This document shows, one piece after another, positions 1 through 64,000 of a stretch of 64,000 nt of DNA. The notes beneath the pieces were generated by a model. That model saw nothing but the letters and a program-made list of their open reading frames with translations. It made no database searches and had not been told where the DNA came from. A program made the translations under genes and the position numbers. Source of the DNA: Streptomyces sp. NBC_00878 (GTDB lineage: Bacteria > Actinomycetota > Actinomycetes > Streptomycetales > Streptomycetaceae); contig NZ_JAPEOK010000001.1 in the NCBI RefSeq assembly GCF_026341515.1, forward strand, positions 9,920,001 to 9,984,000. The letters are read 5' to 3'. Within the stretch, counting starts at the first letter, position 1; every line of letters starts with the position of its first letter.

Positions 1-660
1 CCGGCCGGACGCTTCACCGCGATCATGGGGCCCTCGGGCTCAGGCAAGTCCACCCTGATGCACTGTGCGGCCGGCCTGGACACCCTCACCTCCGGCGCCG
101 CGTTCATCGGCGACACCGAGCTGAGCAGGCTCGACGACCGCCGCCTCACGCTGCTGCGCCGCGACCGCATCGGCTTCGTCTTCCAGGCGTTCAACCTGGT
201 CCCGACGCTGACCGTCGCGGAGAACATCACGCTGCCGATGGACCTCGCGGGCGGCCGGGGCGACGGCTCGGCGCGGGAGTGGATCGACGCGCTCGTGGAC
301 GTCGTCGGCCTGCGCGACCGGCTGCACCACCGGCCCTCCGAACTCTCCGGCGGCCAGCAGCAACGCGTCGCCGTGGCAAGGGCGTTCGCCGGTCAGCCCG
401 ACGTCGTCTTCGCCGACGAGCCGACCGGCAACCTCGACTCGCGCTCCGGCGAGGAGGTCCTGAACCTCCTCGGCCGGGCCGTACGCCAGATGGACCGCAC
501 GGTCGTCATGGTCACCCACGACCCGGTCGCCGCCGCACACGCCGACGAGGTCGTCTTCCTCGCCGACGGGCGGCTCGTCGACCGGATAGAAGCCCCCACG
601 GCCGACAAGGTCCTGGACCGCATGAAGGCCTTCGACAGCAAGGGAGCGCCGCCGTCATGA
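1..660 (+). CDS. ABC transporter ATP-binding protein, MacB/LolD type (5' end outside window)
   Basis: Nucleotide-binding subunit of an ABC exporter. The frame is open from base 1 and the first visible codons precede the Walker A motif GPSGSGKS, so only the N-terminal part is missing. Visible motifs are Walker A, the signature LSGGQQQR, Walker B VVFADEPTG with D-loop NLDS, and the switch histidine in VTHD. The order and spacing match the LolD/MacB family. The stop codon overlaps the ATG of the following FtsX-type permease (ATGA), so the two are translationally coupled and form one transporter. The substrate cannot be told; in this family it is often lipoproteins, peptides or drugs. Confidence 0.93.
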   Translation, partial: PAGRFTAIMGPSGSGKSTLMHCAAGLDTLTSGAAFIGDTELSRLDDRRLTLLRRDRIGFVFQAFNLVPTLTVAENITLPMDLAGGRGDGSAREWIDALVDVVGLRDRLHHRPSELSGGQQQRVAVARAFAGQPDVVFADEPTGNLDSRSGEEVLNLLGRAVRQMDRTVVMVTHDPVAAAHADEVVFLADGRLVDRIEAPTADKVLDRMKAFDSKGAPPS

Positions 661-3218
661 ACGCCTCCGTGCGCATCAGCGTGTCCTCCCTGCGTGCCCA
701 CAAGCGCCGCTTCGCCGGTACGTTCCTGGCGGTGCTCCTCGGCGTCGCCTTCCTGGCCGGCACGCTCGTCATGGGCGACACCCTGCGCGCCGGCTTCGAC
801 ACGATGTTCGGCAACGCCACGAGCGGCACCGACGCCGTCGTCCGCAGCGCGGGCACCATCACCACGCCGGGCGAGAGCCAGGGCGTACGGCAGCCCGTCG
901 ACACCGACCTGGTGACGGCCGTCGAGAAGGCCCCGGGTGTCGCGGCGGCCGTGCCCGACATCCAGGGCGCCGGCCAGCTCGTCGGCGCGAACGGCAAGCC
1001 CATCGGCGGCCAGGGTCCGCCCACCCTCGCGGGCAACTGGATCGACGACCCGAAGCTGAACTCGTACCAACTGGCCGAGGGACGCGCCCCGTCGAAGTCC
1101 GGCGAGGTGGTCGTCAACCGCGGTGCCGCCGAGAAGGGCGACCTGAAGATCGGCGACACGACGACACTGCGGACCCCCGACCCGGTCAAGGTCACGATCG
1201 TCGGCCTCGCGACCTTCGGCGGCGAGGACGGCATGGCCCAGGTGACCTACACCGGCATGACGCGGTCCGATGCCGAGAAGTACCTGACCGCGCAGCCCGG
1301 CGAGGCCGCGAGCATCCTGGTGCGGGCCGGACCCGGCACCGGTCAGCAGGAACTCGTGGATGCCCTGACTCCCGTACTCCCCAAGGGAGTTGAGGCGATC
1401 ACCGGTCAGGAGCTGGCCGCGGAGAACACCGACATGATCTCCGGCCAGTTCCTGACACTCTTCACCACCTTCCTGCTCGTGTTCTCCGGCGTGGCGCTGC
1501 TGGTCGCGACCTTCTCCATCCACAACACCTTCGCGATCGTGGTCGCCCAACGCACCCGCGAGAACGCCCTGTTGCGCGCTCTCGGTGCCTCACGACGGCA
1601 GGTCACCGCGTCGACCCTGGTCGAGGCGAGCGTCGTCGCCGTGGTCGCGTCCGCCGCCGGTCTCGCGGGCGGCATCGGCATCGCGGCCGGACTCCAGGCG
1701 CTGTTCCCGGCCATCGGATTCCCGTTCCCCGAGGGCGACTTGGTGATCAGCGGGCTGTCCATGGCCCTGCCGCTCGCGGTCGGCATCGTGGTCTGTCTCG
1801 GCTCCGCGCTGCTGCCCGCCGTACGCGCCGGGCGCACCGCACCACTGGCAGCCCTGCGCGAGACGGCCGTCGACCAGTCCGGGGCGTCCCGTACCCGTGC
1901 CGTCGTGGGCACCGGTCTCGCGGCACTGGCGGTCGCCGTCACACTGACCGGCGTCATCGTCAGCCCGTCCCTGTGGCTCGCCGGAAGCGGCGCGATCCTG
2001 GCGCTCGCCGCCTTCGTGGTCCTCGGCCCGGTCGCGTCGACCACCGCCGTACGCGTCCTCGGCAGCCCGCTCGACAAGCTGCGCGGAGTCACCGGCGCAC
2101 TGGCCCGGCGCAACGCCCTGCGCAGCCCCAAGCGCACGGCCGCCACCGCCGGCGCGCTGATGATCGGCGTCGCCGTCGTGTCACTGTTCACGGTCTTCGG
2201 CGCCTCGCTGAAGGCGACCATGGACCAGACCGTGTCACGGTCCTTCGCGGGCGATGTCGCCGTGAGCACCCCCTCGTTCGGCGCGGGCGGCAGCGGACTG
2301 AGCCCGCGGCTCGCCCCCGCGATCGCCGAGCGGCCCGAGGTCGACACGGCGGTCGGACTCGGCCGCGGCGTCGCTGAAGTCGACGGCGAGGGACGGGCGT
2401 TGACCGTCACCGACCCGGTCGCACTGGAGCGCGCCTTCGACCTCGGCGACGTACAGGGCTCCATGCGGAACCTCGGCGACGACGGCATCGCCATCACCGA
2501 GAGCGAGGCCGACAAGCAGGGCCTCAGGACCGGTGACACCGCCCAACTTGCCTTCACCGACGGCAAGAAGGAGACCTTCACGGTCCGCGCGGTCTACGGC
2601 CGGTCGGAGCTGGCAGGCGAGTACGTCATCACCCGCGAGGCCTGGGCCCCGCACCGCACCCAGGACTCCGACACACTCGTGGCCGTCACCTTCAAGGACG
2701 GCGTGAGCGCGGCCGACGGCAAGGCGGCGGTCGAGAAGGTCACGTCGGCGTACGGCAATCCGGAGGTGCAGACCCGCGACGAGTACGCGCAGTCCTCGGC
2801 CGGTGGCATCGACATGATGCTCACCCTGGTCTACGCGCTCCTCGCGCTCGCGGTGCTCATCGCACTGCTCGGCATCGCCAACACGCTGACCCTCGCGGTC
2901 CACGAACGCACCCGCGAACTCGGCCTGTTGAGGGCCGTCGGGCAGACCAGGTCGCAACTGCGCGCGATGGTCCGCTGGGAGTCGGTACTGGTCGCCGCGT
3001 TCGGCACGGTCGGCGGACTCGCACTCGGCGGCTTCCTCGGCTGGGTGCTCGTGAAGGCCTCCGACGGAGCGTCCGACAGCACCTTCGCCTTCGCGGTGCC
3101 GCCGGTCCAGCTCGCGGTGGTGGCCCTGGTGGGTGTCGCCGCCGGAGCCCTCGCGGGCCTGCGCCCGGCCCGGCGGGCCGCACGCCTCGACGTACTGCGC
3201 GCCATCGCCACGGAGTAG
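657..3218 (+). CDS. FtsX/MacB-like ABC transporter permease
   Basis: Membrane subunit of the exporter whose ATPase lies immediately upstream. The chosen ATG at 657 overlaps the upstream TGA; a longer in-frame opening from 279 is only a shadow inside the ATPase gene. The product is 853 aa. There is an N-terminal membrane segment at about residues 17-37, an extracellular MacB-like domain, a first FtsX domain (around the text QRTRENALLRALGASRRQV), further membrane segments, a second periplasmic-type domain and a second FtsX domain with the matching motif HERTRELGLLRAVGQTRSQ. This duplicated layout is standard for large actinomycete FtsX permeases. No substrate is inferred. Confidence 0.93.
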   Translation: MNASVRISVSSLRAHKRRFAGTFLAVLLGVAFLAGTLVMGDTLRAGFDTMFGNATSGTDAVVRSAGTITTPGESQGVRQPVDTDLVTAVEKAPGVAAAVPDIQGAGQLVGANGKPIGGQGPPTLAGNWIDDPKLNSYQLAEGRAPSKSGEVVVNRGAAEKGDLKIGDTTTLRTPDPVKVTIVGLATFGGEDGMAQVTYTGMTRSDAEKYLTAQPGEAASILVRAGPGTGQQELVDALTPVLPKGVEAITGQELAAENTDMISGQFLTLFTTFLLVFSGVALLVATFSIHNTFAIVVAQRTRENALLRALGASRRQVTASTLVEASVVAVVASAAGLAGGIGIAAGLQALFPAIGFPFPEGDLVISGLSMALPLAVGIVVCLGSALLPAVRAGRTAPLAALRETAVDQSGASRTRAVVGTGLAALAVAVTLTGVIVSPSLWLAGSGAILALAAFVVLGPVASTTAVRVLGSPLDKLRGVTGALARRNALRSPKRTAATAGALMIGVAVVSLFTVFGASLKATMDQTVSRSFAGDVAVSTPSFGAGGSGLSPRLAPAIAERPEVDTAVGLGRGVAEVDGEGRALTVTDPVALERAFDLGDVQGSMRNLGDDGIAITESEADKQGLRTGDTAQLAFTDGKKETFTVRAVYGRSELAGEYVITREAWAPHRTQDSDTLVAVTFKDGVSAADGKAAVEKVTSAYGNPEVQTRDEYAQSSAGGIDMMLTLVYALLALAVLIALLGIANTLTLAVHERTRELGLLRAVGQTRSQLRAMVRWESVLVAAFGTVGGLALGGFLGWVLVKASDGASDSTFAFAVPPVQLAVVALVGVAAGALAGLRPARRAARLDVLRAIATE

Positions 3219-3286
3219 CCGGAGCGACTGGACGAACGCGCCCTCGCCACGGACGAACTGGACGAACGCCACCTCGCCACCGACTG
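3187..3286 (+). repeat. 30 bp tandem repeat at the 3' end of the FtsX gene
   Basis: Two clear copies (cores starting CTGGACGAACGC at 3228 and 3258, period 30) follow the TAG stop, and a degenerate third copy lies in the last codons of the gene. The frame after the stop would read LDERALATD then LDERHLATD, resembling the true end RLDVLRAIATE. This looks like duplication of the gene's 3' end. It belongs to a recurring pattern in this window. Confidence 0.7.
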
Positions 3287-3322
3287 AGGGAGGAGAAGGA
3301 GGAGGTCTTGGTCACCGCCCGG

Positions 3323-3856
3323 TCAGCCAGCAACGGCCGACCGGGCGGGAGCGTGTTCGGTCCGGAGCGTGCCGGCGGCGTGCTCCACCTCCGCGAAACT
3401 GCGGGTGGGCGACTCCGCGGCCGCGCCGTACGGCGGGCAGGCGGGCAGACCCGCTGTCGGGGCAGCCGCCGGAAGGGTGAACCACACGACCTTGCCCGAC
3501 TCGCCGTCCGGCCGCACACCCCAGCTCTCGCTGACCGCGGCGACCATCGCGAGTCCGCGTCCGCAGGTCGCGGAGGAGTCCGCGTCCCGCACCTCGGGAA
3601 GGCGGGGGTCGTGGTCGTGCACCGAGACGGTGAGCCGGTCGAGCAGCAGCTCGATCTCCACGGTGCACAACTTGTCGGGCAGGGCGTGCCGGTGGACGTT
3701 GGTCAACAGCTCTGTCACACCGAGCGAGGCCCGGTCTATCAAGGGATCCAGATGCCAGTAGCGCAACTGCGCAGATACGATTCTGCGGACCTGGCCGATC
3801 CGCGACGGCAGGGCTTGGAGCTCCACCGTGCAATGCCTGCTTGGCTGGCTGATCAC
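3323..3856 (-). CDS. ATP-binding protein of the anti-sigma (HATPase_c_2) family
   Basis: Small cytoplasmic GHKL-fold ATPase of the RsbW-like type abundant in streptomycetes, where such proteins bind partner sigma or anti-anti-sigma factors. Visible are the N box ELLTNVHRHA, a D-H-D-P-x-L-P segment in the place of the usual ATP-lid region, and GRGLAMVAAVSESWG as the G2 region. GTG at 3856 is preferred over the upstream TTG at 3925 because GGGGAG lies 8 bases before it and the fold begins right there (ISQPSRHCTVEL). This gives 177 aa. The last about 45 residues are a Pro/Ala-rich tail. No partner sigma factor gene is adjacent. Confidence 0.85.
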   Translation of the reverse strand: MISQPSRHCTVELQALPSRIGQVRRIVSAQLRYWHLDPLIDRASLGVTELLTNVHRHALPDKLCTVEIELLLDRLTVSVHDHDPRLPEVRDADSSATCGRGLAMVAAVSESWGVRPDGESGKVVWFTLPAAAPTAGLPACPPYGAAAESPTRSFAEVEHAAGTLRTEHAPARSAVAG

Positions 3857-4060
3857 GGCTGCGACTCCCCGAATTGAGGTCCGGAAGAAGACGGAGTGCG
3901 GATCCAGCGGGCGGTCTACGTGCAAACGGCCGCCTGCGGTTGGTGGCCGGCGAGCTGGTTCGCAGCGTTATCGCCGGTAAACCCAGAGTGACGTGAGAAC
4001 AGAGTGACTCAGGAGGTGCGGTCCCGCAACTCGCGGCGTTCTCGGCAACTGGACCGTCGC

Positions 4061-4087
4061 GCGTGGGCTCTCGACGCGTGGGCTCTC
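4061..4087 (-). repeat. 15 bp tandem repeat spanning a stop codon
   Basis: Two identical copies of GCGTGGGCTCTC (plus strand 4061-4072 and 4076-4087, period 15). The second copy overlaps the TGA stop codon of the minus-strand gene at 4086-4409. This is one of the stop-associated tandem repeats of this window. Confidence 0.7.
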
Positions 4088-4409
4088 AGCGCCCGCGCCC
4101 CGCCGCCTTGCGCACGGCCTCGATGAACCTGCTGGCCGCCGGTGGGCCCGGTTCCCCCGGAGCCGGGTCGTGGTCGCCCAGGGTGAGCAGATAGCGCGTG
4201 CCGTTGACGTCCGCCAACGCCCGGTCCTCATGGGCGAACCAGGGCTTCGACGCCCGGACCGCCTGCACCGGCGCGCTGTCGATCTCGCTGCCGTAACTGG
4301 TCAGCAACTCCAGCCTGCCGTCGCTGATCCGGACCTGTCCGGCCCGCGTGAGCGAACGCAGCCTCTTTCCGATCCGCACGCCCGTGGCTGTGAACTCCGG
4401 CTCCGCCAT
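4086..4409 (-). CDS. conserved hypothetical protein, 107 aa
   Basis: I do not recognise a named domain. ATG at 4409 is chosen because a purine-rich AAGGGGGCGGGG segment precedes it; the open frame extends further upstream without a convincing start. The 107 aa product is soluble and mixed in charge, with a basic N-terminal segment (RIGKRLRSL) and conserved-looking aromatic pairs ([20 protein letters not shown]), ending in a basic tail. It is divergent from the cysteine desulfhydrase gene, with a 343-base shared upstream region. Confidence 0.6.
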
Positions 4410-4639
4410 GTGCCCCGCCCCCTTGTGCGCTTCGGTCGTATGCGCTTCGGTCGTGCCCTGTCGTGATCCGGCGTGGATCCCGATCCAGTGTGCATCCTCG
4501 TCAGGACCGGCGTCCTGTTCGGTGCAGTCTGCCTGCCTCCGGCGTCGAGCACCAGTACGCATGGTGACGTCACGCGTACTCGCCGGGGCACTCGCGCGAA
4601 TGCGCCCCCTACCGCCCGCGACGGGCTGCGCCAGGGGTT

Positions 4640-4658
4640 CCTTTGAGGTGCCCAAAGG
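4640..4658 (+). promoter_or_regulatory. inverted repeat CCTTTG-N7-CAAAGG upstream of the desulfhydrase gene
   Basis: A perfect 6 bp palindrome with a 7-base spacer, about 95 bases before the GTG start at 4753, in the 343-base divergent gap 4410-4752. Its symmetry and position suit an operator for a dimeric regulator, but no regulator gene is adjacent. I see nothing else recognisable in that gap beyond start-proximal ribosome-binding sequences. Confidence 0.35.
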
Positions 4659-4752
4659 TGTGTTTATGCAGGTGAGAAGGGTGCGGAAGGTGCTTATGAT
4701 CGAGGTGTCCGACCGCGTGAACCGGCGTCGGCGCAACCGAAGGAGCCCCGCC

Positions 4753-5886
4753 GTGACCACCCCACAGCAGGCCCGCACCCATGAGCCGATGGCCACACTC
4801 GATGTCGATCACAGCGACGCGGAGTACCGGCACTGGCTCAAAGAAGCCGTACGGAAGGTCCAGGCCGACGCGAACAGATCGGCCGACACCCACCTCCTGC
4901 GCTTCCCGCTGCCCGAGAAGTGGGGCATCGACCTCTACCTCAAGGACGAGTCCACCCACCCCACCGGCAGCCTCAAGCACCGCCTGGCCCGCTCGCTGTT
5001 CCTGTACGGCCTGTGCAACGGCTGGATCCGCCGCGACCGCCCGGTCATCGAGGCCTCCAGCGGCTCCACCGCCGTCTCCGAGGCCTACTTCGCGAAGCTG
5101 ATCGGGGTGCCCTTCATCGCCGTCATGCCCCGCACAACCAGCCCCGAGAAATGCCGCCTCATCGAATTCCACGGCGGACAGTGCCACTTCGTGAACGACC
5201 CGCGGACGATGTACGAGGAGTCGGCGGCCCTCGCGGCCGAGACCGGCGGGCACTACATGGACCAGTTCACCTACGCGGAGCGGGCCACGGACTGGCGCGG
5301 CAACAACAACATCGCCGAATCGATCTACCGCCAGCTGGAGTTGGAGCGCTACCCCGAACCGGCGTGGATCGTCGCCACCGCCGGCACGGGTGGCACGTCG
5401 GCGACCATCGCTCGGTATGTGCACTACATGCAGCACAACACCCGTATCTGTGTGGCCGATCCGGAGAACTCCTGCTTCTTCGAGGGCTGGACCACGGGCG
5501 ACGCGGACGTCACCACCGACTGCGGATCACGCATCGAGGGCATCGGCCGGCCTCGGATGGAACCGAGCTTCGTGCCGGGGGCCATCGACCGGATGATGAA
5601 GGTGCCGGACGCGGCGAGCGTGGCCGCCGTGCGCGCACTGGAAGCGGCCATCGGCCGCAAGGCGGGCGGTTCGACCGGTACCGGGTTGTGGAGCTCGCTG
5701 AAGATCGTCGCGGAGATGGCGGCGGCGGGGCGGACGGGGAGCGTGGTGACTCTGTTGTGTGACCCGGGGGATCGGTATCTGGACAAGTACTACTCGGACG
5801 AGTGGGTGGCCGGTCAGGGGCTGGACATCGAGCCGTATGCGGGGGCGATCGAGTCGCTGTTGGCCACGGGGGCCTGGCCGGACTGA
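4753..5886 (+). CDS. cds1: PLP-dependent cysteine synthase-family protein, Cds1-like L-cysteine desulfhydrase
   Basis: Fold-type II PLP enzyme. The motif [15 protein letters not shown] carries the predicted PLP-binding lysine (K75), and the phosphate-binding loop is [12 protein letters not shown]. The sequence closely follows, as I recall it, mycobacterial Cds1 (Rv3684), which breaks L-cysteine to sulfide, ammonia and pyruvate; shared stretches include [30 protein letters not shown] and [20 protein letters not shown] at 4753 is chosen because AAGGAG lies 7-8 bases upstream and the next in-frame ATG is already inside the conserved N-terminus. The product is 377 aa. It is monocistronic, and a role in cysteine detoxification or sulfide supply is inferred from homology. 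Confidence 0.85.
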
Positions 5887-5925
5887 GTGGCTCGGGGGCT
5901 TGCGTGGTGTTCGTCCGCGGGGCAG

Positions 5926-6018
5926 TGGGGGCTGGTCGCTTCCCCACTCTCGGCTTCGCTCGAGCGGGGGGACCCCCATCGCGGCGGAGCCGCATGATGT
6001 AACAGCCCCGCGCCCCTG
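5926..6018. repeat. Streptomyces interspersed repeat, copy A, in a convergent 3' region
   Basis: A segment beginning GGCTGGTCGC-like and ending GGCGGAGCCGCAT...CAGCCCCGCGCCCCTGA. The same building blocks recur at 55605-55670 and 61256-61300. This copy carries an extra middle part containing the inverted pair TCCCC/GGGGGGA. It lies between the convergent desulfhydrase and SRPBCC genes, where it may act as a terminator. Confidence 0.6.
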
Positions 6019-6039
6019 AGGAGAGGCGGCCCCTCTGCG

Positions 6040-6519
6040 TCACGCGGGCATCGAAGCGAGCCGTCGGTCCAGCTTTGTCACCGCGTCGCGGAACGCCCGG
6101 CCCAGGCCCGCTCGGCCCAGCTTTATCGCGAAGCGGAACGGGGCCGTTCCGTCGGCGGCCCAGGTCCACTGCACCCTCGTACCCGTGCCGCTGCGCGCGA
6201 GGCGCCACTCCTCCACGAGGGCGCGGGTGCCGGGAGCGTTCGTCACGTCGACGCGGTACGTGTACAGCTCGGAGGGCTCGGCCGCGAGGATCGTCTCCTC
6301 GAAGCGCGTCCCGCCCTTCAGCCGGACGTGCCGCCCGGACCCGTCCTCGGTCGGGCGGGCCAGCTTCACCGCCGAGAACCACTCGGACCAGCCGGCCACG
6401 TCCTCGGCCAGCGCGCGATAGACGGTCTCGGGAGGCGAGTCGACCTCTCTCGCGAACACCAGACGCAGGGGAGCGGTCTCGACGAAGTCCAGTCCCACCG
6501 GACGCAGTCGGTGTGCCAT
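6040..6519 (-). CDS. SRPBCC (START/Bet v1-like) family protein
   Basis: A 159 aa small-ligand-binding fold protein. It has the family layout: N-terminal strand FAREVDSPPETVYRALAEDVAGW, central RFEETILAAEPSELYTYRV, and a C-terminal long helix (GRAFRDAVTKLDRRLA). ATG at 6519 has GAGGGGG about 8 bases upstream; the longer reading to 6702 runs through a minisatellite and is rejected. The family binds hydrophobic ligands or acts in polyketide aromatisation and stress. No polyketide genes are nearby, so no specific role is given. Confidence 0.82.
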   Translation of the reverse strand: MAHRLRPVGLDFVETAPLRLVFAREVDSPPETVYRALAEDVAGWSEWFSAVKLARPTEDGSGRHVRLKGGTRFEETILAAEPSELYTYRVDVTNAPGTRALVEEWRLARSGTGTRVQWTWAADGTAPFRFAIKLGRAGLGRAFRDAVTKLDRRLASMPA

Positions 6520-6627
6520 GTACGGACCCCCTCGCGGGAACACAACGGGAACGAATCCGAACGCAGCCCCACAACACGGCAGTTGACGAGGCATCGTCAC
6601 CATAGCTGGCGGCCTGGCGGATGTCTG

Positions 6628-6720
6628 TACCGCCCACGGATGCCGCCCAGGGGTGCCGCCTAGGGATGCCGCCCAGGGGTGCCGCCTAGGGATACCGCCC
6701 ACCGACGCCGCCCACGGATA
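6628..6720. repeat. 26 bp minisatellite downstream of the DeoR gene
   Basis: About 3.5 copies of a 26 bp unit, itself two diverged 13 bp halves (GGATGCCGCCCAG and GGGTGCCGCCTAG). Copies lie at 6638-6663, 6664-6689 and 6690-6715, with a partial one before. It sits between the SRPBCC start and the stop of the DeoR-family gene. Next to it, GTCGTCA is repeated at 6741 and 6754, the second copy overlapping the DeoR stop codon. Confidence 0.75.
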
Positions 6721-6757
6721 CGACGGCCGTCGCCGCGGCAGTCGTCAGGTGCCGTCG

Positions 6758-7606
6758 TCAGACGTCCGTCTCGTTCTCGTGCTCGCTCTCGTCCTCGGGC
6801 TCGCCCGCCACCACCAGGCGCCGCAGATGCTCGGAGATCTCCTCGCGCGCCCCGGCGGTCAGCCCGTCATCCGTGACCAGGGTGTCGACCTGTTCCAGCG
6901 CGGCGAACGAACTCAGGCCCACCGTGCCCCACTTGGTGTGGTCCGCGACCACGACGACACGCCGAGCCGACTGGACGAGCCGCCGGTTGGTCTCGGCCTC
7001 GGCCAGGTTCGGCGTCGACAGGCCGGCCTCCACCGATATGCCGTGCACACCCAGGAACAGCACATCGAAGTGGAGCGCCCCGATCGCCTGGTCCGCGACG
7101 GGCCCCACCAGTGAGTCCGACGGAGTGCGCACACCGCCGGTCAGCACGACCGTCGCCGCTCCCTGCCGCTGCCCCGAAGTGCGCTGCGCGGCGTGGAAGA
7201 CGTCGGCCACCCGCACCGAGTTGGTCACCACCGTCAGGTCCGGCACGTCGAGCAGCTGATGGGCGAGCGCGTACGTCGTCGTACCGCCCGACAGCGCGAT
7301 CGCCGTACCCGGTGCGACCATCGCCGCGGCGGCCCGCGCGATGTCCTCCTTGGCCGTCAGCTCCATACCCGACTTGGCCTCGAAGCCCGGCTCGTGCGTG
7401 CTCGCCTCGACCACCGGGACCGCGCCGCCGTGCACCTTCTCCACCACGCCCTGCCGGGCGAGCGCGTCGAGGTCGCGGCGGACCGTCATGTCGGACACGC
7501 CGAGTTTCCTGGTGAGTTCGTTGACGCGGACACCGCCGCGCCGCCGGACCTCGTCGAGGATCAGAGCGCGCCGCTGCTCCGCGAGGAGGTTCTGATTCTC
7601 ACTCAC
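6758..7606 (-). CDS. DeoR/GlpR family transcriptional regulator
   Basis: A 282 aa sugar-type repressor. The N-terminal DeoR helix-turn-helix is clear (RRRGGVRVNELTRKLGVSDMTVRRDLDALARQG), followed by the sugar-phosphate-binding effector domain with LSGGTTTYALA, VVTNSVRVAD, VLTGGVR and VVVADHTKWG. GTG at 7606 is used; CGGAG lies 5 bases before it. Nothing sugar-related is adjacent: the divergent gene is a membrane hydrolase. The regulon is therefore unknown, and autoregulation from the 291-base divergent gap is plausible. Confidence 0.9.
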   Translation of the reverse strand: MSENQNLLAEQRRALILDEVRRRGGVRVNELTRKLGVSDMTVRRDLDALARQGVVEKVHGGAVPVVEASTHEPGFEAKSGMELTAKEDIARAAAAMVAPGTAIALSGGTTTYALAHQLLDVPDLTVVTNSVRVADVFHAAQRTSGQRQGAATVVLTGGVRTPSDSLVGPVADQAIGALHFDVLFLGVHGISVEAGLSTPNLAEAETNRRLVQSARRVVVVADHTKWGTVGLSSFAALEQVDTLVTDDGLTAGAREEISEHLRRLVVAGEPEDESEHENETDV

Positions 7607-7789
7607 GTCCGCTCCGGTTCCCTTCGCCTCGACCTGCCCGACACGTCCCCGAACCCCGTCCGACAAGGCCATTTCCCCGCACCTCCGGTCCATGGGATGC
7701 CCCATCCTCGCACGGGCCACCGCAGGTCGCGCCACTGCCTGTGGCGACGCGCACACGTCACGCTGCCATCTTCCGTTCGTCACTGTCAC

Positions 7790-7810
7790 ACGGATCGGGG
7801 AGATTCCGTG
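7790..7810. promoter_or_regulatory. candidate operator, inverted repeat CACGGA-N9-TCCGTG
   Basis: A perfect 6 bp inverted repeat in the gap between the divergent DeoR gene and the membrane hydrolase gene. Position and symmetry fit a regulator site, possibly for the DeoR protein itself, but short palindromes are common in G/C-rich DNA. A TATACC hexamer at about 7849 could be the -10 of the plus-strand gene. Confidence 0.3.
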
Positions 7811-7897
7811 ACGAGTGGTGCTCAGACGCCTCTGAGGCGGGATCCTTATACCTGAACATGACACATGCTGCACAGGTATCACGGGGGAAGTAGAACA

Positions 7898-10312
7898 GTG
7901 GAGCGTCCACAGAGGCATGCCTCGCCGCATGAGGCGAGCGGTTCCGAGCGGCGGCCCGCGACGGCCGACACCGCACTCGAACTCCTGGTCCACGGCGTCG
8001 GCGGCACGACGCCCCAGGAGATGTTGAACGATCCGCGCACCGTCCGGATCACCGGCGACGACACGGCCGCGGTCTTCCGCCGCGCCGACGACGCCGAAGC
8101 TGAGAAGGACGCGGAGAAGGAAGCCGCGGAACGACCCGATGAGGACCGCGGTACGCCGGTTCCCGAGGCGTACGTGTGGAGCAATCTCACCTCCGGCAAC
8201 GGCTCGCGCGCCCTGTGGCTGCTGCTCCTGCCGTTCATGGTGGTCAACCTCGCCCACTGGATGCGGCCCACGGCGCGGGACAACCGGGTCCGGACGGTAC
8301 GGCTCTACGGCCTGCTCGTCCGCCTCGCAGGACTGACCCTCACGGTGCTGCTGGTCGCCGCCGCCTGCGAGGTCGCCCTCGACCTGGCCGCCTGGCAGTG
8401 CGCGGGCACGAGCGGCTGCGCCCGGGAGCACTCCTGGCTGGGGTTCCTCTCCCCGGCTGGCCCCGATGCCGGCTGGTGGAGCCAGCCCGGCCGCCGGCTC
8501 GCCCTCGCCTCCCTGGTACCCGCGGCCCTCACCGGCCTCCTCTGGTACCTCTCGCACCGCACCTGGAGCGCGTACGAGTCCCAGCAGCCGATCGAGTACG
8601 GGCCCGAGCCCGACGAGGTGAGCAGCCGTGCGGGACTCGGCCGCCCCGGCTTCTGGTACGGGCGCCGGCTGGTGGCCCGGCTGCGCGCGGCGCACACCGC
8701 CGCGGGCCTGCTGACGATCCTCGCGGCGGTCGGCACCTCCGCCGCCCGCTACGACCGCGCGGCCGGCGGCCCGCCCGTCCTGGACGCGCTCGGCCGGATC
8801 ATGGAGGCGACGCTCGTGGTGGGCGGGGCCGTCGTGCTCTGGGTGGTCTGCCGCCGCGGCCGCAGCGAGAACCGGCTCGACCGGCACATCGACGCCGCCC
8901 TCGTGCGCTGGCTGCCCATCGGCTCGCTCCTCCTGCTCGCCGCCACCCTGCTGTACGCCGGCTGGTCGCGCCCGGCGTGGGGCTCGGAACACCGGCTGCC
9001 GGGCGGGGGCGCGATCTTCGGCAGCATCGCACTCGTCCAGTGCCTGCTCGTGATCGTGCTCGGCGTGGTGGCCCGCCTCCTGTACCGCGCCCACCCGGAC
9101 CCCCGTACCGCGATGCGCGGCCTGGCCGGGCCCGCCGTCGCGATGCTGGCCTGCGCCCTGGGCGGCGTGATGTCCGGCGGGGTGGCCCAGCGCGTCGCCG
9201 ACTGGCTGGACGGCACCGGAGGAACGATCGAGGGCCCGCCCGTCCTGCTGACCTGGCAGGCCTCCGTCATCCCGCCGCTGCTGATCGTCGTACTCGTCCT
9301 CGTCGGCTGGCTGGCCAGGCGTACCGTGCGGTTGCGCCGCATCGAGACGGCCGCGGTGGGTCTCGACTACCGGGGCGAGCCCGCGGACACCGAGCGCACC
9401 CGTCGCATCGCGGGCATGCGCGCGATGGCCGCGCTCACGGACCGGGCGCCCCGGATCGTCGGCATCACCTCCATCGTGACGCTGCTGCTGGGCGCCCTGG
9501 CCCTGGTGGGCGCCCTGACCACCGACGAGACGCCGGACGAGGCGGCGAACGGCTCGTACGCCGTCGTGCAGGGCGGGGCACAGACCGCGCAGGCACTCGG
9601 TTCCTGGCTGATCGGCGTCGGCTTCATACTGTTCGTCACCTGGGGGCGCCGCGCCTACAAGGACCCCTCCGCCCGGCGCACCATCGGCATCCTGTGGGAC
9701 GTCGGCACGTTCTGGCCGCGCGCGGCACACCCGTTCGCGCCCCCTTGCTACGCCGAGCGCGCCGTGCCCGACCTGACCTGGCGGATGGCGACCTGGACCA
9801 GCGCCAAGAGCGGCCGGCGGCTCGTGATCTCCGGCCACTCCCAGGGCAGCGTCCTCGCGGCCGCCGCGGCCTGGCAGCTCAAGCCGTCGGTGCGCAGGCG
9901 GGTCGCGCTGCTGACGTACGGTTCGCCCCTGGAGCGGCTCTACGGGCGCTGGTTCCCGGCCCACTTCGGGCCCGACGCGCTCAGCGGGCTGCACCGCGAG
10001 GTCGACTGCTGGCGCAACCTGTACCGGGCCACGGACCCCATCGGCGGCCCCGTCCGACTGCCCGGCGACTGCGGGCCCCAGGTCGACCGCGAGGCCCTGA
10101 AGGACCCTCTCGCGTACGGCCGTACGAAGGATCACCCGCTCCCCGCGCCGATCCTCGGCCACTCCGACTACCAGGCGGACCCCGCCTTCGCCGAGGAGCG
10201 GGAGAAACTGCTCGCCCGGCTCCGGCCGGAGGTGCCGGGTCCGCGCCCGGACAACGGACCGGAGGAACCGCAGGAACCGCAGGAAACGCGGCTGGAACCG
10301 ACGACCATGTGA
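7898..10312 (+). CDS. multi-pass membrane protein with a split alpha/beta-hydrolase domain
   Basis: An 804 aa protein. Near the N-terminus is ELLVHGVGGTTPQEML, an HG-type oxyanion-hole strand of alpha/beta hydrolases. Near the C-terminus is the nucleophile elbow GHSQG with predicted catalytic serine S648. Between them lie about 500 residues holding many hydrophobic segments, so the hydrolase core appears split by a membrane domain. GTG at 7898 is preferred to ATG at 7865 because GGGGGAAG precedes it at good spacing. It is convergent with the AAA+ gene. The substrate is unknown; lipids or peptidoglycan-linked esters are only guesses. Confidence 0.75.
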   Translation: MERPQRHASPHEASGSERRPATADTALELLVHGVGGTTPQEMLNDPRTVRITGDDTAAVFRRADDAEAEKDAEKEAAERPDEDRGTPVPEAYVWSNLTSGNGSRALWLLLLPFMVVNLAHWMRPTARDNRVRTVRLYGLLVRLAGLTLTVLLVAAACEVALDLAAWQCAGTSGCAREHSWLGFLSPAGPDAGWWSQPGRRLALASLVPAALTGLLWYLSHRTWSAYESQQPIEYGPEPDEVSSRAGLGRPGFWYGRRLVARLRAAHTAAGLLTILAAVGTSAARYDRAAGGPPVLDALGRIMEATLVVGGAVVLWVVCRRGRSENRLDRHIDAALVRWLPIGSLLLLAATLLYAGWSRPAWGSEHRLPGGGAIFGSIALVQCLLVIVLGVVARLLYRAHPDPRTAMRGLAGPAVAMLACALGGVMSGGVAQRVADWLDGTGGTIEGPPVLLTWQASVIPPLLIVVLVLVGWLARRTVRLRRIETAAVGLDYRGEPADTERTRRIAGMRAMAALTDRAPRIVGITSIVTLLLGALALVGALTTDETPDEAANGSYAVVQGGAQTAQALGSWLIGVGFILFVTWGRRAYKDPSARRTIGILWDVGTFWPRAAHPFAPPCYAERAVPDLTWRMATWTSAKSGRRLVISGHSQGSVLAAAAAWQLKPSVRRRVALLTYGSPLERLYGRWFPAHFGPDALSGLHREVDCWRNLYRATDPIGGPVRLPGDCGPQVDREALKDPLAYGRTKDHPLPAPILGHSDYQADPAFAEEREKLLARLRPEVPGPRPDNGPEEPQEPQETRLEPTTM

Positions 10313-10322
10313 GGTGGCCGAC

Positions 10323-10375
10323 GCGACAGGGCGTCAGGCGTCGGGGCGTCAGGGCCTCGGCGCCGCACGGCCTCA
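10323..10375 (-). repeat. short repeats of GCCCTGA type at the 3' end of the AAA+ gene
   Basis: Read on the minus strand, the stop codon lies in GCCCTGAGG and related words (GCCCTGACG, GCCTGACG, GCCCTG) follow within 50 bases. The copies are imperfect, so this is a weaker member of the stop-associated repeat set. Confidence 0.45.
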
Positions 10376-12808
10376 GGGCAGCTCCGGCAGGTCCTCCGCG
10401 TACAGCAGGGTGAGGTCGTCCGTGCTCGGTTCGGAGAACTGGGCGACCCGCCCCGCGTGCCGCTCCACCATCGCCTCGAAGGTCTGCCGCGCCGTACGGC
10501 CGTTGCCGAACGCGGGCCCCTTCGGGATCGCCGTGAAGTACTTGACCAGCGCCTCGCCCGCACCCGGCGCGAGCCGGTACTCGTGCTCCTCGGCCTGCTG
10601 CTCCACGATCCGCAGCAACTCCTCGGCGTCGTAGTCGCCGAAGGTGATGGTCCGCGAGAACCGGGACGCCACACCGGGGTTGACGGTCAGGAAGCGCTCC
10701 ATCTCGGCCGTGTAGCCGGCGACGATCACCACCACCGCCTCCCGGTGGTCCTCCATCAGCTTCACGAGCGTGTCGATGGCCTCGCGGCCGAAGTCGCGCC
10801 CCGAGTCCTCCGGCGAGAGCGCGTACGCCTCGTCGATGAACAGCACGCCGCCGCGCGCCCGGTCGAAGGCCTCCTGCGTACGGATGGCCGTGGAGCCGAT
10901 GTGCTCGCCGACCAGGTCCACCCTGGACACCTCGACGAGATGCCCTTTCTCCAGGACTCCGAGCGAGGCGAGGATCTCGCCGTACAGTCGGCCGACCGTC
11001 GTCTTGCCGGTGCCGGGGGAGCCCGTGAAGACCAGATGGCGCCGGGCGGAGGCCGCCTTGAGACCCGCCAGCTGGCGGCGGCGGCCGACCTCGATCATGT
11101 CGGTGAGGGCCCGCACCTCGCGCTTGACGCTCTCCAGGCCCACCAGCGCGTCCAGTTCGCCGAGCACGGCCGTCGACGTGCGCGCGGGCTGCTCGGGCTC
11201 CTGGGAAGCGACGAGCGGCTCCTGCTCGGTGATGCGCTGCCCCGGGATCGCCCCCAGCAGACCGGAGGACTGACTCGTGGTCTGTACGGCGGTCTCCTGC
11301 GCCGGGGGCCGCACACTCGCGCTCTCGTCGCTCGTGCAGTCCTCGACCACGGGACCCGTACCGGACGCTTGGTCGCCGCCGGCGTCCGCGAACTCGTAAC
11401 CACCGCGCGCGCACCGCTCCGTGCGGCACTTCTTCAGCGTCGTACGGCAGCCGTCGAGCACATGGAAGCCGTATCCGCCGCTGCCCGTGACCCGGCAGCC
11501 GTGGAAGGTGCCGCGGCCGCCCGCCGACACATAGAAGCCGGCCTCGGCCGGCGAGGTGACCGTGCACCGCTCGATGGTGGGGTCGGCACCCTTGGTGACG
11601 ATCACGCCCGTCTGCGTACCGTCCACCGTGCAGCCGTTCAGCGTGCCGCCGCTGCCGTGGTCGCGGAACCAGGCGCCCGTCGCGGCGTCCCGGATGCGGC
11701 AGTCGTCGAGCTGCGCGGTCGCGCCGTCGCTCACCGACACGGCCGTGTTGCGGACCTGTGAGATGTCGCTGTCGACGACGTCCGCGCGCGAGCCGCGGTC
11801 GAGGACGAACAGGGCGTCCGGCACGTCGTGCACACGGCAGGAGTCGAGTACGACCGTCGCGCCGTCGCTGACCCACACCGCGGGGTAGTCGCCCGTACTG
11901 TCGTGGATCTCGCACTGGTTGGCGTCCACGCGCGTGCCCGGGTCCCAGACCGACAGGCCGTTGCGCCCGAACTGCCGCACGGTGGAACGGGTCATGGTGA
12001 GGACCGAGCGGGACCGCAGATCGACCGCGTTCTCCGGGATGTCGTGGATGCGGCAGTCGGCCAGCGTCAGCACGGCGTCCGTGTCGAGCGTGACGCCGTC
12101 CGCGGTCGTACGGTGCACATCGCAGTCGGTGAGATGCGCCGTGGCCCGGGCGGTGACCTGTACGCCGCTGCCCCTGACCTCGTACACCTCGCAGCCGATG
12201 GCCTCCAGGGCGGACTGCTCGCCGGTCGCCGACAGGCCCGCGCCCGAGGTGTGGTGGATCCGGCAGCGCTCCAGCCGCGGATGGGCGCCGCCGCGCACCG
12301 AGACGCCCGCCTGGCCGGCCGCGACGACCTCGCACTCCTCGAACACCCCGCCCCCGCTGTCCAGTACGGCGATGCCGACCCCCGCGGGGTTGTCGACGGT
12401 GCAGCGCCGGACGGTCGGACGCGCGCCCCCGCGGACCTCGATACCGGCCGCGGACCGGGTGACGATCCGGATGTCCGTCAGCTCCGGTGTGCCCTCCTCG
12501 ACGAGGAGCGCGGGCGCCGCCGAGTCCTGGCCCTCCACGAGCAGGTCCTGGACCACGGCGGAGGCGCGCACGGTGAGCGGCACTCCGTCGATGGGCGCGA
12601 TGCGCACGGAACCGGGGGAGCCCTCGGGGCCGCGCAGCGTCACCGCCCGCTGGACGACGAGGTTCTCGCGGTAGGTTCCGGCGGCGACGGTGAGGACGTC
12701 ACCGTCGGCCGCTGCCTCCAGGGCGGCGGCGAGCGATGCGTACTCACCCGTGCGGCGCCGCCACCGCGACGTACCGGTGTGCGTCACCTGGACCGTGCCC
12801 TGTGCCAT
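10373..12808 (-). CDS. right-handed beta-helix protein fused to a CbxX/SpoVK-type AAA+ ATPase
   Basis: An 811 aa protein. Residues about 20-480 are a long series of about 23-residue turns with C, H and G at recurring positions (for example EECEVVAAGQAGVSVRGGAHP and ADCRIHDIPENAVDLRS), typical of a parallel beta-helix. After a Gln/Pro-rich linker comes an AAA+ module with Walker A GSPGTGKTT (about residue 594), Walker B GVLFIDEAYALSPEDSGRDFG (about 650) and the SRFSRTITF sensor/arginine-finger region, as in CbxX/CfxQ and SpoVK proteins. ATG at 12808 is used, although the Shine-Dalgarno is poor. An assembly or remodelling role is inferred. Confidence 0.85.
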   Translation of the reverse strand: MAQGTVQVTHTGTSRWRRRTGEYASLAAALEAAADGDVLTVAAGTYRENLVVQRAVTLRGPEGSPGSVRIAPIDGVPLTVRASAVVQDLLVEGQDSAAPALLVEEGTPELTDIRIVTRSAAGIEVRGGARPTVRRCTVDNPAGVGIAVLDSGGGVFEECEVVAAGQAGVSVRGGAHPRLERCRIHHTSGAGLSATGEQSALEAIGCEVYEVRGSGVQVTARATAHLTDCDVHRTTADGVTLDTDAVLTLADCRIHDIPENAVDLRSRSVLTMTRSTVRQFGRNGLSVWDPGTRVDANQCEIHDSTGDYPAVWVSDGATVVLDSCRVHDVPDALFVLDRGSRADVVDSDISQVRNTAVSVSDGATAQLDDCRIRDAATGAWFRDHGSGGTLNGCTVDGTQTGVIVTKGADPTIERCTVTSPAEAGFYVSAGGRGTFHGCRVTGSGGYGFHVLDGCRTTLKKCRTERCARGGYEFADAGGDQASGTGPVVEDCTSDESASVRPPAQETAVQTTSQSSGLLGAIPGQRITEQEPLVASQEPEQPARTSTAVLGELDALVGLESVKREVRALTDMIEVGRRRQLAGLKAASARRHLVFTGSPGTGKTTVGRLYGEILASLGVLEKGHLVEVSRVDLVGEHIGSTAIRTQEAFDRARGGVLFIDEAYALSPEDSGRDFGREAIDTLVKLMEDHREAVVVIVAGYTAEMERFLTVNPGVASRFSRTITFGDYDAEELLRIVEQQAEEHEYRLAPGAGEALVKYFTAIPKGPAFGNGRTARQTFEAMVERHAGRVAQFSEPSTDDLTLLYAEDLPELP

Positions 12809-12985
12809 GGCGCTGCTGTGCCCCCACCTCGTCCTACGCGGGTCCTGAGAGGGTCTTCCCGACACCCGGCCGCGTCAACTCGGCGCACGGGGAACGAGAA
12901 CTGCCTCTCACGACGATGCCGAACACCTCGGCCGGTCCACCGTAGCGTGCGCGGGGCCGGCCGGTTGACCGGAGCGGCCAGGCCG

Positions 12986-13591
12986 TCAACTGCCCGCGCC
13001 TGTCCTGCCCCAGTCCGGACCGGCCTGCGACCACGCCTGGTCGAGGCGCTCGTACCTGCGCCGCACCATGCGCCACACCACCAGGCGCCGGGAACCCTCG
13101 ACGAGTCCCGCGCAGACGACGGCCGTGCCGAATCCGGCCAGGACGGCGTGCGTCGCCGCCGTCGCGGTGTCCAGCGGCCGGCCGACTATTCGGCCGTGCT
13201 TGTCCGTCCAGACCGTGAAGCGGTCGCCGCGCTGCGGGGACTTCAAGGACGCCATGACCGTGTCGCGCCGCGCGGTGCCGTCGGGGGCCGTCCAGTCGGC
13301 GAGCACCCGGCTGTGCGCGTCACGTCCCGAGGCCGTCTCGGGATCGGGGTCGAGCGGGGTCCGGTCCGTCTTCTTGACGACGGTCGCCGCCACCGGATGG
13401 CGGTCCAGCCGCTGCTCGCGCACCGCCTGCTGCAGGGCGTCCTCGGCGAGTCCGCCGACCAGGACACCGACCAGGGGTGCCGCGACGAGGATCAGCAGCA
13501 GCGCCGCCAGCGCAAGCCACGCCTCGGCGAGATCCGTCCTGCGCCGCAGCGGGTTGTGCCGCCAGCGCCAGAGTCCCCTGATGGCCCGCAA
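12986..13591 (-). CDS. Rv1733c-like two-helix membrane protein
   Basis: A 201 aa protein with a basic N-terminus, a first membrane helix at about residues 25-48 (ALAALLLILVAAPLVGVLVGGLA), a soluble middle part (RVLADWTAPDGTARRDTV, GDRFTVWTDKHGRIVGRP) and a second helix at about 148-165. This arrangement and the text around W-T-D match the actinobacterial Rv1733c family as I know it. The start is TTG at 13591 with AAGGGGG 8 bases upstream. Members are often stress or dormancy associated; the function is not established. Confidence 0.75.
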   Translation of the reverse strand: MRAIRGLWRWRHNPLRRRTDLAEAWLALAALLLILVAAPLVGVLVGGLAEDALQQAVREQRLDRHPVAATVVKKTDRTPLDPDPETASGRDAHSRVLADWTAPDGTARRDTVMASLKSPQRGDRFTVWTDKHGRIVGRPLDTATAATHAVLAGFGTAVVCAGLVEGSRRLVVWRMVRRRYERLDQAWSQAGPDWGRTGAGS

Positions 13592-13732
13592 CGTCCCGAC
13601 CCCCTTACGCCTCCGTGATAGCCCCCATCGGAGTCGTTCACGCGCGCGGCCGGGGAAGAGAGAGCGAGATCACCCTCCACCGGCCTCTCATGAACTTCTC
13701 ACACAAGCTCAACGGGCGTGCCGGGCGTCGGT

Positions 13733-13791
13733 GTTCCCGAGCGAGGGGCCCAGTTCCCGTGCGAAGGCCTGGTTCCCGTACGAGGGGCCTA
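13733..13791 (-). repeat. 19-20 bp tandem repeat, three copies, ending on a stop codon
   Basis: Plus-strand copies start GTTCCCG at 13733, 13753 and 13772, each followed by an (A/T)GCGA(G/A)GGGCC-like part. The last copy overlaps the TAG stop of the MOSC gene. It is one of the clearest stop-associated tandem repeats here. Confidence 0.8.
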
Positions 13792-14613
13792 TTCGAGGAT
13801 CCTGACGGGATCTCCCACGCGGACCGAGCCTGGGGACTCCGGCACGAGATTCTGCCCGAAGACCAGCTTGTCGCCGAATCGGCGGTGGCGGGCGAGGGTG
13901 CGCAGCGGCTCCTTGCCGCGCTCGGCGGTGGTCTGGTTCGTGGTGGTCACGACACAGCGCCCGCACATCTTCGCGACCCGGAAGGTGACCTCACCGATGG
14001 CGATCCGGGACCAGTCGTCCTCCGCCCAGGAGGCGGTGCCCCCGACCACCACGTTCGGCCGGAAGCGGTTCATGGGGAGCGGGCCCTCGTCGGGCCGATC
14101 GCCCTGCGCGACGAGCGCGTTGACGGCGTCGAGCGAGCCGAGTGTGGTGAGCAGCAGGGGGTAGCCGTCGGCGAAGCTCACGGTCTCGCCCGGCCGGGCG
14201 AACTCCGGGTCGATGGGCCGACGTGTGGCCGGGTCGTCCAGGTGCATGAGCCGCACCCCGATGCCGAGATAGTCGCTGAACCAGGTGTGGGCCGCCGCGT
14301 CGGCGGGGACCACCTCCACCTTGTCGTTCCAGACATCCACCGGTGTCGTCCCGGTCGGCTCGGGCACGCGGACGGTCAGTGGGTCACAGCCGGGCGCGGA
14401 CAGCAGAATTCCGCCGCCGGGCAACAGCTCGGCGGCGACCAACGCCAGGCGCGGCTGCGGGCGTTGGGTGACGACCTTGTCGCTCTCGTCGATCAGCACC
14501 CAGCGGCGGTCACCCGCCAGACCCCATGGCTCCACGACCGACTCACGCAGGTCACTGCCCCCGGCCGCCTTCAGTGGATAGAGGTGGATCGAGTGCAGTA
14601 CCGGCTTCGACAT
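13789..14613 (-). CDS. MOSC domain-containing molybdenum-cofactor protein (YcbX/mARC-like)
   Basis: A 274 aa protein. The N-terminal MOSC_N beta-barrel (LHSIHLYPLKAAGGS...GLAGDRRWVLID) is followed by the MOSC domain. The motif FRVAKMCGRCVVTT contains C217 and C220, either of which could be the molybdenum ligand known in mARC and YcbX. The segment NRFRPNVVV is also typical. Such proteins reduce N-hydroxylated compounds with electrons from a redox partner; no ferredoxin or reductase gene is adjacent. ATG at 14613 is preceded at 6 bases by CAGGAT, a possible leaderless -10 element. Confidence 0.88.
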   Translation of the reverse strand: MSKPVLHSIHLYPLKAAGGSDLRESVVEPWGLAGDRRWVLIDESDKVVTQRPQPRLALVAAELLPGGGILLSAPGCDPLTVRVPEPTGTTPVDVWNDKVEVVPADAAAHTWFSDYLGIGVRLMHLDDPATRRPIDPEFARPGETVSFADGYPLLLTTLGSLDAVNALVAQGDRPDEGPLPMNRFRPNVVVGGTASWAEDDWSRIAIGEVTFRVAKMCGRCVVTTTNQTTAERGKEPLRTLARHRRFGDKLVFGQNLVPESPGSVRVGDPVRILE

Positions 14614-14658
14614 GAGGTCATCCTGCCAACAACCGCGGACAACCTCCGCCGATTTCTC

Positions 14659-15093
14659 TCAGTAGCCGCGGTACTGCTGGTTGTTGTAGGGCTCCTGGTG
14701 CGGAGCCGGGGCGGGCCGCGGGGCCGCGGGACGCATCGCCTCGTACCCCGTGCCGCCCGCCATGGGCCGCTGCGGCTGGGGAGCCTGCGGGCCCGGGTAG
14801 CCGCGCGGCACGCCGGCCTGCTGAGGGATGTACGGCGCGGCCTGCTGCAGCGGAGCGGGCTGCTGGGCCTGCGGGTAGGCGTACGAAGGAGCCTGCTGGG
14901 AGGGACCGGCAGGCAGGGCGGGCAGTGCTGCGGGCAGAGCGGGCAGGTGACTGCCCGTGTCGTACGCCGCGGGGACCCGGATCGGGGCGATCTGCGGGGT
15001 TCCCCGCTCGGCCACGAGAGAGTCGTAGATCGGAGTGTCCGGGAAGGAGGCGGAGTAGTAACCGCCGCCATAGGTGGAGCGGGGGGAGGTCAT
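14659..15093 (-). CDS. Pro/Gln/Ala-rich streptomycete protein (possibly DUF6643)
   Basis: A 144 aa low-complexity protein. A conserved-looking N-terminus (TSPRSTYGGGYYSASFPDTP) is followed by PRVPAAYDTG-like text and a long P/Q/A/Y-rich tail with PQ and QQ runs. I recall similar N-termini in streptomycete proteins of a domain of unknown function (DUF6643), but I am not certain. No signal peptide or membrane helix is visible. The low-complexity tail suggests a disordered protein. Confidence 0.65.
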   Translation of the reverse strand: MTSPRSTYGGGYYSASFPDTPIYDSLVAERGTPQIAPIRVPAAYDTGSHLPALPAALPALPAGPSQQAPSYAYPQAQQPAPLQQAAPYIPQQAGVPRGYPGPQAPQPQRPMAGGTGYEAMRPAAPRPAPAPHQEPYNNQQYRGY

Positions 15094-15410
15094 GGCACAT
15101 AAGTTAAGCCCACGATGTGCTGGTTGGGGAGACCGATAAGAGGGTTGTTTTCCGTGTCGGCAGTGGTGTGGAACCCCCAATATGAGCGAACTTGGTGAAA
15201 AGGGGCGGCGGGTAGAGCTCTGCACATGTAAAAGCCGAGTTCCGGACGGGTTACTGGTGAGTCGCTTGATGATCGTGCGACCCGGGTGATGGGCGTTCGC
15301 CGCTCGGGGGATTAGGTTGGCGCAGAACGACTGCACGAACCGCACGACCTGAACGAAACTGCACGCGACGAGGCGCGGTCTTGCGCGGAGACACCCGATG
15401 GGGAGCGGAT
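15094..15410. other. 317-base divergent intergenic region
   Basis: It lies between the divergent Pro/Gln-rich gene and the TerD gene and is less G/C-rich than its neighbours (for example GGGTTGTTTTCCGTG, TGTAAAAGCC, GATTAGGTT). It should hold both promoters. I could not fix a convincing -35/-10 pair and see no gene in it. Confidence 0.5.
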
Positions 15411-16715
15411 ATGTCAATGCCCAAAGGATCGAACGTTCCGGTGCCGACGACCGGACTCCGCGTCGAACTCGGTTGGCGGGCCGGCCCGGGCGTACCCGAC
15501 GCGGATGCCTCGGCCCTGCTGCTGGCCTCGGGGAAGGTCCGTTCCGACGCCGACTTCGTCTTCTACAACCAGCCGGCCCACTCCTCCGGCGCGGTGCGCC
15601 ACGAGGGCAAGAAGGACGTCGGCGGCCAGGTGAACGACACGCTGCTCGTCGACCTCGCGCGCGTGGAGCCCGCGATCGACAGGGTGGTGCTCGCCGCGTC
15701 CTCCGACGGCGGGACGTTCGGGCAGGTGCCCGGGCTCTACATCCGGGTTGTCGACGCACAGCAGGGCACGGAGGTCGCGCGCTTCGACAGCGAGGGCGCG
15801 AGTGTGGAGACGGCCTTCGTGCTCGGGGAGTTCTACCGCCGCCAGGGCGCCTGGAAGTTCCGCGCCGTGGGCCAGGGCTACAGCAGCGGACTCGAAGGAC
15901 TCGCCACGGACTTCGGGATCACGGTGGACGAACCGCAGCGGGCGGCGCCGGCTCCCGTGCCGCCGCGGCCCGCCCCCGCGGCCCCACGACCCGCTCCTGT
16001 GGCCCCGCCGGTCACGGCAGCGCCGGTGACACCGCCGGCCGCACCACCGGCCCCGCCCGCGCCGCCCGCGACTCCGGTACGCCTGACCAAGGTCACGCTC
16101 ACCAAGGAAGCCCCGTCCGTCTCGCTGACCAAGCAGGGCGGCACGTCCGGCGTGATGCGCGTGAACCTCAACTGGCAGGTGCGCAAGCAGTTCTCCGGGT
16201 GGCAGGCCAAGCTGGGCCGGGCCGTCGCCATGCACGCGGACCTCGACCTCGACCTGTGCGCCCTGTACGAGCTCTCGGACGGCAGCAAGGGAGTCGTCCA
16301 GGCACTGGGCAACGCCTTCGGAGCGCTGCATCAGCCGCCGTTCATCCATCTCGACGGCGACGACCGCACCGGCGCCTCGACGAGTGGCGAGAACCTCAGC
16401 ATCAACCTCGACCACACACAGTACTTCCGGCGCCTCCTCATCTTCGTGACCATCTACGAAGGGGCACGTTCCTTCGCCGACCTGGACGCGACGGTGACCC
16501 TGCAGCCGCTGCACGGCGCGCCCGTCGACTTCTCGCTCGGCGAGTGCACCGTCCCCTCCACGGTGTGCGCACTCGCCCTCATCACCAACACCGGCAGCGA
16601 CCTCGTCGTCCAGCGCGAGGCCCGCTTCCTCGTCCCGGACCGCGGCGTGAGCCCGCAGCGCACCGTCGACTACGCGTACGGGTGGGGCATGAACTGGACG
16701 CCCGGCAGGAAGTGA
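15411..16715 (+). CDS. TerD-family protein with two TerD-like domains joined by a Pro/Ala linker
   Basis: A 434 aa cytoplasmic protein. Domain 1 (about residues 1-180) has TerD signatures [34 protein letters not shown] and [13 protein letters not shown] linker of about 45 residues rich in P and A follows. Domain 2 (about 225-430) has [39 protein letters not shown] and HLDGDDRTG. TerD proteins bind Ca2+ through Asp-rich loops and act in tellurite, phage or stress responses. ATG at 15411 has GGGAG 6 bases upstream. No other ter genes are adjacent. Confidence 0.9.
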
Positions 16716-16749
16716 CCGGCAGGACAGAAGTGAACGGCGGGAGGTGACC
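16704..16749 (+). repeat. 14-18 bp tandem repeat, three copies, spanning the TerD stop codon
   Basis: Units GGCAGGAAGTGACC (16704), GGCAGGACAGAAGTGAAC (16718) and GGCGGGAGGTGACC (16736). The TGA stop of the TerD gene is inside unit 1, and the TGA triplet recurs in units 2 and 3. Confidence 0.75.
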
Positions 16750-16780
16750 GGGAAGCCCAGTCCGAGCCGACAGCGACCGC

Positions 16781-17968
16781 TCAGGGCTGCTCGGGCGCCG
16801 CGTCGGGGTGGCGATCGGGGCGCGTGTAGGTGCGGCCCTTCCAGGCCGCGCCGCGCCCCCTGTAGTGCTGCACCGCGGAATCCACCGTCATGAGGAGGTA
16901 CAGGAACGCGGTGAAGGGGAGCGACGGGGCGAGCCAGAGCGGCTCGCGGTAGTACCGGAGCATCGGCAGGTACGTCACGGTCATCAGCAGCCACGCGAGC
17001 CCGCCGGCCACCGCCGCCCCGGCACTGCCGGCCGCCAGGCCCACGCACAGCGCCACGGGCGGCACCAGATACACGAGGGCGAGACCGGCCACCGTCCCGG
17101 CCAGCACCAGCGGGTTGTGCCGAAGTTGGGCGTACGCGCTGCGCGAGACCATCCGCCACAGATCGTGCAGCCGCGGATACGGGCGCACGCTGTCGACGTG
17201 GTCCGCGAGCCCCAGCCAGATGTGTCCTCCGGAGCCCTTCACCGCCCTCGCCACCGCCACGTCGTCGATCACCGCGTGCCGGACGGCGTCCGGAATCCGC
17301 GCCCGCTCGGCGGCCTCGGTCCGCAGCAGGACACAGCCGCCCGCCGCTGCCGCGGTCCGCGACCCCTTCACGGCGATCCAGCGGAACGGGTACAGCTGTG
17401 AAAAGAAGTACACGAACGCGGGCACCACGAGCCGCTCCCAGACGCTCTCCACCCGCAGCCGGGCCATCTGGGACACGAGATCGAAGCCCCCGGTACGGGC
17501 CGCGGCCACCAACTCCCGCAGACTGTCCGGCGCGTGCGCGATGTCGGCGTCCGTCAGCAGCAGATATTCGGGTGTACGCGCGCGTGCCATACCGATGCCG
17601 TGACGTACGGCCCAGAGCTTGCCGGTCCAGCCCGCGGGCGGCTCCCCGGGCGAGCCGACGGTGAGCGGCAGCCCACCATGCCGCCGCGCCAACTCATGGG
17701 CCACCTCCCCGGTGCCGTCCGAACTGCCGTCGTCCACGAGGAAGATCTCGGCCCGCCCCGGATAGTCCTGCGCGAGGAGCGAGGGCAGGCTGTCGGGCAG
17801 CACGGCGGCCTCGTCCCGCGCCGGTACGACGACGCACACGGACGGCCAGACTTCCGGCTCCCGGCGCGGTGGCAAGCGCATGTCCGTACGCCAGAAGAAG
17901 CCCTGGCCGAGGAGCAGCCACAGCCAGGCGACCAGTGATCCGACAGCGATCCACACGACGGCGCTCAC
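16781..17968 (-). CDS. hpnB: HpnB-family membrane glycosyltransferase (GT2)
   Basis: A 395 aa protein. An N-terminal membrane helix (VAWLWLLLGQGFFW) precedes a GT2 domain with VVVPARDEA, FLVDDGSSDGT, PAGWTGKLWAV, LLTDADIAHAPD, AAAAGGCVLLR and IDDVAVARAVK, then several C-terminal membrane helices. The stretches PAGWTGKLWAV, DADIAHAPD and YPFRW are characteristic, as I recall, of the hopene-associated glycosyltransferase HpnB. GTG at 17968 is used, 57 bases from the divergent racemase start. No other hopanoid genes are in the window, so the acceptor is uncertain. Confidence 0.85.
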   Translation of the reverse strand: MSAVVWIAVGSLVAWLWLLLGQGFFWRTDMRLPPRREPEVWPSVCVVVPARDEAAVLPDSLPSLLAQDYPGRAEIFLVDDGSSDGTGEVAHELARRHGGLPLTVGSPGEPPAGWTGKLWAVRHGIGMARARTPEYLLLTDADIAHAPDSLRELVAAARTGGFDLVSQMARLRVESVWERLVVPAFVYFFSQLYPFRWIAVKGSRTAAAAGGCVLLRTEAAERARIPDAVRHAVIDDVAVARAVKGSGGHIWLGLADHVDSVRPYPRLHDLWRMVSRSAYAQLRHNPLVLAGTVAGLALVYLVPPVALCVGLAAGSAGAAVAGGLAWLLMTVTYLPMLRYYREPLWLAPSLPFTAFLYLLMTVDSAVQHYRGRGAAWKGRTYTRPDRHPDAAPEQP

Positions 17969-18013
17969 CTGCCGCAGTCTGCCCCACCCGGCGGCCCGTT
18001 GAGGCGGATCGTC

Positions 18014-18019
18014 TATGGT
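18014..18019 (+). promoter_or_regulatory. -10 element TATGGT of a predicted leaderless promoter
   Basis: TATGGT ends 6 bases before the GTG at 18026, and no Shine-Dalgarno is present. That spacing puts the transcription start on the start codon, as in other streptomycete leaderless genes. Confidence 0.5.
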
Positions 18020-18025
18020 GACCGG

Positions 18026-18811
18026 GTGAAGATCGCGCTCATGGACTCCGGAATCGGACTGCTCGCGGCAGCCGCCGTCGTGCGTCGTCTGCGGCCCGAT
18101 ACGGAGCTCGTTCTCTCCTCGGACCCCGGCAGCATGCCGTGGGGACCCCGCACACCCGAGGACGTGACCGCCCTCGCCGTCGCCGTCGCCGAGGCGGCCG
18201 CAGCGCACCGGCCCGACGCCCTGATCGTCGCCTGCAACACCGCCTCCGTGCACGCCCTGCCCGCGCTGCGCGCCCGCCTGGAGCCGGGGGTGCCGGTGAT
18301 CGGCACGGTCCCGGCGATCAAGCCGGCCGCGGCGGGCGGCGGACCCGTCGCGATCTGGGCGACGCCCGCCACCACCGGCAGCCCCTACCAGCGCGGCCTC
18401 ATCCGGGAGTTCGCCGACGGTGTGACGGTCACCGAAGTGCCCTGCCCCGGGCTGGCCGACGCCGTGGAGCACGCGGACCAGGCCGGTATCGACGCCGCGA
18501 TCGCCGCGGCCGCCGCACGCACCCCCGACGAGGTAAGGGCCGTCGTCCTGGGCTGCACCCATTACGAGCTGGTCGCCGAGCGCATCCGCGCGGCCGTGCA
18601 GCGGCCCGGTGTCCCCCCGCTCGTCCTGCACGGCTCCGCGGGCGCGGTGGCCGCCCAGGCGCTGCGCCGGATCGGCGAGACCCCGGCCCCGGAGGCACTC
18701 GCTCACGGCAGCCTCACGGTGCTGCTCTCCGGACGCGAGGGGACGCTGCCCCGGACCGCGCTGACCTACGACGAGGGCACCCTGCTCCAGGCGATGAGCC
18801 CCGCGCACTGA
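18026..18811 (+). CDS. aspartate/glutamate racemase family protein
   Basis: A 261 aa protein with the two catalytic-cysteine motifs of cofactor-independent amino acid racemases: VACNTASVHAL and VLGCTHYELV. It also has DSGIGLLAAA near the N-terminus and IGTVPAIKPA in the middle, as in MurI. It is probably a MurI paralogue or related racemase rather than the essential glutamate racemase, since it lacks cell-wall neighbours; this is inference. GTG at 18026 is supported by the leaderless -10 element just upstream. Confidence 0.85.
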   Translation: MKIALMDSGIGLLAAAAVVRRLRPDTELVLSSDPGSMPWGPRTPEDVTALAVAVAEAAAAHRPDALIVACNTASVHALPALRARLEPGVPVIGTVPAIKPAAAGGGPVAIWATPATTGSPYQRGLIREFADGVTVTEVPCPGLADAVEHADQAGIDAAIAAAAARTPDEVRAVVLGCTHYELVAERIRAAVQRPGVPPLVLHGSAGAVAAQALRRIGETPAPEALAHGSLTVLLSGREGTLPRTALTYDEGTLLQAMSPAH

Positions 18812-18895
18812 GCCCTTCCGCCACGAACCGGACACTCCGAGTCCACCCGGAGCAGTTACGGACGGCAACCTGGTGCCCGCGCTGCGGAACCTGAG

Positions 18896-18901
18896 TACGC
18901 T
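18896..18901 (+). promoter_or_regulatory. -10 element TACGCT of a predicted leaderless promoter
   Basis: TACGCT ends 7 bases before the ATG at 18909, with no ribosome-binding sequence between. This supports ATG 18909 over the upstream in-frame start at 18873. Confidence 0.45.
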
Positions 18902-18908
18902 CATTGGC

Positions 18909-19466
18909 ATGAGGGACCACCCCCACGGCGAACAGGGCGATGCCGACGCCCCGCACCCCGAGGTATGGCACGGCCGCGCTTCCAACCGCGTGCAGTGGCT
19001 GCTCGCGTGCGGCGGTGCCGCCTTCGTGGCGCTGGGTATCGAGCTGGCCGTCGACTCGGCGTGGACGTCCGGCACCGCTCCCCTCGTGATGTCCGTGGTC
19101 GGCTGCATCGCCGCGGGACTCCTGGTGCTGTTCGGCACGCTCGCTTTCGTGCACGTCGCCGTGAAGGTCGACAAGGACTACCTGGAGGTGCGCTGCGGCC
19201 ATATGGGCCTCCCGCGCCGCCGCATCCCGCTGTCGCACATCACCGGTGCCGACTTCGTACCCCGGGTGACGCCGCGCCAGTGGGGCGGCTGGGGCTACCG
19301 CTGGCGGCCCGAGCAGGGGACCGCCGTGGTCGTCCGGCGCGGCGAGGGCCTGGTGCTCCGCCTAGGGGACGGCCATACGTTCACGATCACGGTGGACAAC
19401 GCGGAAGCGGCCGTACGGGACATCCGTCGCCGTCTGAGGTCGGCCGCCGCGGGCACGACCCGCTGA
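18909..19466 (+). CDS. DUF3093/PH-like membrane protein
   Basis: A 185 aa protein. An acidic N-terminus (HGEQGDADAPHPEVWHGR) precedes two membrane helices (about residues 25-45 and 54-78), then a cytosolic beta-rich part with VKVDKDYLEVRCG, RRRIPLSHITGAD, WGGWGYRW and GTAVVVRRGEGLVLRL. This is the layout of bacterial PH/DUF3093-type proteins in actinobacteria, whose role is unknown. It follows the racemase gene by about 100 bases but has its own predicted leaderless start. Confidence 0.75.
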   Translation: MRDHPHGEQGDADAPHPEVWHGRASNRVQWLLACGGAAFVALGIELAVDSAWTSGTAPLVMSVVGCIAAGLLVLFGTLAFVHVAVKVDKDYLEVRCGHMGLPRRRIPLSHITGADFVPRVTPRQWGGWGYRWRPEQGTAVVVRRGEGLVLRLGDGHTFTITVDNAEAAVRDIRRRLRSAAAGTTR

Positions 19467-19530
19467 CCAGAGAAAAGGTCACTACGCGCTGACCCGGAAG
19501 GTCATTACCCGCTGACCGGGGAAATGGGTT
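19461..19530 (+). repeat. 23-26 bp tandem repeat, three copies, starting on a stop codon
   Basis: CGCTGACC recurs at 19461, 19487 and 19510; the first contains the TGA stop of the preceding gene. Units 1 and 2 also share AAGGTCA(C/T)TAC. It is a stop-associated tandem repeat in a convergent 3' region. Confidence 0.75.
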
Positions 19531-19558
19531 GGCGGTTCGCGACTTGTGGCTCGCGGCT

Positions 19559-20647
19559 TCACGGTGTCAGTGGGCCGCTCCAGGCGCGGCCACCGGCCTC
19601 CATCGCGTTCCGCGGCACCTCGTCGAGTACGGGGCGTGCCGTGGCGATCCCCGCGAGCAGGCCGGCGCCCGCCGTCACCGTGGTGAAGCTCAGCGCGTTG
19701 CCGACCGCGGCGATCGCGGCCAGCGCCGTCAGGGCGGCGCCCGCCGTGAGGACCACCGGCGTCGGGCGCGGCGACCGCCACAGGGCGTACAGGACCCAGC
19801 AGAAGACCGCGGCCAGCAGGGCCACGCCGACCACGCCCTGCTCGGCCGCCTGCTGGAAGGGCGCAGAGTGGGGTTTGCCGTCGGGCAGCAGCGACTGCGT
19901 GACGGTCGGGCTCAGCTCCGAGAACCGGCCGGGACCCACGCCCAGCCCCGGCTCCCGGCCCACCATGTCGAGTGCGTCCTGCCACAGCAGCACACGGTGC
20001 TGGGTGAGCTGACCCTCCAGAGACGCGGTGAGGCCGTCCGGAAGGACGTTCTCGGCGACCGCCCAGGTCGCTCCCGTCATCAGGACCGCGGCGAGAGCGA
20101 GGCCGCCGAGGCCCAGGCCGCGGTGGCGCATGCGGTCGGCGGCCAGGGAGCACAGCAGCACTGCCAGGCAGGCCGCGAAGCCCGACGTCGACCCCAGTAC
20201 GACCGCGGCCACCGCGATTCCGGCGGCCATCAGCCGGAGCACGAGCCGCAGTCCCGGCGGGCGGGCCGCCCAGGCCGCGCAGCACGCGGACCCCGCGGAG
20301 ACGGCCAGCAGCGCGGCGGTGGCGCCGGTCTGCCCGAGCGGCGAGATCACCTGCGGCCCCGGAGCGGTGTGCGGGGAGGCCACCGCGAGACCGAGTCCGG
20401 CGAGCGCGCCCGCGCAGGGCGCGGCGACCGGCAGAAGCTCTCCGCAGATCCGCCCCGACGCGTAGCCGGCGGCGACGGCGAGCACCGCGAGCAGCACCCC
20501 TTCGGGGCGTCCGCCGTGTGCCGCGGCCGTGATCAGGGACCAGGCCGCGCAGGCTCCCAGCACGACGACACCCGTGGCGTCCGAAGCGCTGCGTCTCTCG
20601 TGAGCCGACGCCGGACCGGTCGCCGACGCCATTCCTGTGGACCCCAC
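19559..20647 (-). CDS. O-antigen ligase/polymerase (Wzy_C) family membrane protein
   Basis: A 362 aa polytopic protein of about ten helices. The hallmark is the extracytoplasmic segment RVLLWQDALDMVGREPGLGVGPGRF, matching the Wzy_C signature, followed by HSAPFQQAAEQGVVG. GTG at 20647 is used, with GGGGGG 7 bases upstream; ATG at 20632 is an alternative. Such proteins ligate or polymerise lipid-linked glycans, or in Gram-positives modify teichoic-type polymers. No glycan operon is adjacent, so the substrate is unknown. Confidence 0.82.
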   Translation of the reverse strand: MGSTGMASATGPASAHERRSASDATGVVVLGACAAWSLITAAAHGGRPEGVLLAVLAVAAGYASGRICGELLPVAAPCAGALAGLGLAVASPHTAPGPQVISPLGQTGATAALLAVSAGSACCAAWAARPPGLRLVLRLMAAGIAVAAVVLGSTSGFAACLAVLLCSLAADRMRHRGLGLGGLALAAVLMTGATWAVAENVLPDGLTASLEGQLTQHRVLLWQDALDMVGREPGLGVGPGRFSELSPTVTQSLLPDGKPHSAPFQQAAEQGVVGVALLAAVFCWVLYALWRSPRPTPVVLTAGAALTALAAIAAVGNALSFTTVTAGAGLLAGIATARPVLDEVPRNAMEAGGRAWSGPLTP

Positions 20648-20839
20648 CCCGTAGCCCCCCGGCCTGTGAAAGGCCCCGACCGCCCGGCCGCCACGGCTCG
20701 TACGTCAGAGGCTCCGGCACACCGTAACGGGTGATGCGCCGGTTTGTGGATGAGTTGCGCAGAAACGATGCAGCAGGTGGGAGGAGAGTGCCCGGGCAGG
20801 TCGTGAGGGCCGCGCTGTCGGCGCCGTGGTCACCCGCCG

Positions 20840-20845
20840 TACACT
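20840..20845 (+). promoter_or_regulatory. -10 element TACACT of a predicted leaderless promoter (lnt)
   Basis: TACACT ends 6 bases before the GTG at 20852. The intervening CCGGGG is too close to act as a Shine-Dalgarno, so a leaderless transcript is likely. Confidence 0.5.
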
Positions 20846-20851
20846 CCGGGG

Positions 20852-22465
20852 GTGACCGCCACTGCAACCTCCGTAGACGAGCCGGAACAGCTCGAACCGC
20901 AGGCCCGGCCCCTTTCGCGCGGGATCCGGCTGGCGCGGCGGCTCGCTCCGGCGGCCACCGCGGCACTCTCCGGAGTACTGCTGTACGTCAGCTTCCCGCC
21001 GCGCACGGTGTGGTGGCTGGCCCTGCCGGCCTTCGCGGTCTTCGGCCGGCTGCTGCGCGGCCGAACCTGGAAGGCGGGCCTCGGTCTCGGTTACCTCTTC
21101 GGCCTCGGCTTCCTGCTGCCTCTGCTCGTGTGGACCGGTGTGGAGGTCGGGCCCGGGCCGTGGCTGGCGCTCGTGGTCATGGAGGCGGTGTTCGTCGGCC
21201 TCGTCGGCGCCGGTGTCGCGGCCGTGTCGAAGCTGCCCGGCTGGCCCCTGTGGGCGGCCGCCCTGTGGATCGCGGGTGAAGCGGCACGCGCGCGTGCGCC
21301 GTTCGGCGGCTTCCCCTGGGGCAAGATCGCCTTCGGTCAGGCAGACGGTGTCTTCCTGCCGCTCGCGGCGGTGGGCGGCACTCCGGTACTCGGCTTCGCG
21401 GTCGTCCTGTGCGGCTTCGGACTGTACGAGATCGTCCGCCTGGCCATCGAGGCGCGGCGCACCCGTGCCGTACGCCGCGGGGCGGCCGCGGTGGCGCTGC
21501 TGAGCTTCTTCCTCCCCGTGCTCGGCGCCTTCGCCGCGCGGCCCCTTGTCAGCGACAAGGCGGAGGACGGCACCGCGACCGTCGCGGTCATCCAGGGCAA
21601 CGTCCCGCGCGCGGGCCTCGACTTCAACTCCCAGCGGCGCGCCGTCCTCGACCACCACGCGCGGGAGACCGAGCGCCTCGCCGCGCGGATCAAGGCGGGC
21701 AAGGCCGCCCAGCCCGACTTCGTGCTCTGGCCGGAGAACTCCTCCGACATCGACCCGTTCCGCAACCCCGACGCCTACGCCGTGATCGACAAGGCCGCCA
21801 GGGCGATCGGCGCGCCCGTCTCGGTCGGCGGCGTCGTCGAGAAGAACGGCAAGCTCTACAACGAGCAGATCCTCTGGGACCCGGAGAAGGGCCCCGGTGC
21901 CACGTACGACAAGCGGCAGGTCCAGCCGTTCGGCGAGTACCTGCCCTTGCGGTCGCTCATCGGGGCCATCAACGGCGACTGGACGTCCATGGTCCGCCAG
22001 GACTTCAGCCGCGGCACCAAGCCGGGCGTGTTCTCCATGGCGGGCACCGAGGTCGGCCTCGCGACCTGCTACGAAGCGGCCTTCGACTGGGCCGTGCGCG
22101 ACACCGTCACCCATGGCGCGCAGTTGATCTCCGTGCCGAGCAACAACGCCACGTTCGACCGCAGCGAGATGACCTACCAGCAGCTCGCGATGTCCCGGAT
22201 CCGCGCCGTCGAGCACAGTCGCACCGTCACCGTCCCGGTGACCAGCGGCGTCAGCGCCGTGATCATGCCGGACGGGAAGATCACCCAGCGGACGGGCATG
22301 TTCGTGGCGGACTCGCTCGTCCAGAAGGTGCCGCTGCGTTCCTCCGAGACCCCTGCCACGCGGGCCGGGATCGCGCCGGAGATGCTCCTGGTGCTGATCG
22401 CGGCGGGCGGCCTCGGCTGGGCCGTGACGTCCGCGGTCCGCGGGCGACGCGCCGGTGACGTGTAG
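20852..22465 (+). CDS. lnt: apolipoprotein N-acyltransferase
   Basis: A 537 aa membrane enzyme that N-acylates the N-terminal cysteine of lipoproteins. About six hydrophobic segments lead into a nitrilase-like domain. The catalytic triad is visible: E295 in VLWPENSS, K354 in YDKRQVQPFGEYLPLR and C406 in LATCYEAAFDW. PNVPRAGLDF-like text (VIQGNVPRAGL) marks the domain start. Streptomycetes commonly carry more than one lnt gene. It is transcribed divergently from the Wzy-like gene and followed by a separately initiated Nudix gene. Confidence 0.95.
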   Translation: MTATATSVDEPEQLEPQARPLSRGIRLARRLAPAATAALSGVLLYVSFPPRTVWWLALPAFAVFGRLLRGRTWKAGLGLGYLFGLGFLLPLLVWTGVEVGPGPWLALVVMEAVFVGLVGAGVAAVSKLPGWPLWAAALWIAGEAARARAPFGGFPWGKIAFGQADGVFLPLAAVGGTPVLGFAVVLCGFGLYEIVRLAIEARRTRAVRRGAAAVALLSFFLPVLGAFAARPLVSDKAEDGTATVAVIQGNVPRAGLDFNSQRRAVLDHHARETERLAARIKAGKAAQPDFVLWPENSSDIDPFRNPDAYAVIDKAARAIGAPVSVGGVVEKNGKLYNEQILWDPEKGPGATYDKRQVQPFGEYLPLRSLIGAINGDWTSMVRQDFSRGTKPGVFSMAGTEVGLATCYEAAFDWAVRDTVTHGAQLISVPSNNATFDRSEMTYQQLAMSRIRAVEHSRTVTVPVTSGVSAVIMPDGKITQRTGMFVADSLVQKVPLRSSETPATRAGIAPEMLLVLIAAGGLGWAVTSAVRGRRAGDV

Positions 22466-22530
22466 CCGTACGCCCGTCGTGCGCCGCTTGTACGCCTCAG
22501 GAATGCGCGGAGGCAGCAGAACCGGGCCGT

Positions 22531-22536
22531 TAGGGT
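22531..22536 (+). promoter_or_regulatory. -10 element TAGGGT of a predicted leaderless promoter (Nudix gene)
   Basis: TAGGGT ends 6 bases before the ATG at 22543 with no Shine-Dalgarno. The same TAGGGTCGG context precedes the hydroxybutyrate dehydrogenase start. Confidence 0.55.
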
Positions 22537-22542
22537 CGGTTC

Positions 22543-23016
22543 ATGTCTACACCTGACTTCATTCGTACGATCCGGGCCGCCGCCGGCCAGCAACTGCTCT
22601 GGCTCCCCGGCGTCACCGCCGTCGTCTTCGACGACGAGGGCAGAGTGCTGCTGGGGCGCCGGGCGGACACCGGCAAGTGGGCGGTCGTCGGCGGAATGCC
22701 GGACCCGGGGGAGCAGCCCGCTGCCTGCGCCGTTCGGGAGGTGCACGAGGAGACGGGCGTCCGGTGTGTCGCCGAGCGTGTCGTGCTCGTACAGGCCCTC
22801 AAACCGACCACGTTCCCGAACGGCGACGTCTGCCAGTTCATGGACATCACCATCCGGTGCCGGGCCGTCGGCGGTGAGGCCCGGGTCAACGACGACGAAT
22901 CGCTGGAGGTCGGCTGGTTCGACGTGGACGCGCTGCCGGAGCTCGACGAGTTCGGGCTGTTCCGGATCAAGCAGGCGATGTCCGACGAGCCCACATGGTT
23001 CGACCCCACGACCTGA
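22543..23016 (+). CDS. Nudix hydrolase
   Basis: A 157 aa protein with a complete Nudix box, G-x5-E-x7-REVHEETGV (GMPDPGE through REVHEETGV). It hydrolyses a nucleoside diphosphate linked to another group. The N-terminal extension FIRTIRAAAGQQLLWLPGVTAVV matches the actinobacterial NUDIX type with a leading LRxxxG-like helix. The substrate cannot be predicted. It is probably transcribed alone from the leaderless promoter. Confidence 0.92.
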   Translation: MSTPDFIRTIRAAAGQQLLWLPGVTAVVFDDEGRVLLGRRADTGKWAVVGGMPDPGEQPAACAVREVHEETGVRCVAERVVLVQALKPTTFPNGDVCQFMDITIRCRAVGGEARVNDDESLEVGWFDVDALPELDEFGLFRIKQAMSDEPTWFDPTT

Positions 23017-23064
23017 GAGAAAAGTATGGGGGTCGACCACATCCGTCGGGGCGTTGCCGCTGTC

Positions 23065-23070
23065 TAGGGT
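23065..23070 (+). promoter_or_regulatory. -10 element TAGGGT of a predicted leaderless promoter (bdhA)
   Basis: TAGGGT ends 6 bases before the ATG at 23077. The intervening CGGGGC is not a usable ribosome-binding site at that distance. Confidence 0.55.
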
Positions 23071-23076
23071 CGGGGC

Positions 23077-23877
23077 ATGACCGCGCCCAGCGCCCTCGCA
23101 GGCCCTCACACCTCGTCCCTCGATCTCGGCGGCCGAACCGCCCTCGTCACGGGCGCCGCGGGTGGCATCGGCCGCGCGTGCGCACTGCGGCTCGCCGCGG
23201 CCGGGGCCAAGGTGCGGGCGGTCGACCGGGAGGCCGGGGGACTGGACACGCTCACCGGACAGGCCCGGGGTCTCGCGGGCACCGTCGAGCCGTACGTCCT
23301 CGACCTCACCGACCTGGACGCCGCGGAGTCCGCCGCGACCGGCACCGACATCCTCGTCAACAACGCCGGGCTGCAACTGGTGCGCCCCATCGAGGAGTTC
23401 CCGCCCGACGCCTTCCACACCGTGCTGACCGTGATGCTGGAGGCTCCGTTCCGGCTGATCCGCGGGGCACTCCCGCACATGTACGGGCAGGGCTGGGGCC
23501 GCATCGTCAATGTGTCCTCCGTCCATGGGCTCCGCGCCTCTGCCTTCAAGTCGGCCTATGTGGCGGCGAAACACGGTCTGGAGGGCCTCTCCAAGACCGC
23601 GGCCCTGGAAGGCGCCCCCCACGGAGTCACCTCGAACTGTGTGAATCCCGCCTATGTGCGCACCCCACTGGTCGAGAAACAGCTCACCGACCAGGCCGCC
23701 GCCCACGGCATCCCCGAGGAGCGCGTGCTCACCGAGATCCTGTTGCGGGACAGCGCGGTCAAACGCCTCATCGAACCGGACGAGGTCGCCGAGGCCGTGG
23801 CGTACCTGTGCGGCCCGGCCGCGTCGTTCGTCACCGGGACCTCACTGGTCCTCGACGGCGGCTGGACGGCGCACTGA
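23077..23877 (+). CDS. bdhA: 3-hydroxybutyrate dehydrogenase (SDR family)
   Basis: A 266 aa NAD-dependent short-chain dehydrogenase. It has the Rossmann motif TGAAGGIG, the NNAG motif followed by the substrate glutamine (NNAGLQLVRP), and the catalytic region SSVHGLRASAFKSAYVAAKHG, which keeps the serine, histidine, lysine, tyrosine and lysine typical of D-3-hydroxybutyrate dehydrogenase. The C-terminal part PAYVRTPLVEKQ...AHGIPEE is also diagnostic of that subfamily. It interconverts 3-hydroxybutyrate and acetoacetate. A PucR-type regulator follows directly and an MHS transporter is convergent, suggesting a small utilisation locus. Confidence 0.9.
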   Translation: MTAPSALAGPHTSSLDLGGRTALVTGAAGGIGRACALRLAAAGAKVRAVDREAGGLDTLTGQARGLAGTVEPYVLDLTDLDAAESAATGTDILVNNAGLQLVRPIEEFPPDAFHTVLTVMLEAPFRLIRGALPHMYGQGWGRIVNVSSVHGLRASAFKSAYVAAKHGLEGLSKTAALEGAPHGVTSNCVNPAYVRTPLVEKQLTDQAAAHGIPEERVLTEILLRDSAVKRLIEPDEVAEAVAYLCGPAASFVTGTSLVLDGGWTAH

Positions 23878-23935
23878 GCGTGAGTTGTCCACAGGGCTGG
23901 TCGGGCTGTCGGTGTGATGGGTGATCCTGGTGGAC

Positions 23936-25861
23936 ATGTCTCGCGATCAATTGCAGTCCGCCGGGCGCTCCGACGTGAGCGCCGAGGCGCCGTTCCTGGA
24001 GCTGCTGGCCCGGGGCGCGTCCGCCGACGCGTACGAGCAGCCGGTGCTGCTCGCCCGCGCGGACGGGCTGCCGCCCGACCGGATCGCCGCTCTGGAGCGC
24101 GCCAAGCTCCTCGCGCTGGGCGTGCGCTCGGAGATGGAGGGGCGCCGCAGACGCGAGGCCGAGCTGTCCGCGCTCTTCGAGACCGCCCACGACCTGGCGG
24201 GGCTGCGCGACCTCGACGCCGTGCTCCAGGCGATCGTGCAGCGCGCCCGCTCACTGCTGGGCACCGACATCGCCTACCTCAGCCTGCACGACCCGGCCGT
24301 GGGCGACACATACATGCGGGTCACCGAGGGATCGGTCGCGGCACGCTTCCAGCAGCTGCGGCTCGGCATGGGCGAGGGCCTCGGCGGACTCGTGGCCCAG
24401 ACGGCCCGCCCCTATGTCACCGACGACTACTTCCGGGACGGCCGCTTCCAGCACACCGCGGCCATCGACGAGGGTGTGCGGGACGAGGGCCTGGTGGCCA
24501 TCCTCGGCGTGCCCCTCATGCTCGGGCCGCATGCCATCGGCGTACTGTTCGCCGCCGACCGGCGGGCGCGGGTCTTCGAGCGGGAACAGATCGCGCTGCT
24601 CGGCTCGTTCGCCGCTCTCGCGGCCGCCGCCCTCGACACCGCGAACCTGCTCACCGAGACCCGCGAGGCGCTGGCGGACCTGGAGCGGGCCAACGAGATC
24701 ATCCGCGACCGCAGCGGGGCGATCGAGCGGGCCTCCGACGTCCATGACCGGCTGGCCGAGCTCGTGCTGCGGGGCGGCGGGGTCCACGACGTGTCCGCCG
24801 CGGTCTCCGAGATCCTCGACGGCAGCGTGCGGTTCGCGGGCGCGGGCACCGCACCCGATGACGCCCTGGAGATGTCACGCGCCGAAGGACACGCCGTCCG
24901 GCACGGGGACGACTGGGTCGCGGCCGTCGCCGCCGGCGGTGAGCTGCTCGGCGCGCTGGTGCTGCGCGGTCATCCCGGGCTCGACCCCGTCGACCAGCGC
25001 ACTCTGGAGCGGGCAGCCATGGTCACCTCGCTCCTGCTGCTCGCCCGGCGCTCGGCCGCCGAGGCCGAACAGCGCGTCCGCGGTGAGCTGCTGGACGATC
25101 TGCTCGACGCGCGCGACCGCGATCCCCGGCTGCTGCGCGATCGCGCCGCCCTGCTGGACGCCGACCTCGACGCCACCCATGTGGTGCTGGCCTCCCGCCT
25201 CGACGCCACGGCCGCCGACGCGGCCCACGAGGCCGCCGCCCGCCGCAGACTGTGGTCCGCCGCCTCCCACCTGGCCGCGACCCGGCACGGGCTGGCCGCC
25301 GCGCGCGACGGCGGCACCGTCCTGCTGCTGCCGCTGAGCCCCGGCGACACGGCGACGGACCTGGCCCGCCGCACGGCCAAGGACCTCGGTACCGCCGTGC
25401 ACGAGGCGGTCACCGTCGGCGCCTCCGCGCCCGTCCAGGACCTCACCGCCCGCCCGGACATCGTGGCCGAGGCCTACGCCGAAGGGCAACGATGCCTCGA
25501 CGCGCTGCTGCTGCTCGGCCGCACCGGGGACGGCGGCGCCGCGGAGGACTTCGGATTCCTCGGGCTGCTGCTCGCCGGGAGCAGGGACATCCCCGGCTTC
25601 GTCGAGCGCACGATCGGCCGGGTCGTCACGTACGACGAGAAGCGCGGCACCGATCTCCTGCGCACCCTCGACGCGTACTTCGCTTGCGGCATGAGCCCCG
25701 CACGCACCAAGGACGAGCTGCACGTCCACGTCAACACGGTCGCGCAGCGCCTGGAGCGGGTGGGCCGGCTGCTCGGCCCCGACTGGCAGAGCCCGGCCCG
25801 CACCCTGGAGATCCAACTCGCCCTGAGGCTGCACCGGTTGACGTCCACAGGACGGCACTGA
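23936..25861 (+). CDS. GAF domain PucR-type transcriptional regulator
   Basis: A 641 aa cytoplasmic regulator. After an N-terminal region, a GAF domain (about residues 75-235) includes FETAHDLAGLRDLD, YLSLHDPA and LGVPLMLG. A coiled segment follows, then the CdaR/PucR middle part, and a C-terminal PucR helix-turn-helix with LLRTLDAYFACGMSPARTKD and HVHVNTVAQRLERV. ATG at 23936 is chosen; GTG at 23921 in the same frame is an alternative. Its position 58 bases after bdhA suggests it controls that gene or the convergent transporter. Confidence 0.85.
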   Translation: MSRDQLQSAGRSDVSAEAPFLELLARGASADAYEQPVLLARADGLPPDRIAALERAKLLALGVRSEMEGRRRREAELSALFETAHDLAGLRDLDAVLQAIVQRARSLLGTDIAYLSLHDPAVGDTYMRVTEGSVAARFQQLRLGMGEGLGGLVAQTARPYVTDDYFRDGRFQHTAAIDEGVRDEGLVAILGVPLMLGPHAIGVLFAADRRARVFEREQIALLGSFAALAAAALDTANLLTETREALADLERANEIIRDRSGAIERASDVHDRLAELVLRGGGVHDVSAAVSEILDGSVRFAGAGTAPDDALEMSRAEGHAVRHGDDWVAAVAAGGELLGALVLRGHPGLDPVDQRTLERAAMVTSLLLLARRSAAEAEQRVRGELLDDLLDARDRDPRLLRDRAALLDADLDATHVVLASRLDATAADAAHEAAARRRLWSAASHLAATRHGLAAARDGGTVLLLPLSPGDTATDLARRTAKDLGTAVHEAVTVGASAPVQDLTARPDIVAEAYAEGQRCLDALLLLGRTGDGGAAEDFGFLGLLLAGSRDIPGFVERTIGRVVTYDEKRGTDLLRTLDAYFACGMSPARTKDELHVHVNTVAQRLERVGRLLGPDWQSPARTLEIQLALRLHRLTSTGRH

Positions 25862-25892
25862 CCCCCGTACGCGCTGATGACCCCCGTACGCG
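25859..25892 (+). repeat. 15 bp direct repeat, two identical copies, starting on a stop codon
   Basis: TGACCCCCGTACGCG occurs at 25859-25873 and 25878-25892 (period 19). The first three bases of copy 1 are the stop codon of the PucR-type gene, so the stop codon itself is duplicated. Confidence 0.85.
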
Positions 25893-25908
25893 TGGGCGCA
25901 CGGGGGTC
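25879..25908. terminator. hairpin between convergent regulator and transporter genes
   Basis: GACCCCCGT (25879-25887) pairs perfectly with ACGGGGGTC (25900-25908) around a 12-base loop. It lies between convergent stops, so it can serve both genes. Confidence 0.55.
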
Positions 25909-25931
25909 GGTCCGGGGCCCGGGGCTCCCGC

Positions 25932-27329
25932 TCAGACGGTACGGGCGTCCGCGGCGAGGGCCGACGCCTTCGTGTCCTGCGCGTCGGGGCCGGCCTCCAC
26001 CGCCACGTCCGCGAGGTCGCGGTGCCGGGTCTCCTTGGCCACGCCCACCGCGATCAGTGTCAGCACGGCCGCCCCGATCACGTACAGGGCGATCGGTGTG
26101 GGGCTGTCGTACTCCGCCAGCAGCGCGGTCGCGATGAGCGGTGCCGGCGCGCCCGCGGCGACCGACGAGAACTGCGCGCCGATCGAAGCGCCGGAGTAGC
26201 GCATGCGCGTCGCGAACATCTCCGAGAAGAAGGCGGCCTGCGGCGCGTACATGGCGCCGTGCAGGACCAGGCCCACGGTCACGGCGAGGATCAGGTTCCC
26301 GAAACCGCCGGTGTCGATGAGCGAGAAGAACGGGAACATCCACAGACCGACGCCGGCCGCGCCCAGCAGATACACCGGCCGCCGGCCCACACGGTCGGAC
26401 AGCGCGCCCCACAGGGGGATGACCGCGAAGTGGACGGCGGAGGCGATGAGTACCGCGTTCAGCGCGGTCTGCTTGGACAGTCCGGCCGAGGTGGTGGCGT
26501 ACACGAGGATGAAGGCGGTGATCACGTAGTAGCTGATGTTCTCCGCCATGCGCGCGCCCATCGCGACCAGGACGTCCCGCCAGTGGTAGCGCAGCACGGA
26601 CACCAACGGCAGCTTCTCGGCGGCCCCGTCCTCGGTCGCCCTGCGTGCCTCGGCCTGGGCGAGGGCCTCCTTGAAGACAGGCGATTCATCGACAGACAGA
26701 CGAATCCACAAACCGACGATCACCAGCACCCCCGACAGCAGGAAGGGGATGCGCCAGCCCCAGGAGGTGAAGGCGGTGTCCGACAGGGCGGCGGTCAGCA
26801 GCGACAGCACGCCCGTCGCCAGCAGTTGCCCGGCGGGCGCCCCGGTCTGCGGCCACGAGGCCCAGAACCCACGCCGTCGCGCGTCCCCGTGCTCCGACAC
26901 GAGCAGCACCGCGCCGCCCCACTCGCCGCCCAGCGCGAAGCCCTGCACCAGACGCAGCACGGTCAGCAGCACCGGTGCCGCCGTACCGACGGTCGCGTGT
27001 GTGGGCAGCAGCCCGATCGCGAAGGTCGCCCCACCCATCAGCAGCAGACTCAGGACCAGCAGCTTCTTGCGCCCGAGCCGGTCGCCGTAGTGCCCGAACA
27101 CGAGCGCCCCGAGCGGCCTGGCGGCGAAGCCGACCGCGTACGTCAGGAACGAGAGCAACGTGCCGACGAGCGGGTCGGAGTCCGGGAAGAACAGCTCGTT
27201 GAAGACGAGCGCGGCGGCGGATCCGTAGAGGAAGAAGTCGTACCACTCGATGGTGGTGCCGATGAGGCTCGCGGCGACGATGCGCTTGAGGCTGGCGGGT
27301 GGTGGGGGAGCGGTTGCTGCGGCGGCCAT
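25932..27329 (-). CDS. MHS-family MFS transporter
   Basis: A 465 aa, 12-helix symporter of the metabolite:H+ group (ShiA/ProP relatives). Features are IGTTIEWYDFFLYG in helix 1, GHYGDRLGRKKLL in the 2-3 loop, LRLVQGFALGGEWGGAVLL, and a second half with GALSDRVGRRPVYLLG. ATG at 27329 has GGAAG 8 bases upstream. Family members carry organic acids such as shikimate, ketoglutarate or betaines. Proximity to bdhA and a PucR regulator makes a hydroxy- or keto-acid substrate plausible, but that is inference. Confidence 0.88.
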   Translation of the reverse strand: MAAAATAPPPPASLKRIVAASLIGTTIEWYDFFLYGSAAALVFNELFFPDSDPLVGTLLSFLTYAVGFAARPLGALVFGHYGDRLGRKKLLVLSLLLMGGATFAIGLLPTHATVGTAAPVLLTVLRLVQGFALGGEWGGAVLLVSEHGDARRRGFWASWPQTGAPAGQLLATGVLSLLTAALSDTAFTSWGWRIPFLLSGVLVIVGLWIRLSVDESPVFKEALAQAEARRATEDGAAEKLPLVSVLRYHWRDVLVAMGARMAENISYYVITAFILVYATTSAGLSKQTALNAVLIASAVHFAVIPLWGALSDRVGRRPVYLLGAAGVGLWMFPFFSLIDTGGFGNLILAVTVGLVLHGAMYAPQAAFFSEMFATRMRYSGASIGAQFSSVAAGAPAPLIATALLAEYDSPTPIALYVIGAAVLTLIAVGVAKETRHRDLADVAVEAGPDAQDTKASALAADARTV

Positions 27330-27477
27330 GTGCACCACTTCCATGTGGTTGGCGGGGGACGTGCGCGTGTCGGGCCAAGGTAGAAAGCGGCAGGTCGGCG
27401 GCACATGTGGTGGGACACCATAGTTCGGCGGCTCAGTGTGCGTGTTGGCCCCACGTCTGCGTCCATCCAGGACGGGG

Positions 27478-28503
27478 TCAGCTCACCCGGCGCCGGATCC
27501 GCCAAAGGCCGAACCTGGTGAGGATCGCGCTGAGTGCCAGATAGATCGCTGTCTCCAGCCATTGGAACGCCCAATAGCGGCTGCTGGGGTGGTAGTTGAC
27601 ATCGACATGGAGGTCCAGCTTGGCCAGACACACCGCCGCGTCGCCGAACGTGCCGCTCGCGCCGGTCCTGGGCGGGGTGTTGACGCAGTTGTTGAACGAG
27701 GCCCCGTCGAGGGCCCTGCCGTTCGAGGTGCGCAGCGGGCTCGTGTCGGCGATCCACGCGTCGGGCGCGCCCGGGATCTTCACCCCGCCGATGACGGAGC
27801 CACCGCCGATACTGCCCAGGTTCTGCGCCTCGTTGATGGCCTGGGCCGTCATCGGCAACGTGGCCTTGTCCGGCGGCACGAGGCTCGGCCGCACCACGTT
27901 GGGGAAGAAGAACTGGAAGGCCAGGAAGACGACGAGCGTCACGGCCATCGCGGGCAGGGTCCGGCGCAGCAGGAGCCCGACGACGGTGCCGAAGGTGAAG
28001 GCCAACGCGGCATAGCCGATCGGGGCGATGTTGCGCGCGCCGAACACGAAGGTGCTGAACTCGTTCTTGACGACCTCGTCGAACGGCTCGGCCGCCCAGG
28101 TGAGCAGGGCCGCGGACGCCCCCGTCAGGATCATGGCGGCCAGACCTACGAGCAGGATCTTGCTGAGGAGCCAACGCGGGCGGGTGACACTCTGGTTCCA
28201 CACCAGCCGGTGCGTGCCGTTCTCCAGCTCCCGGGCGATCAGCGGCGCGCCCCAGAACGTGCCGATGACCGCCGGGATCAGACCGAGACCGGCCGCCAGG
28301 AACAACAGCGTGTTCTCGTACCCGCTGCGGAACTGGCTCCGAGCCTGTGCGCAGTCCGCCACGCCCTTGCAATTGGCCTGGTAGAGGTCGTAGCCGTCGC
28401 GGACGTCCACGCCGTAGTACACCAAGTACGCGGCGATGACGACCAGCGCGCCGGCGCCGACCAGCGCCTGGACGCGGAACTGCCGCCAGTTCAACCACAT
28501 CAT
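27478..28503 (-). CDS. ABC transporter permease (ABC-2 type)
   Basis: A 341 aa membrane protein with about six helices: helix 1 at about residues 12-30, a long external loop with two cysteines (YQANCKGVADCAQ), helices around 67-85, 118-135, 152-172 and 180-200, a second large loop and a final helix. The segment ARELENGTHRLVWNQSVTRPRWL is typical of ABC-2 permeases. Its ATG overlaps the stop of the ATPase gene (ATGA). It is the last gene of a minus-strand operon with a two-component system, an arrangement common for antimicrobial-responsive exporters. Confidence 0.85.
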   Translation of the reverse strand: MMWLNWRQFRVQALVGAGALVVIAAYLVYYGVDVRDGYDLYQANCKGVADCAQARSQFRSGYENTLLFLAAGLGLIPAVIGTFWGAPLIARELENGTHRLVWNQSVTRPRWLLSKILLVGLAAMILTGASAALLTWAAEPFDEVVKNEFSTFVFGARNIAPIGYAALAFTFGTVVGLLLRRTLPAMAVTLVVFLAFQFFFPNVVRPSLVPPDKATLPMTAQAINEAQNLGSIGGGSVIGGVKIPGAPDAWIADTSPLRTSNGRALDGASFNNCVNTPPRTGASGTFGDAAVCLAKLDLHVDVNYHPSSRYWAFQWLETAIYLALSAILTRFGLWRIRRRVS

Positions 28504-29423
28504 CGCGAGGCCCCCCAGGCTGCGGCCTCGGTCCCGGCGGCGGGCACAGCGGCCGCCCGGGTCATGTAGGCGAGAACGAGTTCTTCGAGCGAGACCGGCT
28601 CGACCGTGTACGGAAGCGACGCGAGCGGGGCGTCGGTACGGACGACCGCGCTGCTGTGCTTGCCGCTGTGCTCCGTCGAAATCACTTCGACCCCGGCGGC
28701 CAACCCGTCGAGCTCACCGCGGGGCGCGACCAGCCGGGCATGCCCGGCCAGCAGGTCCCGGGTGTCGCCGGCGACCTGCACCCGCGAGTCGCACAGCACG
28801 ATGAGGTAGTCGCAGACCTGCTCGATGTCGCCGAGCAGATGCGAGGAGAGCACCGCGCTGGCGCCGAGTTCGCGCACGAACTCCATCAGGTTCTGCAGGA
28901 ACCCCTTGCGGGCCAGTGGGTCCAGCGCCGCCGCCGGCTCGTCGAAGATCAGCAGCTCGGGCCGTTTGGCCGCCGCGATGGTCAGTGCCAACTGCGCGCG
29001 CTGGCCACCCGACAACTGCCCCGCCTTCTGGGCGAGGTTCAGCCCCACCTGGCTGATACGCCGCTCCGCCAGGACCGGGTCCCACGCCGGGTTCATCCTC
29101 GCGCCGAGCTTCATGTGCTCGGCCACGGTGAACGAGCTGTACACCGGCGTGTTCTGCGCGACGAACCCCACCCGGGCCAGATGCGCGGCGCTCGCCGCCG
29201 GACGCGCCCCCAGCACGGTCAGCGAGCCGGACGTCGGCTCGATGAGACCGCAGGCCAGGTGCAGCAGGGTCGACTTGCCCGCCCCGTTCGGGCCGACCAG
29301 GCCGATGACACGGCCGGAGGGGATGGTGATGTTCACGTCGCTCAGGGCCAACTTGCCGTGGCGGCCGTATTTCTTCGTCAAGCCCTCTGCGTGAAAGGCC
29401 GGAGGAGAGTCTGCATTTGGCAT
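28500..29423 (-). CDS. ABC transporter ATP-binding protein
   Basis: A 307 aa ATPase with Walker A VGPNGAGKST, Q-loop FVAQNTPVY, signature LSGGQRAQLAL, Walker B LLIFDEPAAALDPLAR and the switch histidine in LSSHLLGDIEQ. The C-terminal about 80 residues are the usual extension of ABC-2 exporter ATPases. The stop overlaps the permease start. It is about 135 bases from the response regulator gene upstream, so it may be in the same transcript or have its own regulated promoter. Confidence 0.93.
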   Translation of the reverse strand: MPNADSPPAFHAEGLTKKYGRHGKLALSDVNITIPSGRVIGLVGPNGAGKSTLLHLACGLIEPTSGSLTVLGARPAASAAHLARVGFVAQNTPVYSSFTVAEHMKLGARMNPAWDPVLAERRISQVGLNLAQKAGQLSGGQRAQLALTIAAAKRPELLIFDEPAAALDPLARKGFLQNLMEFVRELGASAVLSSHLLGDIEQVCDYLIVLCDSRVQVAGDTRDLLAGHARLVAPRGELDGLAAGVEVISTEHSGKHSSAVVRTDAPLASLPYTVEPVSLEELVLAYMTRAAAVPAAGTEAAAWGASR

Positions 29424-29560
29424 GCTCTCATCCTCGAAATACCCGTCCTTCCCAGCATCAGCTCAAAGCACGGTTCCCGTTGTCGGCGACCGTACTTTTG
29501 ACCGGTTCGGCGCCGGGGTCGCGTTGCCGGGCGAACCGCGTGTACGGCCGGCCAGGGCGG

Positions 29561-30226
29561 CTACGCGGTGCTGTCCACGATGCGGTTCCCCCAGGCCCAG
29601 GCGGCGATCTGGACCCGGTTGCGCACCCCGAGCTTGGTCTGGATCCCGGACACATGGCTCTTGACCGTGCTGATGGAGATGAACAACTCGGAAGCGATCT
29701 CCTGGTTGGTGCGACCCTGGGCGATGGCCTGCACGACCTCGATCTCACGCCCGGACAGCGGTGACGACTGGTCGGCGCCGGAACGGGGCGCGGCCGCGGT
29801 GTTGTTGAGGTGCTTCAGCAGCCGGAGGGTGACCGAGGGCGAGACCAGGGCCTCGCCGTTGTGGGCGGCGCGGACCGCCTCGATGAGCAGGGCGGGCCCG
29901 GCGTCCTTGAGCACGAACCCCACCGCGCCGCCGCGCAGCGCCCCGTACACGTACTCGTCGAGATCGAACGTGGTGACCACGACGACCCGCATCGGATCGG
30001 CCACCCCCGGGCCGGCCAGCGCGCGGGTGACCTCGATGCCGTCGAGCTTGGGCATCCTGATGTCCACCAGGCACACGTCCGGCCGCAGCCGCCTGGCCAT
30101 CTCGATGGCATCGGCGCCGTCCTCGGCCTCCCCCGTGACGGTGATGTCGGGCTGGTCCTCCAGGATCAGCCGCAGGCCGCGGCGGATCATCGCCTGGTCG
30201 TCGGCGAGCAGAACCTTGATGGTCAT
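29561..30226 (-). CDS. NarL/FixJ-family response regulator
   Basis: A 221 aa regulator. The receiver domain has the acidic pair DD at residues 9-10, phosphoacceptor D55 in CLVDIRMP, and K105-region text FVLKDAGP. The C-terminal LuxR-type HTH is complete (LSGREIEVVQAIAQGRTNQEIASELFISISTVKSHVSGIQTKLGVRNRVQIA). Its start overlaps the kinase stop (ATGA), giving a coupled pair. It probably controls the ABC transporter genes downstream; this is inferred from position. Confidence 0.93.
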   Translation of the reverse strand: MTIKVLLADDQAMIRRGLRLILEDQPDITVTGEAEDGADAIEMARRLRPDVCLVDIRMPKLDGIEVTRALAGPGVADPMRVVVVTTFDLDEYVYGALRGGAVGFVLKDAGPALLIEAVRAAHNGEALVSPSVTLRLLKHLNNTAAAPRSGADQSSPLSGREIEVVQAIAQGRTNQEIASELFISISTVKSHVSGIQTKLGVRNRVQIAAWAWGNRIVDSTA

Positions 30227-31452
30227 CCGGGCTCCCCGCTGGGGACGGGCAGGGCTGCCCGCACGGACCAGCCGACGCCGGGCCGGGGGCCGGCGGACAG
30301 CGACCCGCCGAGCGTCTCGACGCGTTCGCGCATACCGATCAAACCGTACCCGCCGCAGTGGTGGGGGCGGGGCGCGTTGGGCGGGGCATCGTCGACGATG
30401 TCGACGGTGACGCCCTCCGGGGTCCGGTCGACGGTCACCTCGATCGACCGTGCCTGCTGGGCGTGGAGCAGGATGTTCGTCAGCGCCTCCTGGACGATGC
30501 GGTACACGGTGCTGGCCACCTCCGGCGGCCACTCCGAGTCGTCGTCCGGCATGCTCAGGCTCACCTTCGGGCCCTGTCGGCTGAAACGCTCGACCAGTGC
30601 GCCGATCCCTTCCGGCCGGGGCGAGGCGGGGGCCGCGTCGTCGGTGTCGCGCAGCAGGCCGACGACCCGGCGCATCGCGGTCATGGCCTCGGAGCCGGCT
30701 GCCTCGATCTCGCTCAGCGATTCCGACACCTTCGCCGGATCCCGCCGCGCGACGATCTGGGCGGCCTGCGCCTGGACCAGCATCCCGGTGATGTGGTGGG
30801 CCACGATGTCGTGCAGTTCCCGCGCGAGTTCCAGCCGTTCCACCCGGCGCACCCGCTCGGCGGTGGCCCGTGCGCGGTTGTCGTTCCTCCGGAGCGACAG
30901 CCCTACCGCGACGGCGGTCAGCCAGCCCGCCGCGGTCAGGGCGGTCACGGCCGACGTCGGCCGGCCGGCGAACTGGCCGACGATGACCAGCAGTCCGCCG
31001 CCCGCGACGGCACCTGCCCGTACGGCGGGCAGTGCCCTGACCGCGGATCCGATGAGTACGGCCAGACCCAGGGCCATGGCGGGCCCGGGTTCGGCGGGCA
31101 GGCGGATGCCGGGCAGCAGGCCGAGCAGGACCGCCAGGGCCGCAACGGCCAGGCCCGCGACCGCCGTCCAGGTCCGCTCCCGATGGCGCGTCAGCGCGAG
31201 CCCGCACACGACCACGGCGGCGGCGCACCCCGGGATCCAGTACGTGCTGCCCCAGCTCTGTGCGATGGCGATGGCCTGGACGGCGATCGCCGCGAGAAAC
31301 ACGGCGCCGAGCCCGGCGGCGGAGACGACCTTGATCCATCGGTCCGGAATGGCCACGTTGATCAGATTACCGAGTCTCTGCCCGCGGTCCGCGCCGTTCG
31401 GCGGGGCCGCGGGCTCGGCGGCGTGCACGGCGTCCACCAGATTTCCGTTCAC
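30223..31452 (-). CDS. NarL-type sensor histidine kinase
   Basis: A 409 aa kinase. A membrane sensor region (about residues 40-185) with several short-looped helices and no sizeable external domain precedes the HisKA_3 motif RELHDIVAHHITGML with phosphoacceptor H214. The ATPase domain follows: YRIVQEALTNILLHAQ (N box), VDIVDDAPP and GGYGLIGMRERV. Intramembrane-type sensing is suggested by the lack of an external domain. The protein upstream resembles this kinase's membrane region closely. Confidence 0.92.
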   Translation of the reverse strand: MNGNLVDAVHAAEPAAPPNGADRGQRLGNLINVAIPDRWIKVVSAAGLGAVFLAAIAVQAIAIAQSWGSTYWIPGCAAAVVVCGLALTRHRERTWTAVAGLAVAALAVLLGLLPGIRLPAEPGPAMALGLAVLIGSAVRALPAVRAGAVAGGGLLVIVGQFAGRPTSAVTALTAAGWLTAVAVGLSLRRNDNRARATAERVRRVERLELARELHDIVAHHITGMLVQAQAAQIVARRDPAKVSESLSEIEAAGSEAMTAMRRVVGLLRDTDDAAPASPRPEGIGALVERFSRQGPKVSLSMPDDDSEWPPEVASTVYRIVQEALTNILLHAQQARSIEVTVDRTPEGVTVDIVDDAPPNAPRPHHCGGYGLIGMRERVETLGGSLSAGPRPGVGWSVRAALPVPSGEPG

Positions 31453-31453
31453 G

Positions 31454-31999
31454 CTATGACCGCGGCGGGTTGGCCCAGGAGCCTTGCGGATCCGGGGTGT
31501 TGGCGTTCCGCCTGCCTCCGAGACTGCGCCGTGTCGCCCCCATCACGAGGGCGGCGACCGTCGCCATCGTGGCCAGGTTCGTCACACCGGTCCAGCCACT
31601 GGTCCAGGTGAGCACGGTCACCACGACCGCGCCCGCCGCGATCCCGGCGGCCGGTCCCAACGGCAGCGTCCTGATCGCGGATCCGACGAGCACCGCCAGG
31701 GCCAGCGCCGTGACGGGCGCGGGTTCCTGCGGCAGGTCGTCCCCGGCGATCAGGGTCACCGTGACGGCGAGGGCCGTCGCGGCCAGACCCGCGCCCGCGG
31801 TCAGCAGCGGCTGCCGCGAGCGCATCAGCGCGAGGCCGCTCACGACGACCGAGACGGCGGAGCCGAACACCCAGGAAGCGCCGCCCCAACTGTCCATGAG
31901 CATGAACGCCGTGAAGACGATGCCCAGGGCGGACACGATGCCGAGCCCGATGTTGAGCATCATTCCGACCGGCTGTGCCGACCGATCCCCTGAATCCAT
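31454..31999 (-). CDS. stand-alone membrane protein related to the sensor region of the adjacent kinase
   Basis: A 181 aa protein made mostly of membrane helices. Residues about 38-122 align by eye with residues 66-150 of the neighbouring kinase: SWGGASWVFGSAVSVVVSGLAL against SWGSTYWIPGCAAAVVVCGLAL, and LALAVLVGSAIRTLP against LGLAVLIGSAVRALP. It ends in a short basic tail and has no HisKA or ATPase domain. It lies 1 base from the kinase start, first in the operon. It may be a decayed kinase copy or an accessory sensor; the intact frame favours a retained product. Confidence 0.75.
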   Translation of the reverse strand: MDSGDRSAQPVGMMLNIGLGIVSALGIVFTAFMLMDSWGGASWVFGSAVSVVVSGLALMRSRQPLLTAGAGLAATALAVTVTLIAGDDLPQEPAPVTALALAVLVGSAIRTLPLGPAAGIAAGAVVVTVLTWTSGWTGVTNLATMATVAALVMGATRRSLGGRRNANTPDPQGSWANPPRS

Positions 32000-32094
32000 G
32001 GAGCTCAGGCTAGGAAGCCGAGGCCCACCGCGTACCGGTCGAAAGTACGGAAGAGCGTCGACGGACTCGTGCTTTGGGCCAGTCCTCTCACACC

Positions 32095-32139
32095 GAGCCC
32101 GAGCCCGAGCCGGAGCCCGAGCCGGAGCCGGAGCCGGAG
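32095..32139. repeat. GAGCC(C/G) hexanucleotide repeat
   Basis: Seven consecutive hexamers of GAGCCC or GAGCCG from 32095 to 32136 plus GAG. They lie 21 bases beyond the stop of the sortase remnant. Read on the minus strand in the sortase frame they would give alternating Ser-Gly. It is a likely slippage-prone microsatellite. Confidence 0.8.
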
Positions 32140-32159
32140 GGCTGGACTCCCGCAGGGCC

Positions 32160-32480
32160 TCACGCCGAAGTCGCGTAGACGATGAGGTTGTTCACCGGGT
32201 GGCCCTCGGCGTCGAAGCCGCCGTCGCAGGTGACCAGGCGTAGGGCGCGGTCCTTGGTCGGGCCGTAGACCTTCTCGGTGGGGAAGGAGTTCTTGCTGAC
32301 GGTCTCGGTGGCTGTGACAGTGAAGTGTGCCGATTCTCCCCGGTCGTTGGTGACGGTGATGTCCGCACCCTTGGTGATCTTCTTGAGGTCGTGGAAGACT
32401 GCCTTGCCGAAGCGGGTGTCGTTGTGGCCGATGATGACCGCGGCACCGACCTCACCGGGTACGGCACCGTCGACGCAGAT
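32160..32480 (-). pseudogene. class F sortase, C-terminal half only
   Basis: The minus-strand frame opens directly after two TGA codons (32481-32486) and runs to a TGA at 32160-32162. It reads GAVPGEVGAAVIIGHNDTRF, then KITKGADITVTNDRG, FPTEKVYGPTKDRAL, RLVTCDGGFDAEGHP and NNLIVYA. This is the C-terminal half of a class F sortase, with the catalytic histidine (IGHND) and cysteine (LVTC). The signal peptide and N-terminal half are absent, and there is no start codon. The missing part was apparently lost together with the 3' end of the response regulator gene that runs into it. Confidence 0.8.
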
Positions 32481-33126
32481 TCATCACGTGTACGTCGACG
32501 GTCCGGCCGCTGATGTACTTGTCGAAGCCGTGCAGCTCCTCCAGGAGCCGCTGCCTGCTGAAGACCCGGTCGGGCTCCGCCGCCATGGCGGCGAGGACAC
32601 GGAACTCGCCGGGCGTGCACTCGACCGGCGTCCCCCCGACCGACACCTCGTGCCGGGCCCGATCGACCCTGAGCGTGCCCACCGACAGCACCTCGTCCTC
32701 GGGGGCGACCGGCGCGGGGCCGGGAGCGGTGGGGACGGCGGGGGCGGGGACGGCGGGACCCCGGTTGCGGCGCAGGAGCGTACGCACCCGGGCCACCAGC
32801 TCACGCGGGCTGAACGGCTTGGTCACGTAGTCGTCGGCACCGAGATCCAGGCCCAGCAGCAGATCGTCCTCGGTACTGCGGGCCGTCAGCATCAGCACCA
32901 GAACTTCGCGGCGCTCGGCGCGCAGAATCCGTACCACGTCGAGACCGTCGGCCCGGGGCATCATCACATCGAGAACGAGCAGGTCGGGTTCCCGGTGCCG
33001 CACCTCCTCAAGAGCCGCACGGCCGTCCTCGACAACCGTGACCGTGTGGCCCTCGTGCTCCAGATAACGGCGCACCAGTTCGGCCTGCTTCGCGTCGTCT
33101 TCAGCGACCATGATGTTTGCGCACAC
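32452..33126 (-). pseudogene. OmpR-family response regulator truncated in its DNA-binding domain
   Basis: The receiver domain is intact (VAEDD, D53 in LLVLDVMMP, LTARSTEDDLL, K in DDYVTKPFS). The winged-helix domain starts normally (CTPGEFRVLAAMAAEPDRVFS, KYISGRTVDVHVMNLRR) but then switches into RCRTR and stops, so the last beta-hairpin wing of about 20 residues is gone. The final codons overlap the sortase remnant in another frame. GTG at 33126 fits a leaderless start. Without the wing, specific DNA binding is doubtful; a partner kinase gene is also absent. Confidence 0.75.
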
Positions 33127-33485
33127 GCCGCAGATCGTAGCGAGGGCGGAGCCCGGGACGGCGGTAAGTGGCCTTTACGCGAAGGGAGTTCGGGTTTCCT
33201 CGCCGCCGCTTCCCGTACGCCGACGGGGCTATGCGGGTGGGACGGCCAGGTCCGGCAGGGTACGCCTTCGACGCGATGCCCGCCCCCATCGATCACGCCG
33301 GTCCCCTCGCCGAGGAGCGCGGCCCGGCGGGGGAGCGACCCGCCGACGGTCCGCAGGCCCGCAGGCACGGTGGCGGGGTGTCGTTTCCCCGTCCCCAGGG
33401 ACCACTGGACGGTGTTGGCGCGCACATGCGGAGAAACCGCGGGATGCTGAGGGGAGCGCTGCGCATGACCTGACGAACATCGGCG
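33127..33485. other. 359-base divergent intergenic region
   Basis: It separates the truncated response regulator from the MalT-type regulator. Open frames here look like shadows, with arginine/proline-rich translations. I see only the minus-strand -10 element and no other gene, repeat or terminator. Confidence 0.5.
33134..33139 (-). promoter_or_regulatory. -10 element TACGAT of a predicted leaderless promoter
   Basis: On the minus strand TACGAT ends 7 bases before the GTG at 33126, with no ribosome-binding sequence between. Confidence 0.4.
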
Positions 33486-36197
33486 GTGAGCGCCATGGCT
33501 GGGCTGGAGGAGAACGGTCCGGAACCGACCACGTCGGGCGCCGATCCCCGGGGTGACCCGTTCCTGCACACGCGGTTCGCCATACCGACACGTCCCGTGA
33601 CGTTCCTGAGACGGGAGCGGCTGGTCAAGCACCTCGACCAGGCTCCGCGGACGCCGTTGACCATGGTCAGCGGGGCCGCGGGCGCGGGCAAGACCCTGCT
33701 CGTCGCCGACTGGGCCGCGCGAGAGGACCGGTCCGTCGCCTGGCTCACCAACGAGGCCACCGACCAGGGGTGCGGAATGTTCTGGGCGTACCTCCTGCAG
33801 GCCCTGCGCGCCTCCGGTGTGCCGCTGCCGGACGAGGTCGGTTTCCCCGCGGACACGAACCGCGTGGACCAGACACTGCTGACGCGACTCGCCGCGGGAC
33901 TGAGCGACCGGGACCGGCCCGTGATCGTGGTGCTCGACGAGTACGACCGGGTGACCGCGCCGGAGATCGCGGAGCAGCTGGAGTTCGTCCTGCACCACGC
34001 GGGCCGGGGCCTGCGCCTGATCCTCGTCACCCGCACCGAGCCTCTCCTGCCGCTGCACCGCTACCGGGCGGTCGGCGACATGACCGAGATCAGGGCAGCC
34101 GAACTGGCCTTCACCCCCGAAGAGGCGGCAGAGCTCCTGGAACTGCACGGGCTGCGCGTTCCGGTACCCGCCGCCCGGGCCCTCGTGGAGCGCACCCGGG
34201 GATGGGCCGCCGGTCTGCGGCTGTGTGCCCTGGCCGCGCAGCAGAGCCCGGATCCGGAGACGTATCTGAAGGAGTTCGAGGTCGATCGCACCACCGTGGC
34301 CGACTTCCTGCTGGCGGAGGTGCTCAAGCGGCAGAGCCCCGAGGCGCAGGACCTCCTGCTGCGGGTCAGCGTCCTCGAACGCTTCGGACCCGAGCTGGCG
34401 AACGCGCTCACCGAGCGCACCGATGCCGACTCCATCCTGGCCGGACTGCATCGCGAGAACGCGTTCGTGGAGTACCTCGGGCACGCCTCGTACCGACTCC
34501 ACCCGCTGTTCGGGGAGATCCTCCACGCCCATCTGAGGGTGCGCTCTCCCGGTCTGGAGCCCGAACTCCATCGGCGGGCCGCCCAGTGGCTGCGGCGCTC
34601 CGGATCCCTCGCGGAAACGCTCGGTCACGGTGCCGCCGCGGGCGACTGGGAATTCACCGCGGGCGCCCTCGTCGACGATCTCGCCATCGGCCAGCTCTTC
34701 ACCGGTCTCCGCTCGGACGATCTGGCCGAGCTGTTCTCCCGGATGAGCCCCGAGGCCGCGAGCCCTGCCACGGACCTCGTCCGGGCGGCCCGTGACCTGG
34801 CGCGGAGCGACCTCGACCACGGCCTGGCCCATCTGCGGCACGCCGAGCGGAGCCTGGCGGGGAATCCGGCGGGGAAGCGGAGACCGGCCGGGGACGGCCC
34901 ACACGGGCTCGCGGCGGCCCGGCTGAGCTGTGCCCTGCTGGAATCACTGGCGGCCCGGCTGACCGGTTCGCCCGGAAGGGCCGAGTCGGCGGCGGAGGCG
35001 GCCGGGAAACTCCAGGAGGAGGTGCCCGCCCACCTCCTGGACGCACATCCCGAACTCACCGCCCTTTTGCTGACCCATCTCGGCTCGACGCGGCTGTGGG
35101 CCGGACGCTTCGAGGACGCGCGCACCGCCCTGAAGACGGCGGCAGGCTGCTCCGGGGGAGCCTCGACGGCGCTGCCTCGCGAGGAGTCCCTCGGCCAGCT
35201 GGCGCTGATCGACTACCTGAACGGCTGGCTGGGCCGGGCCGAGCGCAAGGCCCTGGCGGCGCTGACCGAGACCGAGCGGTTCAGCCTGCCGGAGGAGTCC
35301 GGCTCCGGTATCGAGCTGCTGGTCCTGGCCGCCGTGGCCGTCGACCGCAACGAACTGGACCGGGCCCAGGCCCTCCTCGACGCGGCGGCCGACGCGCATC
35401 ACGCCATGCGGGACCCGGTGACACGGGCGGCGCGGGCCGTCGCCACCGCGCGGCTGCACCTGGCCCGCGGCAACACGCAGGCCGCACTCGAAGCGGCGGC
35501 ACCGGCCGTCGCCGCCGACGTGGCCTCCCCCTGGTCGGAGGCCCACAACGCGCTGGTCACCTCCGCCGTGCACCTGGCGGAGGGCCGACCGGAGACGGCC
35601 GCCGAACTGCTGAGAGAGGTGCCCGGCGAACAGGTGGCATGTGTCGTGGGAGCCGCACGGGCCGAGCTCGCCGCGGGCAGGCCCGTCGCGGCGCTCGACC
35701 TGCTCGACGGAGTGCGCCCCGAGGGCCGTACCGGTCCGGCGGCGACCGTCCGGGCCTCGTTGCTGCGGGCCCAGGTCGCGGACGGGGCGGGCGACTTCGC
35801 CACCTCACGCCGGCTCGTCGCCCAGGCTCTCCGCGAGGCACGCCGCGAACAGCTGCGCCGCCCCTTCCTCGAAGCCGGACCGTGGATCCGGCCGCTGCTC
35901 GGCACAGCGCCGCTGCACGGGCTGGCCGCGGGCTGGCTCGCCCCCGGACCGCCGCCGTGCGACGCGCGGCCCGGCCCCGAGGCCCGCACGCAGGCACCGG
36001 TCGTCGAGGAGCTGAGCGCACGCGAACACGACGTACTGGAACGGCTCGCCCAGATGATGTCGACGGAGGAGATCGCCGCCGACCTGTATGTGTCGGTGAA
36101 CACCGTCAAGACCCACCTCAAGAGCGTCTACCGCAAGTTGGCGGTGAACCGGCGCCACGACGCGGTCCACCGCGCACGCGAGCTGCGGCTGCTGTGA
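33486..36197 (+). CDS. MalT/LAL-type LuxR family transcriptional regulator
   Basis: A 903 aa ATP-dependent regulator. Walker A GAAGAGKT lies at residues 63-70, a Walker B-like VIVVLDEYDRV at about 140-150, then the MalT-type regions (LILVTRTEPLLPLHRYRA; ALVERTRGWAAGLRL), a TPR-like helical middle and a C-terminal LuxR HTH (LSAREHDVLERLAQMMSTEEIAADLYVSVNTVKTHLKSVYRKL). GTG at 33486 or ATG at 33495 could start it. LAL regulators often control adjacent transporters or clusters. The next gene downstream is a broken MFS exporter. Confidence 0.92.
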   Translation: MSAMAGLEENGPEPTTSGADPRGDPFLHTRFAIPTRPVTFLRRERLVKHLDQAPRTPLTMVSGAAGAGKTLLVADWAAREDRSVAWLTNEATDQGCGMFWAYLLQALRASGVPLPDEVGFPADTNRVDQTLLTRLAAGLSDRDRPVIVVLDEYDRVTAPEIAEQLEFVLHHAGRGLRLILVTRTEPLLPLHRYRAVGDMTEIRAAELAFTPEEAAELLELHGLRVPVPAARALVERTRGWAAGLRLCALAAQQSPDPETYLKEFEVDRTTVADFLLAEVLKRQSPEAQDLLLRVSVLERFGPELANALTERTDADSILAGLHRENAFVEYLGHASYRLHPLFGEILHAHLRVRSPGLEPELHRRAAQWLRRSGSLAETLGHGAAAGDWEFTAGALVDDLAIGQLFTGLRSDDLAELFSRMSPEAASPATDLVRAARDLARSDLDHGLAHLRHAERSLAGNPAGKRRPAGDGPHGLAAARLSCALLESLAARLTGSPGRAESAAEAAGKLQEEVPAHLLDAHPELTALLLTHLGSTRLWAGRFEDARTALKTAAGCSGGASTALPREESLGQLALIDYLNGWLGRAERKALAALTETERFSLPEESGSGIELLVLAAVAVDRNELDRAQALLDAAADAHHAMRDPVTRAARAVATARLHLARGNTQAALEAAAPAVAADVASPWSEAHNALVTSAVHLAEGRPETAAELLREVPGEQVACVVGAARAELAAGRPVAALDLLDGVRPEGRTGPAATVRASLLRAQVADGAGDFATSRRLVAQALREARREQLRRPFLEAGPWIRPLLGTAPLHGLAAGWLAPGPPPCDARPGPEARTQAPVVEELSAREHDVLERLAQMMSTEEIAADLYVSVNTVKTHLKSVYRKLAVNRRHDAVHRARELRLL

Positions 36198-36243
36198 CCG
36201 CATGACTGGGTGACTGCGTAGCTGTGACCGCATGGCTGTGACC
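36191..36243 (+). repeat. 14 bp direct repeat spanning a stop codon
   Basis: GCTGTGACCGCATG occurs at 36191-36204 and 36221-36234, and GCTGTGACC again at 36235. The stop codon of the MalT-type gene is inside copy 1. Confidence 0.8.
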
Positions 36244-36415
36244 ACTGGCTGTGTCCGGGCAGGAGTCCTTGTGGCCTGTCCGTCCGGCGGCTCGCCCGTG
36301 CCGGGTGAGGCGCCGGGTGAGTTCTTCCGGTGCGATGGGGGCGGCGGCACGGCATCTGCCGGCCGCCGCCCGGTGGACTCCGCCGGGTCCCGGCCGACTC
36401 GGTGAGGTGGACACC

Positions 36416-38088
36416 GTGGGGCACTGGCGAGCGCTGATGGTCCTGGGTACCGCCCAGTTCCTGATGGTCCTGGACACCGCCGTCATGAACGTGTCCATCA
36501 ACCAGCTGGTGGAGGACTTCGACACCGAGGTCACCGCGATCCAGGCCGTCATCACGTTGTACGCGCTGGTCATGGCCGCGTTCATGATCGTCGGCGGTCG
36601 GCTGGGGGACATCTTCGGACGTCGGCGTCTGTTCCTGTTCGGGCTCGCCGTGTACGCCACCGGGTCGGCGCTGACCGCCGTGGCTCCCACGCTGTGGGTC
36701 CTCGCGCTGGGCTGGTCCGTCATCGAGGGACCAGGGGGCTTCTGATGGATCTCCGCGGCGTCGCGACGCCCGGCACGTCCTCTCGCCGCACCGGGCACAG
36801 ACCCAAGTACGTCCAGTACGCGGGTCTGTGCCCGGCACACCGAGAGAACGCACCGAACGCCGCTCCTTCCCCACGGAGATCCATCAGAAGCCCCCTAGGC
36901 GCCGCGCTGGTGCTGCCTGCCATGGCCGCCCTCGTGGCCGAGTCCTACCGCGGGCGGGACAGAGCCGTCGCCTACGGCGTCATCGGCGGCCTCGCCGGAG
37001 CCGGCATCGCGGTCTGCCCGCTGCTGGGCGGCTGGGTGACGACGTACCTCACCTGGCGGCTGGTGTTCGCCGGTGAGGTCGTGGTCGTCCTGATCGTCCT
37101 CTGCTTCCACCGGGTGATCACGGAATCGCCTCGCACCGGACCGCGCCCCCACCTGGACGGGGTCGGCGCCGCACTCTCGGCGACCGGGCTGGGCCTCGGC
37201 GTCCTCGGGGTACTGCAGAGCGGCACCTGGGGATGGGTGCGGCCCCGCAACCCGCCCTTCACCGTCTTCGGCTTCGCACCGACCCTGTTCGTCGTCGCCG
37301 CCGGGGTGGCCGTACTCGCCGCCTTCCAGCACTGGGAGAAACGGCGCTTCGACGCCTTCGAGACAGGTCTGAGACTGCTCCCCGTGTCCGTCACCATGCT
37401 CGCGGCCTCCATGGTCGCCGCACGGCTCGGACGGGCGGCCGGACCGCGCCGGGTGGTCCGGCTGGTCCTGGCGACCCTGGTCGGCGCCGTCGTGTGGCTG
37501 CTGGCCACCATCGACCCGGTCATCGACGACGCGCAGTTCGCCGGAGCCATGGCTCTGCTCGGTGTGGGCATGGGCCTGCTCGCTTCCCAGCTGGGCAACG
37601 TCGTCCAGTCCACCGTGGGCGAGGAGGAACGCAGCCAGGCGGGTGGACTGCAGTTCACGGCCCAGAACCTGGGCTCCGCGCTGGGTACCGCGCTCATCGG
37701 ATCCAAACTCATCGGCGCCCTGGCCCATGCCTTCACCGCGCAGGTGGAGGAGAACCCGCAGCTGTCGGAGGAGGCCCGTCAGCAGACCGGTGTCGCCCTC
37801 GAAGCCGGGATCAGCTTCGTGCCCACCGACGAGGTGCGCTCGGCCGCCGAACGCGCCGGGCTGCCCCCGTCCGAGGTCGACGCCGTGGTTGACTCGTACG
37901 CGTCGGCGCAGCTCAACGGTCTGAAGGCGGCGATCCTCGCCACCGGCGGCATCACGCTCGCCAGTTTCCTGGTCACGCCGCACCTGCCGACCCGGGGGTC
38001 CGCCCGTCCGAAGCAGGCCGGCTCCGGCGTGCCCGCCGACACGACCGGCTCGGCTGATACGGCCGGTTCGGCCGGTTCGGCCGGCTGA
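36416..38088 (+). pseudogene. DHA2-type MFS transporter, split by a MITE-like insertion and lacking an internal segment
   Basis: The first part (GTG 36416, GAGG 8 bases upstream) encodes helices 1-4 of a drug-exporter-type MFS protein, VLGTAQFLMVLDTAVMNVS through GGRLGDIFGRRRLFL to SVIEGP, and stops at 36745 inside the inserted element. The rest (GAALVLPAMAALVAESYRGR onward) continues in another frame to 38088. Deleting the 160-base element plus one 4-base target copy restores the frame exactly. A second lesion is an in-frame gap of roughly 50 residues between EKRR and FDAFETGLRLLPVS, where relatives have two helices. The C-terminus reads GLQFTAQNLGSALGTAL. Function as an exporter is unlikely. 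Confidence 0.85.
36735..36894. mobile_element. MITE-like element (160 bp) inside the MFS gene
   Basis: The ends are perfect inverted repeats: GGGGCTTCTGATGGATCTCCG at 36735 is mirrored to 36894 (23 bp if the flanking A/T pairs are counted). The interior has a second perfect 14 bp inverted repeat, CCGGGCACAGACCC against GGGTCTGTGCCCGG, around a 14-16 base loop. Flanks CCAG (36731-36734) and CTAG (36895-36898) look like a 4-base duplication of a CTAG target with one change. No transposase is encoded. CTAG targets and short inverted repeats suggest mobilisation by an IS5-group transposase; this is inferred. Confidence 0.8.
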
Positions 38089-38090
38089 CC
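38061..38090 (+). repeat. 9 bp tandem repeat spanning the MFS stop codon
   Basis: GGCCGGTTC at 38061 and 38070 and GGCCGGCTG at 38079. The TGA stop at 38086-38088 begins in the third copy. The repeat encodes the Ala-Gly-Ser tail of the protein. Confidence 0.7.
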
Positions 38091-38109
38091 GACTGCGAGG
38101 GAGGCCGCC

Positions 38110-38628
38110 GTGTCCGAGACCGAGCACAGCACAGCCCGAGCGCGCAGCGCCGAGCGCCGGGTCCGTGCCGACTACACCGGTGGCGTCTACGGCTCCATGC
38201 TCGCCGCCTCGGTGATCGTCGGCGCCGGCTCCCTGGGCGACTTCCCACGGCTGGAAATGGTGCTGCTGCTGTTGCTCACCGGCGTGGTGTTCTGGATCGC
38301 GCACGTGCACGCCGAACTGTTCGGGGCGCGCCTGGCCGAACAGAGCCTGGACCGTGGGGTCGTCCTCCGCGTGTGCCGCGACGAGTGGCCGATCGTCGAC
38401 GCCGCTGTCCCACCGGCCGTCGCCCTGGCCGTCAGCCCTCTCCTTGGCCTCGACCTGTCGGGCTCCCTGTGGCTGGCACTCGCGGTGGCCGTGGCGGGCC
38501 AGGTGGGCTGGTCGGCGGTCGCGGCGCGACGGGCCGGAGCGGCATGGAGCCTGGTGGTCGCCGCCGCCTCGGTGAACCTGCTGCTCGGTCTGCTGATCAT
38601 CGCGTGCAAGATCTTCCTGACGCACTGA
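38110..38628 (+). CDS. small membrane protein of unknown function
   Basis: A 172 aa protein with four or five predicted helices (about residues 28-45, 50-68, 96-112, 118-136 and 145-168) and a charged N-terminus (ARSAERRVRADYTGG). I do not recognise the family. GTG at 38110 has GGGAGG 5 bases upstream. The start is 21 bases after the end of the broken MFS gene, so it was probably in the same transcript. Confidence 0.75.
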   Translation: MSETEHSTARARSAERRVRADYTGGVYGSMLAASVIVGAGSLGDFPRLEMVLLLLLTGVVFWIAHVHAELFGARLAEQSLDRGVVLRVCRDEWPIVDAAVPPAVALAVSPLLGLDLSGSLWLALAVAVAGQVGWSAVAARRAGAAWSLVVAAASVNLLLGLLIIACKIFLTH

Positions 38629-38757
38629 GGCGGGAGTCGCCCCCTGACCGGCCGGAGCCGTCACCCCAGGGAGCATCGACGCAGGTCGAGCGTGTGCCGT
38701 GCGGCGTTTCACCTGTGCGGGGTGAGGCCGGGCGGTGCGCCGTGGCGGAGGATTGCA

Positions 38758-39003
38758 GTGAAGGACCGCAACCCGTCTGCCCCAGGCCACCCGCGGGAGC
38801 AGCTCATGCGCTACGAGATCCGCGTCGACGGACACATGTCGAAGACGCTGACCAGCGCCTTCCCGGAGCTGGAGCACGTGGTGATGTCCGGCCAGACGGT
38901 CCTGTACGGCTCGGTCATCGACGAGGCGCACCTGTACGGCCTGCTGGCCCGCTGCCGGTCGCTCGGCCTACGGGTCCTGGAGATGCGCCAACTGCCGGAG
39001 TGA
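38758..39003 (+). CDS. small conserved hypothetical protein, 81 aa
   Basis: GTG at 38758 has GGAG at 7 bases; an internal ATG at 38806 is the alternative start. The compact domain reads MRYEIRVDGHMSKTLTSAFPELE then TVLYGSVIDEAHLYGLLARCRSLGLRVLEMRQLP, a beta-alpha-beta pattern seen in short streptomycete proteins of unknown role. No membrane helix. It is convergent with the DUF2252 remnant, whose last recognisable codon is only 5 bases away. Confidence 0.7.
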   Translation: MKDRNPSAPGHPREQLMRYEIRVDGHMSKTLTSAFPELEHVVMSGQTVLYGSVIDEAHLYGLLARCRSLGLRVLEMRQLPE

Positions 39004-39007
39004 GCCA

Positions 39008-39171
39008 AGTGGCCGATTGACGCTCGATCACCTTGATGGGGTCGGGCCGCTCCTTCTCCGCCTCGAACCAGCCGTGGCACGAACGCGAGGCGCGCGTACG
39101 CGCGTGCCTTCCGTACGTGGCCCGCTCGCCCGGTGACAGGGACGCTGTGAATGCGCGCTTGGTACGGCCAT
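39008..39171 (-). pseudogene. N-terminal remnant of a DUF2252 family gene
   Basis: The minus-strand frame reads LSPGERATYGRHARTRASRS, then CHGWFEAEKERPDPIKVIERQ and SAT. This matches the start of DUF2252 proteins as I know them (ERAARG...RSxH...RPDPVALLExQAA), after which the core should continue with VPELVPIRYGRM. Instead the sequence runs into the end of the 38758 gene. No start codon or rest of the gene is present. It is a small leftover of a deletion. Confidence 0.5.
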
Positions 39172-39210
39172 GACTCGCATTCCTGTGCGCTGTCCTCGTG
39201 CCGAGGAGTC

Positions 39211-39819
39211 CTAGTCCGGCGGTGGCTCCCGGCCCTGCCGTCGCAGACCCGCCCGGACCGCACCAGCGAGCACCCGGGCGGCGGCCCCCACGAGCATCAG
39301 TCCGCCGATCATCTGGATCATCGTCACCACGCGTCCCGTCTGGGACTGGGCCACGATGTCTCCGAACCCGACGGTGGCGAACGTGGTCAGAGTGAAGTAC
39401 AGCGCGTCCGTCCTGGTCAGCGGCTCGCTGAAGGAGCCCGGGGAGGAGTGCTCCAGCACGTAGTAGACGCCGGCGAACAGCACCAGATACGACGCCAGCG
39501 TGGCCGCCAGAGCCTCGACGGCCTTCAGCCGGGGCCAGGGCGAGCGCATGATGGCCCGCACCTCCCACAGGAAGACCAGGGTGACCGCCAGCAGGCCGAT
39601 CACGAGCAGTGCCGTGGTACGGCCCGTACCGCGCCTGTCCAGGGGCAGCAGGTAGTACGCGGTGACGAGGCCCGCCGCGAGGAACACGATTCGCGCGACG
39701 GCCACGACCGTCTCCCACCGCTTCGGACCTGGTCGTCTCCGGTCCGCCGCCTGCTCGGGCCGGGTGGACTCCGTCCGGGCGGCCACGTGATCCTTCGGGG
39801 CAGCCGCTTGATCATCCAT
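39211..39819 (-). CDS. two-helix potassium channel family protein
   Basis: A 202 aa ion channel subunit. After a charged N-terminus come helices at about 37-60 and 70-88, then the pore module: helix 1 (about 103-122), pore loop with selectivity filter TVGFGD (149-154) preceded by LYFTLTTFA, and helix 2 (about 165-188). ATG at 39819 is chosen because the upstream extension to 39903 is a low-complexity Arg/Thr/Glu stretch arising from a short TTCTGTCCG-like repeat. No regulatory RCK domain is fused. Confidence 0.88.
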   Translation of the reverse strand: MDDQAAAPKDHVAARTESTRPEQAADRRRPGPKRWETVVAVARIVFLAAGLVTAYYLLPLDRRGTGRTTALLVIGLLAVTLVFLWEVRAIMRSPWPRLKAVEALAATLASYLVLFAGVYYVLEHSSPGSFSEPLTRTDALYFTLTTFATVGFGDIVAQSQTGRVVTMIQMIGGLMLVGAAARVLAGAVRAGLRRQGREPPPD

Positions 39820-40074
39820 CTCGCGTCTCTTCGTCTGTTCCGTCCGTTCTTCTGTCCGTTCTTCTGTGCTGTCGGTTCTTCTGTTTCGTCGGTCGCGCCG
39901 CATGTCGGCGCGTGTCCTCCGTGTTCACCTCATCGCTGCGGCGGTGCGGACGGATCACCCGCCGAGGGTGACCCGGTGGCCGACGGCGGGCGGGACGCTG
40001 GCCGTGCGATCCCCGTACACCGCCGCTCCGTCGGCGGTCCGGGAGCGACCCGCTCGATCGCGCGAGGAGGAGCC

Positions 40075-40734
40075 ATGACCGTGTCGCGTGATCCCGCATC
40101 TCCTGCCGGACCTGCGCACATGCCCGACGGGGCGGCCCCCGGGCCCGCCGACCCCGCAGAGGTGCTGGCGAAACTCGGCCGCTCCTGGACGTGGGTCCTG
40201 GGCTCCGCGGTCGCCACGCTCGTACCGGGCATTCTGATCCTGGTCTGGCCGGAGGAGACCCTGCACGTCGTGGCGGTCCTCCTCGGTCTGTATCTGCTCG
40301 TGACCGGGGCGTTCCGGTTCGTCGAGGCCTTCGCCCGCGACGACCACGGCGAACGGCTGCCCGGGCTGCTCCTCGCCGTGCTGTACGTCCTGGGCGGGGT
40401 GCTGTGCCTGCGGAACCCGTTGCAGACCATCGCCGCGCTCTCACTGATCGTCGGGATCGTCTGGGTGGTCTCCGGCATCCTCACCCTCTACACGGCCCTC
40501 GCCGCCAGGGACCTGCCCCACCGGGGCTTCGTCCTCGGCATCGCGGTGATCGGCATCGTCGCGGGGATCGTGGTGCTGGCCCTGCCCTCCGAGTCGGCCC
40601 GGGCACTGACCCGGCTGCTCGGACTCTGGCTGGTCCTGCTCGGCCTGGCCGAGGTGGCCCTCGCCCTCGCCTGGCGGGCCGCACTCCGCAGGGCCGGTAT
40701 CGCGGGATCGCACGACCCCGCCCGGACCGGCTGA
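40075..40734 (+). CDS. HdeD (DUF308) family membrane protein
   Basis: A 219 aa protein with six predicted helices in three pairs, the HdeD/DUF308 pattern (LVPGILILVWPEETLHVVAVLLGLYLLVTG; LPGLLLAVLYVLGGVLCLRNPLQTIAALSLIVGIVWVVSG). ATG at 40075 follows a strong GAGGAGG site. In enterobacteria HdeD is linked to acid resistance; the streptomycete role is unknown. It sits among other small membrane proteins (potassium channel, SHOCT, DUF7144), hinting at an envelope-stress group. Confidence 0.85.
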   Translation: MTVSRDPASPAGPAHMPDGAAPGPADPAEVLAKLGRSWTWVLGSAVATLVPGILILVWPEETLHVVAVLLGLYLLVTGAFRFVEAFARDDHGERLPGLLLAVLYVLGGVLCLRNPLQTIAALSLIVGIVWVVSGILTLYTALAARDLPHRGFVLGIAVIGIVAGIVVLALPSESARALTRLLGLWLVLLGLAEVALALAWRAALRRAGIAGSHDPARTG

Positions 40735-40827
40735 GTCTGCCGTTCGCGTACACCCCGGCGGGCGCCGTGCCCCGACGGCACGACGCAGCTCGCCGCCGAG
40801 AGCGGCCCGCCCGACCGAGGAGGAGCC

Positions 40828-41060
40828 ATGACCTCGGACCAGACCCCCGGACCGTCCCCGTCCGGCGAACCGTCCCCCTCCGGCGCGCACACGGCATCCG
40901 GTCACGCCCGACCAGCGACGAGCGCGCGGAGTACCAGCGACTGCGCCGGGCGACAGGCATACGCACCTGCGCCTGCGCCGTGTCGTCGCCTCGGCCCTGC
41001 TGATGCTCACCCTCCTGCCGTCGTGGGGCGGGTCGCCCGAGGTGTCCGGGCCGTGGCCCG
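40828..41060 (+). pseudogene. frameshifted start of a membrane protein gene
   Basis: ATG 40828 has an AGGAGGAG site and a Pro/Ser-rich beginning (TSDQTPGPSPSGEPSPSG). The plausible continuation then jumps frames: TSDERAEYQRLRRATGIR in the next frame and LRLRRVVASALLMLTLLPSW in a third. Together these resemble the basic segment and first membrane helix of a streptomycete membrane protein, but no single frame carries them and nothing recognisable follows to 41238. Either two frameshifts or a decayed fragment explains this. Confidence 0.45.
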
Positions 41061-41238
41061 GCGGGGTGCCGGGGCCGCCGGGCAGGCGCTGGTCGTGGCA
41101 GCGCTCGCCGCAGTCGCGGGCCCAGCGGACCTCTCTCTCACCCGCCCTGGGTGAGGACGTCCGGCCATGTCATGGGCAGGCTGGAGGCGACAGACAACGG
41201 CTGCCGGGCGAATGTCCGGGACGGAGCGGAGGAGAGAC

Positions 41239-41718
41239 ATGAGTGGGCCGACGTACCTCGCGTACGACTATCCGCTGCTGAGCGTCTTCTGGTCCATGCT
41301 GGTGTTCTTCCTGTGGATCATGTGGTTCGTCCTGCTCTTCCGGATCGTCGTCGACATCTTCCGTGACGACGCGATGAGCGGCTGGGCCAAGGCCGGCTGG
41401 CTGGTGTTCGTCATCCTCCTGCCCTTCGTGGGCGTCTTCGTCTACGTGATCGCCCGCGGCAAGAACATGGGCCGCCGGGAGGCCGCGCAGGCACGCGCAC
41501 AACAGGACGCATTCGCCAGTTATGTCCGGGAGACCGCCAAGAGCGGCGACGGCGACGGCAGGCCGAGCAGCGCCGACGAACTCGCCAAGCTGTCCGAGAT
41601 CCGCGGTCGTGGCGACATCACGGACGACGAGTTCCGCAGGGCGAAGGAACTGGTCCTGAGCGGCCACGGCCCGTCGGAACGCACGGGCAGCACCGCCACC
41701 TCCGCTTCCGGTAGCTGA
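41239..41718 (+). CDS. SHOCT domain membrane protein with PLDc_N-like helices
   Basis: A 159 aa protein. Helix 1 (about residues 14-36: FWSMLVFFLWIMWFVLLFRI) and helix 2 (about 51-70: AGWLVFVILLPFVGVFVYVI) match the phospholipase-D-nuclease N-terminal type, followed by RGKNMGRREA. The C-terminal SHOCT motif reads ELAKLSEIRGRGDITDDEFRRAKELVL. ATG at 41239 has GGAGGAGAG upstream. These short proteins are common in actinobacteria; the SHOCT helix pair is thought to be an oligomerisation module. Confidence 0.85.
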   Translation: MSGPTYLAYDYPLLSVFWSMLVFFLWIMWFVLLFRIVVDIFRDDAMSGWAKAGWLVFVILLPFVGVFVYVIARGKNMGRREAAQARAQQDAFASYVRETAKSGDGDGRPSSADELAKLSEIRGRGDITDDEFRRAKELVLSGHGPSERTGSTATSASGS

Positions 41719-41719
41719 G

Positions 41720-41759
41720 GGCACACGTCGAAGGCACGAGTCGAAGGCACCGTACGAGA
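41720..41759 (+). repeat. 13 bp tandem repeat just after the SHOCT stop codon
   Basis: GGCACACGTCGAA (41720), GGCACGAGTCGAA (41733) and a diverged GGCACCGTACGAGA (41746). It begins two bases after the TGA. Confidence 0.75.
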
Positions 41760-41777
41760 CTGAAACGAGGTAGCACG

Positions 41778-42209
41778 ATGACCGCCACACACACCGCGCA
41801 CACGCACACGACCAAGCGGCCGTGGGCCGAAGGACTGACGGCATTCGCAGCGGTCATGCTGATGATCGCGGGCGTACTCGACATCTGCCGGGGCATCGCG
41901 GGGATCGCCGAGGACGACGTCTTCGTCACGACAAGCAACTACAGCTTCGAGTACGACCTCACCGGCTGGGGCTGGATCCATCTCATCCTGGGCGCCGTCG
42001 CCGTGCTCGTCAGTATCGGACTCTTCCAGACGGCACTGTGGGCGCGCGTCGCCGGAGTGGCCGTCGCCGGACTCATCATCATCGCCAACTTCCTCTCCCT
42101 GCCGTACTACCCGGTCTGGTCGATCGTGATGATCGCCGTCTCGGGGTTCATCATCTGGGCCCTGTGCGTGGTCCGGCGGGACGACTCCGACCAGATGGAA
42201 CGCTCCTGA
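41778..42209 (+). CDS. DUF7144 family four-helix membrane protein
   Basis: A 143 aa protein with four helices (about residues 20-40, 66-88, 92-110 and 115-133). The text WAEGLTAFAAVMLMIAGVLDICRGIAGI and LTGWGWIHLILGAVAVLVSIGLF is typical of DUF7144 as I recall it. The N-terminus is His/Thr-rich (HTAHTHTTK). It follows the SHOCT gene by 59 bases and probably shares its transcript. Function unknown. Confidence 0.82.
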   Translation: MTATHTAHTHTTKRPWAEGLTAFAAVMLMIAGVLDICRGIAGIAEDDVFVTTSNYSFEYDLTGWGWIHLILGAVAVLVSIGLFQTALWARVAGVAVAGLIIIANFLSLPYYPVWSIVMIAVSGFIIWALCVVRRDDSDQMERS

Positions 42210-42293
42210 GGGTTCAAAGCGTCGTGAGCGGGCTCATATAGGCTGCACGCTCTGTCCGTTGCAGCCCGTACCACCTCCCAGGAGAGTCTCTCA

Positions 42294-43496
42294 GTGACCG
42301 TGGAGATCGCTCAGCCCGCACCGACCGTCCCGCCCGCCGCCGAGACACCCGGGGAAGGAAACTCCGCGGACGAGGGCTTCTGGGAGGAGCCCGGGGCGTC
42401 CGACGACGGGGATCCGGCGGTCGTCGCGCACGACGCGGTGGCACAGGGCGTCGCGCACGACGTGGTGGCGCAGGATGTCCCGCACCAGATGGTGGCGCAG
42501 GAAGTCCCGCACGAGATGGTGGCGGTGGACGCCCGGGAGTTCGGGGCGTATGTCCGGGCCGGCGGTTGGGCGTTCGCGCTGAAGGTCGCGCGCAGCGTGC
42601 GGCCCGGCGGGGAGATCGCGGGGGAGACGCCGAAGGTCTCCGCGAAGGAGTTCGCCGAGCTGGCCGGGTGCTCGCCGGAGCGGGTCATGCGCTACTACAA
42701 GGCGTGGGACAAGGCTGCCGACGACGGTCTCGTCCCGTACTTCGAAGCGCTGGCCCCGGGCCAGGACGTGGAGCTGCCGGACTCCGACGTGTGGCACTCG
42801 TACTACACCTCCCGCTCCAGCGCCTCCTCCGACCGTGGCACCGCGATCGCCGCGGCGGCCGAGGCCGAGGGCATCCGGCCGACCAAGGCCCTGGAGGTCG
42901 CCGAGAACCCCACCGCGCTGCGGGCCGCGATCCTCGCCGACCCTTCCACCGCCCAGGCGGCGCGGGCCGCGCTCCTGGACCGGCTGAAGGAGGACCCGGC
43001 CCTGCAGACGGAGCTGGCGCGGGACATCGCCCGTACCGACGACCTGAAGAAGGCGGTCGCCACCGAGACCCAGGCGGCCAGCCGTATCGGCTACGTCCGC
43101 CAGATCGTCGAGAACGGCCAGGTCAAGACCCCTGCCGGGCAGACGATCGAGGCAACCTCGGAACTGCGCGCCGAGGCCGAGCGCCACCTGTCCCTCATCG
43201 ACGAGCTGGACGAGGGCGAGGACACCGGCGAGTGGGCCTCCGACGCCTACGACACGGTGAAGGACCTGGTCGCCCAGACGGTCCAGGCCAACCCCGAACT
43301 CCGCCTCCAGGAGCGCCGCACGAAGTTCTACAGCAGCCTGCAGAAGGCGACGAAGGTCTTCGAGGAGCTGACCTTCGACGACGTGGACGACCTCGACACC
43401 ATCTACGAGGACGACATGCTCCAGCGCCTGGAGGAGCTCCAGCAGGCCGTCAGCATGTGCATCACGGCCCTGCGGAAGGCGGCTCCCGGGAACTGA
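42294..43496 (+). CDS. large hypothetical protein with an HTH-like segment and N-terminal 9-residue repeats
   Basis: A 400 aa acidic soluble protein. Residues 44-79 are four 9-residue repeats of the pattern V(A/P)H(D/Q/E)xVAQx. Next comes REFGAYVRAGGWAFALKVAR and a helix-turn-helix-like stretch, KVSAKEFAELAGCSPERVMRY, then long helices rich in Glu/Ala/Leu (about 150-395). The HTH-plus-helical layout recalls ParB/KorB-like or mobile-element proteins, but I recognise no named domain. GTG at 42294 has AGGAGAG upstream; TATAGGCT at about 42236 could be its -10. A UUCG-type terminator follows. Confidence 0.8.
   Translation: MTVEIAQPAPTVPPAAETPGEGNSADEGFWEEPGASDDGDPAVVAHDAVAQGVAHDVVAQDVPHQMVAQEVPHEMVAVDAREFGAYVRAGGWAFALKVARSVRPGGEIAGETPKVSAKEFAELAGCSPERVMRYYKAWDKAADDGLVPYFEALAPGQDVELPDSDVWHSYYTSRSSASSDRGTAIAAAAEAEGIRPTKALEVAENPTALRAAILADPSTAQAARAALLDRLKEDPALQTELARDIARTDDLKKAVATETQAASRIGYVRQIVENGQVKTPAGQTIEATSELRAEAERHLSLIDELDEGEDTGEWASDAYDTVKDLVAQTVQANPELRLQERRTKFYSSLQKATKVFEELTFDDVDDLDTIYEDDMLQRLEELQQAVSMCITALRKAAPGN
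42423..42530 (+). repeat. four in-frame 27 bp repeats
   Basis: Units of 27 bases encode VAHDAVAQG, VAHDVVAQD, VPHQMVAQE and VPHEMVAVD. They sit before the first conserved segment, so copy number could vary without harming the fold. Confidence 0.8.
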
Positions 43497-43519
43497 GTGA
43501 GTGTTCCACCATGACGATG

Positions 43520-43555
43520 CCGCCCCGGCGCTCACTTCGGTGATCGCCGGGGCGG
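43520..43555. terminator. UUCG-capped hairpin terminator between convergent genes
   Basis: CCGCCCCGGCG (43520-43530) pairs with CGCCGGGGCGG (43545-43555). The inner TCAC-TTCG-GTGA adds four pairs and a TTCG tetraloop. It lies between the 42294 gene and the convergent RidA-like gene and is likely bidirectional. Confidence 0.75.
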
Positions 43556-43630
43556 ACGCATGACGGCCGAGTCGGCCCCCGCGCAGTCACCGCCGCCGAG
43601 CGGCGGTACCGAGCGCCGGTCCAGCGCCGC

Positions 43631-44050
43631 TCAGCCGCCCGGACGGACGAGCCGCTCCTCCGGGATCACGGCCACGCCGAGGATCTCGATCATTGCCTCG
43701 GGCTGCCAGAGACCGGTGCAGCCGATCCCCGCCATCGCCGGGTACACGGGTCCGGCGAGTTCGCGCCAGACCCTGCCGATCTCCTTGCCGTGCGCCTGGT
43801 AGTCGGGGATGTCCGTGAGGTAGATCGTCACGCTGACCAGGTCATCCGGCTTGCCGCCCACCTCCCGGAGCGTCGTCAGAATGTTGCCGAACGCCTGGCG
43901 GAACTGTTCGACGATGCCCCCAGGAACGATCTTCATGTCGGCGTCGAGGGCTGTCTGCCCGCCGAGATGCAGGGTGTTCCCCGCCAGTGTTCCGTGTGAG
44001 TAGCCACGGGGCGTCGGCAGGGCAGCCGGGTTCACGGCGATGTGGGTCAT
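43631..44050 (-). CDS. RidA/YjgF family protein
   Basis: A 139 aa trimer-forming family protein. Visible features are GYSHGTLAGNTLHLGGQTALDAD, EQFRQAFGNILTTLREVGG, DLVSVTIYLTDI and MIEILGVAVIPEERLV. At the position where imine-hydrolysing RidA proteins have arginine (P-x-R), this one has methionine (M106), so it belongs to another Rid subgroup and deaminase activity is not assured. ATG at 44050 is used. It is divergent from the cupin gene of an aromatic catabolic operon, with which it probably shares regulation. Confidence 0.85.
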   Translation of the reverse strand: MTHIAVNPAALPTPRGYSHGTLAGNTLHLGGQTALDADMKIVPGGIVEQFRQAFGNILTTLREVGGKPDDLVSVTIYLTDIPDYQAHGKEIGRVWRELAGPVYPAMAGIGCTGLWQPEAMIEILGVAVIPEERLVRPGG

Positions 44051-44109
44051 ACGGCCTCCGGTTCGAGGTCGGTCGCGGTCCGATCCGACGATCCGTACAG
44101 TGGCATGTA

Positions 44110-44186
44110 TTGACAGTAAATGACGGTCGTGAAAAAAACGAGATAGCGCGAACGGGACTGAAGTCGTCTGAACCGAAGTCGTCTGA
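44110..44186. promoter_or_regulatory. control region of the divergent RidA and cupin genes
   Basis: It holds TTGACA at 44110-44115, an A-rich patch (GAAAAAAACG) unusual for this window, and two identical 12-base copies GAAGTCGTCTGA at 44160-44171 and 44175-44186 (period 15). The direct repeats lie 30-56 bases before the cupin start and could be a regulator site. A -10 element was not fixed. Confidence 0.4.
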
Positions 44187-44215
44187 GCCGTCACGACTGG
44201 AACGGAGCCCCCTCC

Positions 44216-44698
44216 ATGGAGCCCGACCTCAGCAAATACCGCCTTGAGGGCGACAACTCGATGTACCGGCTGCCCAGCGGGCTCGTCGCACCCGTGGTGA
44301 CCCGGGCCGGCTCCGAGAGCGCGAACACCGCCGACTCGGGCGGGGCCGTCCGGGTCTCGGGCGTCAGCGCCCAGCACACCCCGGCCCGGCGGCTCTGGTT
44401 CGGCAAGGTCAGCAACGAACCCGGCTACCGCTCGGTGACCCACCACCACGGCGAGGCCGAGACGGGCGGCTATGTCCTGTCGGGGCGGGCCCGCATCTAC
44501 TTCGGCGAGAAGTTCGCGGACTACGTCGACATGCAGGAGGGCGACTGGGTCTTCGTGCCGCCGTTCATGCCGCACATCGAGTGCAACCTCTCCCGGAGCA
44601 GGCCGCTGACGTGGATGACCACCCGTACGCCGGAGAATATCGTCGTCAACCTGCCCGACATCGCGGACGCCGACCTGCTGGATTGGCTGGACCGATGA
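44216..44698 (+). CDS. cupin domain protein
   Basis: A 160 aa single-domain cupin. Motif 1 is GYRSVTHHHGEAETGGYVLSG with candidate metal ligands H76, H78 and E80-region, and motif 2 is GDWVFVPPFMPHIECN with H120. It may be a metal-dependent dioxygenase-like or isomerase-like protein. Its stop overlaps the thioesterase ATG (ATGA), so it is the first gene of the operon with thioesterase, aryl-CoA ligase and monooxygenase/reductase. A role in handling ring intermediates is inferred from context only. Confidence 0.85.
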   Translation: MEPDLSKYRLEGDNSMYRLPSGLVAPVVTRAGSESANTADSGGAVRVSGVSAQHTPARRLWFGKVSNEPGYRSVTHHHGEAETGGYVLSGRARIYFGEKFADYVDMQEGDWVFVPPFMPHIECNLSRSRPLTWMTTRTPENIVVNLPDIADADLLDWLDR

Positions 44699-45609
44699 CG
44701 ACCGGAACCCCGCCCACCTCGGAGATCTTCACCGCGGCCGTCGCGCTGACACCGGCCGAGCCCGAGCACTTCGACCTCGCCTTCACCGCTGTCACCCAGC
44801 CCTGCCCGTGGCCCAAGGCGTACGGTGGAGACCTGGTCGCCCAGGCCGCCGCCGCGGCCATGCGGTCGGTGACCGACGGCAAGACGCTGCACTCCATGCA
44901 CAGTTACTTCCTGCGCCCGGCCGACATCGGGGCGAGCGTGCGCTACGAGGTGGAGGTACTGCGCGACGGCCGCGGCTACAGCACCCGTCAGGTACGCGGC
45001 TACCAGAACGGCAAGACCCTCTACGTCTGCCTTGCCAACTTCGCCGCGGGGGAGCCCGGCCAGACCTTCGAGGCCGAACTCCCGGAGCTCGCCGAGGACT
45101 TGCCCGCCCCCGAGGAGCTGCCCAGCTCGGCGGCGTATCTCGCCGGGCTCAGCGGCGGTTCCATGACCGAGGAGTCGAAGGCCTACTGGTCCGGTGGCCG
45201 CGGTTTCGACATGCGGCACGTGCCCGGTCCGGTCTACCTCACCGTCGAGGGCAAGCGGGTCCCGCAACAGGCTGTCTGGCTCAAGCCGTTCGACCCGCTC
45301 CGGCCCGTCGAGGGACTTACCGACGCCCAACGCGACCTGGCCGCGCTGGCCTACGTCTGCGACTACACGATTCTCGAACCCGTCCTGCGCGTCCTCGACC
45401 TGCCCTGGGCCAAACCCGGGCTCGTCACCGCCAGCCTCGACCACGCCATGTGGTTCCACCGCCCCGAACCCGTCGGCGACTGGCTCCTCTACGTCCAGGA
45501 GGCCGGCGCCGCCGAGGCGGGCCGCGGCCTCGGCTCGGGCCGCTTCTTCACCCGCGACCACCGTCACCTGGCCACCGTCGTCCAGGAGGGCATGATCCGC
45601 CCCACCTGA
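44695..45609 (+). CDS. tesB: acyl-CoA thioesterase II
   Basis: A 304 aa double-hotdog thioesterase. Typical TesB text is present: KAYGGDLVAQAAAAAMRSV, LHSMHSYFLRPAD, RDGRGYSTRQVRGYQNGKTLY in the first half and LAALAYVCDYTILEPVL, SLDHAMWFHRP, GRFFTRD in the second. It hydrolyses acyl- or aryl-CoA esters to free acids. Within this operon it may release stalled CoA intermediates or recycle CoA. ATG 44695 overlaps the cupin stop codon. Confidence 0.92.
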   Translation: MTTGTPPTSEIFTAAVALTPAEPEHFDLAFTAVTQPCPWPKAYGGDLVAQAAAAAMRSVTDGKTLHSMHSYFLRPADIGASVRYEVEVLRDGRGYSTRQVRGYQNGKTLYVCLANFAAGEPGQTFEAELPELAEDLPAPEELPSSAAYLAGLSGGSMTEESKAYWSGGRGFDMRHVPGPVYLTVEGKRVPQQAVWLKPFDPLRPVEGLTDAQRDLAALAYVCDYTILEPVLRVLDLPWAKPGLVTASLDHAMWFHRPEPVGDWLLYVQEAGAAEAGRGLGSGRFFTRDHRHLATVVQEGMIRPT

Positions 45610-45650
45610 CCCGCCGCCTCCACCGGTGGGCTCCCGGAAGGACTCCCGCG

Positions 45651-47366
45651 ATGACTCCTCCGTCATCTCCCCCGATATTCGCGATATCCGCGCACCTGGA
45701 CACCTTCACACGCGACCACCTTCCTCCCGCGCACCTGTGGCCGACCATCGAGTTCAGCACGCCCGAACTGCGGTACCCGGACCGGCTCAACGCCGCCACC
45801 GAGCTCATCGACATCCCCGTAACGACGTTCGGAGCCGACCGTCCGGCGCTGCGTACACCGACCGGGGAGACCTGGTCCTACGGCGAGTTGCGGACCCGGG
45901 CCAACCAGGTCGCCCAGGTGCTGACCGAGGACCTCGGGCTGGTCCCGGGACAGCGGGTCCTGCTGCGGTCTCCCAACAACCCCTGGGCGGTGGCGAGTTG
46001 GCTCGGCGTGCTCAAGGCCGGGGGAGTGGTCGTGACCGTCATGGCCGCGCTGCGCGCCCGCGAGATCGCCCCGATCGTCGAGCGCACGCGCCCCTCAGTC
46101 GCGCTGGTGGACGAGCGGTTCGCCGGGGACGTGCACGCCGTCCGGGAGGCGCAGGACGCGCAAGACGCCCACGCCGGCCGGGACACCGCGTCACCGACGT
46201 TGACGGTCGTGGAGTTCGGCGGCACCGGCCCGGACGACCTCGTGGTGCGGGCCGGTACCAAGTCCGGCGAGTTCACCGCCGTGGACACCGCCGCCGACGA
46301 CGTGGCGCTCCTCGCGCCGACATCCGGCAGCACCGGCGTCCCGAAGATCACGATGCACTTCCACCGGGACATCCTGTCCATCGACAACACCTTCGGCCGC
46401 CATGTGCTGCGCCTGCTCCCCGGCGACCTGGTCGCCTGCAGTGCCCCCTTCGCCTTCACCTTCGGCCTCGGCATGCTCGTCGTCTTCCCGCTGCGGGCGG
46501 GCGCCTGCGCCCTGCTGACCGAGGCCGCAACGCCGCTCCAACTCGCCGAGTACGTCGATGAGTTGGGCGTCACCGTCCTCGCGACAGCCCCCACGGCGTA
46601 CCAGGCGATCCTGCGGGAGGGGCAGGAACAGCGGTTCGCCGGGCTGCGCGTCGCGGTGTCGGCCGGCGAGCACATACCCCGGGCCGTCTGGGAGCGGCTG
46701 AGGGATCGGCTCGGACTGCGGGTCATCGACGGGATCGGTGCCACGGAGCTGCTGCACATCTTCCTCTCGGCCGCCGGTGACGACATCCGGCCCGGCGCCA
46801 CCGGGAAACCGGTGCCGGGCTATCGCGCCACCATCCTCGGCTCCGACGGATCGGAACTCGGACCCGGCGAGCCCGGGCGGCTCGGCGTCATCGGCCCGGT
46901 CGGCTGCCGCTACCTCGACGACGAACGCCAGCAGGACTACGTCGTGGACGGCTGGAACGTCACCGGCGACGTCTTCCACCGGGACGAGGACGGCTACTTC
47001 CACTACCACGCCCGCGGCGACAACATGATCGTCTCCTCGGGCTACAACATCGGCGGGCCCGAGGTCGAGGCAGCCGTGGACACCCACCCCGACGTCCTGG
47101 AGTCCGCGGTCGTCGGCAAGCCCGACGCCCAACGCGGCTTCGTCGTCTGCGCGTTCGTCGTGCTCCGTGAGGGCGTGGCGGGCGATGGTGCCAAGGCCAA
47201 GGAGATCCAGAACCACGTCAAGCAGGTCATCGCTCCCTACAAGTACCCGCGTGACGTGCGGTTCTGCGACGCGCTGCCCCGCAACGCCAGCGGCAAGCTC
47301 CAGCGTTTCGCACTCCGCAGGATCGTCGAGGACGAGCAGGCCGCCACGGCCGCCGTCGAGCAGTGA
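45651..47366 (+). CDS. 2-aminobenzoate/benzoate-CoA ligase family protein
   Basis: A 571 aa adenylate-forming enzyme. The phosphate loop is PTSGSTGVPKITMHFHRDI; the HFHRD extension is, as I recall, typical of 2-aminobenzoate-CoA ligases. Other motifs are RVIDGIGATELLHIF, WNVTGDVFHRDEDGYFHYHARGDNM and the C-terminal lysine region LPRNASGKLQRF. It forms an aryl-CoA from an aromatic acid, ATP and CoA. ATG 45651 is preceded by GGAAGGA. A small Gln/Asp/Ala-rich insert (REAQDAQDAHAGRD) lies in the N-terminal domain. The exact acid (anthranilate or salicylate) is not settled. Confidence 0.85.
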   Translation: MTPPSSPPIFAISAHLDTFTRDHLPPAHLWPTIEFSTPELRYPDRLNAATELIDIPVTTFGADRPALRTPTGETWSYGELRTRANQVAQVLTEDLGLVPGQRVLLRSPNNPWAVASWLGVLKAGGVVVTVMAALRAREIAPIVERTRPSVALVDERFAGDVHAVREAQDAQDAHAGRDTASPTLTVVEFGGTGPDDLVVRAGTKSGEFTAVDTAADDVALLAPTSGSTGVPKITMHFHRDILSIDNTFGRHVLRLLPGDLVACSAPFAFTFGLGMLVVFPLRAGACALLTEAATPLQLAEYVDELGVTVLATAPTAYQAILREGQEQRFAGLRVAVSAGEHIPRAVWERLRDRLGLRVIDGIGATELLHIFLSAAGDDIRPGATGKPVPGYRATILGSDGSELGPGEPGRLGVIGPVGCRYLDDERQQDYVVDGWNVTGDVFHRDEDGYFHYHARGDNMIVSSGYNIGGPEVEAAVDTHPDVLESAVVGKPDAQRGFVVCAFVVLREGVAGDGAKAKEIQNHVKQVIAPYKYPRDVRFCDALPRNASGKLQRFALRRIVEDEQAATAAVEQ

Positions 47367-47377
47367 GAGGAACCCCC

Positions 47378-49762
47378 GTGAAGATCGCGATCGTTGGCGG
47401 TGGCCCCGGTGGCCTCTACTTCGCCGCTCTCATGAAACAGCTCGACCCCTCACACGACATCACCGTCTGGGAACGCAACGCCCCGGACGACACGTTCGGC
47501 TTCGGCGTGGTCTTCTCCGACGAGACGCTCGGCGGCATCGAGAACGCCGACCCGGAGTTCGCCGACGCCATGGCACGGCGGTTCGCCCGCTGGACCGACA
47601 TCGACATCCACTACCGCGGCCGGAGTCACACCATCGGCGGCCAGGGCTTCGCCGCGATGAGCCGCAAGGACCTGCTCCGCCTGCTGCAGGAACGCTGCCG
47701 CGAACTCGGTGTCTCCGTGCGCTACTCGACGCTCGCGCCCGCGGTGGACGACCTGCGTGCCTCGTACGACCTGGTGGTGGGGGCCGACGGTCTCAACTCC
47801 CAGGTCCGGGCGGCCCGTGGGGACGTCTTCCGCCCCTCGCTGGACCGGCGGCACAACAGATACATGTGGCTGGGCACGGACCGGGTCTTCGAGGCCTTCC
47901 AGTTCTTCATCAGGCAGACCGAGTGGGGGACCATGCAGGTCCACGGCTACCCCTACTCCGAGAGCGGCTCCACCTTCATCGTCGAGATGCACGAGGACGT
48001 CTGGCGTCGGGCCGGTTTCGACGACACCGAGGAGACCGAGTTCCCGCCGGGCGCCTCCGACGAGCGGGCCGTGGAACGCCTCCGCCACCTCTTCGCCGAG
48101 GAACTCGCGGGCCACCAGGTGTTCGCCAACAACTCGAAGTGGCTGGGCTTCACCACCGTACGCAACGAGCGGTGGCATCACGACAACCTCGTCCTCGTCG
48201 GCGACGCCGCGCACACGGCGCACTTCTCGATCGGATCGGGCACGAAACTGGCGATGGAGGACTCGCTCGCCCTCGCCGCCTGTCTGCACGAACACCCCGA
48301 CATCGAGGGCGCGTTGACGGCCTACGAGGAGGAGCGGCGACCGGTGGTCGAGTCCACGCAGCGGGCCGCGCAGGCCTCGCTGGAGTGGTTCGAGAACATC
48401 GGCATGTACGTCCACCAGGAGCCGACCCAGTTCTGCTTCAACCTGCTGACCCGCTCGCGCCGCATCACCTACGACAACCTCCGCACCCGCGACCGGGAGT
48501 TCGCCGACCGCGTCGACGCCGGCTTCGCCGCGTCCCAGGGGATCGACGAGGTCGCGCCGGCGATGTTCCAGCCGTTCCGGCTGGGGGAGCTGGAGCTGAA
48601 GAACCGGGTGATCGTCTCCCCGATGGACATGTACTCCGCCGTCGACGGCGTGCCCGGCGACTTCCATCTCGTCCACCTCGGCTCCAAGGCCATGGGCGGG
48701 GCCGGACTGGTGATGACGGAGATGGTGTGCGTCTCGCCCGACGCCCGCATCACCCCCGGCTGTACGGGGCTGTGGACCGAGAAACAGCGTGACTCCTGGG
48801 CGCGGGTCGTGTCCTTCGTCCACGACCGCAGCACCGCCCGCATCGGCCTCCAGCTCGGCCACTCCGGCCGCAAGGGTTCCACGCGGCTGATGTGGGAGGG
48901 CATGGACGATCCGCTGCCGGACGGCAACTGGGAGACCGTAGGCCCGTCGCCGCTGCCGTACGGCCCCGAGTCGGCCGTCCCGCGCGAGGTCACGCGTGCC
49001 GACATGGACCGGATCACCGCCGACTTCGTCGCGGCTGCCCGACGCGGCGCCGAGGCGGGCTTCGACCTGCTCGAACTGCACTGCGCGCACGGCTACTTGC
49101 TGTCCTCCTTCCTGTCACCGGTCGCGAACCACCGCACCGACGAGTACGGCGGTTCGCTGCACAACCGGCTCCGGTTCCCCCTGGAGGTGTTCGACGCGGT
49201 CCGGGCCGCCTGGCCCGCCGAGCGGCCGATGATCGTGCGCATCTCCGCGACCGACTGGGTGCCGGACGGCAACACCGAGCACGACGCCGTCGGCATCGCC
49301 CGCGCCTTCGTCGCCCACGGCGCGAACGCCATCGACGTCTCCTCGGGACAGGTCACCAAGGACGAGAACCCGGCGTACGGCCGCTCGTACCAGACCCCGT
49401 TCGCGGACCGGATCCGCCACGAGGTCACCGCCGCGACCGGCACCGCGGTCATCGCGGTCGGCGCGATCGCCTCCTACGACGACGTCAACTCGATCCTCCT
49501 GGCGGGCCGCGCCGACCTGTGCGCCCTCGCCCGCACCCACCTCTACGACCCGCACTGGACCCTGCACGCGGCGGCCGAGCAGGAGTACCGGGGCGCCGCG
49601 AGCGAATGGCCGGTCCAGTACCGGGCAGGCAGCCGCAAGCCGCCCACCTCACGCACCGACGCCGTACGCCCCCGCCTCTCGCTGCTGCGGTCCGACGACT
49701 CCGACCCCCAGAATGTCCACCTGCGCTGGACCCCGCCCCGCGAGCCGGTGACGGTCACCTGA
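47378..49762 (+). CDS. FAD monooxygenase fused to an old-yellow-enzyme domain (anthraniloyl-/salicylyl-CoA monooxygenase type)
   Basis: A 794 aa two-domain flavoenzyme. Residues about 1-390 are an aromatic hydroxylase: FAD-binding IVGGGPGGLYFAALM, FGFGVVFSDETL, VGADGLNSQVR and LVLVGDAAHTAHFSIGSG. Residues about 393-770 are an OYE/2,4-dienoyl-CoA-reductase-like FMN domain: FQPFRLGELELKNRVIVSPM, LQLGHSGRKGS, ELHCAHGYLLSSFLSPVANHRTDEYGG and GAIASYDDVNSIL. This fusion is that of 2-aminobenzoyl-CoA monooxygenase/reductase (Azoarcus) and of proteins annotated salicylyl-CoA 5-hydroxylase. GTG 47378 has GAGAGGAA upstream. It ends the operon. Confidence 0.9.
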   Translation: MKIAIVGGGPGGLYFAALMKQLDPSHDITVWERNAPDDTFGFGVVFSDETLGGIENADPEFADAMARRFARWTDIDIHYRGRSHTIGGQGFAAMSRKDLLRLLQERCRELGVSVRYSTLAPAVDDLRASYDLVVGADGLNSQVRAARGDVFRPSLDRRHNRYMWLGTDRVFEAFQFFIRQTEWGTMQVHGYPYSESGSTFIVEMHEDVWRRAGFDDTEETEFPPGASDERAVERLRHLFAEELAGHQVFANNSKWLGFTTVRNERWHHDNLVLVGDAAHTAHFSIGSGTKLAMEDSLALAACLHEHPDIEGALTAYEEERRPVVESTQRAAQASLEWFENIGMYVHQEPTQFCFNLLTRSRRITYDNLRTRDREFADRVDAGFAASQGIDEVAPAMFQPFRLGELELKNRVIVSPMDMYSAVDGVPGDFHLVHLGSKAMGGAGLVMTEMVCVSPDARITPGCTGLWTEKQRDSWARVVSFVHDRSTARIGLQLGHSGRKGSTRLMWEGMDDPLPDGNWETVGPSPLPYGPESAVPREVTRADMDRITADFVAAARRGAEAGFDLLELHCAHGYLLSSFLSPVANHRTDEYGGSLHNRLRFPLEVFDAVRAAWPAERPMIVRISATDWVPDGNTEHDAVGIARAFVAHGANAIDVSSGQVTKDENPAYGRSYQTPFADRIRHEVTAATGTAVIAVGAIASYDDVNSILLAGRADLCALARTHLYDPHWTLHAAAEQEYRGAASEWPVQYRAGSRKPPTSRTDAVRPRLSLLRSDDSDPQNVHLRWTPPREPVTVT

Positions 49763-49795
49763 GCCGAGCAGGTGGCGGGCCCCGGTCCGAAACCC

Positions 49796-49924
49796 GATGC
49801 TGTTGGCGAATCCCGTCAGACCTCCAGCAAGTGGGCCCTGAGTCCCAGCGACACGCCGTAAACCCGGCGTGTCGCTGGGACTCACGCGACAATTGCTTCG
49901 CCCCGCGGATTCGCCAACAGCATC
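49796..49924. mobile_element. MITE-like element (129 bp) with nested palindromes
   Basis: Terminal inverted repeats of 18 bp are perfect: GATGCTGTTGGCGAATCC (49796) and its complement ending at 49924. An inner perfect 20 bp stem lies at 49839-49858 and 49865-49884 with a 6-base loop. Direct 8-base flanks CGAAACCC (49788-49795 and 49925-49932) look like a target site duplication. It encodes nothing. It sits 33 bases after the operon's last stop codon and just before its terminator hairpin. Confidence 0.8.
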
Positions 49925-49939
49925 CGAAACCCCTGCGGG

Positions 49940-49980
49940 GACCGTGCGGCGCACGCAACCTATGCGTGCGCCGCACGGTC
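49940..49980. terminator. 17 bp perfect hairpin after the aromatic operon
   Basis: GACCGTGCGGCGCACGC (49940-49956) and GCGTGCGCCGCACGGTC (49964-49980) pair fully around the 7-base loop AACCTAT. It is the likely operon terminator, now separated from the last gene by the MITE-like element. No clear U tract follows, as is usual in streptomycetes. Confidence 0.75.
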
Positions 49981-50086
49981 CTCGTCGACCCTCGTCAGCG
50001 TGAGAACGGCTCTGTTAGCTTCGCCGCTGGATCGATTTGGTAGCCGCGCGCGGACTTTAGCGATGACGATGACGACAAGGAGCCGT

Positions 50087-51421
50087 ATGGCAACCCCCAG
50101 TCTTCAGGACGGCATCGACAACGCGGGGTCGCCCATCGCGCTCCTGTGGAAGCCGGGTGCCGCACCGTGGACCCCCGAGGTCGTCGAGCGCGAGTACGCC
50201 GGCTGGCGCCGGGAGCAGGCCGCGTGGCACGAGGGCGTGGCTCTCCTCAACCTCTCGCACCACATGTACGACTTATGGATCGAGGGTCCGGACGCCACGC
50301 GCCTGCTCGCGGACCACGGTGCCAACAACTTCGAGAAGTTCGCCGTCGGTCAGGCCAAGCAGTACGTCCCGGTGACGAAGGACGGCAACATCGTCACGGA
50401 TGGCATCCTCGCCCGCGAGGCCGAGAACAGGTATCTGCTCAGCGGTATCCCCGCCGCGCAGCACTGGGTCCAGTACCACGCGGAGAAGGGCGGCTACGAC
50501 GTCTCCTTCGTCACCGACCCGTCCTCGGCCTACCGCCGGGGCGGCGGCGACCCCGTCCTGTTCCGCTACCAGGTCCAGGGTCCGTTCGCCCAGGACCTGG
50601 TGGAGCGGGCCTTCGGCGGGCCGCTGCCGGAGACGAAGTTCTTCCACTCCACCCCGGTCGCCCTGGACGGCCGGCGCTTCCGCGCCCTGCGGCACGGCAT
50701 GGCGGGTCAGGCCGGCTTCGAGTTCATCGGCCCCTGGGAGCACGCCGCCCCCGTACACGAGGCGTTCATCGAGGCGGGCGAACCGCTCGGCCTGGTCCAG
50801 GTCGGCGCCCTGGCCTACACGACGCCGAACGTGGAGAGCGGCTGGATCCCCTCACCGGTACCCGCCATCTACTCCGACCCCGACCTGCTGGAGTACCGCA
50901 AGCACCTTCCCCTGTACGGCATCGAGGGCCAACGCCCGTTGAACGGCAGCTACTTCTCGACGGACATCGAGGACTACTACTGCTCCCCGTACGAGCTCGG
51001 CTACGGCAGGATGATCTCCTTCAACCACGACTTCCTGGGCCGGGACGCTCTCGCGAAGGCGAAGGACGCCGTCCGGCGCACGAAGGTCACGCTGCTCTTC
51101 GACGCCGGTGACGTGCTCGACGTGATCGGCCGGGGCCGGGATCCGGGCTTCCGGCTGACCTACGCCCGCCACCGAGTGGAGAGCGCGACCGGCCTGGTCG
51201 GCGTGACCATGCAGACCGCGAGCATCGACCCGGTCGGCACCCTGCTGTCGCTGGCCCTGGTCGACAAGGAGTACGCGGAGCCCGGCACCCAGGTCCGGGT
51301 GGTGTGGGGCGAGCACCCCGGCTCCGGTACCGACCCCGAGGCGGACCTCGGATTCCCGCGCGTCCGCGCCACCGTCCACCCCGTGCCGTTCAACCTGCAC
51401 GCGCGCACCCTGTATCGCCGC

Positions 51422-51430
<9 letters not shown>
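50087..51430 (+). CDS. LigM/GcvT-like tetrahydrofolate-dependent O-demethylase
   Basis: A 447 aa protein of the aminomethyltransferase fold. It tracks sphingomonad LigM (vanillate/3-O-methylgallate demethylase) as I remember it: LSHHMYDLWIEGPDA, AKQYVPVTKDGNIVTDGIL, FRYQVQGP, RALRHGMAGQAGFEFIGP, ESGWIPSPVPAIY, STDIEDYYCSPYELGYG and FNHDFLGRDAL. It would move a methyl group from a methoxylated aromatic acid to tetrahydrofolate. ATG 50087 has AAGGAGCC upstream. Codon 63 (50273-50275) is TTA, the only TTA codon I found in the window, so translation may depend on bldA. Confidence 0.82.
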
Positions 51431-55557
<4,127 letters not shown>

Positions 55558-55604
55558 GTCCGAGCGGTCCACTGGGTTCGCGGTGTCGTCTGCGGGTCCG
55601 TCGT

Positions 55605-55670
55605 GGCTGGTCGCGCCCACGCTGCGGAGCCGCATATCGACACTGCCCCGCGCCCCTTTGGGGCGCGGGT
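55605..55670. repeat. Streptomyces interspersed repeat, copy B
   Basis: It contains GGCTGGTCGCGCCCACG, CGGAGCCGCATATCGA and CTGCCCCGCGCCCC in that order, the same blocks as copies A (5926) and C (61256). It lies just after icd. Confidence 0.65.
55647..55669. terminator. hairpin terminator after icd
   Basis: CCCGCGCCCC (55647-55656) pairs perfectly with GGGGCGCGGG (55660-55669) around TTT. It forms the end of repeat copy B, 90 bases after the icd stop codon. Confidence 0.7.
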
Positions 55671-55700
55671 GTCCAGCCCCTCCAGACAGGCAGGTCGACG

Positions 55701-57197
55701 ATGACGGACTCTCCCGACAGAGGAGCAGGCAGTCGGCAGCTCCAGGTGGAGGTGCACGGGCTCGATGTGATCGGTGATGCCGAGCGCAAGGGGACACCCC
55801 GCACGCTCTTCTGGCCCTGGTTCGGCGCCAACGTGTCGATCCTCGGCCTGAGTTACGGGTCCTTCGCGCTCGGGTTCGGGATCTCGTTCTGGCAGGCGCT
55901 GGCCGCCGGGGTGATCGGGATCGTCTTCTCCTTCCTGCTCTGCGGGTTCGTCGCGGTGGCGGGAAAGCGCGGCTCCGCGCCGACGATGGTGCTCAGCCGG
56001 GCGGCCTACGGCGTCCGGGGCAACCGGCTGCCGTCGGTCGTCTCCTGGATGCTCACCGTCGGCTGGGAGACCGTGCTCACGGCCCTGGCGACCATGGCCA
56101 CCGCGACCGTTCTCGACCGGCTCGGCTGGGGCGGCGGCACCGCGACCAAGGCCGTCGCCCTGATCGTCGTCGGGGCGCTCGTCGTGGTCGGCGGCGTGAT
56201 GGGCTTCGACCTCATCATGCGGCTGCAGACGGTGATCACCGTCGTCACCGGTGTCCTGACCGTCGTCTACATCGGGCTCGTCGCCGACCACATCCACTGG
56301 TCGGCCGTCAGCGCCCTACCGGCCGGCTCCGCCCAGGAGTTCATCGGCGCCCTCGTCTTCATGATGACCGGCTTCGGACTCGGCTGGGTCAACGCCGCCG
56401 CGGACTACTCGCGTTACCTGCCACGCGACACCTCCGGCCGGGGAGTGATCGGCTGGACCACCTTCGGTGCCTCGGCGGCGCCCCTGCTCCTGCTGGTCTT
56501 CGGCCTGCTGTTGGCCGGATCGTCCACCACGCTCAACACGGCCATCGCGGCCGACCCGATCGGTGCGCTGACCACGATCCTGCCCACCTGGTTCCTGATC
56601 CCCTTCGCCGCCGTGGCCGTACTCGGCCTGGTCGGCGGCGCGGTCCTCGACATCTACTCCTCCGGCCTCGCCCTGCTCGCGGCGGGCCTGCGGGTGCCGC
56701 GCTATCTGGCCGCCCTGATGGACGGCGTCCTGATGATCGCGGGCTCGATCTACATCGTCTTCCTCACGGACGACTTCCTGGGCCAGTTCATCGGCTTCCT
56801 CACCACACTCGGCGTGCCCGTCGCCGCCTGGTGCGGCGTGCTGCTCGCCGACCTGGCGCTGCGCCACCGCGACTACGACGAGGCGGACCTGTTCCGCGTC
56901 CGCGGCCGCTACGGCGACGTCGAATCGCTCCCGCTGCTGCTCACCCTCGCCGCCACTGCGATCGGCTGGGGCCTCGTCACCAACACGGCCGCCGACTGGC
57001 TGGAGTGGCAGGGCTATCTGCTCGGCCCGCTGGGCCTCGGCGGCAAGGACGGCTCCTGGGCCTACGCCAACCTCGGCGTCCTCGCCGCGCTCGCCCTCGG
57101 CTTCCTCGGCACCCTCGCACTCGGCCGCGGCCGGGTCCGTACGCAGGAGGCGCGGCCCCCGAGCCGACCGCTGGACGAGGAGGTGTTGGGCGCATGA
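55701..57197 (+). CDS. NCS1-family nucleobase/cytosine permease
   Basis: A 498 aa, 12-helix transporter. Typical text includes GTPRTLFWPWFGANVSILGLSYGSF, SRAAYGVRGNRLPSVVSWMLTVGWE, GLGWVNAAADYSRYLPR and GAVLDIYSSGLALLAAGLRVPR. CodB-type members carry cytosine or other purines/pyrimidines, and relatives carry hydantoins or allantoin. ATG 55701 is used. The stop overlaps the ATG of a cysteine hydrolase, so uptake and hydrolysis of one nitrogenous compound are probably coupled. Confidence 0.9.
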   Translation: MTDSPDRGAGSRQLQVEVHGLDVIGDAERKGTPRTLFWPWFGANVSILGLSYGSFALGFGISFWQALAAGVIGIVFSFLLCGFVAVAGKRGSAPTMVLSRAAYGVRGNRLPSVVSWMLTVGWETVLTALATMATATVLDRLGWGGGTATKAVALIVVGALVVVGGVMGFDLIMRLQTVITVVTGVLTVVYIGLVADHIHWSAVSALPAGSAQEFIGALVFMMTGFGLGWVNAAADYSRYLPRDTSGRGVIGWTTFGASAAPLLLLVFGLLLAGSSTTLNTAIAADPIGALTTILPTWFLIPFAAVAVLGLVGGAVLDIYSSGLALLAAGLRVPRYLAALMDGVLMIAGSIYIVFLTDDFLGQFIGFLTTLGVPVAAWCGVLLADLALRHRDYDEADLFRVRGRYGDVESLPLLLTLAATAIGWGLVTNTAADWLEWQGYLLGPLGLGGKDGSWAYANLGVLAALALGFLGTLALGRGRVRTQEARPPSRPLDEEVLGA

Positions 57198-57766
57198 GCC
57201 GGCCAGGACCACACGGCCTGCTGGCCGTCATCGACATGCAGCGCGTCTTCGCCGAGCCGGACAGCCCCTGGGCCGCGCCCCGCTTCACCGAGGCCGCGGA
57301 CGGGGTACGCCGCCTGCTGCCGGCCTTCGCGGAACACGTCACCTTCACCCGGTTCCTGGCACCCGAGAAGCCCGTCGGCGCCTGGCGGGCCTACTACGAG
57401 CAGTGGCCCTTCGCGCTCCGGCCGCCGCACGACCGGCTCTGGGAACTGGTGGACGAACTCGCCCCCCACGCCCGGCACTTGGTGGACGCCCCGACCTTCG
57501 GCAAGTGGACTCCGGAGCTGGCCGAGCGCGTGGGTCCCGAGGGCCGTCTCGTGCTCGCCGGAGTCAGTACGGACTGCTGTGTGCTGTCCACCGCACTGGC
57601 CGCCGCCGACGCCGGAGCCGAGGTACGGGTGGTGGCCGACGCCTGCGCGGGCGCGGACGAGGCCTCGCACGCCAAGGCCCTGCAGGTCATGGACCTGTAC
57701 CGGCCCCTGATCCGGGTCGTCACCGTGGCCGAGGTGCTGGCCGGGGTGTCGGCCGGGAACGCGTGA
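57194..57766 (+). CDS. isochorismatase-family cysteine hydrolase
   Basis: A 190 aa amidase-type hydrolase. The catalytic triad is visible: D14 in AVIDMQRVF, K104 in PTFGKWTPEL and C129 in VSTDCCVLSTA. The family includes N-carbamoylsarcosine amidase, nicotinamidase and biuret/ureidoacrylate hydrolases. Overlap with the NCS1 permease gene suggests it acts on the transported compound or its breakdown product; the substrate is not identified. Confidence 0.88.
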   Translation: MSRPGPHGLLAVIDMQRVFAEPDSPWAAPRFTEAADGVRRLLPAFAEHVTFTRFLAPEKPVGAWRAYYEQWPFALRPPHDRLWELVDELAPHARHLVDAPTFGKWTPELAERVGPEGRLVLAGVSTDCCVLSTALAAADAGAEVRVVADACAGADEASHAKALQVMDLYRPLIRVVTVAEVLAGVSAGNA

Positions 57767-57782
57767 ACAGCCTTCGTGGCCA

Positions 57783-57884
57783 GAGGCGACTCGCCCCCGA
57801 GTAGTCGTCATAGGCGTCCCGCCCCCGAGTTGTCGTCAGAGGCGCCTCGGCCCCCGAGCAGTCGTCAGAGGCGCCCCACCCCCG
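57783..57884 (-). repeat. 28-29 bp tandem repeat, about 3.6 copies, over the fucosidase stop codon
   Basis: Plus-strand units start at 57783, 57811, 57839 and 57868 (the last partial). Each contains GCCCCCGAG and ends GTCGTCA. On the minus strand each carries a CTCTGACGAC or CTATGACGAC word, so the fucosidase TGA is duplicated twice downstream. Confidence 0.85.
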
Positions 57885-59130
57885 TGTAGAGGTCCAGCTC
57901 CCCTTCGAGTTCGACGGCGATCACCGTCGCCCGGTCGTCCAGGTCGGCCGCCGTGGGCGCGTCGATCCACGTCACGCCGGGAACGGCGTCGAGGCCGCCG
58001 GTGACGTGGTGGCCCAGTTCGGCGCCCGAGCCGAGGACCGAGGCCCGCCGGACCGGGTTGCGCAGGCCGCGGATCGAGACGGAGTCGCGCGGGGTGTCGA
58101 AGCACACCAGGTAGAGGGTGCGCCGGTCGGCGGAGAGCGTGCTGGGGCCGTAGTGGTGCCCCGGGGGCAGCCCGGCGACCGTGCCGTACACGGCGTCGGA
58201 GTGCCGCGCGATCCACGCGCCGAGGCCCTCCAGGCGTTCGACCTGCTCCTCTGGGATCGTGCCGTCCTCACGAGGCCCGGCGGCCAGCAGCAGATTGCCG
58301 CCCATGCCGATCGTCTCGGTGAAGTACCGCACCAGCTGGCGCACCGACTTGAAGCCGCGGTCCCGCGGTCGGAAGCTCCACGAGTCGTTGATCGTGAGGC
58401 ACAGCTCCCACGGGCCGTCCGGGGCCCGCAGCGGGGCGCCCTGCTCCGGCGTGGCGTAGTCGCCGTAACTGAGCATGCGGCCGTTGAGGATGGTGTCCGG
58501 CTTGCCGGAGAGGATCAGCTCGGCGAGCTCGCCCATCCGCCACTGGTCCTCGGTGCGCTCCCACTCCCCGTCGAACCAGAGGATGTCGGGCCGGAAACGC
58601 TCGACGAGCTCGCGGACCTGGCCGTCGCGGTACGTGAGATAACGCGCCCAGGTCTGCGGGTCCTCCTCGCCGGGCTCGGCGTGCGAGTAGCCGTTGGGCG
58701 GCACGATGTACGGCCCGGGGTGCCGCTCACTCGCGTAGTCCGGGTGGTTCCAGTCGGAGTGCGAGTAGTAGAGGCCGACCTTGAGATCCCGTGCGCGCAG
58801 CGCGTCGACGAAGCCGGTGACGAGGTCACGGCCCGCCGGGGTGTCCCGTACCACGTCGAGGTTCCGGTGGTCGGTGTCCCAGAGGGCGACGCCGTCGTGG
58901 TGCCGGGCGGTGAGCACCGCGTACCGTGCGCCCACGCGGGCGAACAACTCGGCCCAGGCATCCGGGTCGTAGTGCGACGCGGTGAAGCCGTCGAGCTGTT
59001 TCGTGTACTGCTCGTGCGTCATCTCGCCCGTGTAGAAGGACCAGGACTCGGCGGCGCCGCCCACGGCGTAGATGCCGTAGTGGATGAAGATGCCCAGCTT
59101 GGCATCGGGAAACCAGGGTTGCATCGGCAT
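57865..59130 (-). CDS. alpha-L-fucosidase (GH29)
   Basis: A 421 aa retaining glycosidase. GH29 signatures are KLGIFIHYGIYAVGG, SFYTGEMTHEQY, AKYAVLTARHHDG-like ARYAVLTARHHDGVALWDT, KVGLYYSHSDWNHPDY and the nucleophile D187 in PDILWFDGEWE; NLLLAAGPREDGTI is also typical. No signal peptide is present, so it should act in the cytoplasm on imported fucosides. ATG 59130 follows a TAGCGT element at 6 bases, consistent with a leaderless start. No sugar transporter or regulator is adjacent. Confidence 0.93.
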   Translation of the reverse strand: MPMQPWFPDAKLGIFIHYGIYAVGGAAESWSFYTGEMTHEQYTKQLDGFTASHYDPDAWAELFARVGARYAVLTARHHDGVALWDTDHRNLDVVRDTPAGRDLVTGFVDALRARDLKVGLYYSHSDWNHPDYASERHPGPYIVPPNGYSHAEPGEEDPQTWARYLTYRDGQVRELVERFRPDILWFDGEWERTEDQWRMGELAELILSGKPDTILNGRMLSYGDYATPEQGAPLRAPDGPWELCLTINDSWSFRPRDRGFKSVRQLVRYFTETIGMGGNLLLAAGPREDGTIPEEQVERLEGLGAWIARHSDAVYGTVAGLPPGHHYGPSTLSADRRTLYLVCFDTPRDSVSIRGLRNPVRRASVLGSGAELGHHVTGGLDAVPGVTWIDAPTAADLDDRATVIAVELEGELDLYTGVGRL

Positions 59131-59457
59131 GGCTCCACGCTAGGCGCGCGCCCGGTTCGACGCGTGGGCGACGGTCACCACTACTGGTCCGTTTTCACCA
59201 TGGTCTTCGTACGCGCAAGTCGGTCACCGTGAATCGGACACTGCGATTCGGTTACTGCGCATCGCACGCGGTGGGTTGCTCGCGGTGGGTGGGGGCGTAC
59301 GGCAGCGCGTCACGAGAAGGAGCGCCTCTTCGGCGCTTCCGGATCACCCTCGTACGGGCCTGTTTGGCGCTTTCCGGTGGGTACAGGTGGAGTCGGTCGC
59401 GTGTTCAATCGCGTGTACCGCGTCACGTACGGATGGCCCCACACGTCAGGAGGCACC
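59131..59457. other. 327-base divergent intergenic region
   Basis: It lies between the fucosidase and the HsaA-like monooxygenase genes. Apart from the fucosidase -10 element and the AGGAGG site at about 59449, I see no gene or repeat. The frames open here have no recognisable domain. Confidence 0.5.
59137..59142 (-). promoter_or_regulatory. -10 element TAGCGT of a predicted leaderless promoter (fucosidase)
   Basis: On the minus strand TAGCGT ends 6 bases before the ATG at 59130; the GGAG between is too close to the start to be a Shine-Dalgarno. Confidence 0.45.
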
Positions 59458-60699
59458 GTGATCGCCGCTCCCGAACCCGGACTGACCGAACGCGAACTGA
59501 TCGGCCGAGCCGTCGCCCTGCGGCCCGCGCTGCTCGAACGCCAACCGGAGACCGAGCGGTTGACGCGCTACCCGAAGGACACGCACGACGACTTTCTGCG
59601 CGCCGGTTTCTACCGGATCCTGCAGCCGCGCCGCTACGGCGGATACGAGTTCGGCCTGCCGACCTTCTACCGCGTGGTCACCGAGATCGCCCGCGGCTGT
59701 CCCTCCACGGGCTGGGCGCTCTCCCTGACCGCCGCCCATGTGCTCCAGGTCGCGGCACAGTTCGAGGAGCGGGCGCAGGACGAGATCTTCGGCGACGACG
59801 GCGAGTTCCGCGCCTCGTCCACCCTCAGCCCGGTCGGCGTGGCCAAGCCGGACGGCGACGGACATGTGGTCCTCGACGGAACCTGGCCGTACGCCTCCGG
59901 CTCGCCGTACTCCACGCACTGCGTCGGCCAGACCCTGCGCGCCCCTCAGAAGCCGGGCGACCCGCCCGGACCGCGGGTGTTGTTCGTCGCGCCGCGCTCC
60001 GTGTGGACCCTGCTCGACGACTGGCACGGCGTCCTCGGGCTGCGCGGCAGCGGCTCCAACAGCATCCGCATGGATCAGGCCCGCATCCCCGTGTACCTCA
60101 CCCGGGAGGTGAGCCTGCTCGACCTGCCGGTGGAGGGCGGCACACCCGGGTCGAAGCTGCACGGCAACGCGCTGTACGCGGGCCGCGCCCCGAGCTTCTA
60201 CCACGGCGAACTCGCCGCCATCATGATCGGCACCGCCTACGCGGCCACCGACGAGTACGCCCGGATCGTCGCCCAGCGGCCGCTGACCCTGGAACCCGAC
60301 CGCACGCGGGCCGAACTGCACGACTACCAGCGCCACTTGGGCGAGGCACTCGGCGCGATCCACACCGCCGAGGCGGCCCTCCAGCGCAACGCCGAGGACT
60401 ACATGGAGACCTGCCGTCGCAATGTCTCGGGCGAGGCGTCCTTCACCATGGCCGACGACAACCGCCTCGCGCTCGTCTTCCTCACCGCCGGCCGCATGGC
60501 CTGGGACGTCACGCAGAGCATCCTGTTCCGCACGGCGGGTACCCGCCACGCCCGCGACGGCGAGCGGATGCAGCGGTACTTCCGGGACGCCGCCACGTAC
60601 TGGACGCACATCGGGCCGAGCATGGCCGAGCCGTTCGCGCGGCGCGTCGGCTGCGACCGGCTCGGGCTGCCCTCGCATGACATTCCGCTCATTCCGTGA
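59458..60699 (+). CDS. acyl-CoA-dehydrogenase-fold flavin-dependent monooxygenase (HsaA/HpaB-like)
   Basis: A 413 aa group D flavin monooxygenase. It shows the family pattern ERLTRYPKDTHDDFLRAGFYRILQPRRYGGYEF, EIARGCPSTGWALSL, the mid-domain DGTWPYASGSPYSTHCV, GVLGLRGSGSNSI and a C-terminal helical domain ending in LGLPSHDIPLIP. HsaA-type enzymes hydroxylate phenols with reduced flavin from a partner reductase; no reductase gene is adjacent. GTG 59458 has a strong AGGAGG site. Substrate unknown. Confidence 0.85.
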   Translation: MIAAPEPGLTERELIGRAVALRPALLERQPETERLTRYPKDTHDDFLRAGFYRILQPRRYGGYEFGLPTFYRVVTEIARGCPSTGWALSLTAAHVLQVAAQFEERAQDEIFGDDGEFRASSTLSPVGVAKPDGDGHVVLDGTWPYASGSPYSTHCVGQTLRAPQKPGDPPGPRVLFVAPRSVWTLLDDWHGVLGLRGSGSNSIRMDQARIPVYLTREVSLLDLPVEGGTPGSKLHGNALYAGRAPSFYHGELAAIMIGTAYAATDEYARIVAQRPLTLEPDRTRAELHDYQRHLGEALGAIHTAEAALQRNAEDYMETCRRNVSGEASFTMADDNRLALVFLTAGRMAWDVTQSILFRTAGTRHARDGERMQRYFRDAATYWTHIGPSMAEPFARRVGCDRLGLPSHDIPLIP

Positions 60700-60721
60700 G
60701 CGTTCCGTGACATCCGTGTGA
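60681..60721 (+). repeat. 9-11 bp tandem repeat, about four copies, over a stop codon
   Basis: ATTCCGCTC, ATTCCGTGAGC, GTTCCGTGAC and ATCCGTGTGA follow each other from 60682. The second contains the TGA stop of the monooxygenase gene, and TGA recurs in the next two. Confidence 0.75.
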
Positions 60722-60819
60722 GGCATGCATGGCACATCCCAGGACGGGTACGCGATCAGCCGCGCCCGGATCGGAACCCGGCCCGGGCGATTGTTTTCGT
60801 TACTACGTCGGGATGTGCC

Positions 60820-61227
60820 ATGGATATTTCCTCGAACGACAACGCCACGGCGGCGGCCGAGCGTGCGCTGAGCGCGCTGGCCGAGAACGCCGAGGACGGC
60901 GCCGCCCTGGACACCCTGGCCGGCAGTGACGTGCTGGTCCCGGTGCCGGACGACGCCGACGACGAGGCCGCAGGTGATCCCACCGTTGTGGCGCTGCCCG
61001 TGATCGAGCAGCCGGACGGGGAGCCGCTGGTGCCCGTGTTCACCTCGGAGCTGCGGATGGCGGAACTGCTGCCTTCCGTGTCGCGCTACCGCCTCGTGCC
61101 CCTGGGCATGCTCGCCGCGCAGTGGCCGAGCAGTGACGTCTCGCTGAGCATCGACGCGAGTGCGCCGCATGGGCTGACGCTCAGCTCCCAGGGCGTACGC
61201 ACCCTGCTGGTGCGGCCGCACGCCTGA
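60820..61227 (+). CDS. SseB N-terminal domain protein
   Basis: A 135 aa soluble protein. The domain runs from about residue 17: ALSALAENAEDGAALDTLAGSDVLVPVPD, VVALPVIEQPDGEPLVPVFTSELRMAELL, YRLVPLGMLAAQWPSSDVSLSID and GVRTLLV, matching the SseB fold found widely in actinobacteria. ATG 60820 is chosen as the domain-proximal start; an earlier GTG-type opening at 60718 is arginine/proline-rich and unlikely. The role in streptomycetes is unknown. Confidence 0.8.
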   Translation: MDISSNDNATAAAERALSALAENAEDGAALDTLAGSDVLVPVPDDADDEAAGDPTVVALPVIEQPDGEPLVPVFTSELRMAELLPSVSRYRLVPLGMLAAQWPSSDVSLSIDASAPHGLTLSSQGVRTLLVRPHA

Positions 61228-61255
61228 GGCTGACGAGGGTCGGGTGCGGGTGATT

Positions 61256-61300
61256 GGGGGCGGCTGGTCGCGCAGTTCCCCGCGCCCCTGACGGGGCGCA
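61256..61300. repeat. Streptomyces interspersed repeat, copy C, with terminator hairpin
   Basis: GGGGGCGGCTGGTCGCGCAG then TTCCCCGCGCCCCTGACGGG. GCGCCCC (61282-61288) pairs with GGGGCGC (61293-61299). It lies between the SseB-domain gene and the convergent FAD oxidase gene. Confidence 0.65.
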
Positions 61301-61342
61301 CCCTCGCCCAGCGACACAGGGAAACCGCGCGATCTCCGACAG

Positions 61343-62731
61343 TCAGAGGCTCTTGCCGGGGTTGAGGATCCCCCTCGGATCGAACGCCTCCTTGAGCCTG
61401 CGCTGCAGCGCGTGCGCCTCGGGTCCCAGTTCCTCCGCGACCCACTGCCGCTTCAGGACGCCCACCCCGTGCTCTCCCGTGAGCGTGCCGCCCAGGCGCA
61501 GCGCCAGAGCGAAGATCTCGCCCGCCGCCTCCCACGCGGCGTCCGGGAGCCGGTCCAGGGCCGGGTCCACGACGATGATCGGATGCAGATTCCCGTCGGC
61601 CGCGTGCGCGAGGGTGAAGATCGGCACATCATGGCGTGCGGAGATGGCACGGACCTCGCGAGCCGCCTCCGCGAGCCGCGAGCGCGGTACCGCGATGTCC
61701 TCGATCAGCGGCCGGCCCACCCGTTCGAGGGCGGGCAGGACCAGCCGCCGCGCTGCCAGCAGCGACTCGGCCTCGGCGGGATCGTCGGTCACCTCGACCG
61801 TCGTCGCCAGCGGGGTGAGCAGCCGCGCGACCGTCTCCGCCTCCACGGCCGCGCCCGCGCCGTCGCACTGCACGACCAGCAACGCCGCGCCCCGCTCACG
61901 CAGTTCGGGGTCGACGGCATGCAGCACAGGCCCGTCGACCAGCTCCGCGAGCGCCGGTTCGACCCCGGCCCGGCTGATTGCGTACGACGCCTCGGCGGCG
62001 GCCTCGAAGGACGGGAAGTACGCGGCGAGCGTGGCCGTCGCCACCGGGACGGGCCGCAGCCGCAGCGTCGCCGAGGTGATCACCGCGAGGGTGCCCTCGG
62101 AGCCGGTGAGCAGGGCGGTGAGGTCGTAGCCGGTGACGCCCTTCACCGTACGGCGGCCGGTCCTGATCACCGTGCCGTCCGCGAGCACCGCCTCCAGACC
62201 GAGCACGCTGTCCCGCGTCACGCCGTACTTGGCGCAGCGCAGGCCGCCCGCGTTGGTCGCGATGTTCCCGCCGATCGTGGACAGCGCGGCGCTCGCCGGA
62301 TCGGGCGCGTACCGCAGCCCGTGGGCGTCGGCCGCGCGGTCCACCTCCGCGGTGATCACGCCCGGTTCGACCACCGCGAGCTGGTCGTCCGCCGACAGTT
62401 CCAGGATGCGGTTCATCCCGGACAGGTCGAGGACCAGCACACCCTCGCCCGCGGTCGCGCCGCCCGACAGACCGGTGCCCGCGCCCCGCGGTACGACCGG
62501 CACTCCCAGGGCATGCGCGTGCCGAAGGGTGACCGTCACGTCCTCGGTGCGCCGGGCGTGGACGACCGCCAGGGGACTGCCGTCGGAGCGGGCACCGGAA
62601 CGGTCGGTGGCGTGCGCGGCCAGCGTGCGCGGATCGGTGGCCAGCCGGTCGGGGGCCAGGTCACGGGCCAGCAGCCCGAGCAGTTCGGCGGCCTTCGTGG
62701 ATTCGAGAGCGGTCGTCGCGGGAGCGGTCAC
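61343..62731 (-). CDS. FAD-binding oxidase, GlcD/D-lactate dehydrogenase type
   Basis: A 462 aa PCMH-type flavoprotein. FAD-binding text is PVVPRGAGTGLSGGATAG, VEPGVITAEVDRAADAHGL, TIGGNIATNAGGLRCAKYGVTRD and TGSEGTLAVITSATLRL. The C-terminal substrate domain has FTLAHAADGNLHPIIVVDP and GGTLTGEHGVGVLKRQW. Glycolate and D-2-hydroxyacid oxidation are the usual activities. GTG 62731 overlaps the stop of the upstream acyl-CoA-dehydrogenase-like gene (GTGA), so they are coupled. The start further upstream at 62800 is rejected because it lies inside that gene. Confidence 0.9.
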   Translation of the reverse strand: MTAPATTALESTKAAELLGLLARDLAPDRLATDPRTLAAHATDRSGARSDGSPLAVVHARRTEDVTVTLRHAHALGVPVVPRGAGTGLSGGATAGEGVLVLDLSGMNRILELSADDQLAVVEPGVITAEVDRAADAHGLRYAPDPASAALSTIGGNIATNAGGLRCAKYGVTRDSVLGLEAVLADGTVIRTGRRTVKGVTGYDLTALLTGSEGTLAVITSATLRLRPVPVATATLAAYFPSFEAAAEASYAISRAGVEPALAELVDGPVLHAVDPELRERGAALLVVQCDGAGAAVEAETVARLLTPLATTVEVTDDPAEAESLLAARRLVLPALERVGRPLIEDIAVPRSRLAEAAREVRAISARHDVPIFTLAHAADGNLHPIIVVDPALDRLPDAAWEAAGEIFALALRLGGTLTGEHGVGVLKRQWVAEELGPEAHALQRRLKEAFDPRGILNPGKSL

Positions 62732-63888
62732 AGGTCGAGTGCCTTCGTTCCGATGGCGAACAGGGAGACGTCCTCCTGGGGCGCGTGCACGGGCGCGCAC
62801 TGGATGTCACGGAAGTGCCGCTCCAGAGGATTGCCGCGGGCCAGTCCAGGATTGCCGAGCAGCCGCACGGCGAGTTCCACGGCCCGGACCGCGTGCCGGT
62901 CGGCCAGCACGCGCGCGCCGAGGGCCTGCTCCGGCGGGTAGGCGGAGTCGCCGGCGTCGACCCGCGCCGCTCCGTCGAAGAGCAGCTGTTCGGCGGTGGC
63001 GAGGAGCACCTCGATCTCCCCGGCCGTCCGGCGGAAGCGGTCGGTACGGGCCACCGGGTGACCGAGATTGGCGGGCACGCGCGCGTGCGCGAAGGTGTGG
63101 AAGAACGCCTGCGCCGCACGCGCGACCCCCACGTACAGGGCGGCGAGCGGGAGATGGAGCGAGGCTCCGGCCCGGTTGTCCTGCTCGCTCGCGGGACCGT
63201 ACGGGCCGAGCCCGATGACGTGCTCGCATGGGACCTCCACGTCCCGGAACGTCACGTCGTGGCTGCCGCTCGCCCGTAGCCCCAGCTGGTCCCACCGGTC
63301 GGTGATCTCGATGCCCGGGGAGCCGCCGGGCACCAGGAACGTGCCCACGCGCGGCTCCGCCTCATCCGTGGTCGCCCACACCAGGAACCAGGCCAGCCCC
63401 TCCGCCCCCGTCACGAACCGCTTGCGTCCGCTGACCGACCAGCCGTCCGCCGTGCGCCGGGCGACCGTCGCGGGCAGTCCGCCCCGCGCGGGAGAACCCA
63501 GATCGGGCTCCACGCGCGCGTGGTTGACGAGAACCGGCCGCTCCTCGGACTCCTTGAGCACGCGCGCGTACAGCTCCTCGGGCCACGTCGGTCGTACGGC
63601 CTCGCGGGCGTGGGTGTTGAGGGTCATCGCCGTGATCAGGGCGACGGACGGATCGCCCCGGCCGAGGGTGTGCAGGATGCGCGCGGTCTCCTCGACCCGG
63701 GCGCCCCGGCCGCCGTACCGCTCCCCGACGGTCGCGGTGAGCAGCCCGGCCTCGTGCACCACCTGGACGGACTCGGCGGGAAAGGCACCCGACCGGTCGT
63801 ATCCCACGGCGAGTTCGGCGAGGCGCGCGATCATGTCCGGGTTCGCGTCCGGGCTCATGTCCGGGTTCGCGCGGGAGTTCACGGTCAC
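62728..63888 (-). CDS. acyl-CoA-dehydrogenase-like enzyme (SfnB/DszC-type candidate)
   Basis: A 386 aa protein of the acyl-CoA dehydrogenase fold. It shows YGGRGARVEETARILHTLGRGDPSVAL, GWSVSGRKRFVTGAEGLAWFLVWA, WDQLGLRASGSHDVTFRDVEVP and a C-terminal helical domain with LERHFRDIQCAPVHAPQED. The VSGRKRFVTGA and LGLRASGS segments resemble the SfnB and DszC branches, which act as flavin-dependent monooxygenases in sulfur-compound use. GTG 63888 overlaps the stop of the gene before it, a probable sulfonate-type binding protein, which supports that reading. Confidence 0.82.
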   Translation of the reverse strand: MTVNSRANPDMSPDANPDMIARLAELAVGYDRSGAFPAESVQVVHEAGLLTATVGERYGGRGARVEETARILHTLGRGDPSVALITAMTLNTHAREAVRPTWPEELYARVLKESEERPVLVNHARVEPDLGSPARGGLPATVARRTADGWSVSGRKRFVTGAEGLAWFLVWATTDEAEPRVGTFLVPGGSPGIEITDRWDQLGLRASGSHDVTFRDVEVPCEHVIGLGPYGPASEQDNRAGASLHLPLAALYVGVARAAQAFFHTFAHARVPANLGHPVARTDRFRRTAGEIEVLLATAEQLLFDGAARVDAGDSAYPPEQALGARVLADRHAVRAVELAVRLLGNPGLARGNPLERHFRDIQCAPVHAPQEDVSLFAIGTKALDL

Positions 63889-64000
63889 AGGGCCTTCTCC
63901 AGATCGGTGTCGAGTGCGCGGCTCCAGAAGGACTTCACGTCCAGCTTCTCCTTCAGGGCGCCCAGTTCGGTGAACGCGTCGGCGACCTTCTGCTGCGAGG
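63885..64000 (-). CDS. C-terminus of a probable sulfonate/nitrate-type ABC substrate-binding protein (partial)
   Basis: The minus-strand frame entering the window reads SQQKVADAFTELGALKEKLD then VKSFWSRALDTDLEKAL and stops at 63885-63887. The text QKVADAFTELGALKEKLDVKSFW resembles the end of SsuA-like solute-binding proteins. Only 38 codons are visible, so the call is tentative. The stop overlaps the GTG of the next gene (GTGA). Confidence 0.55.
   Translation of the reverse strand, partial: SQQKVADAFTELGALKEKLDVKSFWSRALDTDLEKAL

Follow-up and report, generated by a model that had tools for sequence, protein, structure and literature searches.

Short tandem arrays cluster just past stop codons in Streptomyces, probably as tolerated duplications

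In Streptomyces, the first ~100 nt past the stop codon is the preferred site of short tandem arrays. Among 1559 genes from five Streptomyces data sets, searched with Tandem Repeats Finder (TRF) at a score of at least 50 and compared with one shuffle per sequence, roughly one in seven (221, versus 14 in shuffles) carries an array in the 100 nt downstream of the stop, and 107 carry one in the 100 nt upstream of the start. The stop codon itself lies within an array in 56 of these genes (2 in shuffles) and the start codon in 10; coding and noncoding DNA together hold 518 arrays (83 in shuffles). The main counts were made with TRF because an ungapped detector overlooks gapped arrays, e.g., 51422-51481 of the sequence described below. 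The arrays are probably near-neutral tandem duplications with fast turnover, tolerated past the stop because a duplication that spans it keeps the protein intact; they look like harmless copying scars, not spare stop signals. No earlier description of post-stop clustering of tandem arrays turned up when the open literature was searched by topic.

The clustering is evident in the window, a stretch of 64,000 nt from Streptomyces sp. NBC_00878, for which a sequence-only reading had proposed that many genes end in tandem copies including or touching the stop codon. The copies are there: all 14 listed spans contain or abut the stop of a gene predicted by its codon usage (the span at 41720 is 1 nt off), and 11 of the 14 were matched by no more than 5 of 100 local shuffles, each taking in the span and 60 nt on either side. 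Matches were more frequent for 6741-6760 (23/100), 51422-51481 (25/100 by ungapped score; the span scores 59 with gapped TRF) and 60681-60721 (6/100). Rfam gave no match in the window.

On the plus strand, a 30-nt unit in 1.9 copies (3227..3284) lies 8 nt past the TAG stop (3216-3218) of the gene at 657-3218; at its counterpart, the relative G128 (~91% identical) has a 21-nt array of 4.1 copies. TGA stops are spanned at 16704..16749 (14-18-nt unit, about three copies; stop 16713-16715), 19454..19524 (23-nt unit, 2.9 copies; stop 19464-19466), 36191..36257 (14- and 30-nt units, up to 4.7 copies; stop 36195-36197) and 51420..51473 (degenerate 20-nt unit, 2.7 copies; stop 51428-51430). By eye, G128 has fewer copies at 16704..16749 and no clear repeat at 36191..36257, and the array at 51420..51473 is absent from this stop in 23 orthologous loci; an ungapped scan of these misses the window's own array too. 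At 25859..25892, the first of two copies of a 19-nt unit begins at the TGA stop (25859-25861), and G128 is duplicated here too, with a slightly different period by eye. The second copy resembles, by eye, the 5ʹ arm of an adjoining downstream hairpin. Further arrays begin 1 nt past the stop at 41716-41718 (13-nt unit, 2.4 copies; 41720..41759) and 2 nt past the TGA stop at 53138-53140 (20-nt unit, 2.2 copies; 53143..53186), the latter missing from the original list, and a weak 9-11-nt repeat at 60681..60721 spans the stop at 60697-60699. The case listed at 38061-38090 consists mainly of a 9-nt repeat that keeps the reading frame within a coding end: a 9/18-nt in-frame repeat (38035..38090) occupies the end of the gene at 36922-38088 up to its TGA stop (38086-38088), with fewer copies in G128 by eye.

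On the minus strand, a 15-nt unit in 1.8 copies (4061..4088) abuts the stop (4086-4088) of a weakly scored gene call at 4086-4409, and three copies of a 19-20-nt unit (13733..13791; 5/100 shuffles, ungapped) run from the TAG stop (13789-13791) of the gene at 13789-14613; by eye, G128 has a single copy at both counterparts. For the gene at 6758-7672 (stop 6758-6760), the listed copy at 6741-6760 is not above chance, and an array 38 nt past the stop, at 6630..6719 (13-nt unit in 6.9 copies or 26-nt unit in 2.8), had been missed. A weak repeat at 10323..10375 (15-nt unit in 1.7 copies or 8-nt unit in 4.1; 4/100 shuffles match) reaches the stop (10373-10375) of the gene at 10373-12808. Also missing from the list was a 13-nt unit in 2.8 copies (43596..43629), 1 nt downstream of the stop (43631-43633) of the gene at 43631-44050. 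Finally, a 28-nt unit in 3.9 copies (57781..57889) lies between convergent genes, spanning the minus-gene stop (57865-57867) and beginning 14 nt past the plus-gene stop (57764-57766), at whose counterpart G128 has a different, 23-nt array.

Across the genus, repeat coverage is higher in 3ʹ than in 5ʹ flanks in every one of 14 stretches, which come from 13 Streptomyces genomes. By position relative to the stop, it is 3.6% at -10..+9, 8.5% at +30..+49 and 2.8% at +110..+129, with a maximum ~30-70 nt beyond the stop and not at the stop itself. The proposed placement at the stop and its context thus holds insofar as arrays do occur there, but their peak lies past it. The upstream array edge falls at -20..+30 of the stop in 123 of 207 arrays and beyond -20 in only 2, a scarcity that is partly by construction, as the edge list omits arrays wholly within a gene. 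Arrays are not equally dense elsewhere or in shuffled sequence. Coverage in five of six Streptomyces sets is 2.1-9.9% in convergent versus 0.4-2.5% in divergent spacers; the exception, G272, has few arrays overall (convergent 0/4552 bp, divergent 0.23%). Convergent spacers are the densest class in three of the six sets, tandem spacers exceeding them in the other three, and in convergent spacers of at least 400 nt coverage drops to 0.4% of 23.5 kb at more than 150 nt from a stop. Intergenic density was 0.85 and 0.67 arrays per kb versus 0.014 and 0 (one shuffle each, score 13), and head-to-tail near-identical copies exceed chance, as in minisatellite/VNTR loci.

Array density varies several-fold between genomes and increases with genome size (rho 0.72, p 0.006; 13 non-independent stretches at differing chromosome positions). 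Coding fractions in the gene calls were low for G013 (0.73) and G031 (0.71). The named set of loci used 20 of 24, i.e., 19 titled Streptomyces and one 'Actinobacteria bacterium', and left out two Actinospica, one Streptacidiphilus and one MAG. The comparison outside the genus is sparse: 50 kb of E. coli, too little sequence to judge, held no arrays, and 200 kb of G305, from the same phylum, held 0 in flanks and 5 in coding DNA (2 in flanks with poorer gene calls). G302, excluded for failed gene calls (coding 0.68), had 1.35% coverage after stops versus 0.06% before starts.

As the sequence-only reading had it, the units are unrelated between genes. Only 4 pairs among 126 units are similar (1 after shuffling), which therefore points to a process that recurs and not to a single repeat family; a dispersed family built on one mobile unit was rejected. 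Selection for duplicated stops as back-ups against readthrough, which had also been suggested, is hardly credible. Stop-spanning units do contain stop triplets (47 of 56 first copies), by construction. However, the stop in the second copy is intact in 27 of 48 stop-spanning arrays and in frame in 10 of those 27, without above-chance bias, and the period is a multiple of three in an unbiased 19 of 51. An in-frame stop occurs in the remainder of the array in 23 of 55 cases versus 23 and 22 in the other two frames, and a stop within 60 nt is present in frames 0, +1 and +2 for 0.40, 0.40 and 0.42 of genes (n = 62). Moreover, arrays missing the stop show no clear excess of stop triplets (14.7-16.6 versus 15.0 per kb). 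It is also very unlikely that the arrays influence mRNA stability or transcription termination by way of their structure or a bound protein. The position of the arrays coincides with the expected terminator zone, a few fold strongly (e.g., the array at 200181 of the 5.0-5.4 Mb stretch, z -4.8) and the array at 25859 adjoins a hairpin by eye. Against this stand the unrelated units, their turnover at ~9% divergence and, for a structured terminator in particular, the lack of any hairpin excess among 106 3ʹ-flank arrays compared with column-permuted arrays (mean fold z +0.06).

The turnover is fast. Array copies were compared between species (~91% identity; one genome per species), and 3 of the 54 arrays score as shared with G128, 9 correspond there to one copy or part of one and 42 have no trace there, in a comparison that skipped sequences >2000 nt and in which 'no trace' is weak for short units. 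One array, -52920 of G000, scored 'no trace' though its G128 counterpart scored as shared, and 4/54 shared would be fairer. A 464-kb stretch contains 405 neighbouring gene pairs; for 171 of them the spacer is 10 nt or longer and both sides map to G128. Identity is 84% in convergent spacers, 87% on the tandem stop side, 90% in divergent spacers and 92% on the tandem start side; at third codon positions it is 86.6%. Non-duplication indels of 5-60 nt number 28 per kb in convergent spacers and 11 on the tandem stop side, versus 5 and 5 in divergent spacers and on the tandem start side. 3ʹ flanks thus look to be under little constraint. Array presence in orthologous flanks (10 both, 18 and 15 one only, 86 neither) is concordant beyond chance (odds ratio 3.2, p 0.027), and where both flanks have an array, the units mostly differ.

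Gene ends might instead be mutational hotspots at which termination, stalled RNA polymerase, R-loops or transcription-replication conflict provoke slippage, an explanation that is plausible though unlikely; equally doubtful is its corollary, that 8-40-nt duplications are made within ~100 nt of stops and renew 3ʹ flanks within a few per cent divergence. It would fit the drop in density beyond 150 nt in long convergent spacers, the mild concordance between orthologous flanks and the dense coverage of convergent spacers in three of six sets, but other indels are elevated at the same places and tandem spacers are covered more in the remaining three. Moreover, flanks with an array in the partner species are not richer in hairpins (32 versus 184, p 0.85), the two directions of the comparison disagreeing (18 flanks more, 14 less); an earlier version (31 versus 152, p 0.19) leaned towards more hairpins. 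Wild-type mutation-accumulation lines of S. ambofaciens likewise argue against a hotspot, with 147 substitutions and 9 indels of 1-4 bp and, in the available part of that report, no mention of larger duplications (PMC11109965). Part of the pattern could also stem from annotation, if some arrays that seem to lie past a stop in fact belong to extended C-termini or to coding DNA missed by the gene calls; this is distinctly unlikely, and can be compatible with the other readings. Away from the stop, multiple-of-three periods are in excess, at 64 of 121 arrays 3-120 nt past it (20 with an inner sub-period dropped) and 36 of 62 beyond 30 nt (p 7e-5), and multiple-of-three arrays at 30-120 nt have more flanking coding signal (0.44 versus 0.24). 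However, stop-spanning arrays lack the excess and show little coding signal when their period is not a multiple of three (0.06), and the surplus of 3ʹ over 5ʹ coverage extends to every stretch.

Under tolerated near-neutral duplication, short tandem duplications (units mostly 8-40 nt) would arise through replication slippage or template switching, expand by more slippage, erode by substitution and be deleted. Minisatellite/VNTR arrays are likewise presumed to originate by slippage. In Streptomyces, arrays would persist best in the first ~100 nt past the stop, taken as the gene-adjacent DNA that best tolerates indels. Within the gene, the length of a duplication would have to be divisible by three; at the start, a duplication would perturb ribosome binding, leader or promoter. 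A duplication of any length spanning the stop would spare the protein, because the first copy retains the coding end and stop, and stop codons would therefore be copied as passengers. We infer slippage and neutrality alike from these patterns. The sequence-only reading had spoken of slippage tolerated only in 3ʹ ends; tolerated slippage fits the turnover, the 3ʹ-flank indel load and this geometry, but 'only' is too strong, as arrays also occur within coding sequences (multiple-of-three periods in 92 of 94) and, more sparsely, upstream of starts.

Several observations count against tolerance. Indels classed as tandem duplications between G000 and G128 show no 3ʹ excess: 10 on the tandem start side (1.6 per kb), 5 in convergent spacers (1.2), 6 in divergent spacers (0.6) and 3 on the tandem stop side (0.5). 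These small numbers are weak evidence, classed from pairwise alignments that dropped spacers >1500 nt or differing by >400 nt, and convergent flanks align poorly. Nor does tolerance plainly predict the drop in density beyond 150 nt from the stop, where long spacers may contain uncalled genes. The concordance between orthologous flanks, the multiple-of-three excess at 3-120 nt, for which possible uncalled coding DNA accounts only in part, and the several-fold differences in density, rising with genome size, point the same way.

Being simple to count, the arrays can document how duplications are gained and lost in a clade whose genomes are very large; MutS/MutL repair is described as mostly absent from the phylum in the available text of PMC5290159. 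Since most arrays are unshared at a divergence that leaves third codon positions 87% identical, 3ʹ flanks could serve as fast strain markers. They could also be a place to separate mutation from selection, and 'duplicated stop codons' in genomes like these do not have to be functional.

Related repeats are known. Judging from the accessible part of PMC2734929, intergenic minisatellites such as mycobacterial MIRU-VNTR likewise consist of head-to-tail units of tens of bases; unlike them, the Streptomyces arrays are many and unrelated (across five sets, 207 lie at a stop or shortly after one), often have two to four imperfect copies and concentrate within ~100 nt past stops. Short intergenic tandem repeats also differ among strains in the S. 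venezuelae chloramphenicol cluster, one of them between cmlI and cmlM, but these concern three loci and were interpreted as regulatory, with no link to stop codons mentioned in the portion available (PMC7357120). A survey of prokaryotic direct repeats found close repeats often over-represented intergenically, as here, its available text containing no analysis by position relative to stop codons (PMC4060949). The TAACTGA direct repeats of Beggiatoaceae may also overlap stops and contain stop triplets; as excerpted, they share one unit and mostly face start codons, whereas Streptomyces arrays have no common unit (PMC4679880). In archaeal Borg elements, the arrays are described, in the part at hand, as perfect and A-rich (PMC9879509), whereas those of Streptomyces are mostly imperfect, have the composition of their surroundings and concentrate past stops. 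Borg-type repeats were rejected as a class for the present arrays: most of those listed are imperfect, often with two to four copies, and the A content is 0.162 in units versus 0.154 in flanks. Array GC is 0.707, versus 0.701 in the surroundings.

At the stop codons of the window, the sequence-only reading had listed 14 spans of tandem copies, with repeat units that differ from gene to gene. The copies are present where they were listed, 11 of the 14 spans were matched by no more than 5 of 100 local shuffles, and the units are indeed without relation between loci. The window occupies bases 9920001–9984000 of contig 1 in an 11.1-Mb genome. Genes were called from codon usage (51 in the window, one running off its end), and arrays, meaning short head-to-tail repeats, were detected by Tandem Repeats Finder (TRF) and an ungapped self-match scan. 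In two stretches of this genome (G000), the density of intergenic arrays at score 13 is 0.85 and 0.67 per kb, compared with 0.014 and 0 in shuffled sequence. TRF was also applied to 1559 genes in five sets, comprising two stretches of G000, one each of its close relative G128 and of G013, another genome of the genus, and 20 named loci. There, an array contains the stop codon of 56 genes (2 in shuffles) and the start codon of 10. Arrays lie within 100 nt downstream of the stop in 221 genes, against 14 when shuffled, and within 100 nt upstream of the start in 107, a count that takes in the upstream genes' own flanks.

Array coverage is highest 30–70 nt past the stop (8.5% and 7.8% by TRF), and a strict scan concurs. 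Of 207 arrays, 123 have their upstream edge within −20 to +30 of the stop and 2 have it beyond −20, a small number that is due in part to the exclusion of arrays wholly within genes. When an array spans the stop, the gene's own stop is mostly in the first copy, which is largely a consequence of how gene ends are defined. Among spacers of 100–199 nt, arrays cover 10–23% of convergent and 1–3% of divergent ones.

The bias toward gene ends is widespread in the genus, to which the genomes counted here are assigned by their labels. Noncoding 3ʹ flanks are more covered than 5ʹ flanks in all 14 stretches from 13 genomes, for example 2.0% versus 1.1% where the genome is 5.3 Mb and 15.0% versus 5.3% where it is 12.0 Mb. 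Larger genomes have higher coverage (rho 0.72, p 0.006) across 13 stretches, a sample in which one genome contributes two stretches and has a close relative in G128, and in which chromosome positions are unequal. The extreme is a stretch of G031 (L173–L177), where an array follows the stop by no more than 100 nt in 24 of 67 genes and 3ʹ coverage of 18.7% (5ʹ, 4.9%) tops the other stretches; its coding fraction is low (0.71), and gene calls there are therefore doubtful. By the strict scan, G272, also of the genus, is almost devoid of arrays, and a 200-kb stretch of G305, an actinobacterial genome outside the genus, has none in its flanks. A literature search confined to open-licence papers found no earlier account of post-stop arrays, which may be in print elsewhere.

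Turnover of the arrays is evident in G128, which is collinear over much of the region at ~91% identity. Of 54 arrays over 171 syntenic spacers, 3 score as shared and 42 have no trace in the other species, where the remaining 9 are represented by a single or partial copy. In a side-by-side reading, G128 has fewer copies or none at 4061, 13733, 16704 and 36191, carries another array at 3187, 6741 and 57783, and shares the duplication at 25859. For gene 50087–51430, the sole gene of the window looked up by name, 24 loci were recovered, 19 of them titled Streptomyces, the basis on which the genus is taken to be that one; by eye, none of 23 orthologous loci has the window's array at the stop, one carries another repeat, of 12 nt, across it, and one has a 13-nt repeat 106 nt past it. 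Closest in kind are the tandem repeats of Borgs, likewise of independent origin and fast turnover (PMC9879509).

These arrays probably arise by slippage, as tandem duplications that are tolerated after the stop. Tolerance is supported because 3ʹ flanks diverge quickly and are rich in indels, because copies spanning the stop leave the protein intact whatever their length, and because arrays within genes repeat at a multiple of three (92 of 94). Between G000 and G128, evolution is fastest, among the classes measured, in convergent 3ʹ flanks (84% identity). The stop side of tandem spacers, at 87%, is on par with third codon positions (86.6%), and evolution is slower in 5ʹ flanks (90–92%). Other than those classed as duplications, indels of 5–60 nt have 2 to 6 times the density in 3ʹ flanks that they have in 5ʹ flanks. 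In S. ambofaciens, wild-type mutation-accumulation lines are reported to have gained 147 substitutions and 9 indels of 1–4 bp (PMC11109965), which suggests that duplications of array size are rare per generation. The earlier proposal of back-up stop codons fares poorly. A second stop would need to be in frame to matter, and it is in just 10 of 27 cases; in 62 genes, the in-frame value for a stop within 60 nt is 0.40, versus 0.40 and 0.42 in the other frames. Of 51 stop-spanning arrays, 19 have a period divisible by three, and arrays that miss the stop contain 14.7–16.6 stop triplets per kb versus 15.0 in array-free flanks. The 106 arrays examined for folding energy fold no more strongly than column-permuted versions, and flanks are not richer in hairpins when an array occurs in the partner species (p 0.85, the two directions disagreeing; p 0.19 in an earlier version).

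Alternatively, gene ends could be a mutational hotspot for tandem duplication, which we consider unlikely. Four points are less well explained by tolerance. Among indels in the G000–G128 alignments that were assigned to tandem duplication, 3ʹ flanks are not enriched (5 convergent and 3 on the stop side of tandem spacers, 10 on the start side and 6 divergent). In long convergent spacers, very little of the sequence is covered once the distance to stops exceeds 150 nt, and array presence is mildly concordant between orthologous flanks (odds ratio 3.2, p 0.027). Finally, arrays 3–120 nt past the stop have an excess of multiple-of-three periods (64 of 121, five sets) though the DNA is called noncoding, with period peaks of noncoding arrays at 15 and 18 nt. 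Uncalled coding DNA goes some way toward explaining this excess, which is tied in part to flanking coding signal.

Three further observations were made. At 25859–25930, the 19-nt duplication has a second copy that by eye resembles the 5ʹ arm of a hairpin, strong and directly downstream, which is also retained by eye in G128; the duplication would thus take in the stop together with a possible terminator arm. Mid-contig, at 5.0–5.4 Mb of G000 contig 1 (L022–L041), coding density is low (0.77) and a piece matches genome G068 at 11.4 of 12.1 Mb; contig 1 may therefore depart from natural chromosome order. Lastly, an element of ~80 bp at 55586–55668, between genes 53338–55557 and 55746–57197, has no Rfam match and is a dispersed intergenic repeat, with repeated matches of 79–94% identity, among the matches listed, in all six Streptomyces genomes searched.
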